The translations under genes and the position numbers were made by a program. A model generated the notes under the pieces. It had not been told where the DNA came from. It made no database searches and saw nothing but the letters and a program-made list of their open reading frames with translations. From Tenacibaculum dicentrarchi (GTDB lineage: Bacteria; Bacteroidota; Bacteroidia; Flavobacteriales; Flavobacteriaceae), in assembly GCF_964036635.1 (NCBI RefSeq), contig NZ_OZ038524.1:911501-975500 (forward strand): a stretch of DNA of 64,000 nucleotides. Direction: 5' to 3'. Of this stretch, positions 1-64,000 are shown one piece after another. Numbering within the stretch: position 1 is the stretch's first letter; each line of letters begins with the position of its first letter.

Positions 1-69
1 ATCACTAATTAAGTGTTTTCCTGCGGCTTTACCTATATAAATATCACATTTGGCATTGTTAATAAACAT
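1..69 (-). CDS. Partial ORF leaving the window, unknown
   Basis: An open frame on the minus strand starts with ATG at position 69 and runs out of the window after 23 codons without a stop. It reads MFINNAKCDIYIGKAAGK and onward. I do not recognise a family from so short a piece. No clear promoter box is visible in the 85 bases before csaA, so this may be a real gene start or a chance frame. Confidence 0.35.
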   Translation of the reverse strand, partial: MFINNAKCDIYIGKAAGKHLISD

Positions 70-154
70 TTTGAATTCGTTGTTGTAATTAGTACTTATT
101 TTAAATAAGTAACAGTATTATTTAAAATTTAGGGGGTAATCGAGAATGTATAAT

Positions 155-499
155 TTATCCGATTCGTGTGCCGTTTTTAATGTTTTTATCAGCAGAAATA
201 AGCGTTACTTCTTTGTTGTCGCCAATAGCACCTAGCACTAAACATTGGCTCATAATATTGGCTATTTGTTTTTCAGGAAAGTTGGTAACCGCTACAATTT
301 GATTTCCTATTAATTCTTCTGGCGTATATAATTTGGTTATTTGTGCCGATGTTTTTTTGATACCAAATTCACCAAAATCAATGTGCATTTTATATGCGGG
401 TTTTTTTACTTCTTTAAATATATCAGCAGAAATAATAGTACCAATACGCATTTCTACTTTGGTAAAATCATCCCAAGTTAATGATGTGTTTTTTTGCAT
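155..499 (-). CDS. csaA: CsaA-type tRNA-binding / chaperone-like protein
   Basis: A 114-residue protein made of a single OB-fold tRNA-binding domain, the full length of CsaA. Family signatures are visible: DFTKVEMRIGTI at residues 11-22, KKTSAQIT at 48-55, and NFPEKQIANIMS at 73-84 leading to the C-terminal strand. CsaA proteins are small cytoplasmic dimers related to the anticodon-binding extension of MetRS and have been described as export-related chaperones; the tRNA-binding role is inferred from the fold. ATG at 499 is the only start that keeps the N-terminal helix. It stands alone, with 160 bases of plain AT-rich sequence separating it from the next gene. Confidence 0.88.
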   Translation of the reverse strand: MQKNTSLTWDDFTKVEMRIGTIISADIFKEVKKPAYKMHIDFGEFGIKKTSAQITKLYTPEELIGNQIVAVTNFPEKQIANIMSQCLVLGAIGDNKEVTLISADKNIKNGTRIG

Positions 500-660
500 T
501 TATATTTTTTTAGTGGTTTTCTATAGATATTTTTTTTGGATAAAAAGAATTATTTTTGTGTAAAGCGTAGTTTGTTTTTTATCGTTGTAAGTTTAGGGCT
601 TAATTTCCTAAATAAATTAAAACTAACAATTAATTTTATAGCGTGTTAGTAAATCGTATT

Positions 661-1308
661 TTATTGATACTTGTTTAGTAGCCCAAAATCAAAAGGTGTC
701 CATAAACAAGATTTTAATCCAGTTTCTTTAAATCCAATATTTACCCAACTGTTACAGGTTTTAAAACAGGAATAACTTCCTTTTGATCTATAAAAATTAT
801 CTCTTGATGAATACCCTTTGTTTTCAAGAATCATTTTCATACCGTTTTCATTAATTTCAAATGTATTGAGTAAATAACTGTTTAATTTTTGTAATTCAGA
901 GTGATTTACTTTTATTTCAATCCAATCTGAACGTTTCTGTTTATAGCGAGTTACGTGCATTAATGTTGAACTTTTCAAAAATAATGCTCTAAAAGCATTG
1001 CTAAAAGTTAAATCGCTCAAAGTTGGTGTGTTGATATAAAAATTTCCATCTCCCCAGCCAAAAGATAAATATTTTTCACTTTTTTCGTGTTTTATTCCTG
1101 ATAATACTAAGCTATCAATATTTTCTATTGGAATTACAATATCTAAATGAACTCCATTTGTATTTAAATAAATCAGTTTTTCAGCACTTTCATTATTCAG
1201 AATTCTGTTAACTGTTATTGAAGATAGAATTAAAGAAATAATTATATATGTTATTGGAATTAATAAAAAAGATAAAATCCATTTAATTATTTTCTTCCCT
1301 AGTTTCAT
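661..1308 (-). CDS. DUF2459 / TIGR02117 family membrane-anchored protein
   Basis: A 215-residue protein with one hydrophobic N-terminal segment (about residues 10-32) followed by a soluble domain, presumably periplasmic. The signatures NGVHLDIVIP (51-60) and GWGDGNFYINTPT (84-96) match the DUF2459 family, first noted near urease genes in other bacteria. A CNSWVN motif with conserved cysteine lies near the C-terminus. The fold may be a papain-like or hydrolase-type domain, but no activity is established and I assign none. No urease genes lie nearby. It is monocistronic. The 284 bases upstream, to cysS, hold no gene that I can support. Confidence 0.75.
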   Translation of the reverse strand: MKLGKKIIKWILSFLLIPITYIIISLILSSITVNRILNNESAEKLIYLNTNGVHLDIVIPIENIDSLVLSGIKHEKSEKYLSFGWGDGNFYINTPTLSDLTFSNAFRALFLKSSTLMHVTRYKQKRSDWIEIKVNHSELQKLNSYLLNTFEINENGMKMILENKGYSSRDNFYRSKGSYSCFKTCNSWVNIGFKETGLKSCLWTPFDFGLLNKYQ

Positions 1309-1592
1309 ATAGTTTGATTCATCTGTTAGCTAACAATTATATAAAGTAAAAACGAAATAAGAGCGTAAAATTACATATAAATACAAAGCAAAATACACGG
1401 AAGTTAAAAAAGTATCATATTTAAGGTAATAAAAAACGATGTTAGAAAATTTATCAGATTCATTCAATGAATAACTTCATTAAAATAGGTTTTATTTTTT
1501 AACGTAAATTTCACTAAAATTCCAATTCATTATTTTTAATAATGATAGCTATCTTTTACTTATCTTTAGCGTTTATTAATAGTCATTTTTGT

Positions 1593-3074
1593 ATGAAATT
1601 ATATCAAGAAAACCAATTAAAAGTATATAACTCTTTATCAAAAAGTAAAGAGCTTTTTAAAACTGTAAACGACGGATATGTAGGTATGTATGTGTGTGGA
1701 CCTACGGTTTATAGCAACGCCCATTTAGGAAATGTACGAACGTTTATGTTTTTCGATGTGGTGTATCGTTATTTATTGCATTTGGGATATAAAGTGCGTT
1801 ATGTACGTAATATTACCGATGCAGGGCATTTAGAAAATGATGCCGATGAGGGTGAAGATAGAATTTCTAAAAAAGCACGTTTAGAAGAAATTGAACCGAT
1901 GGAAGTGGTTCAAAAGTACACCGTTGATTTTCATGATGTTTTAAAAAACTACAATTTTTTACCACCGAGTATTGAGCCAACGGCAACTGGGCATATTGTA
2001 GAGCAAATTGAAATGATTAAGGAAATTATCGAAAAAGGTTTTGCTTATGAAATAAATGGTTCGGTGTATTTTGATGTGTTAAAATATAATGAAACTGGTA
2101 ATTACGGAATCCTTTCAGGACGAAATATTGAAGATGCCATTCATAATACCCGTGTTTTAGATGGGCAGTCTGATAAAAAAAATCCACAAGATTTTGCACT
2201 TTGGAAAAAAGCCGATGAGCGCCATATAATGCGTTGGCCTTCGCCTTGGAGTGATGGTTTTCCAGGTTGGCATTTAGAGTGTTCTGTGATGAGTACCAAG
2301 TATTTAGGTGAGAAATTTGATATTCACGGTGGTGGAATGGACTTAAAATTCCCACATCATGAATGTGAAATAGCACAATCGCAAACTTGTAGCGGTGTTA
2401 CGCCTGTAAATTATTGGATGCACACCAATATGTTGTTGTTAAATAGCCAGAAAATGGCAAAATCAACAGGTAATTTTATTTTACCTAACGAAATTTTAAC
2501 AGGAGAAAATGACGTTTTACCAAAGGCATTTTCGGCAAGTGTGGTTCGTTTTTTTAATATGCAAGCCAATTACAGAAGTATCCTAGATTTTTCAGGTGAA
2601 GCCTTAGAAGCATCAGAAAAAGGACATTCAAAATTAATGGAAGCGGTAAACTTCTTAGAAAAAATTGAAGCAGGAAGTTCTTCTACTTTTGATGTTCAGA
2701 AATGGAAAAAAGACTGTTATAACGCCATGAATGACGATTTTAATACGCCTGTATTAATTTCTCATTTATTCGAAGCGGTAAAAACAATCAATCAAATAAA
2801 AGAAAATAATGCTAGTTTAACCCAGGCTGATTTATTAGAATTTACAACCACTCTAAACGCTTTTGTTTTTGATGTTTTAGGATTGATGAATCAAGTAACA
2901 CAAGGAGCTTCTTCGGATAAAGTAAACGGCGTTGTCGAATTGTTAATTAAGCTACGAAAAGAAGCACGTGAAAACAAAGATTGGGCATTATCTGACCAAA
3001 TTCGTGATGAATTATTAGCCTTAGGTGTTCAGCTAAAAGATGGAAAAGACGGAACAAGTTTTTCAATCAATTAA
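1593..3074 (+). CDS. cysS: Cysteinyl-tRNA synthetase
   Basis: Class I aminoacyl-tRNA synthetase that charges tRNA-Cys in the cytoplasm. The HIGH-like motif is HLGN at residues 44-47, just after the zinc ligand C35 in [23 protein letters not shown] carries further zinc-site residues, and KMAKS is at 287-291. The 493-residue length is normal. An upstream in-frame ATG at 1542 would add 17 hydrophobic residues that no CysS has, so I start at 1593 ([14 protein letters not shown]). A TATCTTTA sequence at 1562-1569 resembles the Bacteroidota -7 box and also favours the later start. yidD follows after 11 bases, so cysS-yidD-lgt is probably one transcript. Confidence 0.97.
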
Positions 3075-3085
3075 TTAATTAATAG

Positions 3086-3337
3086 TTGAAAAAAATTTTA
3101 ACATATCCGTTTATACTTTTGGTGCGGTTTTATCAAACAGCAATTTCACCATTTACACCGGCTAGTTGCCGATATTCGCCAACCTGTTCGGGTTACACCA
3201 TTGAAGCCTTGCAAAAACACGGCGTATTTTATGGCGGTTACTTGGCTTTGAAAAGAATTTTTAGCTGTCATCCGTGGGGAGGAAGCGGGTATGACCCTGT
3301 GCCAGAAAAGTCTGTGTCAAAAAAAGAAAATAAATAA
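3086..3337 (+). CDS. yidD: Membrane protein insertion efficiency factor YidD
   Basis: An 83-residue amphipathic inner-membrane-associated protein that assists YidC/Sec insertion. The family core is complete: [20 protein letters not shown] with its conserved cysteines, then [21 protein letters not shown]. The start is TTG at 3086: an in-frame TAG lies immediately upstream, and the resulting N-terminus [17 protein letters not shown] is exactly that of the family. In many bacteria yidD sits in the rpmH-rnpA-yidD-yidC cluster. Here it lies between cysS and lgt, about 9 kb from yidC, and rpmH is also separate. Confidence 0.93.
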
Positions 3338-3375
3338 TAGTCGTTTTAATTTAATGACATAAAATAAAATAATAC

Positions 3376-4227
3376 ATGAATTTTTTATCCATCGTATGGG
3401 ATTTAGATCCTGAAATTATAAAAATAGGTAGCTTCGGTATTCGTTGGTATAGCTTAATGTTTGTAGCTGTATTTGTATTAGGGCTTCATTTAATGAAGAA
3501 AATTTTTATAAATGATAATATTGCTGTCGAAAAATTAGACCCATTATTTATGTACGTTTTTGTTTCGATGTTGGTCGGAATGCGTTTGGGAGATGTGTTT
3601 TTTTATAGCTGGGATTATTATCAACATCATTTATTAGAGATATTTTTACCGATGAAAGAGCAAGAAGGCGCTTCTACATTATTTGGCTTGATAAAAGGCT
3701 GGAGATTTACAGGTTTCACAGGTTTTGCAAGTCATGGCGCGGCCATTGGTATTCCGATAGCTTTGTATTTTTATGCTAAAAAACATTTGCAAAAATCTTG
3801 GTTATTTATTTTAGATAGATTAGGAATTATTGTTGCTTTGGCAGGTTTTTTCATTCGATTAGGGAACTTTTTTAATTCGGAAATTTACGGAAAACCAACA
3901 GGAAGCACTTTCGGCGTTATTTTTAAAAGAGCAGGTGAAACTGTGGCGTGTCATCCAACGCAATTATATGAAGCGTTTAGTTATTTAGCCTTGTTTTTTG
4001 CTTTGTGGCATTTTTATTGGAAAACAGATAAAAAGAAGCAAGAAGGATTTTTATTCGGATTGTTTATGGTTGTTTTATGGTCGCTACGTTTCTTTATCGA
4101 ATTTTTGAAAAAAGCACAAGTTGATAGCCGAGAAGATTGGGTTTTAAACTCTTTAAACACAGGGCAAGTATTAAGTATTCCACTTGTTTTAATAGGTGTT
4201 TGGCTGATGTTTAGAAAATCGAAATAA
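3376..4227 (+). CDS. lgt: Prolipoprotein diacylglyceryl transferase
   Basis: Integral inner-membrane enzyme that transfers diacylglycerol from phosphatidylglycerol to the lipobox cysteine of prolipoproteins, the first step of lipoprotein maturation. The protein has 283 residues with about seven hydrophobic segments. The signature loop GNFFNSEIYGKPTG and the later HPTQLYEAFSYL motif are both present, as is the SHGAAIGIPIALY segment. Several predicted lipoproteins in this window (at 27688, 29826, 34850, 36111 and 42335) would be substrates. It lies 38 bases after yidD and is followed by a strong terminator. Confidence 0.96.
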   Translation: MNFLSIVWDLDPEIIKIGSFGIRWYSLMFVAVFVLGLHLMKKIFINDNIAVEKLDPLFMYVFVSMLVGMRLGDVFFYSWDYYQHHLLEIFLPMKEQEGASTLFGLIKGWRFTGFTGFASHGAAIGIPIALYFYAKKHLQKSWLFILDRLGIIVALAGFFIRLGNFFNSEIYGKPTGSTFGVIFKRAGETVACHPTQLYEAFSYLALFFALWHFYWKTDKKKQEGFLFGLFMVVLWSLRFFIEFLKKAQVDSREDWVLNSLNTGQVLSIPLVLIGVWLMFRKSK

Positions 4228-4248
4228 TCAAAAATAAACTTAATTTAT

Positions 4249-4281
4249 AAAAAAACCTTCAATTTAATTGGAGGTTTTTTT
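4249..4281 (+). terminator. Rho-independent terminator after lgt
   Basis: An AAAACCTTCAATT arm pairs with AATTGGAGGTT (one bulge) and is followed by a run of seven T. It closes the cysS-yidD-lgt transcript. Confidence 0.8.
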
Positions 4282-4287
4282 GTTTTT

Positions 4288-4412
4288 GTCAATTCGAGTG
4301 ATTTTAATAACTAAAAGGAATTAAAATTGTATCGATAATTATTTTATTATTTTGATACTCAAAAGTTCTCGATACAATTTTTTTGAAGGAAAAAAATCAC
4401 TCGAACTGACAG
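4288..4412 (-). repeat. Interspersed inverted-repeat element, family B copy 1
   Basis: About 125 bases with long inverted ends: GTCAATTCGAGTGATTTT on the left and AAAATCACTCGAACTGACAG on the right. Inside these are a second pair, ATTGTATCGA and TCGATACAAT. The whole could fold into one long hairpin with a variable centre. A second copy in the opposite orientation lies at 9337-9474. It carries no coding frame and lies between lgt and pip, downstream of both genes. Confidence 0.85.
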
Positions 4413-4422
4413 TTTTTTAACT

Positions 4423-5349
4423 TTAAGAAGTAATTCTTTTTAATTCAGAAATTAAAGCGATTTTATTTTGTTCATCCGAAGAAGAATGTCCTGCATTTTC
4501 AATATTTAATTTCGAATTATTTAACGCATCGTGCAATCTGAAAGCTTGAACTGGCGTACAAATAAAATCGTAGCGTCCGTGAACAATTGCCGTTTTAATA
4601 TCTTTTATTTTATCAATATTATTCATGATAAAATCTTCCGAAATAAAACAATTATTTTTGATATAATGCGCTTCTAAAATCGCCATTGATTTGTACGAAA
4701 ATGTTTTTAAAACTTCTTCGGTATCGGTAATTTTATTGATAGTGTAAAATGACATTTCGTAATATGCCCATTCATAGGCATATTTATTGCTGATTTCTTC
4801 ATCATCGCAGGTCATCATTTTTAAATAATAATCCACAGGGTTTTCGCCTTTAGGAACTAATTTATTAAAACGATTCCAAACATCAGGAAAAAACTCTTTA
4901 ATTCCACCGCCAATATAATGGTCAAAAGCATATGTATTTGCCAACCAAATTCCTCGAATAATCAATCCTAAAACGCGCTCTGGATGATGAATTGCATAGA
5001 CAAGCGAAAGTGTGCTTCCCCAAGAACCGCCAAAAACATAGACTTTATCAAAATTTACATAATCTAATAAAGCATTAATATCTTGTAAAAGAAGTTGTGT
5101 TGTATTGTTTTCGATGCTTCCAAAAGGCTTACTTTTTGAAGTTCCTCGTTGGTCGAAAAAAAGTACATTATAGCGTTCTGGGTCAAAAAATTGCTTGTCT
5201 TTATCGCCAAAACCAGCTCCTGGACCACCGTGTAAAAAAATTACAGGAATCCCTTTTGGATTTCCATATAATTCAAAATAAAGTTCGTGTCCGTGAGAAA
5301 CAGGGAAATATCCCGATTTATAGGATTTAATATTTTTTTCTGATGTCAT
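4423..5349 (-). CDS. pip: Proline iminopeptidase
   Basis: Alpha/beta-hydrolase of peptidase family S33, which removes N-terminal proline from peptides. In 308 residues it shows the oxyanion-hole motif HGGPG at 40-44, FDQRGT at 65-70 and the nucleophile elbow GGSWGS at 107-112 with S109. The C-terminal acid and base are in VHGRYDFICT and NAGHSSSD. No signal peptide, so cytoplasmic. It is monocistronic: its 3' end abuts repeat B and its upstream gap of 330 bases holds repeats C and A but no gene. A TATCTTTA sequence about 30 bases upstream may be its -7 box. Confidence 0.93.
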   Translation of the reverse strand: MTSEKNIKSYKSGYFPVSHGHELYFELYGNPKGIPVIFLHGGPGAGFGDKDKQFFDPERYNVLFFDQRGTSKSKPFGSIENNTTQLLLQDINALLDYVNFDKVYVFGGSWGSTLSLVYAIHHPERVLGLIIRGIWLANTYAFDHYIGGGIKEFFPDVWNRFNKLVPKGENPVDYYLKMMTCDDEEISNKYAYEWAYYEMSFYTINKITDTEEVLKTFSYKSMAILEAHYIKNNCFISEDFIMNNIDKIKDIKTAIVHGRYDFICTPVQAFRLHDALNNSKLNIENAGHSSSDEQNKIALISELKRITS

Positions 5350-5466
5350 CTGTTGTTTTGCTTGAAAATTTGTGTTTAAAAAGATAAAGATACGGGTTTT
5401 GCTAGTTTTTATGATAGTCTAAATATCAGAATAATTTGTAAGAAACAAGGGGTTGATACGTTAGCC

Positions 5467-5500
5467 AGACCTTACAGGTTTCTAAAACCTGTGAGGTCTA
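5467..5500. repeat. Short palindromic repeat, family C copy 1
   Basis: AGACCTTACAGGTTT / AAACCTGTGAGGTCT form a near-perfect palindrome of 34 bases around a short TCT/TA centre. A second copy lies at 9612-9644. Such 'acctgtgaggtct' palindromes recur in flavobacterial intergenic regions. It is symmetrical, so strand is undefined. Confidence 0.8.
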
Positions 5501-5557
5501 AATATATAATATGCTTAATTAAAAACTTACTAATAATAATGATATAAGCAAAAACCC

Positions 5558-5642
5558 CTAGCCCCGATTGAAGCTTTGTTTGAGCTCCTTTTTGTTTTTT
5601 TCAAACAAAAAGAGCGAGTGCGGAAAGCGGGAAATAGCTTCA
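5558..5642 (+). repeat. Covarying hairpin element, family A copy 1
   Basis: It begins CTAGCCCCGATTGAAGC, continues with TTGTTTGAGCTC, and ends with GCGAGTGCGGAAAGCGGG plus AAATAGCTTC. Between these fixed flanks lies an apical stem, here TTTTTGTTT paired with AAACAAAAA. Five other clear copies (9188, 19599, 22182, 49680, 57353) keep the flanks and change the stem in a compensatory way. No coding frame is present. Confidence 0.9.
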
Positions 5643-5676
5643 AAAAAAAATCCTAAGCTATAAACTTAGGATTTTG
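5643..5676 (-). terminator. Terminator of guaD
   Basis: On the minus strand AATCCTAAG pairs with CTTAGGATT around TTTATAG and is followed by a run of T. It starts within a few bases of the guaD stop codon and abuts repeat A copy 1. Confidence 0.8.
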
Positions 5677-5679
5677 ATA

Positions 5680-6153
5680 TTAATATTCAACTTTATCTTG
5701 TTTTTCTGTCCATTTTTCAAACGGCTCTAAGGCAATTTTTTGCCCTATTTGCTCAAAAGAAATGCTACGCTTTTCGTAAGGTAATGCAATTTCTTTGTAA
5801 ATAAAAGCATCGTCAAAACCAATATTTGCGGCATCTTGCTGGTCACATCCGTAGTACACTTTGTCTGGTCTTGCCCAGTAAATTGCGCCTAAACACATCG
5901 GGCAAGGCTCGCAAGAAGTGTAAATAATACAACCGTCTAATTGAAAAGAACCAAGGTTTTTACAGGCATCTCTAATTGCTGTAACTTCGGCGTGAGCTGT
6001 TGGGTCGTTGGTCGAAGTAACCTTATTATTTCCGCTACCAATAACCACACCGTCTTTTACTACGATACAGCCAAAAGGACCACCTTCATTGTTACTCATT
6101 CCTTTTAAAGCGGCTTTAACAGCTTCACTCATATGTTTTTCGTGTTCGTTCAT
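5680..6153 (-). CDS. guaD: Guanine deaminase (cytidine-deaminase-fold type)
   Basis: A zinc hydrolase that converts guanine to xanthine in purine salvage. The 157-residue protein has the deaminase zinc motifs HAE (54-56) and CEPCPMC (C81, C84) after DPTAHAEVTAIRDACK. Its C-terminal part (CDQQDAANIGFDDAFIYKEI) closely follows Bacillus subtilis GuaD, a domain-swapped dimer, rather than the tRNA adenosine deaminase TadA. A TadA-like activity remains the main alternative. It is monocistronic with its own terminator. Confidence 0.88.
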   Translation of the reverse strand: MNEHEKHMSEAVKAALKGMSNNEGGPFGCIVVKDGVVIGSGNNKVTSTNDPTAHAEVTAIRDACKNLGSFQLDGCIIYTSCEPCPMCLGAIYWARPDKVYYGCDQQDAANIGFDDAFIYKEIALPYEKRSISFEQIGQKIALEPFEKWTEKQDKVEY

Positions 6154-6241
6154 TATTTTTGGTTTTAGGGGGCAAAAATCACTGCCTAATTTAAGTGATT
6201 TAGCATATTTAATTAATAAAAAAAAGTAAAATATTTAAGTA

Positions 6242-7108
6242 TTATTCTTTAGCTCCGTGACTTTTAGCAGTTTCAATCCAATGTTCGGATAATCCTTTTG
6301 TATCGGCTCTTAAACCTCTTGATAAATGCAAAGCTACGGCAATTATTAAAACCGAAGCCTGATGAAGTTCTTCAAATGTTTGTAGGCTTCCGAACTCTTC
6401 TTGTGCTTTTAAAAGTAGAAAATCGTTGTGTTTTTGAGCGAAAGTAACAGGATTATTTTCGTGATTTGTTATATTTGGAATCATTAAATAATCTAGCCAT
6501 TTTTTACCGATTCTTTCTGCTAATACTTGCGGGTTTTCGTTACCGATTTCTCTCCAAGCAGCCAGTGTTTTTGTGTCACCAGAAGCTGATAATCCTGAAT
6601 CTAAAAGTAGTTCAAAACCAATATCAGCAATGTTTTGCATCACCATTAAATAAGCATCTAGTGCTTTTTCATATTCTCCTGCTTTTTGTCCTTTTAAATA
6701 TTCGCCTACACTAAGTTTAGGTAAGTCTAATACTTCAGCACAATCTGTTAAGCACGGAAAAGCATTTCCTTCGTAAATATATTCGGCTTTTTCAAATTGT
6801 ACTTGACGACCTAACGGATATAAACGACACGCTAACGGACGCCCAAGATGTACGCTACAACCAGCATTGTCTAAATATTGGCTACATGATTTCTGTCCTT
6901 TTTTATCGGTTTTTCCATCAAAAAGTAATTGGATACCGCCAAATTCGGTATAAAGATTTCTGAATTTTTTTGTTGTAATTTTTTTCTCTTGACTAAAACT
7001 AAATAATTCCCACGGATTCAGCATTACATCTTTTCCAAAACAACACGACCCTGAGCGTGAGCAGGTAAGCGGTAATATACTTTCTGAATTTAGTTTTGTT
7101 ACTTGCAT
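6242..7108 (-). CDS. YkgJ-type cysteine-cluster protein
   Basis: A 288-residue cytoplasmic protein of the YkgJ/CxxCxxCC family, thought to bind a metal, zinc or an iron-sulfur cluster. Cysteines are visible at 16, 22 and 23 (CSRSGSCC), then 75, 84 and 94 (CSQYLDNAGC and RPLACRLYPLG). The remaining 190 residues are helical with no recognised catalytic motif. Function is unknown; older annotations call it an Fe-S oxidoreductase without proof. A TATTTTTG -7 box on the minus strand (7173-7180) lies about 65 bases upstream of its start, so it is probably transcribed alone. Confidence 0.8.
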   Translation of the reverse strand: MQVTKLNSESILPLTCSRSGSCCFGKDVMLNPWELFSFSQEKKITTKKFRNLYTEFGGIQLLFDGKTDKKGQKSCSQYLDNAGCSVHLGRPLACRLYPLGRQVQFEKAEYIYEGNAFPCLTDCAEVLDLPKLSVGEYLKGQKAGEYEKALDAYLMVMQNIADIGFELLLDSGLSASGDTKTLAAWREIGNENPQVLAERIGKKWLDYLMIPNITNHENNPVTFAQKHNDFLLLKAQEEFGSLQTFEELHQASVLIIAVALHLSRGLRADTKGLSEHWIETAKSHGAKE

Positions 7109-7193
7109 TTTGTATGTTTTATTTTAAAAATGAATGGTTGAAAATGAGTACTAGCTGTTTTTATAGCGGGGGCAAAAATAAGATTTAAAAAAC

Positions 7194-7230
7194 AAAAATC
7201 CCTACAATTATAAATTGTAGGGATTTTTTT
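7194..7230 (-). terminator. Terminator downstream of fumC
   Basis: AAATCCCTACAATT pairs with AATTGTAGGGATTT around a TATA loop, with A and T runs at both ends. It could act in either direction; fumC is the gene that reads into it, although repeat D copy 1 lies between. Confidence 0.7.
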
Positions 7231-7240
7231 AAGTTTAATA

Positions 7241-7365
7241 AGAGCTTGTTTAAATTTTATCTGAAAAAAAACATCACATCCGTCAACCTTAATTTATTTT
7301 AGGTTCGCATCCTGATTTGCTGTAGTTCTTCTGTTAATGCGATGCTGAAATAAATTCAGCATGAC
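7241..7365 (+). repeat. Interspersed structured repeat, family D copy 1
   Basis: A 125-base element with head AGAGCTTGTTTAAATTTTAT, then CACATCCGTCAACC, a local hairpin around AATTTATTTTAGG, CGCATCCTGATTTGC, and a terminal hairpin GCTGAAATAAATTCAGC ending ATGAC. Copy 3 (21991-22109) is full length, copy 2 (19481-19554) lacks the head, and copy 4 (9491-9579) lacks the tail. It lies between fumC and its likely terminator, so it is probably part of the fumC 3' UTR. Confidence 0.85.
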
Positions 7366-7388
7366 ATTTATATCTAATAAAAAAAAGC

Positions 7389-8789
7389 TTATTTTAAAGC
7401 ACCAATCATTTCTTCAGGTTTTACCCATTCGTCATATTCAGCTTCAGTTACATAACCTAAACGAACAGCTTCAGTTTTTAAAGTAGTTCCGTTTTCGTGT
7501 GCAGTATTTGCAATTTCAGCAGCTTTATAATATCCGATTTTTGTATTTAATGCAGTAACTAACATTAAAGAATTGTTTACTAATTCAGTAATTCTAGTAT
7601 GATTTGGCTCAATACCAGCCGCACAATTTACATCGAAAGATACACAAGCATCTCCAATTAATTGAGCAGATTCTAATACATTTTTCGCCATCATTGGTTT
7701 AAAAACGTTTAATTCGTAATGACCTTGCGTACCACCAATAGTAACAGCAACATCATTACCCATAACTTGCGCACAAACCATAGTAATTGCTTCTGCTTGC
7801 GTAGGATTTACTTTTCCAGGCATAATAGAAGAACCTGGTTCGTTTGCAGGAATAATTAATTCACCAATACCAGAACGAGGACCAGAAGCCATCATACGAA
7901 TATCGTTGGCTATTTTATTGATAGAAACCGCTAATTGCTTTAAAGAACCATGAGTTTCAACAAAAGCATCATGAGCCGCTAAAGCTTCAAATTTGTTTTC
8001 GGCAGTAATAAAAGGTAAACCTGTAAATTCAGCAATATATTTAGCAACTAAAACATCGTAACCAGCTGGAGTATTCAACCCTGTACCAACAGCAGTTCCA
8101 CCTAAAGCTAATTGCGATAAATGCTCTAAAGAATTTTTTAAAGCTTTTAATCCGAAGTTTAATTGTGCTACATAACCAGAAAATTCTTGACCTAAAGTTA
8201 GGGGAGTAGCATCCATTAAATGCGTACGTCCAATTTTTACAACGTCTTTAAACGCTTCTGATTTTGCTTGTAAAGTATCACGTAATTGTTCAACTCCAGG
8301 AATGGTAACTTCTACAATTTTCTTGTAAGCAGCAATGTGCATTCCTGTAGGAAAAGTATCGTTTGATGATTGCGATTTGTTTACATCATCATTTGGTTGA
8401 ATAGTTTTTTCACCTTCACCAATAACTTTACCTGCAATTTCGTGAGCTCTGTTAGCAATTACTTCGTTACAGTTCATGTTACTTTGCGTACCAGAACCTG
8501 TTTGCCAAATTACTAACGGAAATTGATCATCATGTTTACTTGCTAAAATTTCATCACAAACTTGTGCAATTAAATCTCTTTTTTCGATTGCTAAAACACC
8601 TAATTCTGCATTTGTATATGCTGCAGCTTTTTTAAGATACGCAAAACCATATACAATCTCTAAAGGCATTGAGCCAGCAGGACCTATTTTAAAGTTGTTA
8701 CGAGAACGCTCTGTTTGCGCTCCCCAATATTTATCCGCAGGAACTTCAACATTTCCCATGGTATCTTTTTCAATTCTGTACTTTGCCAT
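7389..8789 (-). CDS. fumC: Fumarate hydratase class II
   Basis: An iron-independent fumarase of the TCA cycle that interconverts fumarate and malate. Its 466 residues match the homotetrameric class II family. [36 protein letters not shown] and the superfamily signature [16 protein letters not shown] carry the active-site residues. A clean ATG at 8789 gives the typical N-terminus [17 protein letters not shown]. It is transcribed alone, divergent from a small membrane-protein gene. Confidence 0.97.
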
Positions 8790-8827
8790 TTTAAAATTAT
8801 TTAAAAGAATATAATTTAACTTACCTC

Positions 8828-8835
8828 CAAATTTA
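8828..8835 (-). promoter_or_regulatory. Putative -7 box of fumC
   Basis: TAAATTTG on the minus strand fits the Bacteroidota -7 consensus TANNTTTG and lies about 38 bases upstream of the fumC ATG. A good -33 TTTG at the right spacing is not seen. Confidence 0.5.
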
Positions 8836-8877
8836 CAAATTCTTATAGGTTTTAGTAGTGATTTTTGTCATATTTTA

Positions 8878-8908
8878 TTGGATAAAAAGAAAAATAGTTC
8901 TAATTTTG
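8878..8908 (+). promoter_or_regulatory. Putative promoter of the small membrane protein
   Basis: TTG at 8878-8880 is separated by 20 bases from TAATTTTG at 8901-8908, close to the Bacteroidota pattern TTTG-N17-19-TANNTTTG. The ATG follows 27 bases downstream. Confidence 0.55.
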
Positions 8909-8935
8909 CTCTATAACAATTATTACAGAAAACAA

Positions 8936-9109
8936 ATGTTAGATTTTTCACAATTTTCAGGATTAGTATTATTCATGTTTATTTTTACAACTGGTTTTTG
9001 GTTGTTAATTTTCTTATTAACATTTGTTGTTCCTTATTGGATTGGTGGAACAATTTTAGAAAACTTGAAATTGAAAAAAGAAGCTAAAAAAGCCGCTCAA
9101 GGTAACTAA
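8936..9109 (+). CDS. Small membrane protein, 57 residues
   Basis: It starts at ATG 8936 (MLDFSQFSGL). A longer in-frame start at 8858 would add a basic stretch and would begin upstream of the -7 box at 8901, so I reject it. The protein is hydrophobic through residues 10-37 (one or two membrane passes) and ends in a short charged tail, KLKKEAKKAAQGN, which should face the cytoplasm. I do not recognise a named family. A promoter box upstream and a strong terminator 26 bases downstream argue that it is a real single gene. Confidence 0.72.
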   Translation: MLDFSQFSGLVLFMFIFTTGFWLLIFLLTFVVPYWIGGTILENLKLKKEAKKAAQGN

Positions 9110-9134
9110 GCTTTTCCTTAGGAAATATATACAT

Positions 9135-9168
9135 AAAAGCTCGTTCATTTATTTGAACGAGCTTTTTG
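9135..9168 (+). terminator. Terminator of the small membrane protein gene
   Basis: AAAAGCTCGTTCA pairs with TGAACGAGCTTTTT around TTTATT, followed by T. The stem is perfect over 12 pairs. Confidence 0.88.
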
Positions 9169-9187
9169 TTGTACGTAGTATTTTATT

Positions 9188-9281
9188 TGAAGCAATTTTC
9201 CCGCTTTCTGCACTCGCTTTTTTTATTTTTTTGAAAAGAAAAATAAAAAAGAGCTCAAACAAAGCTTCAATCGGGGCTAGG
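9188..9281 (-). repeat. Covarying hairpin element, family A copy 2
   Basis: Read on the minus strand it has the family flanks CTAGCCCCGATTGAAGC and GCGAGTGCAGAAAGCGGG. The apical stem is TTTTTTATTTTT against AAAAATAAAAAA, with an A-T pair where copy 1 has G-C. It opens the 677-base gene-free block 9110-9786. Confidence 0.9.
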
Positions 9282-9336
9282 CAGTTTTACTAAAAATTTG
9301 TTTTTTCACTAAGAGCTTGTTTAAAAATTAAATAAA

Positions 9337-9474
9337 CTGTCAGTTCGAGTGATTTTTTTTCTTCAAAAAAATTGTATCGAGAACTTTTTTGTATAAAATT
9401 CATCAACATAAAACAATTCAAATTCTCGATACAATTTTAATTCCTTTTAGTCATTAAAATCACTCGAATTGACA
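9337..9474 (+). repeat. Interspersed inverted-repeat element, family B copy 2
   Basis: CTGTCAGTTCGAGTGATTTT at the left and AAAATCACTCGAATTGAC at the right are inverted. The inner arms are ATTGTATCGAGAA and TTCTCGATACAAT. It is close to the reverse complement of copy 1 (4288-4412); only the AT-rich centre differs in length and sequence. Confidence 0.85.
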
Positions 9475-9490
9475 AGAATCATCAAAAAAA

Positions 9491-9579
9491 AGGAGAACTA
9501 CTGCAAATCAGTTTGACGGATGCGGTTTTTTGTTTTTCTGTTACATTTTTTTTAAAAATGAAATTTAAACAGGCTCTAA
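9491..9579 (-). repeat. Family D copy 4, deleted form
   Basis: On the minus strand it reads AGAGCCTGTTTAAATTTCAT, an AT-rich spacer, CCGCATCCGTCAAACTGAT and TTGCAGTAGTTCTCC. The local hairpin and terminal hairpin of the full element are missing. Confidence 0.65.
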
Positions 9580-9611
9580 GTTTTTTAAGCTGATAATTTA
9601 TTTGAATATTT

Positions 9612-9644
9612 AGACCTCACAGGTTTTAGAAACTTGTGAGGTCT
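9612..9644. repeat. Short palindromic repeat, family C copy 2
   Basis: AGACCTCACAGGTTT / AAACTTGTGAGGTCT form an imperfect palindrome; it is the counterpart of 5467-5500. Confidence 0.78.
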
Positions 9645-9683
9645 GTCCTCGAATTGATAAAAATCATTAAAAAACTAAGAATT

Positions 9684-9780
9684 GCGTTAGGGATTGAATG
9701 GCATGTTTGAGCTCTTTTAGTTTGGTGCTTTTTTGCACCAAACTAAAAAGCGAGTAATGAAAGCCCGCTCGAACGCCCAA
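9684..9780 (+). repeat. Diverged hairpin element related to family A
   Basis: It begins GCGTTAGGGATTGAATGGC and keeps the internal TTTGAGCTCTTTT and AAAAGCGAG of family A. Its other flank is different: TAATGAAAGCCCGCTCGAACG. The apical stem is TAGTTTGGTGC against GCACCAAACTA, an almost perfect 11-base arm unlike any A copy. It ends a few bases from the stop of the downstream barrel gene, on that gene's 3' side. Confidence 0.7.
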
Positions 9781-9786
9781 AAAAAA

Positions 9787-12240
9787 TTATCCATTAAATT
9801 CTGAATCACCTTCATTGTTTTGCCTATTTTCTCTTTTCTTCTTTTGATTAAAACGATACGTAAAACTCAACGAAATTTGTCGCTCTCTCCATTGAAAAGT
9901 TCCGTTTGCTATTGTTGATGGATTTTCTATTCCGCCATAATACGTAGTGCTTTCACGCTTGCGAGAATTGAATAAATCGCTTACATTTAATACTAATGAT
10001 GCTTTTTCTTTTAAAATATCTTTGCTAAAAGATAAATTTGCCATAAACATTCCTTTTATATTACTTTGTGCATTATTTTTAGAACCACGATACATTAATC
10101 GTGTTTGCCAAGCTATTTTTGCGGGCAATGTAATGCGAGAATTAAAACGAGCAAACCAGCTGTTTTCGTTTACTTCGGCTAAATTTGTAACAATTTTTGA
10201 GCCATCTTGCGAGGTGTAAGTATGTGAAAAAGCATTTGTATTAAATTGATAATAATTGAAACTTGCTGATAAACGTACTTTTTTTGTAGGATTATAATTA
10301 CTTGTAAATTCGAATCCGTAGCGGTTTTCGTCGTTTAAATTTACTGGCTGACGAATAAAAATATTGTTTTCATCTCTTTTTTCTATAACCGATATGGGTT
10401 GAACAATATCCGTTGAATGTTGATAATATACAGAAGCTCCTAAGTTGAATTTTCTGATTTTTGTGTTATATCCTAAATCCAAAGAATTGGTAAATGTCGG
10501 GTTTAAATCGGGGTTTCCTCTAAATACACTAGTTGCTGAACTTCGGGTTTCAAACGGATTTAAAAACCAATGACGTGGTCGTCTTAAACGTTTGCTATAT
10601 CCTAAAGTTAGGTTTTCATTATCGTTTAATTCGTAACCAATATTTACCGTTGGAAACCATTTAGTGTATTTTTTAGTTGATTCTTGGTTGGTCGTTAATA
10701 CGTTTAAATCAATATCTGTAATTTCTGAACGCAGTCCTAAAAGGTATGAGAATTGATTTATTTTACTTCCATATTGCGAATAAAAAGCAAATATATTTTG
10801 CTTAAAAGTAATGGCATTTGAAGGGTCAAAATCATTCGATGAATTTAAAATATTTACTTTAAAATCAGAATTCAAATCTTGATAACTTGCTTTATGTCCG
10901 ATTTCAAACTGACTATTTTCTCCGATAGGGAACACATAATCTATTTGAAGTAATTTTTCTTTTGAGCTTGTTATTTGCGAATTTAATTCAGATAAAACTC
11001 CATTAACAGTAACTGGCATATTTTCTGTTTCTTGGCTATCGCCATATTGTAAATCGATGGTTAGTTTTTGCCCGTCTTTATTTAAATTATTCGTATAATT
11101 TATTGAATATTGCTTGTCTGTACCATTCTCTTGCTCATTTTCGATACGAGTTTCATTTAATAAATTTTTTGAAGAATCGTTAAATAAAAACCTGTCTGTT
11201 AAATTAGTTGCAACATCATCTCCATCAGATTTTCGATACACAAAATTACCTGTTACAGAACTATTTTTGTTGATATAATATTCCATACCAACAGAAGCGT
11301 TGAAGTTTTTATTTTTTCTATCAAAAGTTCTGTCTTCTATTTGTGTGCTATCTAAAATACCATTTTTTAAATAAGAAAAGGTGGTTTTTGAATTTCCTGG
11401 ACCTTTTCTGTAAGAATAACCCAGATTAGAGAATAAATTGAATTTTTTAGTACGATAATTTAAGTTTGGTGCAATTCGTAGTAAATCAGGATTACCTGCC
11501 GTAATATTTAATGAACCGTTAAAACCTGTAATTTTTCCTTTTCGAAGGATGATATTTAAAATACCAGCCGTTCCTTCGGCATCATAACGAGCTGATGGTG
11601 CTGTTATTACTTCTACTTTTTCTATTGCATCAGCAGGTAAATTACGTAAGGCATCTGTACCTGTTAATCCGACTAGAGCAGAGGGTTTTCCATCAATTAA
11701 AATACGAACATTTTCATTACCACGTAAGCTAATAGCACCTTCTGCATCAACATTTACTGATGGTACATTGTCTAAAACATCCGAAGCTGTTCCGCCTTTT
11801 ACGGTCATATCTTTACCAACGTTGTAAATCTTTTTATCTAAACGGATTTCTACTGTTGATTTTTCAGCAATAATTTCAACTTCATTTAATTTTTCTGCAT
11901 CTTCAGAAAGCGTAATAATTCCTAAATTAGTGTTTTCTATTAGTTTTTTGTTTGATAAATTTTTAGTTTTAAAACCAATAAATTCAACTTTAATTGCATA
12001 AAATCCTTTAGGAACTTGAATAGAAAAGTTTCCATTTGTATCCGTTATTCCTCCAGAGATACGTTTGCTTCGCATATGTGTGAAGACTAAGGTTGCGTAT
12101 TCTAAAGGTTGTTTTGTATTTGATTCTATAATTTTTCCTGTTAAAGTTATTTTAGGAATATTACCTTGTTTTTTTGTTGGTCTTTGTGCTTGAATTGAAA
12201 TTGAAAGCATAAAAATAACAATTAGAATAAGTTTTTTCAT
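9787..12240 (-). CDS. TonB-dependent-receptor-like outer membrane beta-barrel protein
   Basis: An 817-residue outer-membrane protein. Signal peptide at 1-19 (MKKLILIVIFMLSISIQAQ), then a carboxypeptidase-regulatory-like beta-sandwich (about 30-115), a plug domain (about 130-235, with the conserved ILIDGKPSALVG and IEKVEVITAPSARYDAEG) and a long barrel. It resembles the OMP_b-brl_3 group of barrels with a CarboxypepD_reg N-terminus. The substrate is unknown and there is no SusD-like partner beside it. After the last predicted strand (SLSFTYRF) comes an unusual tail of about 20 charged, Asn-rich residues. It is monocistronic: repeats lie downstream, and 132 bases upstream end in the yidC terminator. 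Confidence 0.88.
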   Translation of the reverse strand: MKKLILIVIFMLSISIQAQRPTKKQGNIPKITLTGKIIESNTKQPLEYATLVFTHMRSKRISGGITDTNGNFSIQVPKGFYAIKVEFIGFKTKNLSNKKLIENTNLGIITLSEDAEKLNEVEIIAEKSTVEIRLDKKIYNVGKDMTVKGGTASDVLDNVPSVNVDAEGAISLRGNENVRILIDGKPSALVGLTGTDALRNLPADAIEKVEVITAPSARYDAEGTAGILNIILRKGKITGFNGSLNITAGNPDLLRIAPNLNYRTKKFNLFSNLGYSYRKGPGNSKTTFSYLKNGILDSTQIEDRTFDRKNKNFNASVGMEYYINKNSSVTGNFVYRKSDGDDVATNLTDRFLFNDSSKNLLNETRIENEQENGTDKQYSINYTNNLNKDGQKLTIDLQYGDSQETENMPVTVNGVLSELNSQITSSKEKLLQIDYVFPIGENSQFEIGHKASYQDLNSDFKVNILNSSNDFDPSNAITFKQNIFAFYSQYGSKINQFSYLLGLRSEITDIDLNVLTTNQESTKKYTKWFPTVNIGYELNDNENLTLGYSKRLRRPRHWFLNPFETRSSATSVFRGNPDLNPTFTNSLDLGYNTKIRKFNLGASVYYQHSTDIVQPISVIEKRDENNIFIRQPVNLNDENRYGFEFTSNYNPTKKVRLSASFNYYQFNTNAFSHTYTSQDGSKIVTNLAEVNENSWFARFNSRITLPAKIAWQTRLMYRGSKNNAQSNIKGMFMANLSFSKDILKEKASLVLNVSDLFNSRKRESTTYYGGIENPSTIANGTFQWRERQISLSFTYRFNQKKKRENRQNNEGDSEFNG

Positions 12241-12324
12241 TGCGTATTTAATTGATTAAATTTTGATAAGACAACTAATTTATTTAAAGGTTTAAAAACA
12301 AATTGTTAAATAAATGTTAAAGTA

Positions 12325-12351
12325 AAAAAGGTCGCATTTAGCGACCTTTTA
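12325..12351 (-). terminator. Terminator of yidC
   Basis: AAAAGGTCGC pairs perfectly with GCGACCTTTT around ATTTA, about 20 bases past the yidC stop on the minus strand. Confidence 0.8.
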
Positions 12352-12372
12352 AGTTATTTAAAAATAAAAATA

Positions 12373-14244
12373 TTATTTATTCTTAGCTCTCTGTTGAGCT
12401 GCTTGTTGCTCTTGAGCTTGTTTCATAGCAGCATCTAAACGTTCACGGAACTTGCTTTTCGCTTTTTCAGGTTTCTTTTTGTTTTCTTCAATTTTTGCAT
12501 GAATTTTAGCTTCATCAATTACAAAGTTTTTAATAACCAACATAATTGCGATAGTTAATAAGTTTGAGATGAAATAATATAAACTTAATCCACTTGCATA
12601 ATTATTAAAGAAAAATAACATCATAAGAGGAGAGAAGTAAATCATATACTTCATCATTTTTTGCATATCAGGCATTCCTTCTTGCGTTGGAGCTTGCATA
12701 TTTGCTTGCTGATTTTGGTTCATTCTCATGTAAAAGAAAATAGCAATAGATGCTAAAATTGGGAATAAACTAATATGGTCACCATAAAAAGGAATACTAA
12801 AAGGTAATTGATAAATCATGTCATATGATGATAAATCATTTGCCCATAAGAATGTTTTTTGTCTGAAATCTATATTTGTAGGGAAAAACTTAAATAACGC
12901 AAAGAATACAGGCATTTGTAATAATGCAGGAATACATCCTGACATCATACTTACACCAGCTTTTCGCTGTACAGCCATAGTTTCTTGTTGGCGTTTCATT
13001 GCGTTTTCTTTACCAGGGAATTTTTTATTGATTTCTTCCATTTCTGGACGAATCACTTTCATTTTAGCACTCGATAAATACGATTTATAAAGTACTGGCG
13101 ACATAATAATACGAACAACGATGGTCATAAAAATAATAATCAATCCGAAATTACCAATAAAACCTTTTAAAGCGTTAAATACAGGGTAGAATACAGTACG
13201 GTTTAAAAAACCAAAAATTCCCCAACCTAAATCTGTAATTTCACTTAAACCTGTTCCTTCGTAAGTTTTTAATAAGTTATAATTTGTAGGTCCGTAAAAC
13301 CATTGCATATTATAATTTAATTCTCCATTTGTTAAAGCTAAAGGAGCTTTTAAGCTATATGTTTTAGTGAAAACTTTATCTTTTTCTTCACCAGCAAAAT
13401 CAACAGATTTTAATGCAGTATCTTTTAAAGGAGTATCTGAAGATAAAATAGTTGAGAAAAAGTGTTGTTTATAAGCAACCCAATTTACATCATTTATAAT
13501 TTCATCATCATTCATTTGTAAATAATCAACTTCATTATCAGCTTTATAATAATAAGATGAATATTGATTTTCGGTTTTTAAACTTTTTTCATGTCTAAAG
13601 CCTTTTAAATTCCAATCTAAATTAATTGCTTGTGAGCTGTTTATTACAGTACTTAATCCTTGTGAACGAACTGCAAATCCAACACGATAATCATCTTTTT
13701 TGATTTCATAACGATATTCTAAAAATTGATTTTCTGATACTTTCAATTTCATAGAAAGTATTTGCGTATCTCCATTTTTAGTTAAAGTAGGAGCAAACAA
13801 TAAATCTTTAGTATTTAAAATACGATTATCAGTAGTTCCGAAGTTAATATTAAAAGAAGCGTTTTTATCTTTTATCAAAAATAAAGGAAGTGAATCGTAG
13901 GTTTTGAAGTTTTTAAGTAAAGCTTCAGTAATTTGCCCTCCTTTATTGTCAATTGTTAATTTAATAAGTTCGTTTTCAATAGAAGTAACTCCATTTTTAG
14001 TAGTTGAAGCACCATATGCAAAAGCACCTAATTTATTTTTTAGGGCAATTTTTTGTAGTGAATCGCTTAAAATTGCTGTTCCTACTGCGTTATTTTGAGC
14101 TGTTAAAGCATCTGTAACTTGTGCTGTTTGCGTTTTAGTTTCAGGAGTTATTTCCGCTTTGCGGTTACTTGTCCACCAAAGTAATATTCCTCCTAATAAA
14201 AGCATTCCTATGAATGACTTTACATCAAATTTTTTTTGTTCCAT
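12373..14244 (-). CDS. yidC: Membrane protein insertase YidC
   Basis: Inner-membrane insertase acting with or without SecYEG. The 623-residue protein has the gram-negative layout: a first membrane segment (about 9-25, IGMLLLGGILLWW), a large periplasmic beta-sandwich, then the conserved five-helix core. In the core, FGLIIIFMTIVVRIIMSP, GCIPALLQMPVFFALFKFF and SPLMMLFFFNNYASGLSLYY are recognisable. The C-terminal tail is basic and Gln/Ala-rich (AQEQQAAQQRAKNK), as in forms that contact ribosomes. pyrG lies upstream on the same strand but is separated by its own terminator. Confidence 0.97.
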   Translation of the reverse strand: MEQKKFDVKSFIGMLLLGGILLWWTSNRKAEITPETKTQTAQVTDALTAQNNAVGTAILSDSLQKIALKNKLGAFAYGASTTKNGVTSIENELIKLTIDNKGGQITEALLKNFKTYDSLPLFLIKDKNASFNINFGTTDNRILNTKDLLFAPTLTKNGDTQILSMKLKVSENQFLEYRYEIKKDDYRVGFAVRSQGLSTVINSSQAINLDWNLKGFRHEKSLKTENQYSSYYYKADNEVDYLQMNDDEIINDVNWVAYKQHFFSTILSSDTPLKDTALKSVDFAGEEKDKVFTKTYSLKAPLALTNGELNYNMQWFYGPTNYNLLKTYEGTGLSEITDLGWGIFGFLNRTVFYPVFNALKGFIGNFGLIIIFMTIVVRIIMSPVLYKSYLSSAKMKVIRPEMEEINKKFPGKENAMKRQQETMAVQRKAGVSMMSGCIPALLQMPVFFALFKFFPTNIDFRQKTFLWANDLSSYDMIYQLPFSIPFYGDHISLFPILASIAIFFYMRMNQNQQANMQAPTQEGMPDMQKMMKYMIYFSPLMMLFFFNNYASGLSLYYFISNLLTIAIMLVIKNFVIDEAKIHAKIEENKKKPEKAKSKFRERLDAAMKQAQEQQAAQQRAKNK

Positions 14245-14410
14245 TGATATGTGTTATAAATGATGACAACTTGTCATTATTTTTTTCTGATAATTTAAAA
14301 ATAGCAGAAAAATAAGACAAGTTTAGTAAAACCGAATCGTTTTTATGAGGTTTTACCGTTATTAATTTTAATAAGGATATTCGCTCAAAGAATGTTCCAT
14401 ATGTATTAAA

Positions 14411-14452
14411 AAAGAAAAAAATCCTGTAATTTTTGAATTACAGGATTTTTAA
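14411..14452 (-). terminator. Terminator of pyrG
   Basis: AAAATCCTGTAATT pairs with AATTACAGGATTTTT around TTTG. It lies directly after the pyrG stop on the minus strand. Confidence 0.85.
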
Positions 14453-14454
14453 AT

Positions 14455-16223
<1,769 letters not shown>

Positions 16224-16293
16224 CCCACGCTTTTAGCAGACGGAATTTCACAAAAGCAAATTGAATTAAAGACCATTTTTAAAAATATAAATA

Positions 16294-16455
16294 ATGCCGA
16301 AAAGAACTTACCAACCATCGAAGAGAAAAAGAAGAAACAAACACGGTTTCAGAGAAAGAATGGCATCTGCTAATGGACGTAAAGTATTAGCTAGAAGAAG
16401 AGCTAAAGGAAGAAAAAACTTAAGTGTATCTTCAGCTCCAAGACCAAAAAAATAA
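16294..16455 (+). CDS. rpmH: 50S ribosomal protein L34
   Basis: A 53-residue, extremely basic protein. It opens [20 protein letters not shown], continues [20 protein letters not shown] and ends [13 protein letters not shown]. This is the complete L34 sequence, the smallest ribosomal subunit protein, placed near the exit side of the large subunit. It has its own promoter and its own perfect terminator. In many bacteria rpmH precedes rnpA, yidD and yidC near oriC. Here it stands between pyrG and carB, with yidC two genes away on the other strand, and no rnpA follows. Confidence 0.98.
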
Positions 16456-16478
16456 TGATTAACAATCGTTAATATATT

Positions 16479-16511
16479 AGGTGTTACTATTTTTATAGTA
16501 ACACCTTTTTT
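16479..16511 (+). terminator. Terminator of rpmH
   Basis: AGGTGTTACTAT pairs perfectly with ATAGTAACACCT around TTTT and is followed by a T run. It is the strongest classical terminator in the window. Confidence 0.92.
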
Positions 16512-16570
16512 GTATATAACCTTTTTTACTTTTACCGAAAACCACAACAACAACACAACACCTATTTAAA

Positions 16571-19423
16571 ATGCCTAAAAATCAAAACTTTAAATCTATT
16601 TTAATAATCGGTTCAGGCCCAATTGTTATTGGACAAGCCTGTGAATTTGATTATTCTGGAACGCAAGCTTTACGCTCTTTACGTGAAGACGGAATTGAAA
16701 CTGTTTTAATCAATTCGAACCCTGCAACAATCATGACAGACCCTACGATGGCTGATCATGTGTATCTTTTACCTTTAAATACTAAATCATTAGTACAAAT
16801 ATTAAAAGAGCATCCACAAATTGATGCAGTTTTACCAACAATGGGGGGGCAAACAGCTTTAAATTTATGTATTGAAGCTGATGAAAAAGGTATTTGGGAT
16901 GATTTTGGTGTAGAAATTATTGGTGTTAATATTGATGCCATTAATATTACTGAAGACCGTGAGAAGTTTAGAAATTTGATGCTAGATATTGGTATTCCAA
17001 TGGCGCCTCAAGCAACGGCAACATCATTCTTAAAAGGGAAAGAAATTGCTCAAGAATTTGGTTTTCCTTTAATTATTAGAGCGTCGTTTACTTTAGGTGG
17101 AGAAGGGGCTTCTTTTGTATATAAAGAAGAAGATTTTGATGCCTTATTAACTCGAGGATTAGAGGTATCTCCAATTCATGAAGTTATGATTGATAAAGCA
17201 CTTATCGGTTGGAAAGAGTACGAATTAGAGTTATTAAGAGATGCTAATGATAATGTAGTAATTATTTGTTCAATCGAAAATATGGACCCTATCGGAATTC
17301 ATACTGGAGATTCAATTACGGTAGCGCCAGCAATGACACTTTCTGATAAAACATTCCAAAAAATGCGTGATATGGCAATTCATATGATGCGTAATATTGG
17401 TGATTTTGCAGGAGGATGTAACGTACAGTTTGCTGTATCACCAGATGAAAAAGAAGAAATTATTGCTATTGAAATTAACCCAAGGGTTTCACGTTCATCA
17501 GCATTGGCAAGTAAAGCAACAGGATATCCTATTGCTAAAATTGCAGCTAAATTAGCCTTAGGGTATCATTTAGATGAATTAAATAATCAAATTACCAAAT
17601 CGACATCAGCTTTATTTGAGCCAACCTTAGATTATGTAATTGTAAAAATTCCTCGTTGGAACTTTGATAAATTTGAAGGTTCTGACAGAACGTTAGGTTT
17701 ACAAATGAAATCTGTTGGTGAGGTAATGGGAATTGGACGTTCGTTTCAAGAAGCATTGCACAAAGCAACACAATCACTTGAAATTAAACGTAATGGTTTA
17801 GGTGCCGATGCAAAAGAAAATAAAAACTATGACGAAATTATAGAGAAGTTAACAAACGCTTCTTGGGACAGAGTTTTTATTATTTATGACGCTATCAAAA
17901 TGGGAATTCCGTTGAGTAAAATTCACGAAATTACGCAAATTGATATGTGGTTCTTAAAACAATATGAAGAATTACACGAAATAGAAAAAGAAATTTCTAA
18001 ATATACTGTTGATACACTTGATAGAGATTTATTACTAGAAGCAAAACAAAAAGGATATGGAGATCGTCAGATTGCTCATATGTTAAAATGTTTAGAAAGT
18101 CAGGTATATAAAAAGAGAGAAGAATTAAATATCAACAGAGTTTACAAGTTAGTTGATACTTGTGCTGCTGAATTTAAAGCAAAAACTCCGTATTATTATT
18201 CAACTTTTGAAAGTGATATTGTAACCAAAGAAGGTGTTACAGTGGTGGCTAACGAAAGTGAAGTTACTGCAAAGAAAAAAATTATTGTTTTAGGTTCAGG
18301 ACCAAACCGTATTGGGCAAGGAATTGAATTTGATTACTGTTGTGTTCATGGTATTTTAGCAGCTGCAGAATGTGGTTATGAAACCATTATGATTAACTGT
18401 AATCCTGAAACAGTTTCTACAGATTTTGATACTGCTGATAAATTATATTTTGAGCCTGTTTTTTGGGAACATATTTATGATATAATTAAGCATGAAAAAC
18501 CAGAAGGAGTAATTGTTCAGTTAGGTGGACAAACTGCTTTAAAGTTAGCTGAAAAATTAACTAAATATGGAATTAAAATTTTAGGTACTAGTTTTGAAGC
18601 CTTAGATTTAGCAGAAGATAGAGGTAGTTTTTCTGATTTATTAAAAACAAATAATATTCCATTTCCAGAATTTGGAATCGCTGAAACTGCTGATGAAGCT
18701 TTAGTTTTAGCTGAAAAATTAGATTTTCCAATTTTAGTTCGTCCATCGTATGTTTTAGGAGGACAAGGAATGAAAATTGTTATCAACAAAGAAGAATTAA
18801 TAGAACACGTTGTTGATTTATTAAGAAGAATGCCTGGTAACAAATTATTATTAGATCATTATTTAGATGGTGCAATTGAAGCTGAAGCAGATGCAATTTG
18901 TGATGGTGAAAATGTGCAAATTATCGGAATTATGGAGCATATTGAACCTTGTGGAGTACACTCTGGAGATTCAAACGCAACATTACCAGCCTTTAACTTA
19001 GGAGACTTAGTATTACAGCAGATAAAAGATCATACAAAAACTATCGCTTTAGAATTAAAAACGGTAGGTTTAATAAATGTTCAGTTTGCTATTAAAGATG
19101 ACGTAGTTTATATTATTGAAGCAAACCCAAGAGCATCTCGTACGGTGCCTTTTATTGCAAAAGCCTATAAACAGCCGTATGTAAATTACGCAACAAAAGT
19201 AATGTTAGGTGAAAATAAGGTTACTGATTTTGATTTCAATCCTCAGTTAAAAGGGTATGCGATAAAGCAACCAGTATTTTCATTTAATAAATTTCCGAAC
19301 GTAAATAAACAATTAGGACCTGAAATGAAATCGACAGGTGAAAGTATTTTATTTATTGATGATTTAAAAGATGATCAGTTTTACGACTTATATTCAAGAC
19401 GTAAAATGTACTTAACAAAATAA
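16571..19423 (+). CDS. carB: Carbamoyl-phosphate synthase large chain, lacking the allosteric domain
   Basis: Forms carbamoyl phosphate for pyrimidines and arginine from ammonia (delivered by CarA), bicarbonate and two ATP. Two homologous ATP-grasp halves are clear. The first opens SILIIGSGPIVIGQACEFDY; the second begins near residue 570 with KKIIVLGSGPNRIGQGIEFDY. The protein stops at residue 950, soon after GPEMKSTGESILF, where E. coli CarB (about 1070 residues) continues into the MGS-like regulatory domain. The frame ends cleanly and no remnant follows. I believe this short form is usual in flavobacteria. It would remove the known site for UMP/IMP/ornithine control. No carA is in the window. 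Confidence 0.95.
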   Translation: MPKNQNFKSILIIGSGPIVIGQACEFDYSGTQALRSLREDGIETVLINSNPATIMTDPTMADHVYLLPLNTKSLVQILKEHPQIDAVLPTMGGQTALNLCIEADEKGIWDDFGVEIIGVNIDAINITEDREKFRNLMLDIGIPMAPQATATSFLKGKEIAQEFGFPLIIRASFTLGGEGASFVYKEEDFDALLTRGLEVSPIHEVMIDKALIGWKEYELELLRDANDNVVIICSIENMDPIGIHTGDSITVAPAMTLSDKTFQKMRDMAIHMMRNIGDFAGGCNVQFAVSPDEKEEIIAIEINPRVSRSSALASKATGYPIAKIAAKLALGYHLDELNNQITKSTSALFEPTLDYVIVKIPRWNFDKFEGSDRTLGLQMKSVGEVMGIGRSFQEALHKATQSLEIKRNGLGADAKENKNYDEIIEKLTNASWDRVFIIYDAIKMGIPLSKIHEITQIDMWFLKQYEELHEIEKEISKYTVDTLDRDLLLEAKQKGYGDRQIAHMLKCLESQVYKKREELNINRVYKLVDTCAAEFKAKTPYYYSTFESDIVTKEGVTVVANESEVTAKKKIIVLGSGPNRIGQGIEFDYCCVHGILAAAECGYETIMINCNPETVSTDFDTADKLYFEPVFWEHIYDIIKHEKPEGVIVQLGGQTALKLAEKLTKYGIKILGTSFEALDLAEDRGSFSDLLKTNNIPFPEFGIAETADEALVLAEKLDFPILVRPSYVLGGQGMKIVINKEELIEHVVDLLRRMPGNKLLLDHYLDGAIEAEADAICDGENVQIIGIMEHIEPCGVHSGDSNATLPAFNLGDLVLQQIKDHTKTIALELKTVGLINVQFAIKDDVVYIIEANPRASRTVPFIAKAYKQPYVNYATKVMLGENKVTDFDFNPQLKGYAIKQPVFSFNKFPNVNKQLGPEMKSTGESILFIDDLKDDQFYDLYSRRKMYLTK

Positions 19424-19444
19424 TTTTTTTAAGATTAAAAATTA

Positions 19445-19476
19445 AAAGCCTATCAGAAATGATAGGCTTTTTTTAT
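19445..19476 (+). terminator. Terminator of carB
   Basis: AAAAGCCTATCA pairs with TGATAGGCTTTT around GAAA, followed by a T run. Confidence 0.88.
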
Positions 19477-19480
19477 AGGG

Positions 19481-19554
19481 TTTTATTTCAGGTTCGCATC
19501 CTGATTTGCCGTAGTTCTTCTGTTGATGCGATGCTAAAATAAATTCAGCATGAC
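19481..19554 (+). repeat. Family D copy 2, head-deleted
   Basis: Starts at TTTTATTTCAGGTTCGCATC and runs through CTGATTTGCCGTAGTTCTTC to GCTAAAATAAATTCAGCATGAC. The head and CATCCGTCAA segment are absent; the carB terminator lies where they should be. This and family A copy 3 fill the 326-base gap 19424-19749. Confidence 0.8.
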
Positions 19555-19598
19555 GTTTATTGGTGTTTCTGTAATAAACAGGAATATAGCACTTGATT

Positions 19599-19692
19599 CT
19601 AGCCCCGATTGAAGCAATTGTTTGAGCTCTTTTTTGTTTTTTTTTTTCAAAAAAATAAAAAAAGCGAGTGCGAAAAGCGGGAAATAGCTCCA
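19599..19692 (+). repeat. Covarying hairpin element, family A copy 3
   Basis: Flanks CTAGCCCCGATTGAAGC and AGCGAGTGCGAAAAGCGGG are kept. The apical stem is TTTTTTGTTTTTTT against AAAAAAATAAAAAA, giving a G-T wobble at the position that is G-C or A-T in other copies. Confidence 0.9.
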
Positions 19693-19749
19693 AAAAAACT
19701 TCGAAAGTTATAAAAAAATCAAGGTTTTTAATTCTTTATGTATTTTAAA

Positions 19750-20295
19750 TTAAAGCTCAATTTTTACATTATATCCTTTTAAATCTTTAGTGTAATTTTG
19801 ATGTACAAAATCTTCACTATCAAATTCTTCTTGACGTTTCTTTTTCATTTCAATACGTTTTATCGCCTTTAAAAAACGCCTAATTTCAATATCGTCGTTA
19901 ACAATTAAACCAGGAACTTGAACACTTTTACCATCTTTATCCTTAGCAACCATGGTAAAATAAGACGAGTTACAATGCTTGGTAACTCCTGTTCTAATAT
20001 TTTCAGCTTCCACACGAATACCAACAACCATCGAGGTTCGCCCTGTATAATTTACCGAAGCTTTCATGGTAACGAGTTCGCCAACTTCAATGGGATTTAA
20101 AAAATCAACCGTATCAACCGATGCCGTTACGCAGTATTCGCCAGAGTGCTTTGAAGCACAAGCAAAGGCAATTTGATCTAATAACGATAAAATATATCCT
20201 CCGTGAATTTTACCGCTAAAATTAGCGTGTGAAGGCAACATTAATTCTGAAATTATAATGCCTGTTTCTTCTACGTGTTTAAATTTTTTTATCAT
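19750..20295 (-). CDS. Acyl-CoA thioesterase, hot-dog fold
   Basis: A 181-residue cytoplasmic hot-dog thioesterase of the acyl-CoA hydrolase (YciA/BACH-like) group. The motif HANFSGKIHGGYILSLLD (residues 23-40) holds the usual Asn25 and acidic Asp40, followed by ASVDTVDFLNPIEVG. It hydrolyses acyl-CoA to free acid; chain-length preference cannot be read. A charged extension of about 45 residues follows the domain. The gene starts 27 bases after the stop of the 20323 gene, so the two are probably cotranscribed. Confidence 0.86.
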   Translation of the reverse strand: MIKKFKHVEETGIIISELMLPSHANFSGKIHGGYILSLLDQIAFACASKHSGEYCVTASVDTVDFLNPIEVGELVTMKASVNYTGRTSMVVGIRVEAENIRTGVTKHCNSSYFTMVAKDKDGKSVQVPGLIVNDDIEIRRFLKAIKRIEMKKKRQEEFDSEDFVHQNYTKDLKGYNVKIEL

Positions 20296-20322
20296 ATTTT
20301 ATCAATTTAACTTAAGATTTTT

Positions 20323-20709
20323 TTATTCTTTAGAAGTATCTTCTAAACTTTTAAAGTGTGGTGAATTTTCTTGTTCTACATTTGTTACAAAATACTTAGT
20401 ATCACCAAGCCATGAAAAAGTTTTATAAAGTTCTTTATACGTAATTTTAACATATCTTCCTTGAAATTTTTGTAAATCGGCAATAACTTTCTTCTCATTA
20501 TCTTGCACTGAAAATGCAAAAATTTGAGCACCAGAAATACCTTGGCTAATTTCACCCTCCCAGCTTTTAACAACAACTCCTTTGTAGCTTATTTTTATAA
20601 GTTCGCCAGAGCGCACACCTTTACTATAAGGAACGTAATAAATAAAAGCATAATAGGCAAAAGAAACTAACGTAATAATAAGAATAATTAAAGCGACTAT
20701 TTTTTTCAT
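20323..20709 (-). CDS. Conserved membrane-anchored protein, function unknown
   Basis: 128 residues with one N-terminal membrane segment (about 4-24) and a periplasmic domain containing SGELIKISYKGVVVKSWEGE and GISGAQIFAFSV. Homologous flavobacterial proteins are often labelled '6-phosphogluconate dehydrogenase', which this sequence does not support: there is no nucleotide-binding fold and it is far too short. On the minus strand TACTTTTG at 20732-20739 is a plausible -7 box. It is probably in a two-gene unit with the thioesterase. Confidence 0.75.
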   Translation of the reverse strand: MKKIVALIILIITLVSFAYYAFIYYVPYSKGVRSGELIKISYKGVVVKSWEGEISQGISGAQIFAFSVQDNEKKVIADLQKFQGRYVKITYKELYKTFSWLGDTKYFVTNVEQENSPHFKSLEDTSKE

Positions 20710-20731
20710 GGAACATTTTAAGTTTAGATAA

Positions 20732-20739
20732 CAAAAGTA
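20732..20739 (-). promoter_or_regulatory. Putative -7 box for the 20323-20709 gene
   Basis: TACTTTTG on the minus strand, 22 bases before the ATG at 20709. No convincing -33 element is seen at the expected spacing. Confidence 0.5.
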
Positions 20740-20755
20740 AGGCTAATATTTAAAC

Positions 20756-20785
20756 TTGTAAAATGAATTGAAAGTAGTAGTTTTG
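20756..20785 (+). promoter_or_regulatory. Putative promoter of the GlmU-like gene
   Basis: TTG at 20756-20758, 19 bases, then TAGTTTTG at 20778-20785. The ATG follows 24 bases further on. It overlaps the divergent promoter region of the 20323 gene. Confidence 0.65.
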
Positions 20786-20809
20786 TGAGAGTTCAAAAAA
20801 ATAATAAAA

Positions 20810-21985
20810 ATGAATTATATTTTATTTGATGGTGATGTAAGAACCGCTTTATTACCATTTACATATACAAAACCCGTTGCCGATATTAGGGTCGGAATTT
20901 TAACGATTCGTGAAAAATGGGAAAAACATTTAGGCTTAACCACCACAACAGTTACTGAAGAATATTTAGAAGAAAAATATCCGATGGTAGAGTTGGAAGA
21001 AAATGTGCTGTTAAATGCCTCTTTTTTACCAACAGATAAATTGGTTGATATGGTAAGAGCATTAACCAAAAATCAGGCAATTTTTAAAGGTGAAGATGTG
21101 ATTGCTTTTTATACCAACGACAGCCAAGACGAAGTGAATTTTGCAAATTATGAGCATATTGAATACCAAGAAGAGTTACTTCAGATAAAAAATACTTGGG
21201 ATATTTTTTCTTTAAATGATAAAGCAATTCGTGCCGATTTCGATTTAATTACCGATGGAAGAACATCTGAGCCAATTCCTGATACAGTAAATTGTATCAA
21301 TAAAAAAGATATCTTTATAGAAGAAGGTGCAAAGTTAACTTTTGCAACTTTAAACGCAAGTTCAGGACCAATTTACATCGGTGAAAATGCCGAAATTATG
21401 GAAGGCGTTGTAGTAAGAGGTGCTTTGGCGATGTGTGCAAATTCGGTATTAAAATTAGGAGCAAAAATATACGGAGCAACCACTTTAGGACCTCATTGTA
21501 AGGTTGGCGGAGAGGTTAATAATTCGGTATTAATGGGCTATTCTAGCAAAGGACACGATGGGTTTTTAGGAAATTCTGTATTAGGTGAATGGTGTAATAT
21601 TGGCGCCGACACTAACAATTCGAACCTTAAAAATAATTATGCTGAGGTAAAATTATGGAGTTACGATACAGGTCGTTTTGCAAAAACAGGCTTACAATTT
21701 TGCGGTTTAATGATGGGCGATCACTCTAAATGCGGCATCAATACCATGTTTAATACGGGAACTGTAGTAGGTGTTTCTGCTAATATTTTTGGTAGCGGAT
21801 TTCCTCGAAATTTTGTACCATCTTTTAGTTGGGGCGGTGCTTCTGGATTTACAGAATATAAAACCAACAAAGTTTTTGAAGTTGCCAAAATGGTAATGAA
21901 AAGAAGAAATATTGAGTTTGATGAAAAAGAACAACGAATTTTAAGCCATGTTTTTGAACAAACTAAGCAGTATAGAAATTACTAA
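20810..21985 (+). CDS. GlmU-like nucleotidyltransferase / hexapeptide acyltransferase
   Basis: A 391-residue protein of the alternative bacterial GlmU-like family (TIGR03991 type) found in Bacteroidota. The N-terminal half starts NYILFDGDVRTALLPFTYTK and lacks the classical GlmU GxGTRM loop. The C-terminal half (about 180-360) is a left-handed beta-helix of hexapeptide repeats, for example IYIGENAEIMEGVVVRGA and LGAKIYGATTLGPHCKVGG. The proposed role is UDP-GlcNAc formation from glucosamine-1-phosphate for peptidoglycan and LPS. This role is inferred from the family; a sugar nucleotidyltransferase of another pathway is possible. It has its own promoter and terminator. Confidence 0.83.
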   Translation: MNYILFDGDVRTALLPFTYTKPVADIRVGILTIREKWEKHLGLTTTTVTEEYLEEKYPMVELEENVLLNASFLPTDKLVDMVRALTKNQAIFKGEDVIAFYTNDSQDEVNFANYEHIEYQEELLQIKNTWDIFSLNDKAIRADFDLITDGRTSEPIPDTVNCINKKDIFIEEGAKLTFATLNASSGPIYIGENAEIMEGVVVRGALAMCANSVLKLGAKIYGATTLGPHCKVGGEVNNSVLMGYSSKGHDGFLGNSVLGEWCNIGADTNNSNLKNNYAEVKLWSYDTGRFAKTGLQFCGLMMGDHSKCGINTMFNTGTVVGVSANIFGSGFPRNFVPSFSWGGASGFTEYKTNKVFEVAKMVMKRRNIEFDEKEQRILSHVFEQTKQYRNY

Positions 21986-21990
21986 GATTT

Positions 21991-22109
21991 CGTTTAAATT
22001 TCATCTAAAAAATAGCATCGAATCCGTCAATCTGAATTTATTTCAGATTCGCATTCTGATTTGCCGTAATTCTCTTGTTGATGCGATGCTGAACTAAATT
22101 AAGCAAGAC
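21991..22109 (+). repeat. Interspersed structured repeat, family D copy 3
   Basis: Complete copy. AGCATCG near the start pairs with CGATGCT near the end, and the inner hairpin AATCTGAA / TTCAGATT is perfect. Copy 1 has AACC / GGTT at the same place, so a base pair has changed on both sides. It begins within ten bases of the GlmU-like stop codon and lies between it and its terminator, so it is probably transcribed as 3' UTR. Confidence 0.85.
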
Positions 22110-22133
22110 GAAAATAGATAAGATATTTAAAAT

Positions 22134-22170
22134 AAAAATCCTCATAATTTATTTGTGAGGATTTTTTTTA
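22134..22170 (+). terminator. Terminator of the GlmU-like gene
   Basis: AAAATCCTCA pairs with TGTGAGGATTTTT around TAATTTATT (one bulged base), then a T run. Confidence 0.8.
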
Positions 22171-22181
22171 TAATTATTTTT

Positions 22182-22266
22182 TGAAGCAATTTCCCGCTTT
22201 CCGCACTCGCTTTTTTTTGAAGAAAAATCAAAAAAAGAGCTCAAACAAAGCTTCAATCGGGGCTAG
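22182..22266 (-). repeat. Covarying hairpin element, family A copy 4
   Basis: Minus-strand copy with family flanks. The apical stem is shorter, TTTTTTTGA against TTCAAAAAAA, a stem sequence different from other copies but still paired. It fills most of the remaining gap before the DUF6495 gene. Confidence 0.9.
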
Positions 22267-22356
22267 GCGATTTTGCTAAAAAATAATATTTATTTTATCA
22301 TTTATAATTCTGATATTAAAATTGTCAAAACCCTAAATTATTATTAAAATTGCCGA

Positions 22357-22824
22357 ATGAAGTACAGACAATTAACAAAAGAGCAATTTGAAGGATTGCA
22401 TGAAGAATTTGCACGTTTTTTAGCATCGCAAAGTATCGATGCCAAAGAATGGAAAGAGTTAAAAGAACAAAAACCACAAGTTGCTGAAGATGAAATGAAT
22501 GTTTTTAGCGATGTTGTTTGGGATGATGTACTTACAAAAACCGAGTATTTAGAGCATTTTTCGCCTAAAATGGTTAATTTATTCAAATGCGATAAAGATG
22601 AAATTCATCGTATTATGATTACGATTGATAAAGATATTAATTTATTAGAACAAGAAGGTTTTGAGTGGTTAATGCAAAACCCGAATGATGAAAAAGTCGA
22701 ACTTTTTACAGGTACTAAAAAGTACAATAAAGAACGAAATGATGAGATTTTCGATTTAATAGAAAAAGGAAGTTCAATATCAAAAGGAGAAATATATACT
22801 TATTTTAATAAACTAACATTATAA
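22357..22824 (+). CDS. DUF6495 family protein
   Basis: A 155-residue acidic cytoplasmic protein with no signal or membrane segment. The sequence pattern (MKYRQLTKEQFEGLHEEFAR at the start, FSDVVWDDVLTKTEYLEHFS in the middle, GFEWLMQNPNDEKVELFTGT near the end) matches a conserved Bacteroidota family known only as a DUF. Function unknown. It is followed by a good terminator and then by trmH with its own promoter box, so it is likely monocistronic. Confidence 0.75.
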   Translation: MKYRQLTKEQFEGLHEEFARFLASQSIDAKEWKELKEQKPQVAEDEMNVFSDVVWDDVLTKTEYLEHFSPKMVNLFKCDKDEIHRIMITIDKDINLLEQEGFEWLMQNPNDEKVELFTGTKKYNKERNDEIFDLIEKGSSISKGEIYTYFNKLTL

Positions 22825-22847
22825 GTAATTTTTAAAAATATTTTATT

Positions 22848-22879
22848 AAACGTCTTTAATAATTTAAAGACGTTTTTTT
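22848..22879 (+). terminator. Terminator of the DUF6495 gene
   Basis: AAACGTCTTTA pairs with TAAAGACGTTT around ATAATT, then a T run. Confidence 0.88.
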
Positions 22880-22909
22880 ATTACATATAGTTTAAAAAAT
22901 AAATAAGTG

Positions 22910-22917
22910 TATTTTTG
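22910..22917 (+). promoter_or_regulatory. -7 box of trmH, only 4 bases from the ATG
   Basis: TATTTTTG matches TANNTTTG exactly. The ATG of trmH is at 22922, so transcription should begin at or within a base or two of the start codon, giving a leaderless or nearly leaderless mRNA. This also rules out the longer in-frame start at 22907, which lies upstream of the box. Confidence 0.6.
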
Positions 22918-22921
22918 CAAT

Positions 22922-23599
22922 ATGATTGATGAAGGATTATTAGCATATTTAGAAGGTTTTATTACCGATAAAAGAAAAGAAACATTTAATAGAGTTTTAA
23001 ACGAAAGAACACGTCATTTTGCAGTGGTTTTAGAAGATATTTATCAACCTCATAACGCAAGTGCAGTTGTCAGAAGTTGTGATATTTTTGGTGTTCAAGA
23101 TGTCTATGCCATTGAAAACAGGTTTACAAACAAAGTATCTCGACACGTTGCAAAAGGAAGCCAAAAATGGTTAAATATCAACAGATATAAAGAAGATGGC
23201 GATAATACAAAAGCGTGTTTACAAGATTTACGTGCAAAAGGGTATCAAATAATTGGTACAACCCCACATACTGATTCTTGTGTATTATCTGATTTTGATG
23301 TTACTAAAAAATCGGCATTTGTATTTGGTGCTGAAAAAGACGGAATTTCTGATTATATAAAACAAGAAGCAGACGGTTTTTTAAAAATTCCGATGGTTGG
23401 TTTTACTGAAAGTTTAAATATTTCGGTAGCAGCTGCAATTACTTTAAATGATGTTACAGCACGTTTGCGTAAAACAGATTTAAACTGGCAATTAAGCAAA
23501 GAAGAACAACGTGTTTTATATTTTGAATGGATTAAAAACACGATAAAAAATCCTGATAAATTAATTGAATATTATCATAAAGAATTAAAAAAATCTTAG
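22922..23599 (+). CDS. trmH: tRNA (guanosine-2'-O-)-methyltransferase, TrmH type
   Basis: SPOUT methyltransferase (225 residues) that uses S-adenosylmethionine, probably at G18 in the tRNA D-loop. The three knot motifs are present: NASAVVRSCDIFG, FVFGAEKDGIS and IPMVGFTESLNISVAAAI. The start at ATG 22922 (MIDEGLLAYLEGF) is chosen because of the promoter box and the family N-terminus. Its stop overlaps the stop of topB on the other strand by four bases. A second SPOUT gene lies on the far side of topB. Confidence 0.93.
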   Translation: MIDEGLLAYLEGFITDKRKETFNRVLNERTRHFAVVLEDIYQPHNASAVVRSCDIFGVQDVYAIENRFTNKVSRHVAKGSQKWLNINRYKEDGDNTKACLQDLRAKGYQIIGTTPHTDSCVLSDFDVTKKSAFVFGAEKDGISDYIKQEADGFLKIPMVGFTESLNISVAAAITLNDVTARLRKTDLNWQLSKEEQRVLYFEWIKNTIKNPDKLIEYYHKELKKS

Positions 23600-25893
23600 T
23601 TATTACTAATAATATTTAAAACCAAATCTTTAGTCAACGTTTGTCCGTTGGCTATTTTTTTGATGTTATCAAAAGTAAATACAAAATTACAACCAGTTTT
23701 ATAATCAGAGCATCCGTAAGCAGATTTTCCTTTTAAAACAGTTCCTTTTTTACATTTCGGACATGTAATTTTATCAGTATCTTTTTGTGTATTTTTTTTA
23801 ACTGCTTGTTTTGGCTCTAGTTTTAAGTTAAAAGTTTCATCAAAACGAACTAAGCCTTCTACTTTCTCATCTCCATTTTTGAAGCCTTTTAAATTGGTAG
23901 TACAACCTTTATCAATCAATCGAATTAATTGATTTTCAGATATTTTTTTATCCATAAAACTAAAATCTAATTTAAAATTACAACCAGTTTTATAGCTAGA
24001 ACATCCGTAAGCGGTACTTCCTTTTAATAATTGTCCTTTTTTACATTTTGGACATTCTTTACCAACGATTGTTTTTTTCTGAGGAGCAACTTTTTTTACA
24101 ACTTTCTGAGTTTCATTATCTGAAGAAAGTCGTTTTGTTTTGTTACTTGAACGTACTTCATAAACCAATTCATCCACCATTTTTTTCATGTTATTGATAA
24201 ATGTTCCTGCATTAAATTCACCACGTTCAATTTCTTTTAAACGTTTTTCCCAAAGTCCTGTAAGTTCGGCAGATTTTAATAATTCGTTATCAATTAAATC
24301 AATTAAATCAATTCCTGTTTCAGTAGGGATTACTAATTTTTTTTGTCGTTTTATATATTTTCTTCTAAATAAAGTTTCAATAATACTTGCACGAGTTGAC
24401 GGACGACCAATACCATTTTCCTTCATTAATTCACGCATTTCATCATCATCGACCTGTTTTCCTGCTGTTTCCATAGAACGCAATAAACTTGCTTCTGTAT
24501 AGTTTCGTGGTGGTTTGGTTTCTTTTTGTAAAAAACTAGGTTGGTGTGTTCCTTTTTCTCCTTTTATAAAAGTTGGTAATACATTGTTTTCTGTTTTTTT
24601 AGTATTATTTTCATGTTCAAAAACAATACGCCATCCTTTTGATAAAATTTCTTTTCCTGTTGTTTTAAAAGAAATATCATCAACTTTTCCAATGACAGCA
24701 GTGTTTGAAATATCACTTTCAGGGTAGAAAACAGCAATAAAACGACGTGTAATAATATCGTACACTTGTTGCTGATTATAAGGTAAATTATTTTGAATTC
24801 CAGTTGGAATAATAGCGTGGTGGTCAGTTACTTTTTTATCATCAAAAACCCTTTTAGATTTCTTTATTTTCTGACCTAATAATGGTTTTGTTAAGGTATT
24901 GAAATTGGTTAGTTTTCCTAAAATACCTGCAATTTTTGGATATACATCATTAGGTAAAAAAGTGGTATCAACTCTTGGATACGTTACAACTTTCATTTCA
25001 TAAAGCTTTTGAACCATTTTTAATGTTTCATCAGCAGAAAATCCGAATTTATTATTACAATATACTTGTAAACCTGTTAAATCGAATAATTTAGGAGCGT
25101 ATTCTTTTCCTTTTTTCTTGGTTACTGAAGTAATTTCAAAATCACTTTCTTTTACTTTATCAGCAAAAATCTGCCCTTCTTCTTTTTTTAAAAAACGCCC
25201 TTCTTCATAAGAAAAAAGTGTTTCTCTGTATAAGGTTTGTAATTCCCAATAAGGTTGTGGTTTAAAGTTTTGAATTTCTTTAAATCGATTCACCAACATT
25301 GCAAGTGTAGGAGTTTGAACTCTTCCGATAGATAGTACTTGTTTGTATCCTCCAAATTTAACGGTATATAATCGAGTAGCATTTAAGCCTAATAACCAGT
25401 CGCCAATAGCACGTGAAAACCCTGCATAATATAAATTATCATATTGTGATGCAGGTTTTAAATTCTGAAACCCTTCTTTAATAGCTTCTTCTGTTAATGA
25501 AGAAATCCATAAACGTTGTACTTCACCTTTATAATTAGCTTGATTTATTACCCAGCGTTGTATTAATTCACCCTCAGTTCCTGCATCACCACAATTGATA
25601 ACAACATCGGCTTTTTCAAATAATGATTTAACAATATTAAACTGTTTTTGAATACCTTCATCACCAGTTACTTTTGTATTAAATCGCTCAGGAAGCATTG
25701 GTAAATTATTCAAATCCCAACTTTTCCAATGAGGTTTGTAATCTTTAGGCTCTAAAAGTGTGCACAAATGCCCAAAAGTGTAGGTTACTGCATAGCCGTT
25801 ACCTTCAAAATATCCATCTCGTTTGGTGTTGGCTCCTAATATATTAGCAATTTCTCTTGCTACACTTGGTTTTTCGGCAATACAGACTTTCAT
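23596..25893 (-). CDS. topB: DNA topoisomerase III (type IA)
   Basis: Decatenating type IA topoisomerase, 765 residues. The TOPRIM domain is N-terminal, with the acidic motif CGDAGTEGELIQRW near 101-114. The catalytic tyrosine is Y305 in VVTYPRVDT, with SIGRVQTPTLAMLV before it. Two C-terminal zinc ribbons are visible: C614/C617/C631/C638 and C711/C714/C728/C735, each of the form CPKCKKG...YGCS.YKTGC. This is the single-subunit form common in Bacteroidota, either housekeeping or element-borne; nothing mobile lies around it. A Lys/Gln-rich linker separates core and zinc ribbons. Confidence 0.95.
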   Translation of the reverse strand: MKVCIAEKPSVAREIANILGANTKRDGYFEGNGYAVTYTFGHLCTLLEPKDYKPHWKSWDLNNLPMLPERFNTKVTGDEGIQKQFNIVKSLFEKADVVINCGDAGTEGELIQRWVINQANYKGEVQRLWISSLTEEAIKEGFQNLKPASQYDNLYYAGFSRAIGDWLLGLNATRLYTVKFGGYKQVLSIGRVQTPTLAMLVNRFKEIQNFKPQPYWELQTLYRETLFSYEEGRFLKKEEGQIFADKVKESDFEITSVTKKKGKEYAPKLFDLTGLQVYCNNKFGFSADETLKMVQKLYEMKVVTYPRVDTTFLPNDVYPKIAGILGKLTNFNTLTKPLLGQKIKKSKRVFDDKKVTDHHAIIPTGIQNNLPYNQQQVYDIITRRFIAVFYPESDISNTAVIGKVDDISFKTTGKEILSKGWRIVFEHENNTKKTENNVLPTFIKGEKGTHQPSFLQKETKPPRNYTEASLLRSMETAGKQVDDDEMRELMKENGIGRPSTRASIIETLFRRKYIKRQKKLVIPTETGIDLIDLIDNELLKSAELTGLWEKRLKEIERGEFNAGTFINNMKKMVDELVYEVRSSNKTKRLSSDNETQKVVKKVAPQKKTIVGKECPKCKKGQLLKGSTAYGCSSYKTGCNFKLDFSFMDKKISENQLIRLIDKGCTTNLKGFKNGDEKVEGLVRFDETFNLKLEPKQAVKKNTQKDTDKITCPKCKKGTVLKGKSAYGCSDYKTGCNFVFTFDNIKKIANGQTLTKDLVLNIISNN

Positions 25894-25952
25894 TTGTTTT
25901 ATTTAGAGAGTCGAAATTACTAAAATATAAACATAATTTATCAAAAAATAGT

Positions 25953-26759
25953 TTAAAATAAACTTATTTTAAACTCTCGTTGTCTTTTAGCTTCAAAAGT
26001 TAAAATTGCAGCAGCAACCGAAACATTCATAGAATCAATAGCACCTTGCATAGGTATATTTATATTTTGAGTTGCTTTATCTCTCCAAATTTGGGTTAAT
26101 CCTGTTGATTCTGTACCAACAACTAAAGCTGTTGATTTTGTATAGTCGTTTTTATGATATTCGTTTGAATTTTGCAAAGTAGCACTGTAAATATGGATGT
26201 TTTTTTCTTGTAAAAAAGCAATGATTTCTTCGGATGTACCAACGCCAATTTGATTGGTAAAAACACAACCAACACTAGAGCGTACAATATTCGGATTGAA
26301 TAAATCAGTTTTTGGATTTGCTATAAAAACAGCATCAATATTTGCGGCATCGGCAGTACGAAGCATTGCACCGATATTCCCTGGTTTTTCGATACTTTCT
26401 AACACCAAAACTAGTGGGTTCTCTGTTTTAAATTTAATAGTATCTAAACTAAAATTTTTAGTTTTTACAACCGCAATTACGCCTTCGGTAGTATCACGAT
26501 AAGCTATTTTTTGATAAATTTCTTTAGTAATTTCTATGCAAGAAGCAGCAGCAATTTTAATAGTTTTTAAATCATCCGAAGAAAACATATTAGGCACAAA
26601 TAAAATAGTTTCTATTTGATAATTACCTTTTGTAACTAACGAAATTTCACGTTGTCCTTCTACTAAAAATAATCCTTTCTTTTTTCGTTCACGAGATTTA
26701 TCTTGAAGTTTCAATAAATCTTTAATATAAGGATTTTGGATACTGCTAATTTGTTTCAT
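25953..26759 (-). CDS. SPOUT-family RNA 2'-O-methyltransferase
   Basis: A 268-residue TrmH/SpoU methyltransferase with an N-terminal substrate-binding domain (MKQISSIQNPYIKDLLKLQD, then KGLFLVEGQREI) and a C-terminal knot: NIGAMLRTAD, LVVGTESTGL and IPMQGAIDSMNVSVAAAI. The N-terminal domain is the kind found in rRNA methyltransferases of the RlmB/TsnR group, so 23S rRNA is the likelier target than tRNA. The modified site cannot be read. Its -7 box lies only five bases from the ATG. It is 59 bases upstream of topB on the same strand and may be cotranscribed with it. Confidence 0.88.
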   Translation of the reverse strand: MKQISSIQNPYIKDLLKLQDKSRERKKKGLFLVEGQREISLVTKGNYQIETILFVPNMFSSDDLKTIKIAAASCIEITKEIYQKIAYRDTTEGVIAVVKTKNFSLDTIKFKTENPLVLVLESIEKPGNIGAMLRTADAANIDAVFIANPKTDLFNPNIVRSSVGCVFTNQIGVGTSEEIIAFLQEKNIHIYSATLQNSNEYHKNDYTKSTALVVGTESTGLTQIWRDKATQNINIPMQGAIDSMNVSVAAAILTFEAKRQREFKISLF

Positions 26760-26764
26760 AACTG

Positions 26765-26796
26765 CAAAAATACTTAATATTAATCTACAAATTCAA
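26765..26796 (-). promoter_or_regulatory. -7 box of the SPOUT gene, 5 bases from the ATG
   Basis: TATTTTTG on the minus strand at 26765-26772, with a TTG at 26794-26796 (spacer 21). The start codon is at 26759, so the message would be leaderless or nearly so, as predicted for trmH at 22922. Confidence 0.5.
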
Positions 26797-26823
26797 TAGC
26801 GAAATAATATTTTCTACATACAA

Positions 26824-27591
26824 TTATTTACAAGCATTTAAAAAAGCACTATTTAATCTTTCGTAAGGTTCTTTACAAAAAGAGAAATCTATACCGTGTT
26901 TATTATCTATCTCTTCGATAAATGAAAAAGGGTTTATGTTAAAGAAAGCTTTTATTTGTATGTTTTCTCTATTACAAATATAACCACTCAGCCCCATACT
27001 ACTTAATCCTATTTTACCATTGTTGGTATAGCAATTAAACAATAATTTATATTTTTTACTCTTAAGGTCAAGCTCATATTCATCAATATTTGAATTAAAT
27101 AAAACTAAATAATCAAAACCTTCTTTAATACATTCTACTTTTTTATCAGAAATAAACAAAATAATAGTATCAATAAACTTATTTAATTCTTCTTCAGTTA
27201 ATGTTGTATAGGGGGTTTTTACCGCTCTTTTTGAATATTTATTTTTTGTAGGTTTTTTAATTACTGGTGTTAAATCAATTTTTTTTCTTGTAATTTCATT
27301 TTTACTTTCATAGAATTTTATAAAATCCATACAATATTCTAAGTATTTAATCTCTCGAATCTCTGTATTCCCATCTTTACCTTCAAAAATATTTATTTCA
27401 GGACAAATAGATAATAAAGACGATTCTAGGGCTTTAATAACTCTTTTTTTACCTTCAAAAACTAACGCTTTATATTTATCAATTCCATAAGTAGAATCAT
27501 GTTCTTTTATTCTCCTTAAATCATTATTACTAATTCCTATTTTAAAATACTTACCATCTAAAAACGGAAGTATGTAAATATAGTTTTTCAT
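26824..27591 (-). CDS. GIY-YIG-like (T5orf172/MUG113-type) protein with unknown C-terminal domain
   Basis: Starting at ATG 27591 (255 residues), the N-terminal 75 residues read KNYIYILPFLDGKYFKIGIS and then LRRIKEHDS. This is the pattern of the T5orf172/MUG113 branch of the GIY-YIG nuclease fold: two tyrosine strands, KIG, then an Arg on the next helix. The last 130 residues match nothing I know; they contain TTLTEEELNKFIDTIILF and SMGLSGYICNRENIQIK. The upstream in-frame ATG at 27630 adds only 13 residues and has no support. Whether it cuts DNA is unproven. It stands alone, and no restriction, intron or phage genes are near. Confidence 0.6.
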   Translation of the reverse strand: MKNYIYILPFLDGKYFKIGISNNDLRRIKEHDSTYGIDKYKALVFEGKKRVIKALESSLLSICPEINIFEGKDGNTEIREIKYLEYCMDFIKFYESKNEITRKKIDLTPVIKKPTKNKYSKRAVKTPYTTLTEEELNKFIDTIILFISDKKVECIKEGFDYLVLFNSNIDEYELDLKSKKYKLLFNCYTNNGKIGLSSMGLSGYICNRENIQIKAFFNINPFSFIEEIDNKHGIDFSFCKEPYERLNSAFLNACK

Positions 27592-27687
27592 TATTTTGTG
27601 TTTATTTATGTAAGATAATAGATTTATCAAAATGTAAATAGGAAATTTTCATAAAAGAATATAGTGTCATTTTTATTTAATTGACGA

Positions 27688-28758
27688 TTAATTAGTTTGG
27701 TTAAGATTTAATTTCCCTATTTTTTTATCACCAGATAACCATGCCGTATTTTTATCAAAAAATTGAATACTATAATAAGGCTCTTCGCTTACTTTTCGCC
27801 AAGAATACCCGTTATCATTAGAAAATGAAACTCCTGTTATTCCGACAGCAAAAAGTTCTTTTCCATTGGTGTTTGGTACATATTGTACGCAACTTTTATA
27901 GGTTGGATTTTGATTTTTAGCTACTAATTTCCAGGTTTTTCCTCCGTCGGAAGTAAGGGCTTTGTTGGCGCAATTATCGGTTGGTTTGGTGTAGTTTCCT
28001 CCAATAATAAATCCGTTATTTTCATCATAAAAATCAATGGAATAAATACCATCACCAGTATTTCCTTGTGTAATTGGTGTATTATAAACTTCCCAAGTAT
28101 TTCCGAAATCGGTAGATTTTAAAACCCTCGCTTTTGTACCGCCAGAAGCAATCCAAACCGTGTTATTAATTATTGCAATATTGGTATTGCTTGCGGCATA
28201 AAAAGCTTCTCCTTTTTTTAGTTTTGGAGATTTATTACAAGGCAATTTTGTCCAAGAATTTCCGCCATCCGAAGTTAAAATAATAGCCGCACAATTTTCT
28301 TTATCTGTTGGATCTCCTACGGCAATTCCGTGTTTTTTATCATCAAAAAAATGTAAACTGTTGTAAAATACCTTCGGATGTTTTTCTAGATAGACAATTT
28401 TTGAGGAATCGGCAGTAATTTTATATAACAATGCAGGGTTTTCAATAGATAAAGCAAAAACAGCATTTTTAGTTAGGGCAATGCTTCTAAAATTAGGAAT
28501 AATCGTGTCTTGATAACGTATTTGTGTTTGATTCCAAGATTTTCCGCCATTTTTAGTAGTACCAATTATTCCGTTTGAACCCGCAAAAACAATTTCATTT
28601 TTATTGATAATTTTAAGTGCACGAATACTGCTGTTTTCTTGTTTAAATTGACTGATTTTAATATTTTTAAATTTTCTAGAGCTAACTTTTTTTAGTGAAG
28701 TTTTTTGACAAGAAAAAGAAATAAATAACACTAAAATTAAAATAGGGAAACGGTTCAT
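27688..28758 (-). CDS. BNR/Ycf48-like beta-propeller lipoprotein
   Basis: A 356-residue lipoprotein: signal peptide with lipobox ISFSC, Cys at residue 17. The rest is a beta-propeller with at least four BNR (Asp-box) motifs of the form S.DGG.SW / T.NGGKSWN / STDFGNTWE / TSDGGKTWK / SNDNGYSWR. This resembles Ycf48/HCF136 and sialidase-type propellers, but catalytic sialidase residues are not apparent, so a binding or assembly role is more likely than a hydrolase. The residues after the Cys (QKTS) lack the acidic surface-export signal. It is divergent from the patatin gene, with only 61 bases between. Confidence 0.78.
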   Translation of the reverse strand: MNRFPILILVLFISFSCQKTSLKKVSSRKFKNIKISQFKQENSSIRALKIINKNEIVFAGSNGIIGTTKNGGKSWNQTQIRYQDTIIPNFRSIALTKNAVFALSIENPALLYKITADSSKIVYLEKHPKVFYNSLHFFDDKKHGIAVGDPTDKENCAAIILTSDGGNSWTKLPCNKSPKLKKGEAFYAASNTNIAIINNTVWIASGGTKARVLKSTDFGNTWEVYNTPITQGNTGDGIYSIDFYDENNGFIIGGNYTKPTDNCANKALTSDGGKTWKLVAKNQNPTYKSCVQYVPNTNGKELFAVGITGVSFSNDNGYSWRKVSEEPYYSIQFFDKNTAWLSGDKKIGKLNLNQTN

Positions 28759-28819
28759 TTTTTTGATATTTTTACAATATTAAAAATAACCAAATCAATT
28801 CACTTATCTGAAAAAAAAC

Positions 28820-29755
28820 ATGAAAAAAGCATTGGTAATTTCTGGAGGAGGAAGCAAAGGCGCATTTGCGGGTGGTGTAGCTGAATTTTTAATGAAAGAA
28901 AAGAAAAAAGACTATGACTTATTTGTAGGAACATCAACAGGTAGTTTAATGGTTTCGCATTTAGCACTAGGAAAAGTAGATTCTTTAAAGAAACTATATA
29001 CTAATGTAAATCAAAAATCTATTTTTAGTAATAGTCCTTTTAAAATAAAGATAGTTCATGGAGAAAAAGTAATATCTATTAGGCATATAAATACATTTTG
29101 GAACTTCTTAAATGGAAGAAAAACCTTTGGGGAAAGTAAAAATTTAAGAAAATTGATTAAAAAGAATGTTACTCGTGAAATGTATGATGAAATTCGTGAA
29201 AAAAATAAGGAAGTTGTGGTAACGGTGTCAAACTTAACAGCAAATCAGATTGAATATAAAGCGATTTCAGAATGTACTTACGAAGATTTTTGTGATTGGA
29301 TTTGGGGCTCGTGTAATTACGTACCTTTTATGAGTTTGTTAGAAAAAAATGGCTATCAGTATGCTGATGGTGGTTTTGGAAGTTTAGTACCTATAAGAGA
29401 AGCTATTTTACGTGGTGCTAAAGAAATTGATGCGATTATTTTAGAAACTGAGGTGAATCAAATTAATAGAATGCCTGCTAAAAATCCATTTTCGCTAATG
29501 CTAGATGTTTTTGGTTTTTTGCTAGAGCATGTAGAAAAACATAATATTACCATTGGTAAATTATCTGCAAAACATCATGATGTAAAATTAAATTTATATT
29601 ACACACCAACTGTTTTAACAACAAATACTTTAGTTTTTGATAAAAAATTAATGGCCAAATGGTGGAAGTCAGGATACAAATATGCTAAAAAATTAGATGC
29701 TGATAAAATGACCCCATTTAGACCTGAGATGCTTGAAAATCAAGAAATAAAATAG
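28820..29755 (+). CDS. Patatin-like phospholipase
   Basis: A 311-residue cytoplasmic acyl hydrolase of the patatin family. It has the oxyanion motif GGGSKGAF (9-16), the nucleophile elbow GTSTG (37-41, Ser39) and the partner Asp in ADGGFG (Asp183), which together make the Ser-Asp dyad. There is no signal peptide and no C-terminal barrel, so it is not the secreted PlpD type. The lipid substrate is unknown. It is transcribed alone and closed by a terminator shared with the convergent S41 peptidase gene. Confidence 0.9.
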   Translation: MKKALVISGGGSKGAFAGGVAEFLMKEKKKDYDLFVGTSTGSLMVSHLALGKVDSLKKLYTNVNQKSIFSNSPFKIKIVHGEKVISIRHINTFWNFLNGRKTFGESKNLRKLIKKNVTREMYDEIREKNKEVVVTVSNLTANQIEYKAISECTYEDFCDWIWGSCNYVPFMSLLEKNGYQYADGGFGSLVPIREAILRGAKEIDAIILETEVNQINRMPAKNPFSLMLDVFGFLLEHVEKHNITIGKLSAKHHDVKLNLYYTPTVLTTNTLVFDKKLMAKWWKSGYKYAKKLDADKMTPFRPEMLENQEIK

Positions 29756-29770
29756 TATTATTTATCTATT

Positions 29771-29803
29771 AAAAAAACCCAACTTTTTCAGTTAGGTTTT
29801 CTT
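29771..29803 (+). terminator. Terminator of the patatin gene
   Basis: AACCCAACT pairs with AGTTAGGTT around TTTTC, with one mismatch, flanked by A and T runs. It may serve both convergent genes. Confidence 0.65.
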
Positions 29804-29825
29804 AGTTTTTTATTAAAAAGAAGTA

Positions 29826-31244
29826 TTATTTTAAATCAACATACATGGTGTTGTAGTTTACATTGTTTGATTTTGAACTTCCAATTGTTTCTAATTGAGT
29901 TATGTTATTATTCGTATTTCCACGAGCTCCTGAACTTATCAGTTGAAGTGTTTTTGCTAGTAAAGGCTCGGTTTTGTTACCTAATTCGCCTAAGTTACCA
30001 AAGTCTTCAAAACGTGTTACTGTTGGTGAAATCCCTTCTTTATCGTTATGATTATCTTTGTTTACAATTTCTAAAACAATGGGTTGCATTGCCCAATTAT
30101 GTGCTGTATTAATGTCTTTTTTGCTAAAAGTAGGAGAGTCATATAATGTAATTGAACCTACATATTTTCCGTGGGTTTTACTTCCGACTGTTTTTACGTT
30201 AATATGTGGCACTAAACCATTAATAATTAATTCAGATGCCGATGCTGAGCTTTCTGTAGTAATAAAATAAATATTGCTTAGGTTTAAACTGTTAATTGCT
30301 TCAGAAGCACTTATTTTATCTGTAAATTTATTGGTAATATCATCAGGATTAAGAACTGCCATATATTTACTATTCCAGCGTTGTTTTGCAAAAATATCAC
30401 CTGTAAATTGCCCTGTAATCATACTTGCTAATCGGGTTGCTGTGTTTACAGAACCACCGCCGTTATATCTTAAATCAATAATTAAATTTTGAATACCTGC
30501 TGTTTTAAACTTAAGAAACGTTTGGTTTAACTCAGAATCAAAATTTGCGGTAAAACTATTATACATTAAGTAGCCCATTTTTTGTCCCGCATGCTCAATT
30601 GTTTTGGCAATATGAATCGGGTTTTCGGTATAAATACTTTTTTCAAGAGTATAGCTTGTTGTATTTGTTATTGGATCACCATTATTATAATCGGCTAAAT
30701 TAATAGTGTATGAATTTGCGTTTGAAAATAATAATTCTTTGTAATTTTTATCGTTTATCGGTGTGCCATTTACTTGGGTGAAAATCATCCCTCTTTTAAT
30801 ACCTTTAGTATCGGCGTCTGTTCCTGAAACAACATAACGAACATAACCAAATACTTCGCTAGCGTTTGTTTTGAATCTTTTTAAGCCAAATTCCATCCCT
30901 GTGGTTTGGCTTGTTCCTTGAAAAGATTGCTCTAAGGCAAGATAATCATCAACAATCCACGACCATTTATCTAGCTCATTTCTTTTGTATAATAATTTTT
31001 CAAAAAAGTCTGACGGGTTTTCTGTTTCTGATAAAAAAGCATATAGTTCTTGGTCGGTTGTAAAGCGTTTATCGGATAAATCAGCTACTTTATCTTGCCA
31101 TAAATAATTGGCATTTAATCCTTTCCATATAAAATTTTGAATTTGAATATCACTTGGAGTTGCTGCTTTTTTACTGCAAGAAACAACTGATATCAATAAA
31201 AATAAGCTGAAAAAGGTACTAGAAAATGCTTTAAATAATTTCAT
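29826..31244 (-). CDS. S41-family peptidase lipoprotein
   Basis: A 472-residue lipoprotein (lipobox VVSC, Cys23) of the C-terminal-processing/tricorn-like S41 family. An N-terminal helical part is followed by a PDZ-like region (about 115-195, with DTKGIKRGMIFTQVNG) and the protease core. The core has LIIDLRYNGGGSV at about 254-266, ESSASASELI with the likely serine at about 333-335, and the lysine in VGSKTHGKYVG. It probably degrades or trims proteins in the periplasm or at the outer membrane. It is monocistronic. Confidence 0.88.
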   Translation of the reverse strand: MKLFKAFSSTFFSLFLLISVVSCSKKAATPSDIQIQNFIWKGLNANYLWQDKVADLSDKRFTTDQELYAFLSETENPSDFFEKLLYKRNELDKWSWIVDDYLALEQSFQGTSQTTGMEFGLKRFKTNASEVFGYVRYVVSGTDADTKGIKRGMIFTQVNGTPINDKNYKELLFSNANSYTINLADYNNGDPITNTTSYTLEKSIYTENPIHIAKTIEHAGQKMGYLMYNSFTANFDSELNQTFLKFKTAGIQNLIIDLRYNGGGSVNTATRLASMITGQFTGDIFAKQRWNSKYMAVLNPDDITNKFTDKISASEAINSLNLSNIYFITTESSASASELIINGLVPHINVKTVGSKTHGKYVGSITLYDSPTFSKKDINTAHNWAMQPIVLEIVNKDNHNDKEGISPTVTRFEDFGNLGELGNKTEPLLAKTLQLISSGARGNTNNNITQLETIGSSKSNNVNYNTMYVDLK

Positions 31245-31378
31245 AAGGAATATATTAGCTATTATTAACGCAATTTAATGAATAATATTATTTTTTTATT
31301 AAGTTTGATGTAATAAACTTAAAATGAAGGATAAAAAGACCTTTTAAAAATAGGCAAGTAAGCAATATACTTGTTAAC

Positions 31379-31407
31379 TTGGCATTACATTTGTAAGAAT
31401 ATATTTG
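31379..31407 (+). promoter_or_regulatory. Promoter of the small membrane protein / DUF4252 pair
   Basis: TTG at 31379-31381, 18 bases, then TATATTTG at 31400-31407. It sits inside the longest possible form of the downstream frame, supporting the later ATG at 31467. Confidence 0.65.
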
Positions 31408-31466
31408 TTATTGTGTTCTTTAAAAAGATTGAAAAAGAAATAGTTATCAAAGATATTGAATTGAAA

Positions 31467-31694
31467 ATGGAAAAAGTTAAAAAAAAATGGATAGCAGTAG
31501 CAGCAATAGCACTTGTAGTGTTATTTTTTGTAGGAAATAAAAAATATGAAGACTATCAGCAAAGAAAACAATTTTTGCAAATAACAGTAGCATTACAGTT
31601 AGTTTCAGAAAATTTAAACAAAGGAAATAATGCCCTAGCACGTTTAAATACCTACGATAAAACAGTACAAAAAGTAATAAATAGCGTAAAATAA
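31467..31694 (+). CDS. Small single-pass membrane protein
   Basis: 75 residues from ATG 31467 (MEKVKKKWIAVAAIALVVLF): a basic N-terminus, one membrane helix (about 8-24), then a helical, charged tail (KYEDYQQRKQFLQITVALQL and onward) that should lie in the periplasm. The longer frame starts upstream of the promoter box and is rejected. No family is recognised. It is 12 bases ahead of the DUF4252 gene and almost certainly cotranscribed with it. Confidence 0.68.
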   Translation: MEKVKKKWIAVAAIALVVLFFVGNKKYEDYQQRKQFLQITVALQLVSENLNKGNNALARLNTYDKTVQKVINSVK

Positions 31695-31706
31695 AAGCTA
31701 AAAAAG

Positions 31707-32213
31707 ATGACGAAAATTATAACAATAATAATAGGATTGATATTTACAGTAAACCTAAGTTTTGGGCAATCAATATTTGATAAACTAGAAGATATGGACG
31801 ATGTATCGTCAGTAATTGTAAACAAAGATGCTTTTGAAATGCTCTCAAAATTTGATGTAAATTCACAAGATAACGAAGCTATCGAGGTTTTTAATATGGT
31901 TAAAAATTTAGACGAGTTAAAAGTATTTTCAACCAAAAAGCCAAGTGTTGTTGTTCAAATGGAACAGCTGCTTAAAAGTGCTGTTAGCAAAAATAATCTG
32001 GTAGCGTTGATGCGTATAAAAGATGAAAATTCTCGTGTAAAAATTTATGTAAAATCAACTAAAAACAAAAATTTTGTAAGTGAGGTTTTAATGTTTATAA
32101 AGGATAAAAAAGGTGAAAATGGCAAGGCAGAATCAATAATTGTATTTTTAACAGGTACTATTGATATTAATAAAATGTCAAAATTAGCAACCACTTTTTC
32201 TAAGGATAAATAA
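31707..32213 (+). CDS. DUF4252 domain protein, exported
   Basis: 168 residues with a signal peptide (MTKIITIIIGLIFTVNLSFG, cleavage near 20) and a DUF4252 domain. The domain starts QSIFDKLEDMDDVSSVIVNK and includes MVKNLDELKVFST. DUF4252 proteins are Bacteroidota-specific, of unknown function, and often follow an ECF sigma-factor gene. Here no sigma gene is present and the partner is the small membrane protein upstream. It ends with a terminator. Confidence 0.82.
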   Translation: MTKIITIIIGLIFTVNLSFGQSIFDKLEDMDDVSSVIVNKDAFEMLSKFDVNSQDNEAIEVFNMVKNLDELKVFSTKKPSVVVQMEQLLKSAVSKNNLVALMRIKDENSRVKIYVKSTKNKNFVSEVLMFIKDKKGENGKAESIIVFLTGTIDINKMSKLATTFSKDK

Positions 32214-32237
32214 CAATAATCTTAAAAATAAAAAACG

Positions 32238-32265
32238 AAAACCATCAACTTATTGATGGTTTTTC
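32238..32265 (+). terminator. Terminator of the DUF4252 gene
   Basis: AAAACCATCAA pairs with TTGATGGTTTT around CTTA, then TCTTTTT. Confidence 0.85.
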
Positions 32266-32305
32266 TTTTTAACGACGCATTAACAAGTCTCCAAATAGAA
32301 TTTCT

Positions 32306-32313
32306 TATTTTTG
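32306..32313 (+). promoter_or_regulatory. -7 box of the M1 peptidase gene
   Basis: TATTTTTG, 21 bases before ATG 32335. It overlaps the earlier in-frame non-ATG start, so it also fixes the start choice. No clear -33 TTTG was found. Confidence 0.5.
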
Positions 32314-32334
32314 AGGTTCAAATTAAATTATTTT

Positions 32335-34782
32335 ATGAAGTTTCAAAGCGCTTTTATACTGATACTCCTTTTTTGTACACTGAATTTATTTTCACAGTCG
32401 ACTGCTGTTTATCATCCTGAAACAGCTAAAATTCACGATTTAATTCACACTAAATTAAAGGTTGATTTTAATTTTAAAGAAAAGCAATTAAACGGCGAGG
32501 CTTGGATAAGGTTAAAACCTCATTTTTATCAAACCGATAAGGTTATTTTAGATGCTAAAGCCATGCTTATTGATAAAATAACGATGAATAATCAAAAATT
32601 AGCCTATAATTATGATGATTTTAAATTGATTATTGATTTGCCTCGCGTCTATAAAAAAAATGAAGAATTTATCATTTATATAAAATATACGGCACGTCCT
32701 GAAAAGGTAAAACAAAAAGGAAGTACTGCTATTACTTCGGCAAAAGGATTATATTTTATAAATCCGACAGGTTTAGATAAAAATAAACCAACCCAAGTTT
32801 GGACTCAAGGGGAAACCGAAGCAAGTAGTTGTTGGTTTCCTACAATTGATGCGCCTAATCAGAAAACTTCACAAGAAATTTATATAACTGTTCCTGATAA
32901 ATATGTAACATTATCGAACGGTAAATTAGAAAATCAACAGAAAAACAGCAACGGAACTCGTACCGATTATTGGAATTTTACTCAAAAACATGCGCCGTAT
33001 TTATTTTTTATGGGCGTAGGCGAATATGAAATTGTAAAAGATACCTATAAGAATATCCCTGTAAATTATTATGTCGAAAAAAAATATGCACCACACGCAA
33101 AGGCTATTTTTGGAAATACGCCTGAAATGTTGGGTTTTTTCTCGAAAATTACAGGCATCGAATATCCGTGGAATAAATACGCACAAATTGTAGGGCGTGA
33201 TTATGTGAGTGGTGCGATGGAAAATACTACGGCGGTAATTCATGGCGAAAATGCCTATCAAATGCCAGGGCAATTAATTGATGAAAACATCCATGAAAAC
33301 ACCATTGCACACGAAGCTTTTCATCATTGGTTTGGTAATTATGTAACGGCTGAAAGTTGGAGTAATTTAACGGTAAATGAGAGTTTTGCTAATTACAGCG
33401 AATATTTATGGCAGGAATATAAATATGGAAAAAATGCTGCCGATGCACATTTATTAGAAGATATTGAAGGCTATAAAAACGGGCAGAATTTTGATAAACA
33501 TTTGGTGCGTTTTAATTACACTGATAAAGAAGATATGTTTGATGCTGTTAGCTATAATAAAGGTGGCGCAATTTTACATATGCTGCGAAATTATGTAGGC
33601 GATCAAGCATTTTATGCGGGTTTAAAACATTATTTAACCGCTAATAAATACGGCACTGCTGAGGCACATCAATTGCGATTATCTTTTGAAGAAATTACAG
33701 GAAAAGACTTAAATTGGTTTTTTAAGCAATGGTATTTTAATAGCGGACATCCTGTATTGGAAATTTCTTATGATTATAATAAATTACGAAAAACAGTAAG
33801 CGTAAATATAATACAAACCCAAGAAAATGACTTTAAATTTCCTTTAGCTATTGATATTTTTGAAGGTGATAAACCAACGCGTCATACTGTTTTTGTAAAT
33901 GATAAAGATGCTTCTTTCACATTTGCATTTGTAAAACAACCAAGCTTAATTCAGGTAAATGCTGATGGAGTTTTATTATGTGATATTTTTGAAAATAAAG
34001 TTTTAAGCGATTATATTTATCAACTAAAATATGCGACTAATTATCAACATAAAAAAGAGGCTTTATTGGAGGTTTCTAAGCATCAAGATGATAAAAAAGC
34101 CTTTAATGCAGTTGTAAATTCTATGACTGCCGATTTTTATAAACTTAGAATTTTAGCCTTAGAAAACATTAGTTTAGCAAATAAAAAAGCTAAAAAAAAT
34201 GCTATTCAAAAGATAAAAGAACGTGCTGTAAACGATTCGAAAACATTGGTGCAAGCAGCCGCTATTGAAACTTTAGGGAAATTAACCGACCCTGAATTAA
34301 AATCGGTTTTTGAAAAAGGCTTGCAAAGTACATCGTATGCAGTTTTAGGAAAATCGTTAGTAGCGATGTATTATATTGATAAAAAATTAGCAATTCAAAA
34401 ATCAAAAACACTGCCTATTGAAGTGAAAAAAATTATAGCAAATCCTTTAACACGTATTTATTTAGAAGAAAATGACGACGATGAGCTTGTTTTTATCGCA
34501 AGCAATGTAATGTCAGGAATGTATTTAAGCCAAGATAATCAAATACAATCGTTGTATAAAAAGGCGTATTTAAAAATTGCAAAAAGTAATAATATGCAGG
34601 CTATTAAAAATTTATCGGCAGATATTGTTTCGAAAGGAATGCAATATAAACAATATGGTTTTGATAAAGTAGGCGTAAATTTATTGCGTGAGTTGGTGCA
34701 AAAACAAAAGAAAGAGAATCATCCTAATAAATTAAAAAATATTGAAATTGCAAAAATGGCAATGGCGCAATTATTGGAATAA
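32335..34782 (+). CDS. M1-family aminopeptidase, exported
   Basis: Zinc metallopeptidase of 815 residues with a signal peptide (about 1-21, ending NLFSQ). Its zinc site is HEAFH at 326-330 plus Glu349, giving the exact HExxH-X18-E spacing. The exopeptidase motif is GAMEN at 293-297. An N-terminal beta-saddle (40-210) and a helical HEAT-like C-terminal half (about 570-810) complete the family layout. It removes N-terminal residues from peptides, probably in the periplasm. There is no type IX secretion tail. The start is ATG 32335; a longer in-frame start at 32311 falls within the promoter box. Confidence 0.94.
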   Translation: MKFQSAFILILLFCTLNLFSQSTAVYHPETAKIHDLIHTKLKVDFNFKEKQLNGEAWIRLKPHFYQTDKVILDAKAMLIDKITMNNQKLAYNYDDFKLIIDLPRVYKKNEEFIIYIKYTARPEKVKQKGSTAITSAKGLYFINPTGLDKNKPTQVWTQGETEASSCWFPTIDAPNQKTSQEIYITVPDKYVTLSNGKLENQQKNSNGTRTDYWNFTQKHAPYLFFMGVGEYEIVKDTYKNIPVNYYVEKKYAPHAKAIFGNTPEMLGFFSKITGIEYPWNKYAQIVGRDYVSGAMENTTAVIHGENAYQMPGQLIDENIHENTIAHEAFHHWFGNYVTAESWSNLTVNESFANYSEYLWQEYKYGKNAADAHLLEDIEGYKNGQNFDKHLVRFNYTDKEDMFDAVSYNKGGAILHMLRNYVGDQAFYAGLKHYLTANKYGTAEAHQLRLSFEEITGKDLNWFFKQWYFNSGHPVLEISYDYNKLRKTVSVNIIQTQENDFKFPLAIDIFEGDKPTRHTVFVNDKDASFTFAFVKQPSLIQVNADGVLLCDIFENKVLSDYIYQLKYATNYQHKKEALLEVSKHQDDKKAFNAVVNSMTADFYKLRILALENISLANKKAKKNAIQKIKERAVNDSKTLVQAAAIETLGKLTDPELKSVFEKGLQSTSYAVLGKSLVAMYYIDKKLAIQKSKTLPIEVKKIIANPLTRIYLEENDDDELVFIASNVMSGMYLSQDNQIQSLYKKAYLKIAKSNNMQAIKNLSADIVSKGMQYKQYGFDKVGVNLLRELVQKQKKENHPNKLKNIEIAKMAMAQLLE

Positions 34783-34849
34783 AAAATAGTTAAACGAAAT
34801 TCTTAATTATTGGCATATTAGTTGCTTTTGTTATCAAAATTTAAAACTC

Positions 34850-36046
34850 ATGAAAAAAACTACTTTATTACTGCTTTTTATAAGCTTTGTAACGCTTTCT
34901 TGTAACAGTCTTAAAACCACTGAAAAAGCATTAAATACAGGCGATTATGAAAAAGCAATTGCTTTATCAATTAAAAAATTAGCAAAAAATAAGTATAAAG
35001 CGAAAAACCAACCCTATGTTATAACGCTTCAAAATGCTTTTTTTAAGGCTACAAATAGAGATTTAGAAAAAATAGATTATTTAAAAAAAGAAGCAAATTC
35101 TGCAAATTTAGAAGCTATTTATACGTTATATCATCGCTTAAAAAACAGGCAAGAAAAAATTAAGCCCTTATTACCTTTAACCGACGCTTCAACAGGTAAA
35201 ATTGTAGATTTTAACTTGGTTAATTACGATACTAATATTATTGAAGCCAAAGAAAATTATGCTAATTATTTATATCAAAAGGGTGTTCGTTTATTAAATA
35301 CTGGCTATCAAAATAAGATGAATTATAGAAATTCATATACTGTTTTTACCAAATTAAATAAAATATCACCAAATTATAAAAATACCAACGATTTACAGAA
35401 ACAAGCACATTTAAAAGGAACAGATTATATTTTTGTATCTTTAAATAATCAAACAAATCAAATAATTCCGAGAAGGTTAGAAGCTGATTTATTAGCATTA
35501 GACACCTATGGATTAAATAATTTATGGACGGTTTATCATGCGGAAAAAAATAGTTTAGTAAAGTATGATTTTGATGTGGAGTTAAATTTGAGAAGTATTG
35601 TTATTTCGCCCGAAAAAATTCACGAAAAAGAAATTATCAAAGAAAAACAACTTAAAGATGGCTTTAAATATTTAAAAGATAACAAGGGCGGTTATGTAAA
35701 AGACAGTTTAGGTGTTAAAATTAAAGTTGATAATTTTAAAACTATTAGATGTCAGTTATATCGTTTTACACAATTTAAGAGTAGTAAAGTAGCAGGTCTT
35801 GTAAAGTATTTTGATAATTCAACAAATCAATTAATAGAGAGTTTTCCTATTGATAGCGAATTTATTTTTGAACATATTTACGCTCGTTATGATGGCGATA
35901 GAAGGGCTTTAGATGAATCGTTTTTTAATTTAACAAGATTGCAATCGGTAAATTTTCCATCAAACGAACAAATGATTTATGATACAGGTACAGATTTAAA
36001 AGAAAGACTCAAAAATATTATCACAAAAAATAAATTTAGAAACTAA
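34850..36046 (+). CDS. Lipoprotein of unknown function, TPR-like
   Basis: 398 residues; lipobox VTLSC with Cys at 18. The N-terminal half is alpha-helical and begins LKTTEKALNTGDYEKAIALS, the pattern of a tetratricopeptide-like repeat; further helical pairs follow to about residue 180. The C-terminal half (from GTDYIFVSLNNQTNQIIPRR) is mainly beta and I do not recognise it. The residues after Cys are not acidic, so it may stay on the periplasmic side. It lies 67 bases after the M1 peptidase with no terminator between, so the two may share a message. Confidence 0.72.
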   Translation: MKKTTLLLLFISFVTLSCNSLKTTEKALNTGDYEKAIALSIKKLAKNKYKAKNQPYVITLQNAFFKATNRDLEKIDYLKKEANSANLEAIYTLYHRLKNRQEKIKPLLPLTDASTGKIVDFNLVNYDTNIIEAKENYANYLYQKGVRLLNTGYQNKMNYRNSYTVFTKLNKISPNYKNTNDLQKQAHLKGTDYIFVSLNNQTNQIIPRRLEADLLALDTYGLNNLWTVYHAEKNSLVKYDFDVELNLRSIVISPEKIHEKEIIKEKQLKDGFKYLKDNKGGYVKDSLGVKIKVDNFKTIRCQLYRFTQFKSSKVAGLVKYFDNSTNQLIESFPIDSEFIFEHIYARYDGDRRALDESFFNLTRLQSVNFPSNEQMIYDTGTDLKERLKNIITKNKFRN

Positions 36047-36066
36047 CAATTTTAAAATTTTTTAAC

Positions 36067-36099
36067 AAAAAACTCCTGCTATAAACAGGAGTTTTTTGT
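36067..36099. terminator. Bidirectional terminator
   Basis: AAAAACTCCTG pairs with CAGGAGTTTTT around CTATAAA. A and T runs on both sides suit both convergent genes, the 34850 lipoprotein and the btuF-like gene. Confidence 0.85.
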
Positions 36100-36110
36100 T
36101 TCTAATAAGG

Positions 36111-37226
36111 TTATTTTATTTTTTCAAAAAAGGTCAATTCATAATTGGGAAATGCGGTTGGATTGGTAATTTTGATGATATCTTTTAAAACTAAATCGGG
36201 TCTAATTGGTGATTGTTCAAAATAGATAAGTCCACCTGTTTTTCCTTTTTTTGTACCGATAGTATAAGTATTTTTATTATTTAAAGCATCGAATTCTTTA
36301 TAATGTTTATTCGCACTTAATAATTGTTCTTTTGTTTCGTATAAACCACAACCAATCCAGTAATTTGCTTTTTTTCCTTTATCTAAAGCACTCTCAAAAC
36401 TTAATTGTAAACTACCCGTATTTTTAGTTTCTTTCCATAAATAATTTAAATGAGCATCTTTAAAAAAAGTAGCTGTAAAACTATTTCCTCCAGGAACATT
36501 CCAAACTTCTTTAAACATACTTCCTGATAAAATTGTTGGATAATTAGAGCTTTTTTTAGCTGTTTTTTTAGCTTCTAAATAATTTTTTTCAATCGTATTA
36601 AAAATACTATCAGCTTGTTTTTCTTTATTTAAAAGTACACCAAAAAATTTAATCCATTCGGCTCTTCCTAAAGGTGTTTCTTCTAACCAATCGCCATTAA
36701 AAACAACAGGAATACCTGATTTTTTAATGTTTTCGTATAATTTACTATTTGGATGTAAAGAGAAACCAATAACTAATTCGGGTTGTAAATCTAGTAGTTT
36801 TTCGGTATTCATACTTTGTTCATTTCCTAATTCTGTAATTTTTCCAGCATCAATTCTTTTTCTTGTTTTTTCTGATGAAATATATTTTGCATGTGGAAAT
36901 CCGACTAATTTTTTCTCACTATTTAAAAGTTCTAGCATCGGTATATGCGTAGTACTTGTAACGACTAATTTTTCAACAGGAACTTTTAGTTGATTTTTAG
37001 AAATATCAGTTTTATTGGTAAGTGTAAATTCAAATTGTTTATCTGAGTTTTGAAATACTTTTTTAATGATTAATTTTTTCTGATTATTTTCAGTAATAAT
37101 ATCAAAGCCTTTTGCATATTTAATAGGACTTTGGTTTGCTGTTATTGTTTGGCTGTCTTTTTCTTTTGATGTTTTACATTGGATAAAAAATAATGAAAAA
37201 ATAAGAAATATTAAAAACTGTTTCAT
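36111..37226 (-). CDS. ABC-type substrate-binding lipoprotein, probably for cobamides
   Basis: 371 residues; lipobox FFIQC, Cys17. An extra N-terminal beta-rich stretch of about 70 residues precedes a class III (BtuF/FhuD-type) periplasmic binding domain. This domain has VVTSTTHIPMLELLN, LLDLQPELVIGFS and the long inter-lobe helix KQADSIFNTIEKNYLEAKKT. Position at the end of the cobU-cobT-cobS-cobC row, 13 bases after cobC, argues for cobalamin or cobinamide rather than iron-siderophore binding. The BtuC/BtuD permease and ATPase are not in the window. Confidence 0.82.
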   Translation of the reverse strand: MKQFLIFLIFSLFFIQCKTSKEKDSQTITANQSPIKYAKGFDIITENNQKKLIIKKVFQNSDKQFEFTLTNKTDISKNQLKVPVEKLVVTSTTHIPMLELLNSEKKLVGFPHAKYISSEKTRKRIDAGKITELGNEQSMNTEKLLDLQPELVIGFSLHPNSKLYENIKKSGIPVVFNGDWLEETPLGRAEWIKFFGVLLNKEKQADSIFNTIEKNYLEAKKTAKKSSNYPTILSGSMFKEVWNVPGGNSFTATFFKDAHLNYLWKETKNTGSLQLSFESALDKGKKANYWIGCGLYETKEQLLSANKHYKEFDALNNKNTYTIGTKKGKTGGLIYFEQSPIRPDLVLKDIIKITNPTAFPNYELTFFEKIK

Positions 37227-37239
37227 TTTGATGATTGAA

Positions 37240-37767
37240 TTATAGTGTGAATTTGATAATATCTCCGTATTTTAATTTTAAATCGAAAGAATTTTCTAAA
37301 GAAATATTGTTTACATAAGCCCATAAACTTCTGATAACTCCAGCATGTGTAACGATAACAATATGTTGTTTTTTTAAGCGTTTAATTTCGTTTAAAAACT
37401 GAACAGTTCTGGTGTGCAAATCAATATAAGATTCGCCATTTGTAACCGTAATATTTACAAAATCGTTCATCCAAATATCTAACTCGGGCTTGTTAATATC
37501 ATCCCATTTTTTCAGTTCCCAATCTCCAAAATCAAGTTCTTTTAATCTATCATCAAAAATAATAGTATCTGATAATTGTTCTGCTAATAATTTACAACGT
37601 TTTAAAGGACTTGAATAATAAGCAGTTTCAGTATCATTTACAGGAACTTCTTTTAAAATTAGGGGTACTTCTTCTAAAAAAGTATCAATAACACCAATGT
37701 CTGCTTGTCCGTAGCAGATTCCTTTTTCAATATTTGGAGTTGTATGTCTGACTAAAATAATTTCCAT
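37240..37767 (-). CDS. cobC: Alpha-ribazole phosphatase
   Basis: Histidine phosphatase (175 residues) that removes the phosphate from alpha-ribazole-5'-phosphate or adenosylcobalamin-5'-phosphate. The catalytic His is His8 in ILVRHTTP (the usual RHG is RHT here). The second motif LDFGDWELKKWDDI and the late VTHAGVIRSL are also present. The true start is ATG 37767, inside the end of cobS; the longer in-frame start is only the cobS C-terminus read in another frame. The 16-base overlap with cobS suggests translational coupling. Confidence 0.88.
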   Translation of the reverse strand: MEIILVRHTTPNIEKGICYGQADIGVIDTFLEEVPLILKEVPVNDTETAYYSSPLKRCKLLAEQLSDTIIFDDRLKELDFGDWELKKWDDINKPELDIWMNDFVNITVTNGESYIDLHTRTVQFLNEIKRLKKQHIVIVTHAGVIRSLWAYVNNISLENSFDLKLKYGDIIKFTL

Positions 37768-38528
37768 AAAATAAGTATTGATAAATAAAAAATAACTTCG
37801 GATACTTGTTGTAATGCCCCAGCACAATCGCCAGTTTGTCCGCCAATCCATTTTTTGAAAAAATGACTCATATATAAATAGGTCAATAATAATGGAATTA
37901 AAACGGCAAATATTTTAATATCTTGAAAAAATACAAGAGGTAGTATTCCAAAGAAACCAGAAATAATAAGCGCTTTTGTACTCATTTTTTTTGTGGTTGG
38001 TTTTACTTTAGCAGTATCAATATCTCTTACATATTCGTGAGTATATAATAAAATAGTAGCGATAAATCGGCTAATTGCGTGTCCAGAAATCAATACTAAA
38101 GGAATATTTTGTACCGAATTATTGAGTTGTAAAAGCTCGTGTAAACTCAATAATTTAATCGATAAAAGACAGATAATTCCTACAACACCATAAGTTCCTA
38201 ATCTAGAATCTTTCATGATGGTTAAAATTTTATCTTTCGTCCAACCGCCACCAAAACCATCGCAAACATCAGCAAAACCATCTTCATGAAAAGCGCCTGT
38301 TGTCCAAACAGAAGCAATCAAACTAAAAACAAGTGCAATACTTGGGGTGAATAAAAAAGATGTACCAACATAAATAAATCCTGAAATTGAGCCAATAAGA
38401 ATACCGACTAATGAAAAATAACGACTACTTTTATTTAAAATTTCAGGAGAATGATTTACCCATTTTGGGCAAGGAATTCGAGTGAAAAATAAAATAGCTG
38501 TTAAAAAATAATGAATTTGATTTTTCAT
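37752..38528 (-). CDS. cobS: Adenosylcobinamide-GDP ribazoletransferase
   Basis: Integral membrane cobalamin synthase (258 residues, six or more hydrophobic segments) that joins adenosylcobinamide-GDP with alpha-ribazole. The family motif HEDGFADVCDGFGG is at 81-94 and the N-terminus shows ILFFTRIPCPKW. It starts four bases after the cobT stop and overlaps cobC at its end. It works with CobU, CobT and CobC to build the lower nucleotide loop of B12. Confidence 0.95.
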   Translation of the reverse strand: MKNQIHYFLTAILFFTRIPCPKWVNHSPEILNKSSRYFSLVGILIGSISGFIYVGTSFLFTPSIALVFSLIASVWTTGAFHEDGFADVCDGFGGGWTKDKILTIMKDSRLGTYGVVGIICLLSIKLLSLHELLQLNNSVQNIPLVLISGHAISRFIATILLYTHEYVRDIDTAKVKPTTKKMSTKALIISGFFGILPLVFFQDIKIFAVLIPLLLTYLYMSHFFKKWIGGQTGDCAGALQQVSEVIFYLSILILWKLF

Positions 38529-38531
38529 GAA

Positions 38532-39572
38532 TTAAGCTTCAGATACATTGGCACTTTTAAAAGTTGCCATTTCATTTAAAAAACTAACCGCAGCTTTTAC
38601 AATAGGAAAAGCAATAGCACTACCAGTTCCTTCACCTAAACGTAAACCAATATTTAAGAGTGGTTTTGCATTTAAAAATTGTAACATTTTTTCATGACCT
38701 TGTTCGCCTGATGTATGGCAAAAAATACAGTAATCTAAAACATTTTTATTAATAGCTTGTGCGGCTAATAATGCCGAAGTAACAATAAATCCGTCTACTA
38801 AAATGGTCATTTTTAAAGATGCCGCTTCTAGCATTGCACCACACATCATTACAATTTCAAAACCACCAAAAGTAGCTAAAGCATCTATTGGATTTTGAAT
38901 ATTTTTTTGATGTAAATCAACTACTTTTTTAAGGGTTTCGGCTTTTTTAAGAACTCCAGAATCATCTAAACCAGTTCCTTTTCCAACACAATCTTCAATA
39001 GAAATATCCGTAAAATAACTCATCAATAAAGAAGCAGAAGAAGTGTTTCCAATTCCCATTTCACCAAAACCAATAGTATTTGTTCCTTGTTTATGTAATT
39101 CTGTAACTAGTTTTTTTCCTTTATCTAAAGCTGATAAACACTCTTCTGTGGTCATTGCTTTTTCAATACTATAATCTTTTGTTCCTTTAGCTATTTTTGC
39201 TGATATCAAATTAATATTTGGTTCAAAATCAGCGTTTACACCTGCATCAACAATTTTTAAATTGATATCATTCTGATTACAAAAAACATTAATTGCAGCT
39301 CCATTGTTCAAGAAATTTAACACCATTTGTTGTGTTACTTCCTGCGGATAAGGACTCACCGATTTTGATTTTACAATTCCGTGGTCGCCAGCAAAAACAA
39401 CAATAGTTGGTTTTGATATGGTAGGAGTAAGACTGTTTTGAATTTGTCCTATTTGTAAAGCAATCTCTTCTAAAACTCCTAACGAACCAATTGGTTTTGT
39501 TTTGAAATTAATTTTATCCTGAAGTGCAGTTTTTAGCGTATTTGAAAGTGGTTTTATATCAGTAGAATACAT
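38532..39572 (-). CDS. cobT: Nicotinate-nucleotide-dimethylbenzimidazole phosphoribosyltransferase
   Basis: Makes alpha-ribazole-5'-phosphate from a benzimidazole base and nicotinate mononucleotide (346 residues). Family landmarks: KTKPIGSLGVLEEIALQIG near the N-terminus, FAGDHGIVKSKSVSPYP in the middle, and the C-terminal GLRLGEGTGSA that carries the catalytic Glu. No bluB for making the base is present, so the base may be scavenged or made elsewhere. It starts 12 bases after cobU. Confidence 0.96.
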   Translation of the reverse strand: MYSTDIKPLSNTLKTALQDKINFKTKPIGSLGVLEEIALQIGQIQNSLTPTISKPTIVVFAGDHGIVKSKSVSPYPQEVTQQMVLNFLNNGAAINVFCNQNDINLKIVDAGVNADFEPNINLISAKIAKGTKDYSIEKAMTTEECLSALDKGKKLVTELHKQGTNTIGFGEMGIGNTSSASLLMSYFTDISIEDCVGKGTGLDDSGVLKKAETLKKVVDLHQKNIQNPIDALATFGGFEIVMMCGAMLEAASLKMTILVDGFIVTSALLAAQAINKNVLDYCIFCHTSGEQGHEKMLQFLNAKPLLNIGLRLGEGTGSAIAFPIVKAAVSFLNEMATFKSANVSEA

Positions 39573-39584
39573 TTTTTTAGTTTT

Positions 39585-40088
39585 TTATTTTAAAGTTAAA
39601 GGCAATCCTGATACCATAAAAGTGGCTTTATCGGCTTTTTTTGCAATATATTGATTCGTCCAACCTTGTAATTCGGTGAATTTTCTACCAATTTTAGTAT
39701 CGGCATGTAAACCCATTCCTATTTCATTTGAAATAATAATAATAGTTGCATCAATTTCAATTAGTTTGTCAATTTCTTGAGTAGCTAAATGTAAACTTTC
39801 TTGAACATCATTTTTAGTATCTAAATAAAAATTAGTTAGCCATAAAGTAACGCAATCAATAACTACGGTGGCATTTTTAGGAATTACATTACTGATGTTT
39901 TTTTCTTCTTCAATAGTTGTCCAACGTTCATCTCTATCAGAAATATGTCTGTCTACACGTTTTTTAAAATCGGCATCCCAAATCCTTGAAGTTGCTAAAT
40001 AATAAGGGTTTTCTGATAATGATTCTGCTAATTCTTGTGCATAACTGCTTTTTCCTGAACGTTCTCCGCCAGAGATATAATACATCAT
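39585..40088 (-). CDS. cobU: Adenosylcobinamide kinase / phosphate guanylyltransferase
   Basis: Bifunctional enzyme (167 residues) that phosphorylates adenosylcobinamide and then adds GMP. P-loop GGERSGKS at 7-14, the guanylylated-histidine region RVDRHISDRDERW, and VVIDCVTLWLTN follow in order. It is the first gene of the minus-strand row cobU-T-S-C-btuF-like. Its upstream 110 bases hold no cobalamin riboswitch on this strand. The nearest -7-like sequence is AATATTTG, which misses one consensus base. Confidence 0.95.
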   Translation of the reverse strand: MMYYISGGERSGKSSYAQELAESLSENPYYLATSRIWDADFKKRVDRHISDRDERWTTIEEEKNISNVIPKNATVVIDCVTLWLTNFYLDTKNDVQESLHLATQEIDKLIEIDATIIIISNEIGMGLHADTKIGRKFTELQGWTNQYIAKKADKATFMVSGLPLTLK

Positions 40089-40199
40089 AATTAATAATTA
40101 TAATAAATGAATTTATTGCAAATATTGTAAACATTTTTTAGAAAAAGTGAATAATAGCTTTTTTAATGATAATGAATTCTTATTATTAAAATAATAGTC

Positions 40200-40207
40200 T
40201 ACATTTG
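40200..40207 (+). promoter_or_regulatory. -7 box upstream of the cobalamin riboswitch
   Basis: TACATTTG matches TANNTTTG and is placed just before the riboswitch, so the transcript would begin with the aptamer. No good -33 TTTG is seen. Confidence 0.55.
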
Positions 40208-40214
40208 CCGAAAA

Positions 40215-40392
40215 TTTAGGTTTTGATGTTTAAAAACATAACATCAAATTAAAAGGGAATTCGGTTAAATACCGAAGCTGTTCCCGCAACTGTAAGCTAG
40301 AAAGCTTGTAATAATTCTTTAGTCACTGTTTTTTAGAAATGGGAAGACCAATTACAAGACGCAAGCCAGGAGACCTGCCTATATTTTAAATA
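40215..40392 (+). promoter_or_regulatory. Cobalamin (B12) riboswitch
   Basis: Conserved elements occur in order: GGTTTTGATGTT near the P1/P2 side, AAAAGGGAATTCGGT, GAAGCTGTTCCCGCAACTGT, GTCACTG, ATGGGAAGACC and the B12 box GCAAGCCAGGAGACCTGCC. This is the full adenosyl/methylcobalamin aptamer. It precedes the BtuB-like receptor by about 37 bases, so it should repress B12 uptake when cobamide is plentiful. No intrinsic terminator hairpin is obvious after it, so control of translation initiation is the likelier mode (inference). It fills most of the 340-base gap between cobU and the receptor gene. Confidence 0.95.
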
Positions 40393-40428
40393 ATTCAAAC
40401 TTTCGGGATAAAGGTTTTTAATATATTT

Positions 40429-42330
40429 ATGAAAAAACACGTACTTTTTATATTATTTTTTATACTGGCATTTTCTTGCTTTGCTCAAAAAGATTCGATT
40501 TCGAATGTTTTAGAGGAAGTGGTAGTTGTTGGAAATAAAAAAATAGCTCCTAAAAAAATACGTGTAAAATCCATAAAAATAGGCATAAAACAACAAGTTA
40601 AAAACCCTATTAATTTCACCAATCTTTTACGATATAACAGCCCAATTTCCTTTAGAGATTATGGAAACGGGGGTGTAAGTACGGCTCGTTTTAGAGGAAC
40701 TTCGGCTTCGAATACTTTGGTACTTTGGAATGGAATCCCGATTAATTCGGTTGGTAGCGGTCAAACCGATTTTAATGCCTTATCTGCTAATATTAGCGAT
40801 ATTGTAACTGTTCAAAGTGGCGGAAATAGTACCGATTTTGGCTCGGGAGCTATCGGCGGAACGGTGCATTTAAACGATGAAATAAATTTTACGAAACATC
40901 AAAAAATCCATATTTTTTCTTCTTTTGGAAGTTTTAATACAAGTTCTAACTTTTTTAAAAGTGCTTTTGCTGATAAAAAATGGAGCGTAAAATTGGCTTC
41001 TACATTTAATTATTCTGATAATAATTATACCTTTATCGATAAGCGATATAAAGATGAAAATGGGCGTTTATTGAAAAATAAAAATGGAAACTATAAAAAT
41101 TATGGCGTTAATTTTAATATCGCGCATCAATTTAATTCAAAAAATAAACTCGCTTTTTATACCACAAAATATTACGGAAATCGGTTGTTTTCCGATGGAT
41201 TACCAAATCCATCAGCAGGAAGTGAACGCAATGAAGATTTTAACCAACGCAATTTATTACAGTGGAACTATAAGTATTCATCTGAATTTAAACAGCTACT
41301 AAGTATTGCTTATTTAACCCAAGAATATCACTATTATACCAATAAAAATGCTATCGATTTTAGTTTTGGAAAATCGCAAACGACACATATCAATTATAAT
41401 CTGACTTATAAACCTTCGAATATTTTATCTTTTAATTATAAAACTGTTTTTGAAAACATCAATGGGAATATCAAAGAGAATATGATTGGAGATAATTCAA
41501 AAATAACTAAAAAAAGAAATTCAATCGCTTTTATCGGAAGTGTAAAATATCAGCCTTTAAAAAAAGTTAAAACAAGTTTTCAGCTAAGAAAAGAACTTAA
41601 TTCAGATTTTAACGTGCCTGTTTCTGTATTTGTAGCAGGTGAATATAAAATAGCTTCAAAAGTAAATTTTTCAGCGAATTTCTCTACCAATTACAGAGTG
41701 CCAACGTATAACGAAATGTATTGGCCGATAGTAGGAAACTTACATTTAGTAGCAGAAAATTCGGTTCAAGGAGAAGCGGGTGTTTCTTTTAAAAATAAAA
41801 ATATAGAGTTAAAATCAACAGCATTTTATATTCATATAAATGATAAAATTTTATGGCTGCCCGCTGGAAATAGTAATTTATGGCGACCAAAAAATGTAAA
41901 TGATGTAGTTCATAAAGGAATAGAATCGTTTATCAGTTTTCAAAAAAAAATAGCAGAACATCGATTTGCTATTTCATCGAATTACACGTTTACAACGGCT
42001 GAAAATATCGAAAATAATAAAATTTTGCCATATGCTCCAAAGCATTTATGGAATTTTACTGCCGATTATTCTTATAAAAAAATTAGTATTTTTCTACAGA
42101 GTTTATATCAAAGTAAAGTATATACCAACGAAATAAATTTAGATTTTTATTCGCTCAAAAAAGTAAACGTACAAAATATAGGACTTAATTTTAAGTTATC
42201 AACAACAAAAATAAACCTTCCTATAATTGGGCTAACTGTTAATAATATATTTAACAAAGTGTATTATTTCTCAAATTTACGCCCGATGCCTGGAACAAAT
42301 TTTAATATTAATATCAACTATAAATTTTAA
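40429..42330 (+). CDS. TonB-dependent outer-membrane receptor, BtuB-like
   Basis: 633 residues: signal peptide 1-20 (ending FSCFAQ), a TonB-box-like stretch VLEEVVVVGNKK, a plug domain (about 45-155, with TARFRGTSASNTLVLWNGIP and DFGSGAIGGTVHL) and a 22-strand-size barrel ending in aromatic NINYKF. There is no carboxypeptidase-like extension. The B12 riboswitch just upstream and cob genes on the other strand make cobalamin the inferred substrate. The next gene, four bases later, is a surface-type lipoprotein and presumably its partner. Confidence 0.9.
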   Translation: MKKHVLFILFFILAFSCFAQKDSISNVLEEVVVVGNKKIAPKKIRVKSIKIGIKQQVKNPINFTNLLRYNSPISFRDYGNGGVSTARFRGTSASNTLVLWNGIPINSVGSGQTDFNALSANISDIVTVQSGGNSTDFGSGAIGGTVHLNDEINFTKHQKIHIFSSFGSFNTSSNFFKSAFADKKWSVKLASTFNYSDNNYTFIDKRYKDENGRLLKNKNGNYKNYGVNFNIAHQFNSKNKLAFYTTKYYGNRLFSDGLPNPSAGSERNEDFNQRNLLQWNYKYSSEFKQLLSIAYLTQEYHYYTNKNAIDFSFGKSQTTHINYNLTYKPSNILSFNYKTVFENINGNIKENMIGDNSKITKKRNSIAFIGSVKYQPLKKVKTSFQLRKELNSDFNVPVSVFVAGEYKIASKVNFSANFSTNYRVPTYNEMYWPIVGNLHLVAENSVQGEAGVSFKNKNIELKSTAFYIHINDKILWLPAGNSNLWRPKNVNDVVHKGIESFISFQKKIAEHRFAISSNYTFTTAENIENNKILPYAPKHLWNFTADYSYKKISIFLQSLYQSKVYTNEINLDFYSLKKVNVQNIGLNFKLSTTKINLPIIGLTVNNIFNKVYYFSNLRPMPGTNFNININYKF

Positions 42331-42334
42331 TAAA

Positions 42335-43423
42335 ATGAAAATTACAAAAATATTTTTATCGCTTTTTTTAGGGAGTTTACTTATTACTTCTTGTTCTAGT
42401 GATGATGCCCCAATTAAAGAACTTCCAAGTGAATATACTAAAGGAATTATTATTAGTTCGGAAGGAGGATTTGGAAATAAAGATGGCTCGATTGCTTACG
42501 TAAATAGTCAATTATCGAAGTTAGCAACAAATTTCGTTTATACAGGTGAAAATAATGCGCAATTAGGTGGATTAATTCAATCAATTACATTTACCGATAC
42601 AGAAGCTTATATTATTTTAAATGATGTAAACACCATTATTATTGCTGATAAAATAACGTTTAAGAAAAAAGCAGAAATTACGACAGGCTTAAAAAACCCT
42701 AGATATATGACCGTTGTAGGCGATAAAGGATATGTTACCAATTGGGGCGATGGCGGAAATACTAAAGATGATTATGTAGCTATTATCGATTTGAAAACAA
42801 ATAAAATTGAAACAACAACTATTTCTTTAGAAAACGGTGTAGAACAAATTTTAAATAAAGATCATAAATTATATATTTCTCACAAAGGAGCTTGGTCGTC
42901 AAGTAATATTATTTCTGTGGTCGATTTAAAGGCAAATAATAGTGTTTCAACAATTACTGTAAAAGATAATCCAGATGAAATGGCTTTTGATAACGCTGGA
43001 AATTTAATTGTTTTATCTGAAGGAAAACCTGTTTATAATGCCGATTGGTCGAAAGTTATTGACAGAACAACTTCTGCAATTTCATTTATTGATGTATCGA
43101 CTAAAAAGATAATTAAAGAATTAGCATTCCCGAAAATGGCAAATGCAAGTTTAATGACGTATCAAAATGGAAATGTATATTATTATACCACAAAAGATAA
43201 AAAAGTACATTCAATAAATGAAACTGCAACAAAATTAACTGCAGAAAATAGTGTAAATGTTGGTTCAATTTACGGAATGAATGTAAGACAAAATCAATTA
43301 TTTACGGTAGAATATGCGTTTAAAAAATTAAGTAAATTAAAAGTTTTTGATATAAATACTAAATCAGAAATATATGCTTCACCTGTAGGTTTAGGAGCTT
43401 CTAAAATTTATTTTAATAACTAA
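42335..43423 (+). CDS. Surface beta-propeller lipoprotein, candidate BtuG-like B12 binder
   Basis: 362 residues; lipobox LLITSC with Cys20, followed by SSDDAP. That acidic run resembles the flavobacterial lipoprotein export signal (SDD-type) that sends lipoproteins to the cell surface. The rest forms a YncE/DUF5074-type beta-propeller with repeated strands such as GYVTNWGDGG, YVAIIDLKTNKIE and ISVVDLKANNSV. In Bacteroides, BtuG is a propeller lipoprotein that caps BtuB and binds B12 very tightly. Here the gene is four bases after the BtuB-like gene and under the same riboswitch. Homology to BtuG itself is inferred from fold type and position, not shown. Confidence 0.78.
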   Translation: MKITKIFLSLFLGSLLITSCSSDDAPIKELPSEYTKGIIISSEGGFGNKDGSIAYVNSQLSKLATNFVYTGENNAQLGGLIQSITFTDTEAYIILNDVNTIIIADKITFKKKAEITTGLKNPRYMTVVGDKGYVTNWGDGGNTKDDYVAIIDLKTNKIETTTISLENGVEQILNKDHKLYISHKGAWSSSNIISVVDLKANNSVSTITVKDNPDEMAFDNAGNLIVLSEGKPVYNADWSKVIDRTTSAISFIDVSTKKIIKELAFPKMANASLMTYQNGNVYYYTTKDKKVHSINETATKLTAENSVNVGSIYGMNVRQNQLFTVEYAFKKLSKLKVFDINTKSEIYASPVGLGASKIYFNN

Positions 43424-43479
43424 AAGAATAGAAGAAGTCTCTTCTTCTCATAGAATAATCCCCCAATTTTGAATTGAAT

Positions 43480-43518
43480 AAGCCCGCTAACATATTGTTA
43501 AGTGGGTTTGTTTTTTAT
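43480..43518. terminator. Terminator between the B12 operon and the DCC gene
   Basis: AACCCGCTAACA-like arm AAGCCCGCTAACA pairs with TGTTAAGTGGGTTT (one mismatch) around TAT, followed by a T run on the plus strand. It slightly overlaps the DCC gene's stop. Confidence 0.7.
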
Positions 43519-43928
43519 AAAAACTTCTCTTTTATTTCTTTAGATGGAATTATACAAGTTTCTTTTTTGCCAAACCATTTATACCTGTTTTTTGCGATAA
43601 TATCATAGCAAAAATTACGAAATCCTTCGGGTAAAAACCTTAAAAATACTGTTAAACGCCAAAAACCACCAAAACAAGCCATTATTTTTAAAACTGCTGT
43701 CGATTTGATATCATAAGAAATAGTCGGTTCATATAAAATAATGGAATCAATTTTTGTAGTGTCAATTCCTAAATGTACAAGTATTTTTTTACCAATATCC
43801 GACTGTAAAGAGGTAAAAATAAACTGGTTTTTTTTATCAAATTTAATTATTTTTAAAATTGAAGAGTTGCAAAAATTACAAACTCCATCAAACAGAATTA
43901 TTTTTTTATCAGCAGGTAAATCAGTCAT
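43515..43928 (-). CDS. DCC-family thiol-disulfide oxidoreductase-like protein
   Basis: 137 residues, the full length of the DUF393/DCC family. The name-giving motif is FDGVCNFCN with Asp14, Cys17 and Cys20, a thioredoxin-fold-like CxxC. Later GGFWRLTVFLRFLPEGFRN is typical. There is no signal peptide. The redox partner is unknown. It is transcribed alone, divergent from the ABC exporter operon. Confidence 0.85.
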   Translation of the reverse strand: MTDLPADKKIILFDGVCNFCNSSILKIIKFDKKNQFIFTSLQSDIGKKILVHLGIDTTKIDSIILYEPTISYDIKSTAVLKIMACFGGFWRLTVFLRFLPEGFRNFCYDIIAKNRYKWFGKKETCIIPSKEIKEKFL

Positions 43929-44083
43929 TTATTTGTTTTTGATGAATGGTTTTTAAAAATATAAAAATATTTTGTAACATAAATCAAAATTAAGCGTCTT
44001 GTAAGGAAGTAAATACTAATTTAACATAAAATTAGTTGCAAATTAAGCATCAGTATTTTTTATCTTTAAAACTAACTAGCGCA

Positions 44084-44794
44084 ATGATTCGAATAGAAAA
44101 CTTACACAAATCTTACCCAATTGGTAAAGACTCACTTCATGTTTTAAAAGGACTAGATTTACATATTAAAGAAGGAGAATTTGTATCTATTATGGGTTCA
44201 TCAGGTTCAGGAAAATCAACTTTATTAAATATTGTTGGCTTGTTAGATTCACACGATGAAGGAAAATATTATTTAAATAATCAATTAATTGAAAATTTAA
44301 ATGAAACTAAAGCAGCTGTTTTACGAAATAAATTTTTAGGATTTATTTTTCAGTCTTTTAATTTAATATCTTATAAAACTGCTCTAGAAAACGTAGCATT
44401 GCCCTTATATTATAAAGGTGTAAACAGAAAAGAACGCGCAGTAATTGCCTTAGAATATTTAGAAAAAGTAGGCTTAAAAGAATGGGCGCATCATTTGCCA
44501 AATGAACTTTCGGGTGGGCAAAAACAACGGGTTGCTATTGCAAGAGCTTTAGCTACAAAACCCAAAGTTGTTTTAGCTGATGAGCCTACAGGTGCGTTAG
44601 ATTCTACAACTACCGATTCGGTGATGGATTTATTAAAAGGAATTAATGAAGAAGGAATGACGGTTTTTGTAATTACCCACGAAGAAGAGGTTGCCGAACA
44701 AACTAAAAGAATAATTCGTTTAAAAGATGGGGTTATTATTAGTGATGAATTAACTGCAAACATCGAAAATAAAGTTAAATCTAAATCAATTTAA
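44084..44794 (+). CDS. ABC transporter ATPase, LolD/MacB type
   Basis: 236 residues from ATG 44084 (MIRIENLHKSYPIGKDS). Walker A GSSGSGKST at 38-46, Q-loop in FIFQSFNLIS, signature LSGGQKQR and Walker B VVLADEPTGALD are all intact. The subfamily is that of LolD, MacB and FtsE: mechanotransmission transporters whose partners are FtsX-like permeases, which indeed follow. An earlier in-frame start at 44036 lacks support. First gene of a four-gene operon. Confidence 0.92.
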   Translation: MIRIENLHKSYPIGKDSLHVLKGLDLHIKEGEFVSIMGSSGSGKSTLLNIVGLLDSHDEGKYYLNNQLIENLNETKAAVLRNKFLGFIFQSFNLISYKTALENVALPLYYKGVNRKERAVIALEYLEKVGLKEWAHHLPNELSGGQKQRVAIARALATKPKVVLADEPTGALDSTTTDSVMDLLKGINEEGMTVFVITHEEEVAEQTKRIIRLKDGVIISDELTANIENKVKSKSI

Positions 44795-44796
44795 AT

Positions 44797-46026
44797 ATGT
44801 TTGATTTAGATCGTTGGAGAGAAATATTTCAAAGCATCAGTAAAAATAAATTACGTTCGGTAATGTCTGGCTTTACCGTGGCTTTTGCAATTTTACTATT
44901 TACCTTACTTTTTGGAATTGTAAGCGGATTAAGTAATTCGTTTAGAGGCGCTTTTGTTGATGATGCCATGAATACCATGAGAATTCGTGTTTGGAAAACA
45001 TCAAAACCTTATAAAGGCTTACAAACAGGGCGAGAAATTCAACTTAAAAATAAAGATTTCAATTTTATCAAAAAAGAATATGATGATAAAATTCAGCACT
45101 TAACGGCGCGTATTTATAAGAATGTAAGTATTTCGTATAAAAATAAATCAGATAAGTATAGTTTAAGAGCCGTTCATCCTGATCATCAATTTTTAGAGAA
45201 AACAATTATTGATCAAGGTAGATATATTAACACGCGCGATTTACAAGAAAAATCGAAAGTTATTGTTATTGGTCGTTTGGTAAAGCAAGATTTATTTGGT
45301 GAAAAACCAGCCTTAGGAAAACGAGTAAGTGTAAACGGAATATCTTATTTAATTATCGGTATTTTTTCTGATGATGGAGGCGATAGAGAAGAGCGTCAAA
45401 CCTATATGCCTGTTACTACAGCACAGATGATTTATGGAAATAACGACCATTTAAGTCAAATTGTTGTAGGTTATGACCCTAAACTAAGTTTAGATCAGGC
45501 AATTGCTTTTGGAAATAAAATGGAGCGTGATTTACGTAAAAATTTAGGCATTCATCCAGACGATCAAGTGGCACTTTCGGTACGGAATATGGCGGAAGCA
45601 AATAAAGGTATTGGTACTTTTATGATGGCGTTGTATTTTATTGTCATTTTTGTAGGCTCAGGAACTTTAATCGCTGGTATTATAGGAATTAGTAATATTA
45701 TGATTTTTGTAATTAAAGAACGTACCAAAGAATTTGGTATTCGAAAAGCATTAGGAGCAAAGCCTTCATCAATAGTAGGAATGGTAGTACAAGAATCTGT
45801 ATTAATAACTACAATTGCAGGGTATTTAGGGCTGTCGTTAGGAACCTATATTTTAAGTTTACTTGGCGATAGTTTAGAGAAATATTTTATAAAAGATCCT
45901 AGCGTAAGCCCAGGGATTGTAATAGGAGCAACTGTTGTTTTAGTTTTATCGGGCTTAATTGCAGGATATTTACCTGCAAAAAGAGCCGCGAATATTAAAC
46001 CAATTGAAGCATTAAGAGCAGATTAA
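44797..46026 (+). CDS. FtsX-like ABC permease 1 (MacB type)
   Basis: 409 residues: one membrane helix near 20-45 (SVMSGFTVAFAILLFTLLFG), a periplasmic MacB-core domain (50-270), then three helices in the FtsX domain with the typical ERTKEFGIRKALGAKPSSI coupling region. It starts two bases after the ATPase stop. It is a clear paralogue of the next gene, so the two probably form a heterodimer with the ATPase. Confidence 0.92.
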   Translation: MFDLDRWREIFQSISKNKLRSVMSGFTVAFAILLFTLLFGIVSGLSNSFRGAFVDDAMNTMRIRVWKTSKPYKGLQTGREIQLKNKDFNFIKKEYDDKIQHLTARIYKNVSISYKNKSDKYSLRAVHPDHQFLEKTIIDQGRYINTRDLQEKSKVIVIGRLVKQDLFGEKPALGKRVSVNGISYLIIGIFSDDGGDREERQTYMPVTTAQMIYGNNDHLSQIVVGYDPKLSLDQAIAFGNKMERDLRKNLGIHPDDQVALSVRNMAEANKGIGTFMMALYFIVIFVGSGTLIAGIIGISNIMIFVIKERTKEFGIRKALGAKPSSIVGMVVQESVLITTIAGYLGLSLGTYILSLLGDSLEKYFIKDPSVSPGIVIGATVVLVLSGLIAGYLPAKRAANIKPIEALRAD

Positions 46027-46028
46027 TT

Positions 46029-47270
46029 ATGAAATTTTTATTTGATTCAGATACTTGGCAAGAAATTTATGGAAGCATCCGTAAAAATAAAGTTAGAACC
46101 GTAATAACAATTATAGGGGTTCTTTGGGGGATATTTTTATTAGTTGTTCTGTTAGGGGCATCTCGAGGGATGGAAAATAGTTTTAAGAAAATTTTTGGAA
46201 ATTTTGCAACCAATAGCGTTTTTGTATGGACGCAATCTACCGACAGACCTTTTAAAGGTTTTCAAAAAGGAAGACGTTTTTTACCCACATTAACGGATGT
46301 TAAAATATTAAAAAAAGAGTTTAAAGAAATAAAATTATTAGCACCAAGAAGTCAATCAAACGGGAAGATAGTTAAAGGTTTCAAATCTGGAAGTTTTGAT
46401 ATTAGTGGCGATTATCCTATTTTAGATCAGGTGCAAAAAAAGAACTTAATTTATGGGCGTTTTTTAAACGAAAATGATATTTTATCTAAAGCAAAAGTAA
46501 CGGTAATTGCCGAAGATATTTATAAACAATTATTCGAAAAAAATGAAAAACCAATAGGAGAATACATCAAAATTAACAATATCAACTATAAAGTAATTGG
46601 AGTTTATAAAGAGTCAAGCAGTGTTAATTTTGATGGCGCTTGTGCTTATATTCCATTTACAACCTTTCAGCAGGTGTATAATATGGGTGATAAAATTCAT
46701 TGGATGATGATAACAGCCAATGAAGGAGTAGATATTAAACAACTAGAAAAAGATGTGTTATTAACCTTAAAAAACCTACATAAAGTGCATCCTGATGATA
46801 AAAAAGCCTTCGGAAGCGTAAATTTAGGGGTTGAAATAGCAAAGTTCACAGGCTTTTTAACAGGAATGCAATTTTTAACATGGTTTGTAGGAATTGCTAC
46901 TTTAATAGCGGGAGTTTTTGCAATTGGTAATATTTTATTAATAACGGTAAAAGAGCGTACCAAAGAAATAGGAATCCGTAGAGCCTTAGGAGCAACACCT
47001 AAAAGTATCCGACAACAAATTGTATTAGAATCTGTTTTTTTAACGACTATCGCCGGGATGCTAGGAATTATATTGGGCGCACTGGTACTTTATTTAATAG
47101 ATATGGCTTTTGGGCAAGGACCCGATGCTAAATTAATCAATCCAACGGTAAACATTCCAATTATATTAATTGCCTTTACTACTTTGGTAGTATTAGGAAC
47201 TTTAATAGGATTAATACCTGCACATATGGCAACAGTAATCAAACCAATCGAAGCATTAAGAGAAGAATAA
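46029..47270 (+). CDS. FtsX-like ABC permease 2 (MacB type)
   Basis: 413 residues with the same layout as its neighbour: first helix near 20-45 (TVITIIGVLWGIFLLVVLLG), periplasmic core, and three C-terminal helices with ERTKEIGIRRALGATPKSI. It starts two bases after permease 1. Substrate unknown; related systems export antibiotics, peptides, toxins or lipoproteins. Confidence 0.92.
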   Translation: MKFLFDSDTWQEIYGSIRKNKVRTVITIIGVLWGIFLLVVLLGASRGMENSFKKIFGNFATNSVFVWTQSTDRPFKGFQKGRRFLPTLTDVKILKKEFKEIKLLAPRSQSNGKIVKGFKSGSFDISGDYPILDQVQKKNLIYGRFLNENDILSKAKVTVIAEDIYKQLFEKNEKPIGEYIKINNINYKVIGVYKESSSVNFDGACAYIPFTTFQQVYNMGDKIHWMMITANEGVDIKQLEKDVLLTLKNLHKVHPDDKKAFGSVNLGVEIAKFTGFLTGMQFLTWFVGIATLIAGVFAIGNILLITVKERTKEIGIRRALGATPKSIRQQIVLESVFLTTIAGMLGIILGALVLYLIDMAFGQGPDAKLINPTVNIPIILIAFTTLVVLGTLIGLIPAHMATVIKPIEALREE

Positions 47271-47285
47271 ATCAATTAACAAATT

Positions 47286-48407
47286 ATGAGTAAGAGAGCA
47301 AAAATTATTTTAGGAATTGTAGCAATATTATTTGCAATAGCGTTAATATGGTTCGCAAAAAAGAACAAAAAAAATATTATAGCATACGAAACAGAAACAG
47401 CATTTAGAACAACAATAGTTAAAAAAACCGTAGCAACAGGAAAGGTAATTCCTTTAGAAGAGGTTGAAATTAAACCCCAAATAGCTGGTATTGTTTCTGA
47501 AATTTTAGTGGAAGAAGGTGCTATTGTCAAAGCAGGCGATTTAATAGCAAAAGTTAGAGTTGTTCCTAACGTAGCGTCTTTAAACAGAGCAAATGGTAGT
47601 GTGAAAAATGCAAAATTATCGTTTAATAATGCAAAGCTACAGTTTGATAGAAATAAAAATTTATTTGATAAAGGAGTAATTTCTCGTCAAGATTTTGAAA
47701 ATGCGGAATTAAATTATAACAACGCTCGTTTGTTATTAGCCAACGCAAAATCGGACATGGATATTATTAAAAAAGGAACAACATCAGGTTTAGGAAGTGC
47801 TGCAAATACAAGTATTAGAGCAACAACTTCGGGTATGATTGTTGAAATTCCTGTTAAAAAAGGCTATCAGGTTACACAAACCAACGATTTTAATGCAGGA
47901 ACAACAATTGCTCGTATTGCTGATATGACTAAAATGATTTTTGAAGGAAAAGTAGATGAATCGGAAGTAGGAAAATTAATTAAAGGAAGTAATATCGATA
48001 TTGCTATCGGGGCGATTGAAAACAAGAAATTCCCTGCGGTTTTAAACTTTATAGCGCCAAAAGGAACTGATGAAGGTGGAGCGGTACAGTTTAAAATTAA
48101 AGCCGATGTTACTTTAGATGATGAATATTTTATTAGAGCAGGATATAGCGCAAATGCAGATATTGTTTTAGAGAAAAAAGATTCGGTTTTATCAATAAAA
48201 GAAGCCTTGCTTAGGTTTGATAAAAAAACAGAAAAACCGTATGTTGAGGTTAAAAATTCTGATGATAAATTTGAAAAAATAACGGTTAAATTAGGAACTT
48301 CTGATGGTGTAAATGTTGAGGTTTTAGAAGGTGTTACCAAAGATGATAAAATAAAAATTTGGAACAAAGCATCAAAAGATACGAACGATACGAAAAAAGA
48401 ACATTAA
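47286..48407 (+). CDS. HlyD/MacA-type periplasmic adaptor
   Basis: 373 residues: an N-terminal membrane anchor (7-25), a lipoyl-like half (KVIPLEEVEIKPQIAGIVSE), a helical hairpin (about 95-155, with short coiled coil ASLNRANGSVKNAKLSFNNA), the second lipoyl half and a beta-barrel. It links the FtsX permeases to an outer-membrane channel. No TolC-like gene is in the operon, so the channel must come from elsewhere. It is 15 bases after permease 2 and ends the operon. Confidence 0.9.
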   Translation: MSKRAKIILGIVAILFAIALIWFAKKNKKNIIAYETETAFRTTIVKKTVATGKVIPLEEVEIKPQIAGIVSEILVEEGAIVKAGDLIAKVRVVPNVASLNRANGSVKNAKLSFNNAKLQFDRNKNLFDKGVISRQDFENAELNYNNARLLLANAKSDMDIIKKGTTSGLGSAANTSIRATTSGMIVEIPVKKGYQVTQTNDFNAGTTIARIADMTKMIFEGKVDESEVGKLIKGSNIDIAIGAIENKKFPAVLNFIAPKGTDEGGAVQFKIKADVTLDDEYFIRAGYSANADIVLEKKDSVLSIKEALLRFDKKTEKPYVEVKNSDDKFEKITVKLGTSDGVNVEVLEGVTKDDKIKIWNKASKDTNDTKKEH

Positions 48408-48432
48408 TCATTTTAGTTTTTTTAATTGGGTT

Positions 48433-48470
48433 AAAAGGAGAAATTCAGTATTGAATTTCTCCTTTTTTTA
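48433..48470 (+). terminator. Terminator of the ABC exporter operon
   Basis: AAAAGGAGAAATTCA pairs perfectly with TGAATTTCTCCTTTT around GTAT, followed by a T run. Confidence 0.92.
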
Positions 48471-48519
48471 TGGTTTTTTGATTGATATAATTGTAATTTG
48501 AATTTTAGACTTATAAAAG

Positions 48520-49599
48520 ATGATAAAAAAATATAAATATATGCTACTATGGGGTTTTTTACTGTTAGTTTTTATTCAAAAATGTACGACTATAAATATA
48601 ATGTCTAATTCATTATTTAAAAAGAAAGAGTATGATAGTTATCCAGCTTTAAAAGAAGGTGTTTATAGTGAAAAATCAGAAATATTAAAAATATCTGAAA
48701 GTAGTTATAATTCAATTTCTTATGATGAAAAAGGAAATTACTTTATACTCAATAGCGGTAACGATATTATAAAAATAAATAACTTAGGAGAAATAGTATT
48801 TAATATTGAAAGAACCGATAATATTAGCTTTTCCGATTTAGGGTCGTATATTTTTACAGAAGAAGCAGTGTATGATTTAACCAAAAAAGAAGTAAAACAA
48901 ACAATACTTAAAAAAGTAATTAAAGCTTCGGGAAATCAATTAGAGTTGGCAGGTTTTTTAAATATAATAGAAGATTATTACCATAAAGCAAGTATTGTTA
49001 TTTATGCGAATACCGAAACATACGGGGCTAAAAATTACAAAGTATATTTTAAAATTGATAATGACTGGTTCGGAATTTATATTTCAAAAAAGGAAGCTGA
49101 TAATAATGGAATAAAATTTTATTCAAAAGGTAAAATTTTAACAAAATATCCAGAGAAATACACCAAATTAATTTTACTTAAAAATCCTGAAAATAATAAA
49201 TACGCTACCTGGTCGTCAGGTGATGAACAATTTTCAGGAACTCCCGATTTTGTTGATGTATCAAAAGAAAATAAATTAATCTATCCAAAATATGAAGGGA
49301 TAAAATCACATTTTTATCAAAAACAAAATACTCATGGAACAATTGTATATACCAACATTCCTGTGTCATTTATGGGAACAATTTATCTTGAACTCAAAAT
49401 AAAAAATGAGGTATTTAAATTTAAAGAACAAGGAATTAAATATGTGGGTTCTTTTTTAAACCCTGTACATTATGTATCTTATTATGTGTTACCTAAAATA
49501 TATACAGATAAAAATTCAGTAAGTTTTTTAAAGGTTTTTTATCCTTCAAATGCTTTTGATGCGGATAATAAAGGCTTGTATGTAATTAAACCTAAATAG
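48520..49599 (+). CDS. Membrane- or lipid-anchored protein of unknown function
   Basis: 359 residues. A hydrophobic N-terminus (about 8-20, LLWGFLLLVFIQKC) could be a signal-anchor, or a weak lipoprotein signal with Cys22 (Lys before the Cys is unusual). The remainder is rich in Lys, Asn and Tyr and mostly beta. It includes SYDEKGNYFILNSGNDIIKI and LGEIVFNIERTDN, which hint at a few propeller-like strands, then an unrecognised C-terminal domain. I know no family for it. It sits alone between the exporter terminator and a long hairpin. Confidence 0.65.
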   Translation: MIKKYKYMLLWGFLLLVFIQKCTTINIMSNSLFKKKEYDSYPALKEGVYSEKSEILKISESSYNSISYDEKGNYFILNSGNDIIKINNLGEIVFNIERTDNISFSDLGSYIFTEEAVYDLTKKEVKQTILKKVIKASGNQLELAGFLNIIEDYYHKASIVIYANTETYGAKNYKVYFKIDNDWFGIYISKKEADNNGIKFYSKGKILTKYPEKYTKLILLKNPENNKYATWSSGDEQFSGTPDFVDVSKENKLIYPKYEGIKSHFYQKQNTHGTIVYTNIPVSFMGTIYLELKIKNEVFKFKEQGIKYVGSFLNPVHYVSYYVLPKIYTDKNSVSFLKVFYPSNAFDADNKGLYVIKPK

Positions 49600-49602
49600 T
49601 AA

Positions 49603-49668
49603 TTTATTTTTAGTGTAAATATGTAAAAATTGATAGTTACTATTTTACATATTTACACTAAAAATAAA
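49603..49668. repeat. Perfect 26-bp inverted repeat (long hairpin)
   Basis: The left arm 49603-49628 (TTTATTTTTAGTGTAAATATG then TAAAA) is exactly complementary to 49643-49668, around a 14-base loop. It begins three bases after the stop of the unknown gene. There is no T run after the arm as in a standard terminator, although the arm itself starts with T-rich sequence. It is either a 3' stabilising hairpin or a small palindromic element. Confidence 0.85.
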
Positions 49669-49679
49669 CAACGGATGTT

Positions 49680-49771
49680 TAGCCCCGATTGTAGCAATTG
49701 TTTGAGCTCTTTTTTGTTTTTTCCTTTAAAAAAACAAAAAAAGCGAGTGCGGAAAGCGGGAAATAGCTCCA
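49680..49771 (+). repeat. Covarying hairpin element, family A copy 5
   Basis: TAGCCCCGATTGTAGC (one change from the consensus GAAGC) and AGCGAGTGCGGAAAGCGGG flank an apical stem TTTTTTGTTTTTT against AAAAAACAAAAAA with a G-C pair. It lies between convergent genes in the 278-base gap 49600-49877. Confidence 0.9.
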
Positions 49772-49822
49772 AATAATTCTTCTAAATAGTCGATGAAAAA
49801 CCTTATTTTAAAATAATTTAAC

Positions 49823-49857
49823 AAAAAAACAACCCTTAAAAAGAGTTGCTTTTTTAT
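49823..49857 (-). terminator. Terminator of gcvT
   Basis: On the minus strand AGCAACTCTT pairs with AAGGGTTGTT (one mismatch) around TTTA, followed by T. Confidence 0.75.
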
Positions 49858-49877
49858 ATATATATGATAAAATTTTC

Positions 49878-50960
49878 TTATCCTTTGTAAAAAGGTAATT
49901 TAACCACTTTTGCAGCTAATTGTTTTTTACGAACTTGAATAAAAATATCAGAATTTAATTTTGAATTTTCTTTAGTAACGTATCCTAAACCAATTCCTTT
50001 GCCTAAAGAAGGACTCATTGTTCCAGAAGTAACACGACCAATTACAGTACCTTCAGCATCAACTATTTCATAGTCATGACGAGGAATACCACGCTCTGTT
50101 AATTCAAAAGCAACTAATTTTTTAGTAACACCAGCTTCTTTTTGAGCCTTTAACGCTTGAGAATTTACAAAGTCTTTTGTGAATTTAGTAATCCAACCTA
50201 AACCAGCTTCTAAAGGAGAAGTTGTGTCATCGATATCGTTACCATATAAACAATAACCCATTTCTAAACGTAAAGTATCACGAGCTGCTAAACCGATTGG
50301 TTTAATATTCCAGTCTGCACCAGCTTCAAAAACTTTTTTCCAAAGTTGCTCTACATCTTTGTTTTTTACATAAATTTCAAATCCACCAGAACCTGTGTAC
50401 CCCGTTGCCGAAATAACAACGTTAGGAATCCCTGCAAAATCAGCAATTTCAAAGGTGTAAAATTTAATGGTTGATAAATTTACAGCTGTTAACGACTGCA
50501 TAGCTTCTACAGCTTTTGGTCCTTGAATAGCTAATAAAGACCAGTCATCAGAACGGTTTTCCATAGTAACATTTAAGTCATTATGGCTAGCAATCCAATT
50601 CCAATCTTTTTCAATGTTAGATGCGTTTACAACTAACATATACTCGTTTTCAGCAATCATGTAAATAATTAAATCATCTACAATTCCGCCATCAGCATTT
50701 GGCATACAGCTATATTGCGCTTTACCAGGAACTAATTTTGAAGCATCGTTTGTGGTTACTTTTTGAATTAAAGCTAAGGCATTTTCTCCTTTTAAGAAAA
50801 ATTCTCCCATGTGACTTACATCAAAAACACCAACGCCTTTTCTAACCGTTTCGTGTTCTATATTGATTCCTTCGTATTGTACAGGCATGTTATAACCCGC
50901 AAAAGGAACTATTTTTGCTCCTAAAGCTTCGTGAATATGTGTTAATGCAGTATTTTTCAT
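49878..50960 (-). CDS. gcvT: Glycine cleavage system T protein (aminomethyltransferase)
   Basis: 360 residues, full length. It transfers the methylene of the H-protein-bound aminomethyl group to tetrahydrofolate. Recognisable stretches: [18 protein letters not shown] at the start, [11 protein letters not shown], the folate-contact [12 protein letters not shown], and [16 protein letters not shown]. The C-terminal barrel has [20 protein letters not shown]. gcvP and gcvH are not beside it. No glycine riboswitch is seen in the 225 bases upstream. Confidence 0.97.
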
Positions 50961-51185
50961 TCTAAAATTTTTTATTTAAAAGTATATGCTAAAATATTGA
51001 AAAATGACAAATAAATAACCTTATTTTGGTTAATGTTTTAATGAATTATTACCTAAAAATGTGTTGATATTGTTTTGTAAAAATAAGAAGTGAAGTTAAG
51101 CTGATTAAAGTAAGAAGGTTATTAGATGAATTAATCAAATAGAACCTTTATTTTTGTTTTTTTAGATAAAATTACGAGTCAAAAT

Positions 51186-51404
51186 ATGAGCCAAGAACAA
51201 CCAAATAATCCGCTTCACGGAATAAAATTAGCGACCATTTTAGAAGAATTATACTTAGAATATGGCTGGGAAGAGTTAGGAGAAATTTTAAATATTAATT
51301 GTTTTAAAAATAATCCTACTTATAAATCGAGTTTGAAATTTTTAAGAACAACACCTTGGGCAAGAACCAAAGTAGAGAATTTTTATTTGAAATTTATTCG
51401 TTAA
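51186..51404 (+). CDS. VF530 (DUF2132) family DNA-binding-like protein
   Basis: 72 residues, the complete length of the VF530 family. It has [34 protein letters not shown] and the hallmark [20 protein letters not shown]. Structures of the family show a small helical fold with DNA-binding resemblance, but the role is unknown. TATTTTTG at 51149-51156 is a plausible -7 box. Immediately downstream is the hairpin of repeat E, which may act as its terminator. Confidence 0.88.
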
Positions 51405-51424
51405 ATTTATTTATAAAAATATGG

Positions 51425-51567
51425 TATGGTAGAGACGCGATTTATCGCGTCTTTTATTATAATTTATTTTAAAATTCTTCAACGTATTTCTGAATTTATT
51501 TCAGCATTGCATTTACTTCAGATTTTTAGCAACAGATAAAGACACGATAAATCGGCGTCTCTATGAT
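51425..51567. repeat. MITE-like element with 27-base terminal inverted repeats, family E
   Basis: The left end GGTAGAGACGCGATTTATCG (then CGTCTTT) and right end AAAGACACGATAAATCGGCG (then TCTCTATGAT) are inverted copies with two or three differences. Each end is itself a small palindrome (GACGCGATTTATCGCGTC). The 85 bases between them include CTGAATTTATTTCAG, a piece like the family D hairpins. No coding frame. It fills half of the 293-base gap before priA. Confidence 0.75.
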
Positions 51568-51623
51568 ATATATCTGTTAAAAAAAGGCATAAAACCCCGT
51601 GCTAAAATTTAATATTTTTTTTG

Positions 51624-51631
51624 TAATTTTG
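51624..51631 (+). promoter_or_regulatory. Putative -7 box of priA
   Basis: TAATTTTG fits TANNTTTG, 66 bases before the priA ATG. The -33 side is T-rich but has no clear TTTG. Confidence 0.45.
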
Positions 51632-51697
51632 ATATTATCCATTTTAGTGAATTTCATTAAATAGATATTTTCAACCGAAAAATCACTAAAATTTATC

Positions 51698-54139
51698 ATG
51701 TATTTTATCGACGTTATATTACCTATTCCATTACAAAAAACATTTACATATTGTGTAAATAAAGCCGAATTTTCGTTTCTTAAAAAAGGAATGCGAGTGG
51801 CGGTTTCTTTTGGGAAAAGTAAAATTTATACAGCACTTGTTTTTGATATTCATCAAAATGCACCTGAATCGTATAAAGCAAAAGATATTCATCAAATTTT
51901 AGATGAATTTCCTATTGTAAACGAACGTCAATTAAAGCATTGGCAATGGATTTCGAGCTATTATATGTGTTCGTTAGGCGATGTTTATAGAGCTTCGTTA
52001 CCGTCGGCTTTTATGCTAGAAAGTGAAACAATTATCTATAAAAATGACACTTTTACCGATGAAACTATTTTAACTGATGATGAATTTTTAATTTTTGAAG
52101 CCCTTCAAAATAGTTCACAACTTACAATTCATGAAGTTGCAAATATCATCAGTAAAAAAACAACTTTACCAATTATTGATTCTCTAATTCAGAAAGAAGT
52201 CGCTTTTATCAAAGAAGAAATTTATGAAACCTATAAACCAAAATTAGTAAAATTTGTTCGTTTAAATGCTGTTTATGAATCGAATGAAGCCCTTCAAAAA
52301 TTATTAGAAAATTTATCAAGAGCAAAAAAACAACGGGAAGCATTGCTTACTTATTTTCAATTAGCAAGTAGTAAAAAACCAATAAAAGCAAAAGAATTAG
52401 AAGAGAAATCAGGCGTTTCATCAGCAATATTAAAAGCCTTGGTTGATAAAGAAATTTTTGAGTTTTATCAAATTCAAACCGATAGAATTAATTTTGAAGG
52501 AGAAACCAATCAAATTAAAGAATTAAACGATTTTCAAACACAATCTTTTAATGAAATTAAAACATCTTTTGAAACTCAAAATGTAACCTTATTACACGGG
52601 GTTACAGGTTCAGGGAAAACAGAAATTTATGTAAAACTGATAAAAGAAGTTGTTGCAGAAGGAAAACAAGTATTGTTTTTATTGCCCGAAATAGCATTAA
52701 CAACACAAATAATTAGTAGATTAGAACGTTATTTTGGCGATTTTATATCTGTTTTTCATTCAAAATATTCCATGAATGAGCGGGTAGAAGTTTGGAATAA
52801 CGTGTTAGAAAATAAGCCAAAAGCACAGATAATTTTAGGCGCTCGTTCGGCTGGTTTTTTACCATTTTCAAACTTAGGATTAATTGTAATTGATGAAGAG
52901 CATGAAACTTCGTACAAACAATTTGAACCATCACCACGCTATAATGCCCGCGATTCGGCAATTGTTTTAGGACATTTACACAAGGCAAAAGTATTGTTAG
53001 GTTCGGCAACGCCATCGTTAGAAAGTTATTTTAATGCCAAGCAAAATAAATATGGTTTTGTTGAATTAACCCGTCGTTTTGGAAACATTCAACTGCCAAA
53101 AATCGAACTGATTGATATCAAAGAAAAATATCGAAAAAAGCAAATGAAAGGGCATTTTTCCGATAGGTTATTAACCATGATTACCGATGCTTTGGAGCAA
53201 AAAGAACAGGTTATTTTATTTCAAAACAGGCGTGGTTTTTCTCCCGTTGTAGAATGTGATACTTGTGGTATTTCACCAGAATGCCCAAATTGTGATGTGA
53301 GTTTAACATTTCATAAATTTAGGCGAGAATTAAAATGTCATTATTGTAGCTACCAACGTGCGATGCCTAATAATTGCGGGGCTTGTGGAAGTACAACACT
53401 TGATACAAAAGGCTTTGGAACAGAGCAAATTGAGCTAGAACTAAAAACTTTATTTCCTGATTATAACATCGGAAGAATGGATTTAGATACCACACGTGGA
53501 AAATACGGCTATCAAAAAATAATTGGAGCCTTTGAGGCACAAGAAATTGATATTTTAGTAGGAACACAAATGTTATCGAAAGGCTTGGATTTTGAAAATG
53601 TATCGTTAGTGGGGATTTTAAGTGCCGATTCGATGTTAAATTTCCCCGATTTTAGAGCCCACGAAAGAGCGTATCAGTTAATGGTTCAGGTGTCGGGTAG
53701 AGCAGGACGTAGCAAAAAACAAGGAAATGTTGCGATACAAACCTACAATCCGAATCATCAAATATTACAGCAAGTTTCGACCACTAATTACGCCGAAATG
53801 TATAAAGAACAATTGCAGGAACGTTGGAATTTTAAGTATCCACCATATTATAAATTGATTAAAATTACGCTAAAACATAAAGACCCTGTTCGTGTAGAAA
53901 TGGGTGTAAATTGGTTAGTGAAATCATTGCAAAATGTGTTTGCGCAAAATGTATTAGGACCTACAACGCCTGCCGTATCTCGTGTTCGAAATTTATATAT
54001 TAAAAATTTAGTAATTAAAATTCCGCCAAAACAATCGTTAGGAAAAACAAAAGAACAAATTATTAGGGTTAAAAATTCTTTTGAAAGTGTGAAAGATTTT
54101 AGGTCGATTCGTTTTATTATGGATGTAGATGCGTATTAA
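51698..54139 (+). CDS. priA: Primosomal replication-restart helicase PriA
   Basis: 813 residues. The N-terminal DNA-fork-binding domain (YFIDVILPIPLQKTFTYCV) leads into a superfamily 2 helicase. Walker A is GVTGSGKT at 301-308 and Walker B is DEEH at 399-402. The zinc-binding insertion CDTCGISPECPNC / CHYCSYQRAMPNNCGACG has eight cysteines. It reloads the replisome at stalled forks. The stop codon overlaps the stop of the convergent SDR gene by four bases, leaving no room for a terminator. Confidence 0.96.
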   Translation: MYFIDVILPIPLQKTFTYCVNKAEFSFLKKGMRVAVSFGKSKIYTALVFDIHQNAPESYKAKDIHQILDEFPIVNERQLKHWQWISSYYMCSLGDVYRASLPSAFMLESETIIYKNDTFTDETILTDDEFLIFEALQNSSQLTIHEVANIISKKTTLPIIDSLIQKEVAFIKEEIYETYKPKLVKFVRLNAVYESNEALQKLLENLSRAKKQREALLTYFQLASSKKPIKAKELEEKSGVSSAILKALVDKEIFEFYQIQTDRINFEGETNQIKELNDFQTQSFNEIKTSFETQNVTLLHGVTGSGKTEIYVKLIKEVVAEGKQVLFLLPEIALTTQIISRLERYFGDFISVFHSKYSMNERVEVWNNVLENKPKAQIILGARSAGFLPFSNLGLIVIDEEHETSYKQFEPSPRYNARDSAIVLGHLHKAKVLLGSATPSLESYFNAKQNKYGFVELTRRFGNIQLPKIELIDIKEKYRKKQMKGHFSDRLLTMITDALEQKEQVILFQNRRGFSPVVECDTCGISPECPNCDVSLTFHKFRRELKCHYCSYQRAMPNNCGACGSTTLDTKGFGTEQIELELKTLFPDYNIGRMDLDTTRGKYGYQKIIGAFEAQEIDILVGTQMLSKGLDFENVSLVGILSADSMLNFPDFRAHERAYQLMVQVSGRAGRSKKQGNVAIQTYNPNHQILQQVSTTNYAEMYKEQLQERWNFKYPPYYKLIKITLKHKDPVRVEMGVNWLVKSLQNVFAQNVLGPTTPAVSRVRNLYIKNLVIKIPPKQSLGKTKEQIIRVKNSFESVKDFRSIRFIMDVDAY

Positions 54140-54882
54140 ATATTCCGAATATCAAAAATAACGCCACTTTTTAATTGATTTTCAGTATCAATTTTATAAA
54201 TAGTATCGGCAACAAAACTAGGCGTGTATAATTTATTTTGATTTTTTAAATCGATAAAACGTTGTAGATTTTTAAAATCATTTTTGTGAGTATTTCTGAT
54301 TTTAGTTTGCATATCTGTAGCAACAACACCAGGGTAAATAGCGATACATTTTACGCCATTTTGAAGTTCGGCTTGTTCTAAGGCTATGGTTTTTGTTAGC
54401 ATATTCAAACCAGCTTTTGAGGTACAATACACGCTCCAGCCTTCATACGGTTTTTTAGATGCTCCTGATGAAATATTGATAATTTGTTTTTTACAAGCTA
54501 GATGTGGTGTTTTTTTGATAAATAATCCTGATAAAATAAGTGGCGTAGTAATATTTAATTGCATAGATTTTGCAATATCATTGGCTTCTAAGTTTTCTAA
54601 ATGGGCTATTTTACCTAAACGCCCAGCGTTATTAATTAAGGTAATTGACGTTATTTTAGAAGTTGAATTTTGATGGATAATTTTATCTAAAAGAGCCGTA
54701 AAAATAGTTTGAGTTGCTATGCTATCAGCTAAATCAACTTTAATATTTTGTATATTTTTTATTTCTGAAATTTCAGAAGAAGTTCTAGCTAATGAAAAAA
54801 CGGTGTAATTTTCAGAAGCATATTTTTGAGTCAATGCCTTTCCAATACCTTTGCTTCCGCCTGTAATTATGATGATATTCAT
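54136..54882 (-). CDS. Short-chain dehydrogenase/reductase
   Basis: 248 residues of the classical SDR fold: nucleotide-binding TGGSKGIGKAL at the N-terminus, NNAGRLGKI, the catalytic Ser in NISSGASKKP, and YCTSKAG with the Tyr-x-x-x-Lys pair. NADPH preference is likely from the Arg in SLARTSSE, but the substrate is unknown; benzil- or sepiapterin-reductase-like enzymes have this overall look. It is the last gene of a minus-strand row from ruvX, 36 bases after mazG. Confidence 0.88.
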   Translation of the reverse strand: MNIIIITGGSKGIGKALTQKYASENYTVFSLARTSSEISEIKNIQNIKVDLADSIATQTIFTALLDKIIHQNSTSKITSITLINNAGRLGKIAHLENLEANDIAKSMQLNITTPLILSGLFIKKTPHLACKKQIINISSGASKKPYEGWSVYCTSKAGLNMLTKTIALEQAELQNGVKCIAIYPGVVATDMQTKIRNTHKNDFKNLQRFIDLKNQNKLYTPSFVADTIYKIDTENQLKSGVIFDIRNI

Positions 54883-54918
54883 GAAAAAAATAAGAAAAAT
54901 GAAAAATACTAGCGAATT

Positions 54919-55734
54919 TTACTCAAAAAAATCTTTTGATTTTTCCCAATAAGTATTCATTTCGTTTAAAGTCATATCAGAAATTTCTTTGCCTTGTTTT
55001 TTGGCTTCTTCTTCTAAATATTGAAAACGATTGATAAATTTTTTATTCGTTTTTTCTAAGGCATTTTCAGGATTTACTTTCATCAAATTTGCGTAATTAA
55101 TCAGTGAAAATAACACATCGCCAAACTCTTTTTCGATGTTTTTATGATTATCAGCTTGATTGTTGTTTTTATTATCGCCTTTATTTTTGATGTTTATTTC
55201 TTGGTTTAATTCCTGAATTTCTTCTTGAATTTTTTCCCAAGCTTGCTCAGGTTTTTCCCATTTAAAACCAACACCAGCAACTTTTTCTTGGATTCTACTA
55301 GCTTTTACCAAAGCAGGTAAACTCTTTGGAACACCTTCTAAAACAGAAGTTTTTCCTTCTTTTAGCTTTAATTTTTCCCAATTTCGTTTTACTTCTTCTT
55401 CATCTTTAACCACCACATCGCTATAAATATGCGGATGACGATGAATTAATTTATCACAAATTGAATTGGCGACATCAGCAATATCAAACGCTTTTTTTTC
55501 GCTACCAATTTTAGCATAAAAGACGATGTGTAATAACACATCGCCTAATTCTTTTTTAACCTCTTCTAAATCATTGTCTAGAATGGCATCTGCTAATTCG
55601 TAAGTTTCTTCAATCGTTAAATGACGCAAACTCTCTAAAGTTTGTTTTTTATCCCACGGACATTGCTCTCGAAGTTCGTCCATAATGTCTAACAAACGGT
55701 TAAAAGCGTCTAATTGTTGCTTACGAGTATTCAT
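54919..55734 (-). CDS. mazG: Nucleoside triphosphate pyrophosphohydrolase MazG
   Basis: 271 residues with two MazG repeats. The first has EETYELADAI (42-51) and KKELGDVL (60-67); the second has EEIQEL (171-176) and EKEFGD (201-206). These acidic motifs bind magnesium and hydrolyse dNTPs and NTPs to monophosphates. In the second repeat a low-complexity Asn/Lys/Asp stretch (about 180-200, NIKNKGDNKNNNQADN) separates the two motifs and looks like a species-level insertion. It starts four bases after the DUF5606 gene. Confidence 0.93.
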   Translation of the reverse strand: MNTRKQQLDAFNRLLDIMDELREQCPWDKKQTLESLRHLTIEETYELADAILDNDLEEVKKELGDVLLHIVFYAKIGSEKKAFDIADVANSICDKLIHRHPHIYSDVVVKDEEEVKRNWEKLKLKEGKTSVLEGVPKSLPALVKASRIQEKVAGVGFKWEKPEQAWEKIQEEIQELNQEINIKNKGDNKNNNQADNHKNIEKEFGDVLFSLINYANLMKVNPENALEKTNKKFINRFQYLEEEAKKQGKEISDMTLNEMNTYWEKSKDFFE

Positions 55735-55737
55735 AAT

Positions 55738-56157
55738 TTATTTAGCTTCTTCTGTTGTTGCTACTTTCTCTAAGGTTTTGAAATCAAAACCAGCTGCAGC
55801 TAAAGTATTATACCACTGAATTACCTTTTTAATGTTAGAAGCATATACACGTTCTTTGTCGAAACCTGGTAAAACTTCTTCAAAATAAGCCATTAAAGTA
55901 TCGTTACTTTCTTTATGAGAAAGTGCATCTTTACCTTCTTGTTTTTCATCCATAGTTTTAAGTATGATTGCTAAAGGCACTTCTTCTTCGTAAGTATAAA
56001 TAGCAATGTTTTCTAATAAACTTACATTGTGAGTTGCTGCAATAGGAAAACGTTTACCGTCAACAATTGAACGAACGATTACTCCTGTTTTTGTTTGAGA
56101 GATAATTTCAAATAATCCTGGTTTCCCAGTAACTGCTATAACTTTGTTAAATTCCAT
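55738..56157 (-). CDS. DUF5606 family protein
   Basis: 139 residues, cytoplasmic. FNKVIAVTGKPGLFEIISQT and GVIVRSIVDGKRFPIAATHN form an SH3-like beta start; a helical C-terminus follows. The family is confined to Bacteroidota and its function is unknown. Its position between def and mazG in one row suggests a housekeeping role. Confidence 0.82.
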   Translation of the reverse strand: MEFNKVIAVTGKPGLFEIISQTKTGVIVRSIVDGKRFPIAATHNVSLLENIAIYTYEEEVPLAIILKTMDEKQEGKDALSHKESNDTLMAYFEEVLPGFDKERVYASNIKKVIQWYNTLAAAGFDFKTLEKVATTEEAK

Positions 56158-56190
56158 ATTATGGTGTTTTTAGTGTCTTTATATAAAAGA

Positions 56191-56778
56191 CTATTTTTTC
56201 TTGGCATTAGGAAAACGCATTCTGTAACCTGCGTCTACTTTTCCTTTAGAAATATTTTCTAATTTCTTTTTAATCAAGCGTTTTTTTAAGGTCGATAATT
56301 TATCAGTAAATAAAACACCATCAATATGATCGTATTCATGCTGAAAAACACGTGCCGCTAAACCGCTTAAAACTTTGGTGTGTTTGTCAAAATTTTCATC
56401 TTGATATTCAATAGTAATGGTTTCTTGACGAAAAACATCTTCACGAACATTAGGAATACTTAAACAACCTTCGTTAAAAGCCCATTCTTCACCTTCTTCT
56501 TTAATGATTTTTGCATTTATAAATACATGATTAAAGTTTTCTAAGGCTTTTCTGTCTTCTTCGGATAAATCTTCATCATCAGCAAAAGGTGACGCATCGA
56601 TTAAAAATAAACGAATGTCTTTACCAATTTGCGGTGCTGCCAACCCGACACCTTGCGCATTGTACATTGTTTCTTTCATATTCGCAATTAATTTTTCTAA
56701 CTGCGGATAATCTTTATCGATTTCTGTTCCTACTTTACGTAATACGGGATCTCCGTAAGCAACAATGGGTAAAATCAT
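56191..56778 (-). CDS. def: Peptide deformylase
   Basis: 195 residues. Removes the formyl group from nascent N-termini. All three family motifs are present: GVGLAAPQIG, EGCLSIP with the metal-ligand Cys, and HEYDHIDG with the two metal-ligand His and the catalytic Glu. A Bacteroidota-type insertion of about 15 acidic residues (FADDEDLSEEDRKAL) lies between the first two. It is 55 bases after ruvX. Confidence 0.96.
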   Translation of the reverse strand: MILPIVAYGDPVLRKVGTEIDKDYPQLEKLIANMKETMYNAQGVGLAAPQIGKDIRLFLIDASPFADDEDLSEEDRKALENFNHVFINAKIIKEEGEEWAFNEGCLSIPNVREDVFRQETITIEYQDENFDKHTKVLSGLAARVFQHEYDHIDGVLFTDKLSTLKKRLIKKKLENISKGKVDAGYRMRFPNAKKK

Positions 56779-56833
56779 GTGTTTTTAAATTTTTTAAGGT
56801 TACGAAAATACAAAGAATGGTTTATGTATGAAA

Positions 56834-57244
56834 TTATTTATTGTATAAATACGACTGTAAGATGATTGTAGCGCTTATTTCATCGACTAAAGCCTTGTTT
56901 TGACGTTGTTTTTTGTTGAGTCCGCTATCAATCATGGTTTGAAACGCCATTTTTGAGGTAAAACGTTCGTCTTCTCTTTTGATAGGAATGTTAGGTATTG
57001 ATTTTGCTAATTTTTCTAAAAAAGGAAGTATCAAGGCTTCACTTTGGCTGTCGGAATTATCCATTTGCTTGGGTTTTCCAATGATAAATAATGCTACATT
57101 TTCTTTTTTTATGTAGTCTTTTAAAAAAGATATTAATTCTTTTGTATTAACTGTCGTTAATCCTGATGCAATAATTTGTAATTCATCAGTAACTGCAATT
57201 CCTGTTCTTTTTTTACCAAAATCGATGGCTAAAACTCGTCCCAA
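56834..57244 (-). CDS. ruvX: RuvX/YqgF-family Holliday-junction resolvase-like nuclease
   Basis: 136 residues with an RNase-H-like fold: VLAIDFGKKRTGIAVTD at the N-terminus, FIIGKPKQMDNSDS in the middle, and EDERFTSKMAF with C-terminal LVDEISATIILQSYL. In E. coli YqgF takes part in 16S rRNA maturation, so resolvase activity is only one of its proposed roles. First gene of the minus-strand row ruvX-def-DUF5606-mazG-SDR. Confidence 0.92.
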   Translation of the reverse strand: MGRVLAIDFGKKRTGIAVTDELQIIASGLTTVNTKELISFLKDYIKKENVALFIIGKPKQMDNSDSQSEALILPFLEKLAKSIPNIPIKREDERFTSKMAFQTMIDSGLNKKQRQNKALVDEISATIILQSYLYNK

Positions 57245-57352
57245 ATGTTTTTATTTTTTACAAAAATAAAGTTTTAAACCTTTATAAATTGTACTTCTAT
57301 TGTTTTTTAAATAATAAATAGTGTTAAAATTTTTAAATAGATGCAAAAATGC

Positions 57353-57444
57353 CTAGCCCCGATTGAAGCATTTGTTTGAGCTCTTTTTTATTTTTCTTTT
57401 TGAAAAAATAAAAAAAGCGAGTGCGAAAAGCGGGAAATTGCTTC
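57353..57444 (+). repeat. Covarying hairpin element, family A copy 6
   Basis: CTAGCCCCGATTGAAGC and AGCGAGTGCGAAAAGCGGG flank the stem TTTTTTATTTTT / AAAAATAAAAAA. It is the only copy between two divergent genes (ruvX and dapD), so it sits in a promoter region, about 100 bases upstream of the dapD -7 box. The rest of the 330-base gap is plain AT-rich sequence. Confidence 0.9.
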
Positions 57445-57544
57445 TAATAATCTTTATCATTTTTTATTGAAATATGTATTTTTAAACAAGAAAAAAACAT
57501 CTGTTTAAATTAATTCTTTTAGTGTAAAATAGTAACATAGATTT

Positions 57545-57552
57545 TATATTTG
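57545..57552 (+). promoter_or_regulatory. -7 box of dapD
   Basis: TATATTTG, an exact TANNTTTG, 22 bases before the dapD ATG. The -33 region lacks a clear TTTG. Confidence 0.6.
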
Positions 57553-57574
57553 TAGAAAATTTTAATTTTTAAAG

Positions 57575-58390
57575 ATGACAACATTACAAGATATTATAGA
57601 AAAAGCGTGGGGAAATCGTGATTTATTACAAGAAGAAACTACGATTAACGCCATTAGAGAAGTAGTTGATTTATTAGATTCAGGTGCGTTACGTGTAGCT
57701 GAACCTACTGATAATGGTTGGCAAGTTAATGAGTGGGTAAAAAAAGCCGTTGTTTTATATTTCCCTATTCAGAAAATGGAAACTTTAGAAGCGGGTATTT
57801 TTGAATATCATGATAAAATTCCATTAAAGAAAAACTTTGCTGAAAAAGGAATTAGAGTTGTGCCAAATGCAGTTGCACGTCATGGAGCATACATTTCGGC
57901 AGGAACTATTTTAATGCCAAGTTATGTAAATATTGGTGCTTATGTCGATGAAGGAACAATGGTTGATACTTGGGCAACGGTAGGTTCTTGTGCTCAGATT
58001 GGTAAAAATGTACATTTATCAGGCGGTGTAGGAATTGGTGGTGTTTTAGAGCCATTACAAGCAGCTCCAGTAATTATAGAAGACGGTGCTTTTATTGGTT
58101 CTCGTTGTATTGTTGTAGAAGGTGTAAAAGTTGAAAAAGAAGCGGTTTTAGGTGCAAATGTTGTATTAACAATGAGTACTAAAATTATTGATGTTACTGG
58201 TGATGAACCTGTTGAAACGAAAGGAGTTGTTCCTGCTCGTTCAGTAGTGATTCCTGGTAGTTACACCAAGAAATTTCCAGCAGGCGAATTTCAAGTTCCT
58301 TGTGCTTTAATTATTGGTAAACGTAAAGAAAGTACGAATAAGAAAACTTCATTAAACGATGCATTAAGAGAATATGATGTAGCAGTTTAA
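57575..58390 (+). CDS. dapD: Tetrahydrodipicolinate N-succinyltransferase
   Basis: 271 residues. It succinylates tetrahydrodipicolinate in the lysine and meso-diaminopimelate pathway, feeding peptidoglycan. A helical N-terminal domain is followed by a left-handed beta-helix with hexapeptide turns: VNIGAYVDEGTMVDTWATVG, AQIGKNVHLSGGVGIGG and IEDGAFIGSRCIVVEGV. This is the trimeric succinyl-type enzyme. It is monocistronic and ends in a terminator shared with the convergent glycosyltransferase. Confidence 0.97.
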   Translation: MTTLQDIIEKAWGNRDLLQEETTINAIREVVDLLDSGALRVAEPTDNGWQVNEWVKKAVVLYFPIQKMETLEAGIFEYHDKIPLKKNFAEKGIRVVPNAVARHGAYISAGTILMPSYVNIGAYVDEGTMVDTWATVGSCAQIGKNVHLSGGVGIGGVLEPLQAAPVIIEDGAFIGSRCIVVEGVKVEKEAVLGANVVLTMSTKIIDVTGDEPVETKGVVPARSVVIPGSYTKKFPAGEFQVPCALIIGKRKESTNKKTSLNDALREYDVAV

Positions 58391-58425
58391 TATTATTTAT
58401 TGAAATATTTCTTGAAAACTAAACA

Positions 58426-58459
58426 AAAACGCACAAATTATGATTTTGTGCGTTTTTTT
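58426..58459. terminator. Bidirectional terminator between dapD and the GT2 gene
   Basis: AAAAACGCACAA pairs with TTGTGCGTTTTT around ATTATGATT, with A and T runs on either side. Its last bases touch the GT2 stop codon. Confidence 0.88.
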
Positions 58460-59282
58460 ATGATTTTTTAATAATACCGTAATCAGTCCATGTTATTTTT
58501 TTTGTTCGAACATTTTTTCGAATAGCATTATTTAGTTTCCAACTTTCAGGGTTTGCGTAGCCTCTCGGATGGTCTAAGTGTACGGTAACGGCACTGTATC
58601 GTATTTGTATAGGCTTGATGTTATTATTGCATAATCGTTCGCCAAGTTCAACATCTAATCCGCCATATTGCATACGTTCATCAAAACCATTTACGGCAAT
58701 AATATCTTTTTTCCAAGCCGATGAATTTGCACCATTCCAAGTTGGTTTTGTTGGTGTGAAATTATTTAATATACTTTGTTTTAGTCCTTTAGCAGTTAAT
58801 TTGTTGTTTTTGAAACTCTTTTTTAAACCGTTTTGTTTTAGCCAATTAATATCGAAACATTGTTGGGAAATAATGTGTTCTTTAGTTATTAATTTAGAAA
58901 TATTCATTGGAAGCTTAAAATAAGCTGCCGATAAAAAACAACCTTTTTTTCGTTTTTTATAGTGTGTTGCTACAAAATCTTTTTTAGGAATACAATCTCC
59001 ATCAGAAATAATAAGATACTCGCCTTTGCTTTTTAAAAGAGCTTTATTTAAAATAATTGTTTTTTGAAAACCGTTATCTTCATGCCAAACGTGCGTAATA
59101 GGAAAAGAAACTTCTTTTCGTAAGGTATCAATAAGTTCTTTAGTTTCTTGTTTTGAGCCGTCATCGGCAATCACTAATTCAAAATTAGAATATGTTTGCT
59201 GATGGTAGCCCCAAATAACTTTCTGTAACCACTCAGTTGCATTGTAGGTCGTTATAATTATTGATATTTCAGTAGTTTTCAT
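58458..59282 (-). CDS. Glycosyltransferase family 2
   Basis: 274 residues from ATG 59282 (MKTTEISIIITTYNATEW). GT-A fold: nucleotide-sugar site VIADDGSKQE, then ISDGDCIP with the DxD-like metal site. The late GFDERMQYGGLDVELGERL is the acceptor-side motif of galactosyltransferase-like GT2 enzymes. Six residues of a longer frame fall almost on the promoter box at 59298, so I use the inner ATG. No membrane segment, so cytoplasmic or peripheral. Divergent from the TupA-like gene by 76 bases and probably part of the same glycan locus. Confidence 0.88.
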   Translation of the reverse strand: MKTTEISIIITTYNATEWLQKVIWGYHQQTYSNFELVIADDGSKQETKELIDTLRKEVSFPITHVWHEDNGFQKTIILNKALLKSKGEYLIISDGDCIPKKDFVATHYKKRKKGCFLSAAYFKLPMNISKLITKEHIISQQCFDINWLKQNGLKKSFKNNKLTAKGLKQSILNNFTPTKPTWNGANSSAWKKDIIAVNGFDERMQYGGLDVELGERLCNNNIKPIQIRYSAVTVHLDHPRGYANPESWKLNNAIRKNVRTKKITWTDYGIIKKS

Positions 59283-59297
59283 AAAAAATATTTGCTT

Positions 59298-59305
59298 CAA
59301 AAGTA
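59298..59305 (-). promoter_or_regulatory. -7 box of the GT2 gene
   Basis: TACTTTTG on the minus strand, 15 bases before ATG 59282. Confidence 0.55.
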
Positions 59306-59328
59306 ATCATGATTCTTTTAAAATATAT

Positions 59329-59336
59329 TATTTTTG
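59329..59336 (+). promoter_or_regulatory. -7 box of the TupA-like glycan operon
   Basis: TATTTTTG, 22 bases before ATG 59359; back to back with the GT2 promoter. Confidence 0.55.
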
Positions 59337-59358
59337 AGCAAAATAATTACTGCATTTT

Positions 59359-60282
59359 ATGTTTTTACGAAAAACCTGGGTAACAATTATTAAAAGATTG
59401 AGATTTTTACCTGCTCCTTATTATATTAAACATTATTATGAATATTATTCAGGTAAAAAATTAGATTATGATAATTTAATTGAATTTAATCAGAAATTAT
59501 CGTGGTATAAAGTTTTTTTTAGACCTAAAATTTTAAATACTCTTGTTGATAAATATGCTGTTAGAGCATTTGTAAAAGATAAAATAGGGGAAGATTATTT
59601 AAATGAATGTTATGGTGTTTTTAATAAACCATCGGAAGTTAATTTTGATAAATTACCAAATCAATTTGTATTAAAAGGTACGCACGGATGTAATATCAAT
59701 TTGGTTGTTAAAGATAAAACCACTTTAAATAAAGCCAAAACAAAGCGTTTAATGGCTAAATGGTTGCGTAAAAATCAATATAAACGAACAGGGCAAGAAT
59801 GGGCATATAAAGATGTGAAACCTCGTATTATTGCTGAGAAATTCATCAAAAATGAAAATAGAGATTCATTAACCGATTATAAATTTTATTGCTTTAATGG
59901 AATACCTAAATTTTTGGAAGTTCACTTAGATAGAGAAAAAAATCATAAAAGTGCTTTTTACGATTTTGAATTTAAAAAATTACCTTTTTCAGATTCACCT
60001 GCAGATAAGCTGATTCAAGAAGATTTTGGAAAACCGCAAACCTTATCAAAAATGGTAGAACTTGCTGGTAAATTATCTGAAAGTTTTCCTTTTGTTAGAG
60101 TTGATTTTTATTCGGTAAACAATACAATTACTTTTGGTGAAATGACTTTTTATCCAGGGGATGGAAGAAGAGATTTTTATCCGAAAAAATACAATAAAAT
60201 TATTGGCGATTATTTTGAATTACCTAAAATACCTGCTGGCGAAAAATTAATCAAAAAACATCTTTTAAATGAAAGTTATTAA
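59359..60282 (+). CDS. TupA-like ATP-grasp ligase
   Basis: 307 residues of the TupA-like ATP-grasp family. The nucleotide-binding loop is FVLKGTHGCNINLVV (about 103-117) and RIIAEKFIKNE follows. The metal- and carboxylate-site region is EMTFYPGDGRRDF near the C-terminus. TupA of Bacillus makes the polyglutamyl part of teichuronopeptide; family members near glycosyltransferases are thought to attach amino acids to glycans, often mislabelled as glycosyltransferases. First gene of a plus-strand row. It overlaps the next gene by 14 bases. Confidence 0.83.
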   Translation: MFLRKTWVTIIKRLRFLPAPYYIKHYYEYYSGKKLDYDNLIEFNQKLSWYKVFFRPKILNTLVDKYAVRAFVKDKIGEDYLNECYGVFNKPSEVNFDKLPNQFVLKGTHGCNINLVVKDKTTLNKAKTKRLMAKWLRKNQYKRTGQEWAYKDVKPRIIAEKFIKNENRDSLTDYKFYCFNGIPKFLEVHLDREKNHKSAFYDFEFKKLPFSDSPADKLIQEDFGKPQTLSKMVELAGKLSESFPFVRVDFYSVNNTITFGEMTFYPGDGRRDFYPKKYNKIIGDYFELPKIPAGEKLIKKHLLNESY

Positions 60283-61108
60283 AGAATTACCTAAATCGAT
60301 CTTTTATTCTTGTTATTTACGGCTACGATCAGCAGATAGTTTGGTTAAAAATAAAACAAAATTACCCATAATAGTATCTTTAACATCGATTCCTGAAAGA
60401 TTAAATAACTTAGATTTAGTAATAAAAAGCATCTTAAATCAAGATAAAGTACTGCCTTCTAAAATTGTTTTATGGCTGCATGATGGCTTAAAAAATAAGT
60501 TACCTAAAAGATTATCAAATTTACAAGGCGCTTTTTTTGAGATAAAATATTCCAATTTAAAATGTTCACATAGAAAATTAATACATTCTTTAATTGAATA
60601 TCCTGATATGCCAATAATAACTTGTGATGATGACTTAATTTACAAGGAAGATTGGTTATCAAAATTATATAAAGAGCATTTAAAATATCCGAAAGATATT
60701 ATCGGAAATACCACCACACAAATAAAAATTAATGCTGACGGAACTTATAAACCTTTTGTTGATTGGCGAATTATAGATGAAAATAAACCTTCGGATAGAT
60801 TATTGCCAATTGGTGCGTGGGGTATTTTGTATCCTGTAAATGCAATGCCTTCAAAAGTTCATGACGTTGATTTATTTATGAAATTAGCCCCAAAAGCAGA
60901 TGATTTATGGTTTAAAGCTATGGCACTAGCTAATAATGTTATTTCTAGACAATCATCAAATAAACCTGCTGAACCAATTCCTATTATTGGTTCTCAAAAG
61001 GTTTCTTTAAAAGATGAAAACATAAAGAAAAATAAAAATGAGGTTCAGTGGTTGGCATTATCTGAGTTTTTTAAGTTAAATGATATTTTATTAAAAGATA
61101 AAAAATAA
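60269..61108 (+). CDS. Putative glycosyltransferase (GT-A type)
   Basis: 279 residues. PIIVSLTSIPERLNNLDLVI begins a GT-A-like fold, and the acidic metal site is ITCDDDLIYKEDW. Later GAWGILYPVNAMPSKVHDVD and PKADDLWFKAMAL match a family commonly found in polysaccharide clusters. The donor sugar is unknown. The ATG lies inside the preceding gene (14-base overlap), and the next gene starts directly after its stop, so translation is probably coupled. Confidence 0.78.
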   Translation: MKVIKELPKSIFYSCYLRLRSADSLVKNKTKLPIIVSLTSIPERLNNLDLVIKSILNQDKVLPSKIVLWLHDGLKNKLPKRLSNLQGAFFEIKYSNLKCSHRKLIHSLIEYPDMPIITCDDDLIYKEDWLSKLYKEHLKYPKDIIGNTTTQIKINADGTYKPFVDWRIIDENKPSDRLLPIGAWGILYPVNAMPSKVHDVDLFMKLAPKADDLWFKAMALANNVISRQSSNKPAEPIPIIGSQKVSLKDENIKKNKNEVQWLALSEFFKLNDILLKDKK

Positions 61109-62074
61109 ATGCAAATAGACGCTGTAATTACATGGGTTGATAGCTCTGATGAGCTTTGGAGGGATAAAATAAATCAATATTTAGATAAAAAAATAGATTG
61201 GAATAATAAAGAAGATTCTACAAGGTATAACTCTATAAATGAAATTGATATAGCTATTGTGTCAATATTAAAATTTGCTACATTTATTAAGAATATCTAT
61301 GTAGTTACTGATAATCAAAGACCTAAGAATTTTAATGATTTAAAAGAAAAAGCATTATTATTAGGTGTTACTTTAAAAATTATAGACCATACAATCATTT
61401 TTAAAGGATATGAGGAATACCTACCAACTTTTAATTCTCAATCTATAGAAACAATGTTATATAGAATCCCTAATTTGTCAGAGCATTTTGTGTATTTTAA
61501 TGACGATATGTTTTTAATAAATAAAACAAAAAAAACCGATTTTTTTATTGATGGATTTCCCGTATTAAGAGGTCAGTGGATTAAATTTAATGAAAACATT
61601 CTTTATAAAAGAATATTTTCTTCTAAAAATAAAAAAAATAAAGTTTCTCACCGAAAAGCAAAAGAAACAGGTGCTAAAATAGTAGGCTTTAAAAAAAGTT
61701 ATGATTTTCATCATACGCCATACCCTATGAGAGTATCTACTTTTGAAACTTTTTTTAAAAACAATGAAAATGTTCAAAAAAGAAATATTGAATGTAAATT
61801 CAGGCATATAAACCAATACGTACCACAAGGCTTAGTAAATCATTTAGAAATAAAAAATAAGACAGTAATTCAAGAATCTAAATTAGCATTGTGTTATATT
61901 CAGTCATTTAATTATCTCAAAATAAGAAATAAGATACTAAAAGCAAAAATAAAAGGAGATAAGGTCTTATTCATGTGTTTACAAAGTTTAGAAACAGCCC
62001 CTAAAAGCTCTTTGAAATATATTTTAAAATGGGTTGATAAAAAATTAGACTCTAACTTTGAGAATGAAATATAA
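61109..62074 (+). CDS. Stealth-family sugar-phosphate transferase
   Basis: 321 residues with the conserved regions of Stealth proteins: CR1 IDAVITWVDSSDELW (3-17), then RYNSINEIDIAIVSILKFA, NIYVVTDNQRP, the CR2 core NLSEHFVYFNDDMFL, and the CR3 piece HHTPYPMR. Stealth enzymes transfer hexose-1-phosphate to make phosphodiester-linked capsule glycans and are related to eukaryotic GlcNAc-1-phosphotransferase. The protein is shorter than many family members. It starts directly after the upstream stop and overlaps tsaC by 11 bases. Confidence 0.88.
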   Translation: MQIDAVITWVDSSDELWRDKINQYLDKKIDWNNKEDSTRYNSINEIDIAIVSILKFATFIKNIYVVTDNQRPKNFNDLKEKALLLGVTLKIIDHTIIFKGYEEYLPTFNSQSIETMLYRIPNLSEHFVYFNDDMFLINKTKKTDFFIDGFPVLRGQWIKFNENILYKRIFSSKNKKNKVSHRKAKETGAKIVGFKKSYDFHHTPYPMRVSTFETFFKNNENVQKRNIECKFRHINQYVPQGLVNHLEIKNKTVIQESKLALCYIQSFNYLKIRNKILKAKIKGDKVLFMCLQSLETAPKSSLKYILKWVDKKLDSNFENEI

Positions 62075-62615
62075 AAGTATATTAAAAATCCTAAATGATA
62101 GAAAAACAATCCTCTATCCAACCGATACGGTTTGGGGAATTGGTTGTGATGCCACAAATTTTGAGGCTGTTCAAAAAATATATCAACTAAAAAATAGGGA
62201 AGAATCTAAAAGTTTAATAATTTTAGTTGATTCTGTTGAAATGCTTAAAAAATATGTCCATGCTGTTTCAGAAACTGTTTTGAATATTTTAAAAATAACC
62301 GAAAAACCAACAACAATTATATATCCAAATCCTAAAAATTTAGCAAAAAACACGATTGCTTCTGATAATACAATCGCTATCAGAATACCTAAAGATGATT
62401 TTTGTTTACAATTGATAAAAGCTTTTGGAAAACCCATTGTATCTACATCGGCTAATGTTAGTGGAGAACCTACGCCAAAAACATTTTCAGAAATAAGTAC
62501 CGCAATTTTACAAAGTGTAGATTATGTAGTAGCTTTGCATCAAGATAAGACAACCGAAAAATCCTCTACAATTTTAAAAGTAGTGGGTACTTCTGTGAAT
62601 GTGATAAGAGAATAA
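62064..62615 (+). CDS. tsaC: L-threonylcarbamoyladenylate synthase, Sua5/YrdC type
   Basis: 183 residues from ATG 62064. It makes threonylcarbamoyl-AMP for the t6A modification at A37 of ANN-decoding tRNAs. Motifs: ILYPTDTVWGIGCDA, KSLIILVDS, and PIVSTSANVSGEPTP. This is the short form, without the C-terminal Sua5 domain. It starts within the Stealth gene (11-base overlap) and is followed after three bases by cca, so glycan and tRNA genes share a transcript. Confidence 0.93.
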   Translation: MKYKSILKILNDRKTILYPTDTVWGIGCDATNFEAVQKIYQLKNREESKSLIILVDSVEMLKKYVHAVSETVLNILKITEKPTTIIYPNPKNLAKNTIASDNTIAIRIPKDDFCLQLIKAFGKPIVSTSANVSGEPTPKTFSEISTAILQSVDYVVALHQDKTTEKSSTILKVVGTSVNVIRE

Positions 62616-62618
62616 TTT

Positions 62619-64000
62619 ATGCAAAATCAATATTATAAAGAGGCAATTTCTGCCGAAATATTTCAATATATAAGTAAAGCAGCTGAACAATTACAATTAG
62701 AAAGTTACGTAATTGGTGGCTTTGTTCGTGATTTTATTTTAAAAAGAGGTACGGCAAAAGATATTGATGTCGTGGCTGTTGGTAGTGGTATCGAATTGGC
62801 TCAAAAAGTAGCTTCTTTATTGCCAAATAAACCAAAAGTTCAAGTTTTTAAAACCTATGGAACTGCAATGTTGCGTTATAATGATGTAGAAATTGAGTTT
62901 GTAGGAGCAAGAAAAGAATCTTATACCGAAGATAGTCGAAACCCTCAAGTAATTTCAGGAACTTTACAAGATGACCAAAATAGGCGTGATTTTACTATAA
63001 ATGCCTTAGCGTTATCTTTAAATAAAGAAACTTTCGGACTATTATTAGACCCTTTTGATGGTATTGCTGATTTAGAAGATAAAATCATAAAAACGCCTTT
63101 AAATCCTGATATTACCTATTCTGATGATCCTTTACGTATGATGCGTGCTATTCGTTTTGCCTCTCAATTAAACTTTGTAATTGAAGAAGCATCGCTACAT
63201 GCAATTACTAAAAATGCAAAGCGAATTGACATCATAACAAAAGAACGAATTGTTGTTGAATTGAATAAAATTTTAGCATCTTCAAAACCTTCTGTAGGGT
63301 TTTTATTGTTGGAAAAAACAGCTTTATTAAAGCGTATTATTCCAGAATTAACAGCATTAAAAGGAGTAGAAGAGGTAGAAGGACAAAAACATAAAGATAA
63401 TTTTTATCATACTTTAGAAGTTGTAGATAATATTGCTGAAAATACAGATGATGTTTGGCTTCGTTGGTCAGCTTTATTACATGATATTGGTAAAGCACCT
63501 ACAAAGCGTTACCATAAAAAACAAGGTTGGACGTTTCATGCACATGAATTTGTAGGCTCTAAAATGGTTTATAAATTATTTAAGCGATTAAAAATGCCAT
63601 TGAACAATAAAATGAAATTTGTTCAAAAAATGGTCATGCTAAGTTCTCGACCAATTGTGTTGGCTAGTGATGTAACAGATTCTGCTGTGCGTAGGTTAGT
63701 TTTTGATGCTGGTGATGATGTCGATTCATTAATGACACTTTGTGAAGCAGATATAACGACTAAAAATCCGAAGAAATTTAGTAGATATCACAAGAATTTT
63801 AAATTGGTTCGTGAAAAAATTAAAGAAGTTGAAGCACGAGACAAAGTCCGTAATTTTCAACCGCCAATTACTGGAGAAGAAATTATGAAGGCTTTTAATT
63901 TAACACCTTGTAGAGAAATAGGACAGATAAAAGAAGCCATAAAAGAAGCCATTTTAGAAGGTGAAATTCCTAATGAACATAAAGCTTGTTACGATTTTAT
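62619..64000 (+). CDS. cca: CCA tRNA nucleotidyltransferase with HD domain (partial at window end)
   Basis: An open frame of 460 codons from ATG 62619, still open at the end of the window. The N-terminal class II polymerase-beta-type nucleotidyltransferase shows GGFVRDFILKRGTAKDIDVV, RRDFTINALAL and DPLRMMRAIRFASQ. An HD phosphohydrolase domain follows (HTLEVVDNIAE, LLHDIGKAPTKRYH). It adds or repairs the CCA end of tRNAs; enzymes with the HD domain may also have phosphatase or phosphodiesterase activity. Three bases after tsaC, so in the same operon. Only the last few residues are probably missing. Confidence 0.94.
   Translation, partial: MQNQYYKEAISAEIFQYISKAAEQLQLESYVIGGFVRDFILKRGTAKDIDVVAVGSGIELAQKVASLLPNKPKVQVFKTYGTAMLRYNDVEIEFVGARKESYTEDSRNPQVISGTLQDDQNRRDFTINALALSLNKETFGLLLDPFDGIADLEDKIIKTPLNPDITYSDDPLRMMRAIRFASQLNFVIEEASLHAITKNAKRIDIITKERIVVELNKILASSKPSVGFLLLEKTALLKRIIPELTALKGVEEVEGQKHKDNFYHTLEVVDNIAENTDDVWLRWSALLHDIGKAPTKRYHKKQGWTFHAHEFVGSKMVYKLFKRLKMPLNNKMKFVQKMVMLSSRPIVLASDVTDSAVRRLVFDAGDDVDSLMTLCEADITTKNPKKFSRYHKNFKLVREKIKEVEARDKVRNFQPPITGEEIMKAFNLTPCREIGQIKEAIKEAILEGEIPNEHKACYDF

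Follow-up and report, generated by a model that had tools for sequence, protein, structure and literature searches.

The ends of IS200/IS605 elements and the attC sites of integrons are recognised as the folded single-stranded DNA of one strand and carry fixed unpaired bases; some REPs set mRNA stability or processing, and G. forsetii, a species to which REPs have been assigned, is a flavobacterium. REPs, of a GTAG kind with RAYT and of a CGTC kind, are described as short, multi-copy, extragenic hairpins, and in the same description the CGTC REPs seem to be without a dedicated transposase and G. forsetii is counted among the CGTC-positive species (PMC3733652). Flavo-1 (Rfam RF01705) was described in 2010 (Weinberg 2010, PMC2864571), and a 2022 review counts it with the most abundant sRNA families, identified solely through computational homology (PMC9029176). 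For F. psychrophilum, one report finds Flavo-1 matches indistinctly sense or antisense to transcribed regions and many in none, and several 5′ transcribed regions that coincide with Flavo-1 matches (PMC9723704).

The stretch analysed here (the window, 64,000 nucleotides from Tenacibaculum dicentrarchi) contains six dispersed hairpins, all of which are copies of the already catalogued Flavo-1:

5556-5646, plus strand: Flavo-1 copy 1, RF01705 54.9 bits, model match 5556-5638; core strands 5563-5574 and 5620-5631, then the conserved tail AAATAGCTTC
9185-9282, minus strand: Flavo-1 copy 2, RF01705 44.7 bits, model match 9193-9282 plus tail
19597-19696, plus strand: Flavo-1 copy 3, RF01705 47.7 bits, model match 19597-19688 plus tail; G-T arm pair
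22178-22268, minus strand: Flavo-1 copy 4, RF01705 49.4 bits, model match 22186-22268 plus tail
49677-49775, plus strand: Flavo-1 copy 5, RF01705 47.3 bits, model match 49677-49767 plus tail
57351-57449, plus strand: Flavo-1 copy 6, RF01705 46.7 bits, model match 57351-57441 plus tail

The Flavo-1 match suggested by the original prediction was right: each of the six copies matched the RF01705 covariance model over positions 1-76, at 44.7-54.9 bits and above the gathering score (membership was set at a full-length score of at least 42 bits). The predicted places and strands also held, as a search of the window allowing up to 3 mismatches recovered each flank six times, against a chance expectation of 0.00 for the 3′ flank and 0.11 for the 5′ flank. 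The predicted start coordinates (5558 etc.) sit one base ahead of TAGCCCC (5559). The window copies match the full model, and the pairs tested below are the model's own; however, the main T. dicentrarchi type has another loop module (GTTTGAGCTC / GCGAGT), and the scores of the window copies compare with 81-85 bits for the best copies of other species.

The element spans about 100-105 bases, beginning with TAGC, and comprises a weakly conserved 5′ lead, a lower stem of 12 x 12 bases in which Watson-Crick pairs are combined with fixed A-G and G-A mismatches, an AT-rich, variable apical arm, and the conserved tail GGAAATWGCTYC at its end. Selection on the fold had been proposed from the window alone, and it was borne out much more strongly than six copies allow: among 140 distinct elements, all from other genomes, the top four covarying of 861 column pairs were model stem pairs 2, 6, 10 and 11, and pair 1 ranked seventh. 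The A-G and G-A mismatches were nearly invariant while the adjacent pairs covaried, and a specific shape is therefore retained. Sequence comparison thus clearly points to selection on the shape of Flavo-1. Template-switch correction of imperfect palindromes was rejected, by reasoning, as a full account of the covariation, because it would also have corrected the A-G and G-A mismatches; it may act on the apical arms. The GAAGC/GCTTC helix, proposed to form a pseudoknot, appeared when copy 1 was folded to its lowest energy, but its five pairs ranked 120th to 819th of 861 without covariation, so single-sequence folding is misleading here. Standard pairs in this helix numbered 67/76, 20/76, 72/76, 93/140 and 113/140, the high counts arising because the letters there hardly vary.

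In the apical arm, the pair reported as G-C in copies 1 and 5, A-T in copies 2 and 6 and G-T in copy 3 was as claimed, as was the different arm of copy 4, which is the commonest arm type in T. dicentrarchi (35 of 112 arms). Whole arm types were swapped between species in 4 of 23 orthologous pairs, and two chimeric T. dicentrarchi copies (1312236 and about 2,782,380) combine one outer end with the inner arm of the other form. Between species, identity over orthologous elements was 1911/1968, compared with 2336/2633 in short flank windows. That old copies are so well conserved hints that they serve a function today, and counts against reading Flavo-1 as a mobile repeat.

Only 2 of the 125 copies extracted from T. 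dicentrarchi lie inside a called ORF. Among 117 scored copies, compared with 120 copy-free gaps, divergent gaps were avoided (17/117 vs 42/120) and convergent gaps were enriched (41/117 vs 16/120). Co-directional ORFs flank 59 of the 117, and likewise window copies 5556, 9193 and 22186, which makes the claim that all copies lie outside operons untenable; by the window ORF list, copies 19597 and 49677 lie between convergent ORFs and copy 57351 between divergent ORFs. Among the loci fetched from low-copy genomes, 22 had both neighbours, and 18 of these lay between co-directional ORFs; several sites occupied the same operon position in different species, which is more like function than fossil. 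A role as a termination site, also raised originally, did not survive a simple scan, in which 112 of 125 copies were not terminator-like on either strand. An intrinsic terminator, that is, a GC stem followed by a T run that makes other terminators needless, was therefore rejected; in the same scan, convergent gaps had a further terminator-like site in 32 of 40 cases when they contained Flavo-1 and in 18 of 23 when they did not.

Around 145 elements of other genomes (424 ORFs), no neighbour gene recurred, the largest protein cluster covering four loci, and no transposase recurred beside the copies as it does at insertion-sequence ends. In a genome 98-99.6% identical (G354), seven apparent differences from T. 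dicentrarchi resolved into four shared copies, one IS-like insertion in the arm and two replaced intervals; the G354 orthologue of copy 2 is split by an IS-like insertion. In G018, the sequence had been replaced at both sites for which a detailed alignment was made, and neither genome yielded a clean new insertion or a clean empty site at the positions inspected. The same search pattern found 112 copies in G354 and 111 of the 125 extracted copies in T. dicentrarchi, and a rough automatic synteny comparison chained 85 of 100 listed among the 112, some chains sharing T. dicentrarchi sites. Plasmid and phage records searched with one 121-base query, and IMG/VR searched with two strict patterns, gave zero matches, though divergent copies could escape both searches; so these searches revealed no vehicle. 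A copy in T. finnmarkense with identical sequence was dropped as a case of horizontal transfer, the host genome being itself a Tenacibaculum.

Mobilisation as a true REP, by a Y1/RAYT transposase, would account for the overall look of Flavo-1, a mismatched hairpin with a conserved tail as in the description of REPs (PMC3733652), and PF01797 (Y1) was matched in 26 of 46 genus genomes. However, the RAYT-like enzyme suggested by the original prediction is absent from T. dicentrarchi, which has no PF01797 match, and PF01797 does not track copy number across the 46 genomes: copy-rich G001, G008, G021, G029 and G053 have zero matches, and zero-copy G002, G003, G025 and G035 have one or more each. 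Flavo-1 further differs from REPs in being longer, at about 100 bases, with a long variable arm, in occurring as single copies and in having neither GTAG nor CGTC at an end. This explanation is largely refuted, and we regard it as the least probable. A chromosome-organising or replication site, acting in nucleoid structure, segregation or recombination, also seems unlikely. Copies are spread across most of the T. dicentrarchi chromosome, none of the 121 listed gaps is below 1 kb where 5 would be expected, and two copies bracket an rRNA operon; against this, spacing is otherwise near random (CV 1.15; random 0.84-1.17), a 242-kb stretch is without a listed copy, and two G018 copies (C7:148815 and 149602) lie less than 1 kb apart. 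Nor is there a strand bias (57 plus, 64 minus), and copy number is patchy across the genus, with at least 121 copies in T. dicentrarchi and 135 in G018 but zero matches in 9 of 58 genomes, 6 of these 9 being among the 45 near-complete ones.

The main rival is a cis-acting RNA hairpin, transcribed within 3′ UTRs or between cistrons, where a protein or nuclease would bind it and it would control how stable the mRNA is or how it is processed, a role that some REPs have; we judge this rival possible, though doubtful. It would suit the low-copy sites between co-directional ORFs common to different species, the better conservation of elements than of flanks, and an excess of wobble pairs on the sense strand, G-T exceeding A-C by 11 to 2 in P2 of the 140 elements and, among distinct apical arms, by 8 to 0 in other genomes and 7 to 4 in T. 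dicentrarchi. This asymmetry fits RNA equally well. Yet G-T occurred in 0 of 840 cells of the outer pairs and pairs 5-6, though most of these hardly vary, and RNA fold energy was ordinary for two window copies (z -0.74 and -0.65), whereas DNA parameters gave z -2.41 for copy 1. Orientation to genes was also mixed, the upstream neighbour being sense in 64 of 117 T. dicentrarchi copies and the downstream neighbour antisense in 77, and the 18 low-copy operon sites dividing into 10 sense and 8 antisense. The several 5′ transcribed regions that coincide with Flavo-1 in F. psychrophilum favour the cis-acting RNA, but for an independent small-RNA gene the evidence reported from that species is mixed to negative (PMC9723704). 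Such a gene would agree with the Rfam type label, 'Gene; sRNA', and with the abundance ranking by computational homology (PMC9029176), but more than 120 copies are present, and beyond about -12 and +16 there is just weak A/T richness, and therefore no fixed-distance promoter. The sRNA gene label is thus not favoured, and we consider this explanation very improbable.

Between a structured RNA and a dispersed DNA element, we lean towards the latter. The reading we prefer, with a chance of being right that we put just short of even, is that Flavo-1 is a REP-like dispersed extragenic hairpin that an enzyme spread early in trans and whose copies have since become fixed and been kept alike by recombination. 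Patchy copy number, the shortage in divergent and surplus in convergent gaps, both orientations, the lack of a fixed-distance promoter and of a recurrent neighbour, near-fixed mismatches, elements better conserved than their flanks, arm swaps, chimeras, and the F. psychrophilum matches in either sense or in no transcribed region count for this reading; the conserved old copies, the shared operon sites, the wobble asymmetry, the several 5′ transcribed regions that coincide with matches in F. psychrophilum, and the failure to find an enzyme, a clean empty site or a vehicle count against it. Flavo-1 would be non-autonomous, its sense strand folding and being recognised by the trans-acting enzyme, which would have driven its early spread in this Tenacibaculum clade and would not be a Y1/RAYT of the T. 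dicentrarchi genome. The copies would now be mostly static and vertically inherited, and recombination may be the cause of the arm exchange seen between them. By analogy, Flavo-1 resembles IS200/IS605 ends and attC sites as a putative folded hairpin with fixed unpaired bases, but differs from them in that no recombinase was found and no transposase recurs beside the copies. More speculatively, Flavo-1 may be a new kind of dispersed hairpin and not an sRNA family: its sense strand would be read as folded single-stranded DNA by a non-Y1 enzyme, and more than 100 copies per genome would be kept alike by recombination that swaps arms and even outer ends, the arms being interchangeable cassettes on a fixed stem.

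If Flavo-1 is a REP-like DNA element, its sRNA annotations mislead, and a mobilising or binding protein is left to find; if it is an RNA element, very many flavobacterial transcripts bear one structured site. In both cases, the bases to mutate are named by the covarying pairs and the fixed mismatches.

The six hairpin copies noted in the window are present at their sites, where both flanks recur six times, and the suggested match to Flavo-1 was borne out: an Rfam scan assigned all six to RF01705 with 44.7-54.9 bits (the family's gathering score is 42), with no further Flavo-1 in the window in a scan to E = 1. In the whole genome, a single contig of 2,808,268 bases, 121 Flavo-1 matches were obtained from the 150 of 826 candidates that were scored, 113 of them above the cut-off. 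The 125 copies extracted from this genome comprise these 121, three drawn from a pattern search that gave 118 matches, of which about 100 were listed, and the chimeric copy at 1312236. As two additional copies turned up at about 2,262,700 and about 2,782,380, the number 121 is a lower bound. A Flavo-1 match is present in 49 of 58 genomes of the genus, with per-genome numbers from none to at least 67, and in 133 of 296 genomes of the order; the related copy-rich genome G018 carries 135 copies.

Among the 117 extracted copies with both anchors (8 of the 125 were dropped), conservation extends out to about -12 upstream of TAGCCC and to about +16 past the last GGG. The core is formed by two 12-base strands, CCCGATTGAAGC and GCGGAAAGCGGG. 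Drawn as one stem, it consists, from the outside inwards, of four pairs (0-3), an A-G mismatch (4), two pairs (5, 6), three mismatches (7-9: G-A, N-G, A-G) and two pairs (10, 11); the printed Rfam model has pairs 1-3, 5, 6, 10 and 11. Above the core comes a loop module, together with an AT-rich arm that varies in length, and below it the tail GGAAATWGCTYC. At L276, L270, L298 and L299, loci of some species, GC-richer or long sequence between the conserved stem strands replaces the AT-rich arm.

Flavo-1 has a covarying fold with nearly fixed mismatches. Covariation in the stem was recovered among 140 distinct elements from other genomes: in a ranking by corrected mutual information, which differs from R-scape and has no tree-aware null, model pairs 2, 6, 10 and 11 took ranks 1-4 of 861 column pairs, and pair 1 took rank 7. 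Pair states were counted in 123 copies of the window's genome and 72 elements of other genomes, the anchor rule having dropped 9 of 204 (7 and 2 from the other genomes and this one, respectively), and in a named set of 81 elements in 80 named loci, taken from at least 120 stretches that matched a 3' pattern. Pair 2 occurs as T-A, C-G, A-T and G-C, and pair 6 as T-A, A-T, G-C and C-G (Watson-Crick in 72/72 elements of other genomes and 79/81 of the named set); pair 10 is mainly G-C and A-T, and pair 11 mainly T-A and C-G. The A-G mismatch was kept in 123/123, 71/72 and 81/81, and the G-A mismatch in 122/123, 72/72 and 72/81 of the own, other and named elements, respectively. Because the anchor rules partly require letters at positions 0, 1, 3, 4, 5, 7, 8 and 9, and the pattern used to find the named set prescribes additional 3' letters, invariance at those positions is favoured by the selection of the sets; pairs 2, 6, 10 and 11 lie outside the anchors.

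G-T and A-C states were compared with kinship among the elements left in. In the 140 distinct elements, G-T versus A-C counts were 0 versus 1 in pairs 0-3, 0 versus 1 in pairs 5-6 and 11 versus 2 in pairs 10-11; in distinct apical arms they were 8 versus 0 in other genomes and 7 versus 4 in the window's genome. This G-T excess suggests that the fold forms in the written strand and not, as a cruciform would, in both. Since G-T is the milder mismatch in DNA as well, the excess leaves RNA versus DNA unsettled.

A second form differs at its outer end, GCGTTAGGGATTG ... AAAGCCC ... AACGCCC, with variants. Copies of the window's genome with this end are located at:
756753, 776046, 1037825, 1930232, 2099775 and 2181566, second-form outer end
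Among 50 distinct candidates from all retrieved loci, chosen by complementary P1 triplets, the 5-base arm of the P0 helix has a perfect downstream complement in 39 (GCGTT/AACGC 34, GCATT/AATGC two, GCGTG/CACGC two, GCACT/AGTGC one) and none in 11. The copies at 1312236 and about 2,782,380 are chimeras, joining a second-form outer end to a Tenacibaculum inner arm; the latter is in an identical state in T. dicentrarchi TDCHD05 (G354). Of 24 loci that represent low-copy genomes by their top one or two matches each, 20 carry the second-form outer end by motif, three the other form and one neither. Where both neighbours were available, 18/22 lie between co-directional ORFs (10 sense, 8 antisense), and both neighbours are common across species in L203/L209/L211, L208/L225, L210/L227 and L206/L226.

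The 121 copies are split between strands (57 plus, 64 minus) and spaced nearly at random (CV 1.15; random 0.84-1.17), with no gaps under 1 kb where 5 were expected. A 242-kb stretch without a listed Flavo-1 (1602351-1844818; chance about 0.002) may be a younger region, because a 10-kb sample of it carries an HTH_38 plus integrase core gene, a GIY-YIG gene and a DUF6934 gene. Two of the 125 copies lie within an ORF predicted by a simple ORF caller. Flavo-1 is scarce in divergent gaps: 117 scored copies occupy 41 convergent, 59 co-directional and 17 divergent gaps, and 120 copy-free gaps are 16, 62 and 42, respectively (Fisher p 1.2e-4 for convergent enrichment, 2.9e-4 for divergent depletion). 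One rRNA operon, sampled at its ends, has a copy before 16S and another after 5S, with their 5' sides toward the operon.

Other features were seen in the window:
4275-4424 and 9324-9490, separate repeat, about 150 bases long, close to Flavo-1 copies, with more copies beside other Flavo-1 sites of the genome
7343-7366, 19532-19555, 22087-22110 and 51483-51506, palindrome CGTCATGCTGAATTTATTTCAGCA, up to 3 mismatches (0 expected), two copies within 100 bases of Flavo-1
40201-40396, plus strand, cobalamin riboswitch (116.5 bits), upstream of an ORF at 40429
about 51406-51670, hairpin sequence GACGCGATTTATCGCGTC where G018 has an extra Flavo-1
As a guess, the palindrome may belong to the CGTC REPs described in PMC3733652. 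Different repeats may replace one another within one intergenic slot.

Copies exchange arms and outer ends. The window's genome and TDCHD05 are 98.2-99.6% identical over long aligned loci (L324; L382, L388, L394, L400 and L406 of G354), with one 822-base piece at 95.5%, and the window's genome is therefore taken as that of T. dicentrarchi or of its sister species. By a rough spacing match G018 is largely collinear with the window's genome in its copies. Across 23 orthologous pairs, 1911/1968 positions of the element are identical (24 gap columns), and 2336/2633 in two 60-base flank windows each (254 gap columns), though in some of these windows the sequence has been replaced and has not simply diverged. 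The arm type switched to one found in other copies, with stem and tail unchanged, in four pairs (L168, L181, L196, L179), and in two more, L184 and L185, the outermost arm pair differs between C-G and T-A. These switches match the outcome that gene conversion between copies would give; arm changes among the window copies may therefore have arisen for the most part by swapping of whole blocks and not by separate point changes. At L415 of TDCHD05, the orthologue of the window copy at 9193-9282, an IS-like insertion lies inside the AT-rich arm; the open frames of this insertion resemble an IS1-type transposase in split frames.

The Y1 domain of RAYT enzymes (PF01797) is absent from the window's genome. 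In a survey that drew mostly on open literature, the portions consulted of PMC9723704, PMC2864571, PMC9029176, PMC5561996 and PMC3733652 contain no REP-like reading of Flavo-1. We suggest that an enzyme acting in trans, which would recognise the folded single strand, once spread Flavo-1, that recombination among copies probably causes the exchange of arms and ends, and that the copies would at present be static.
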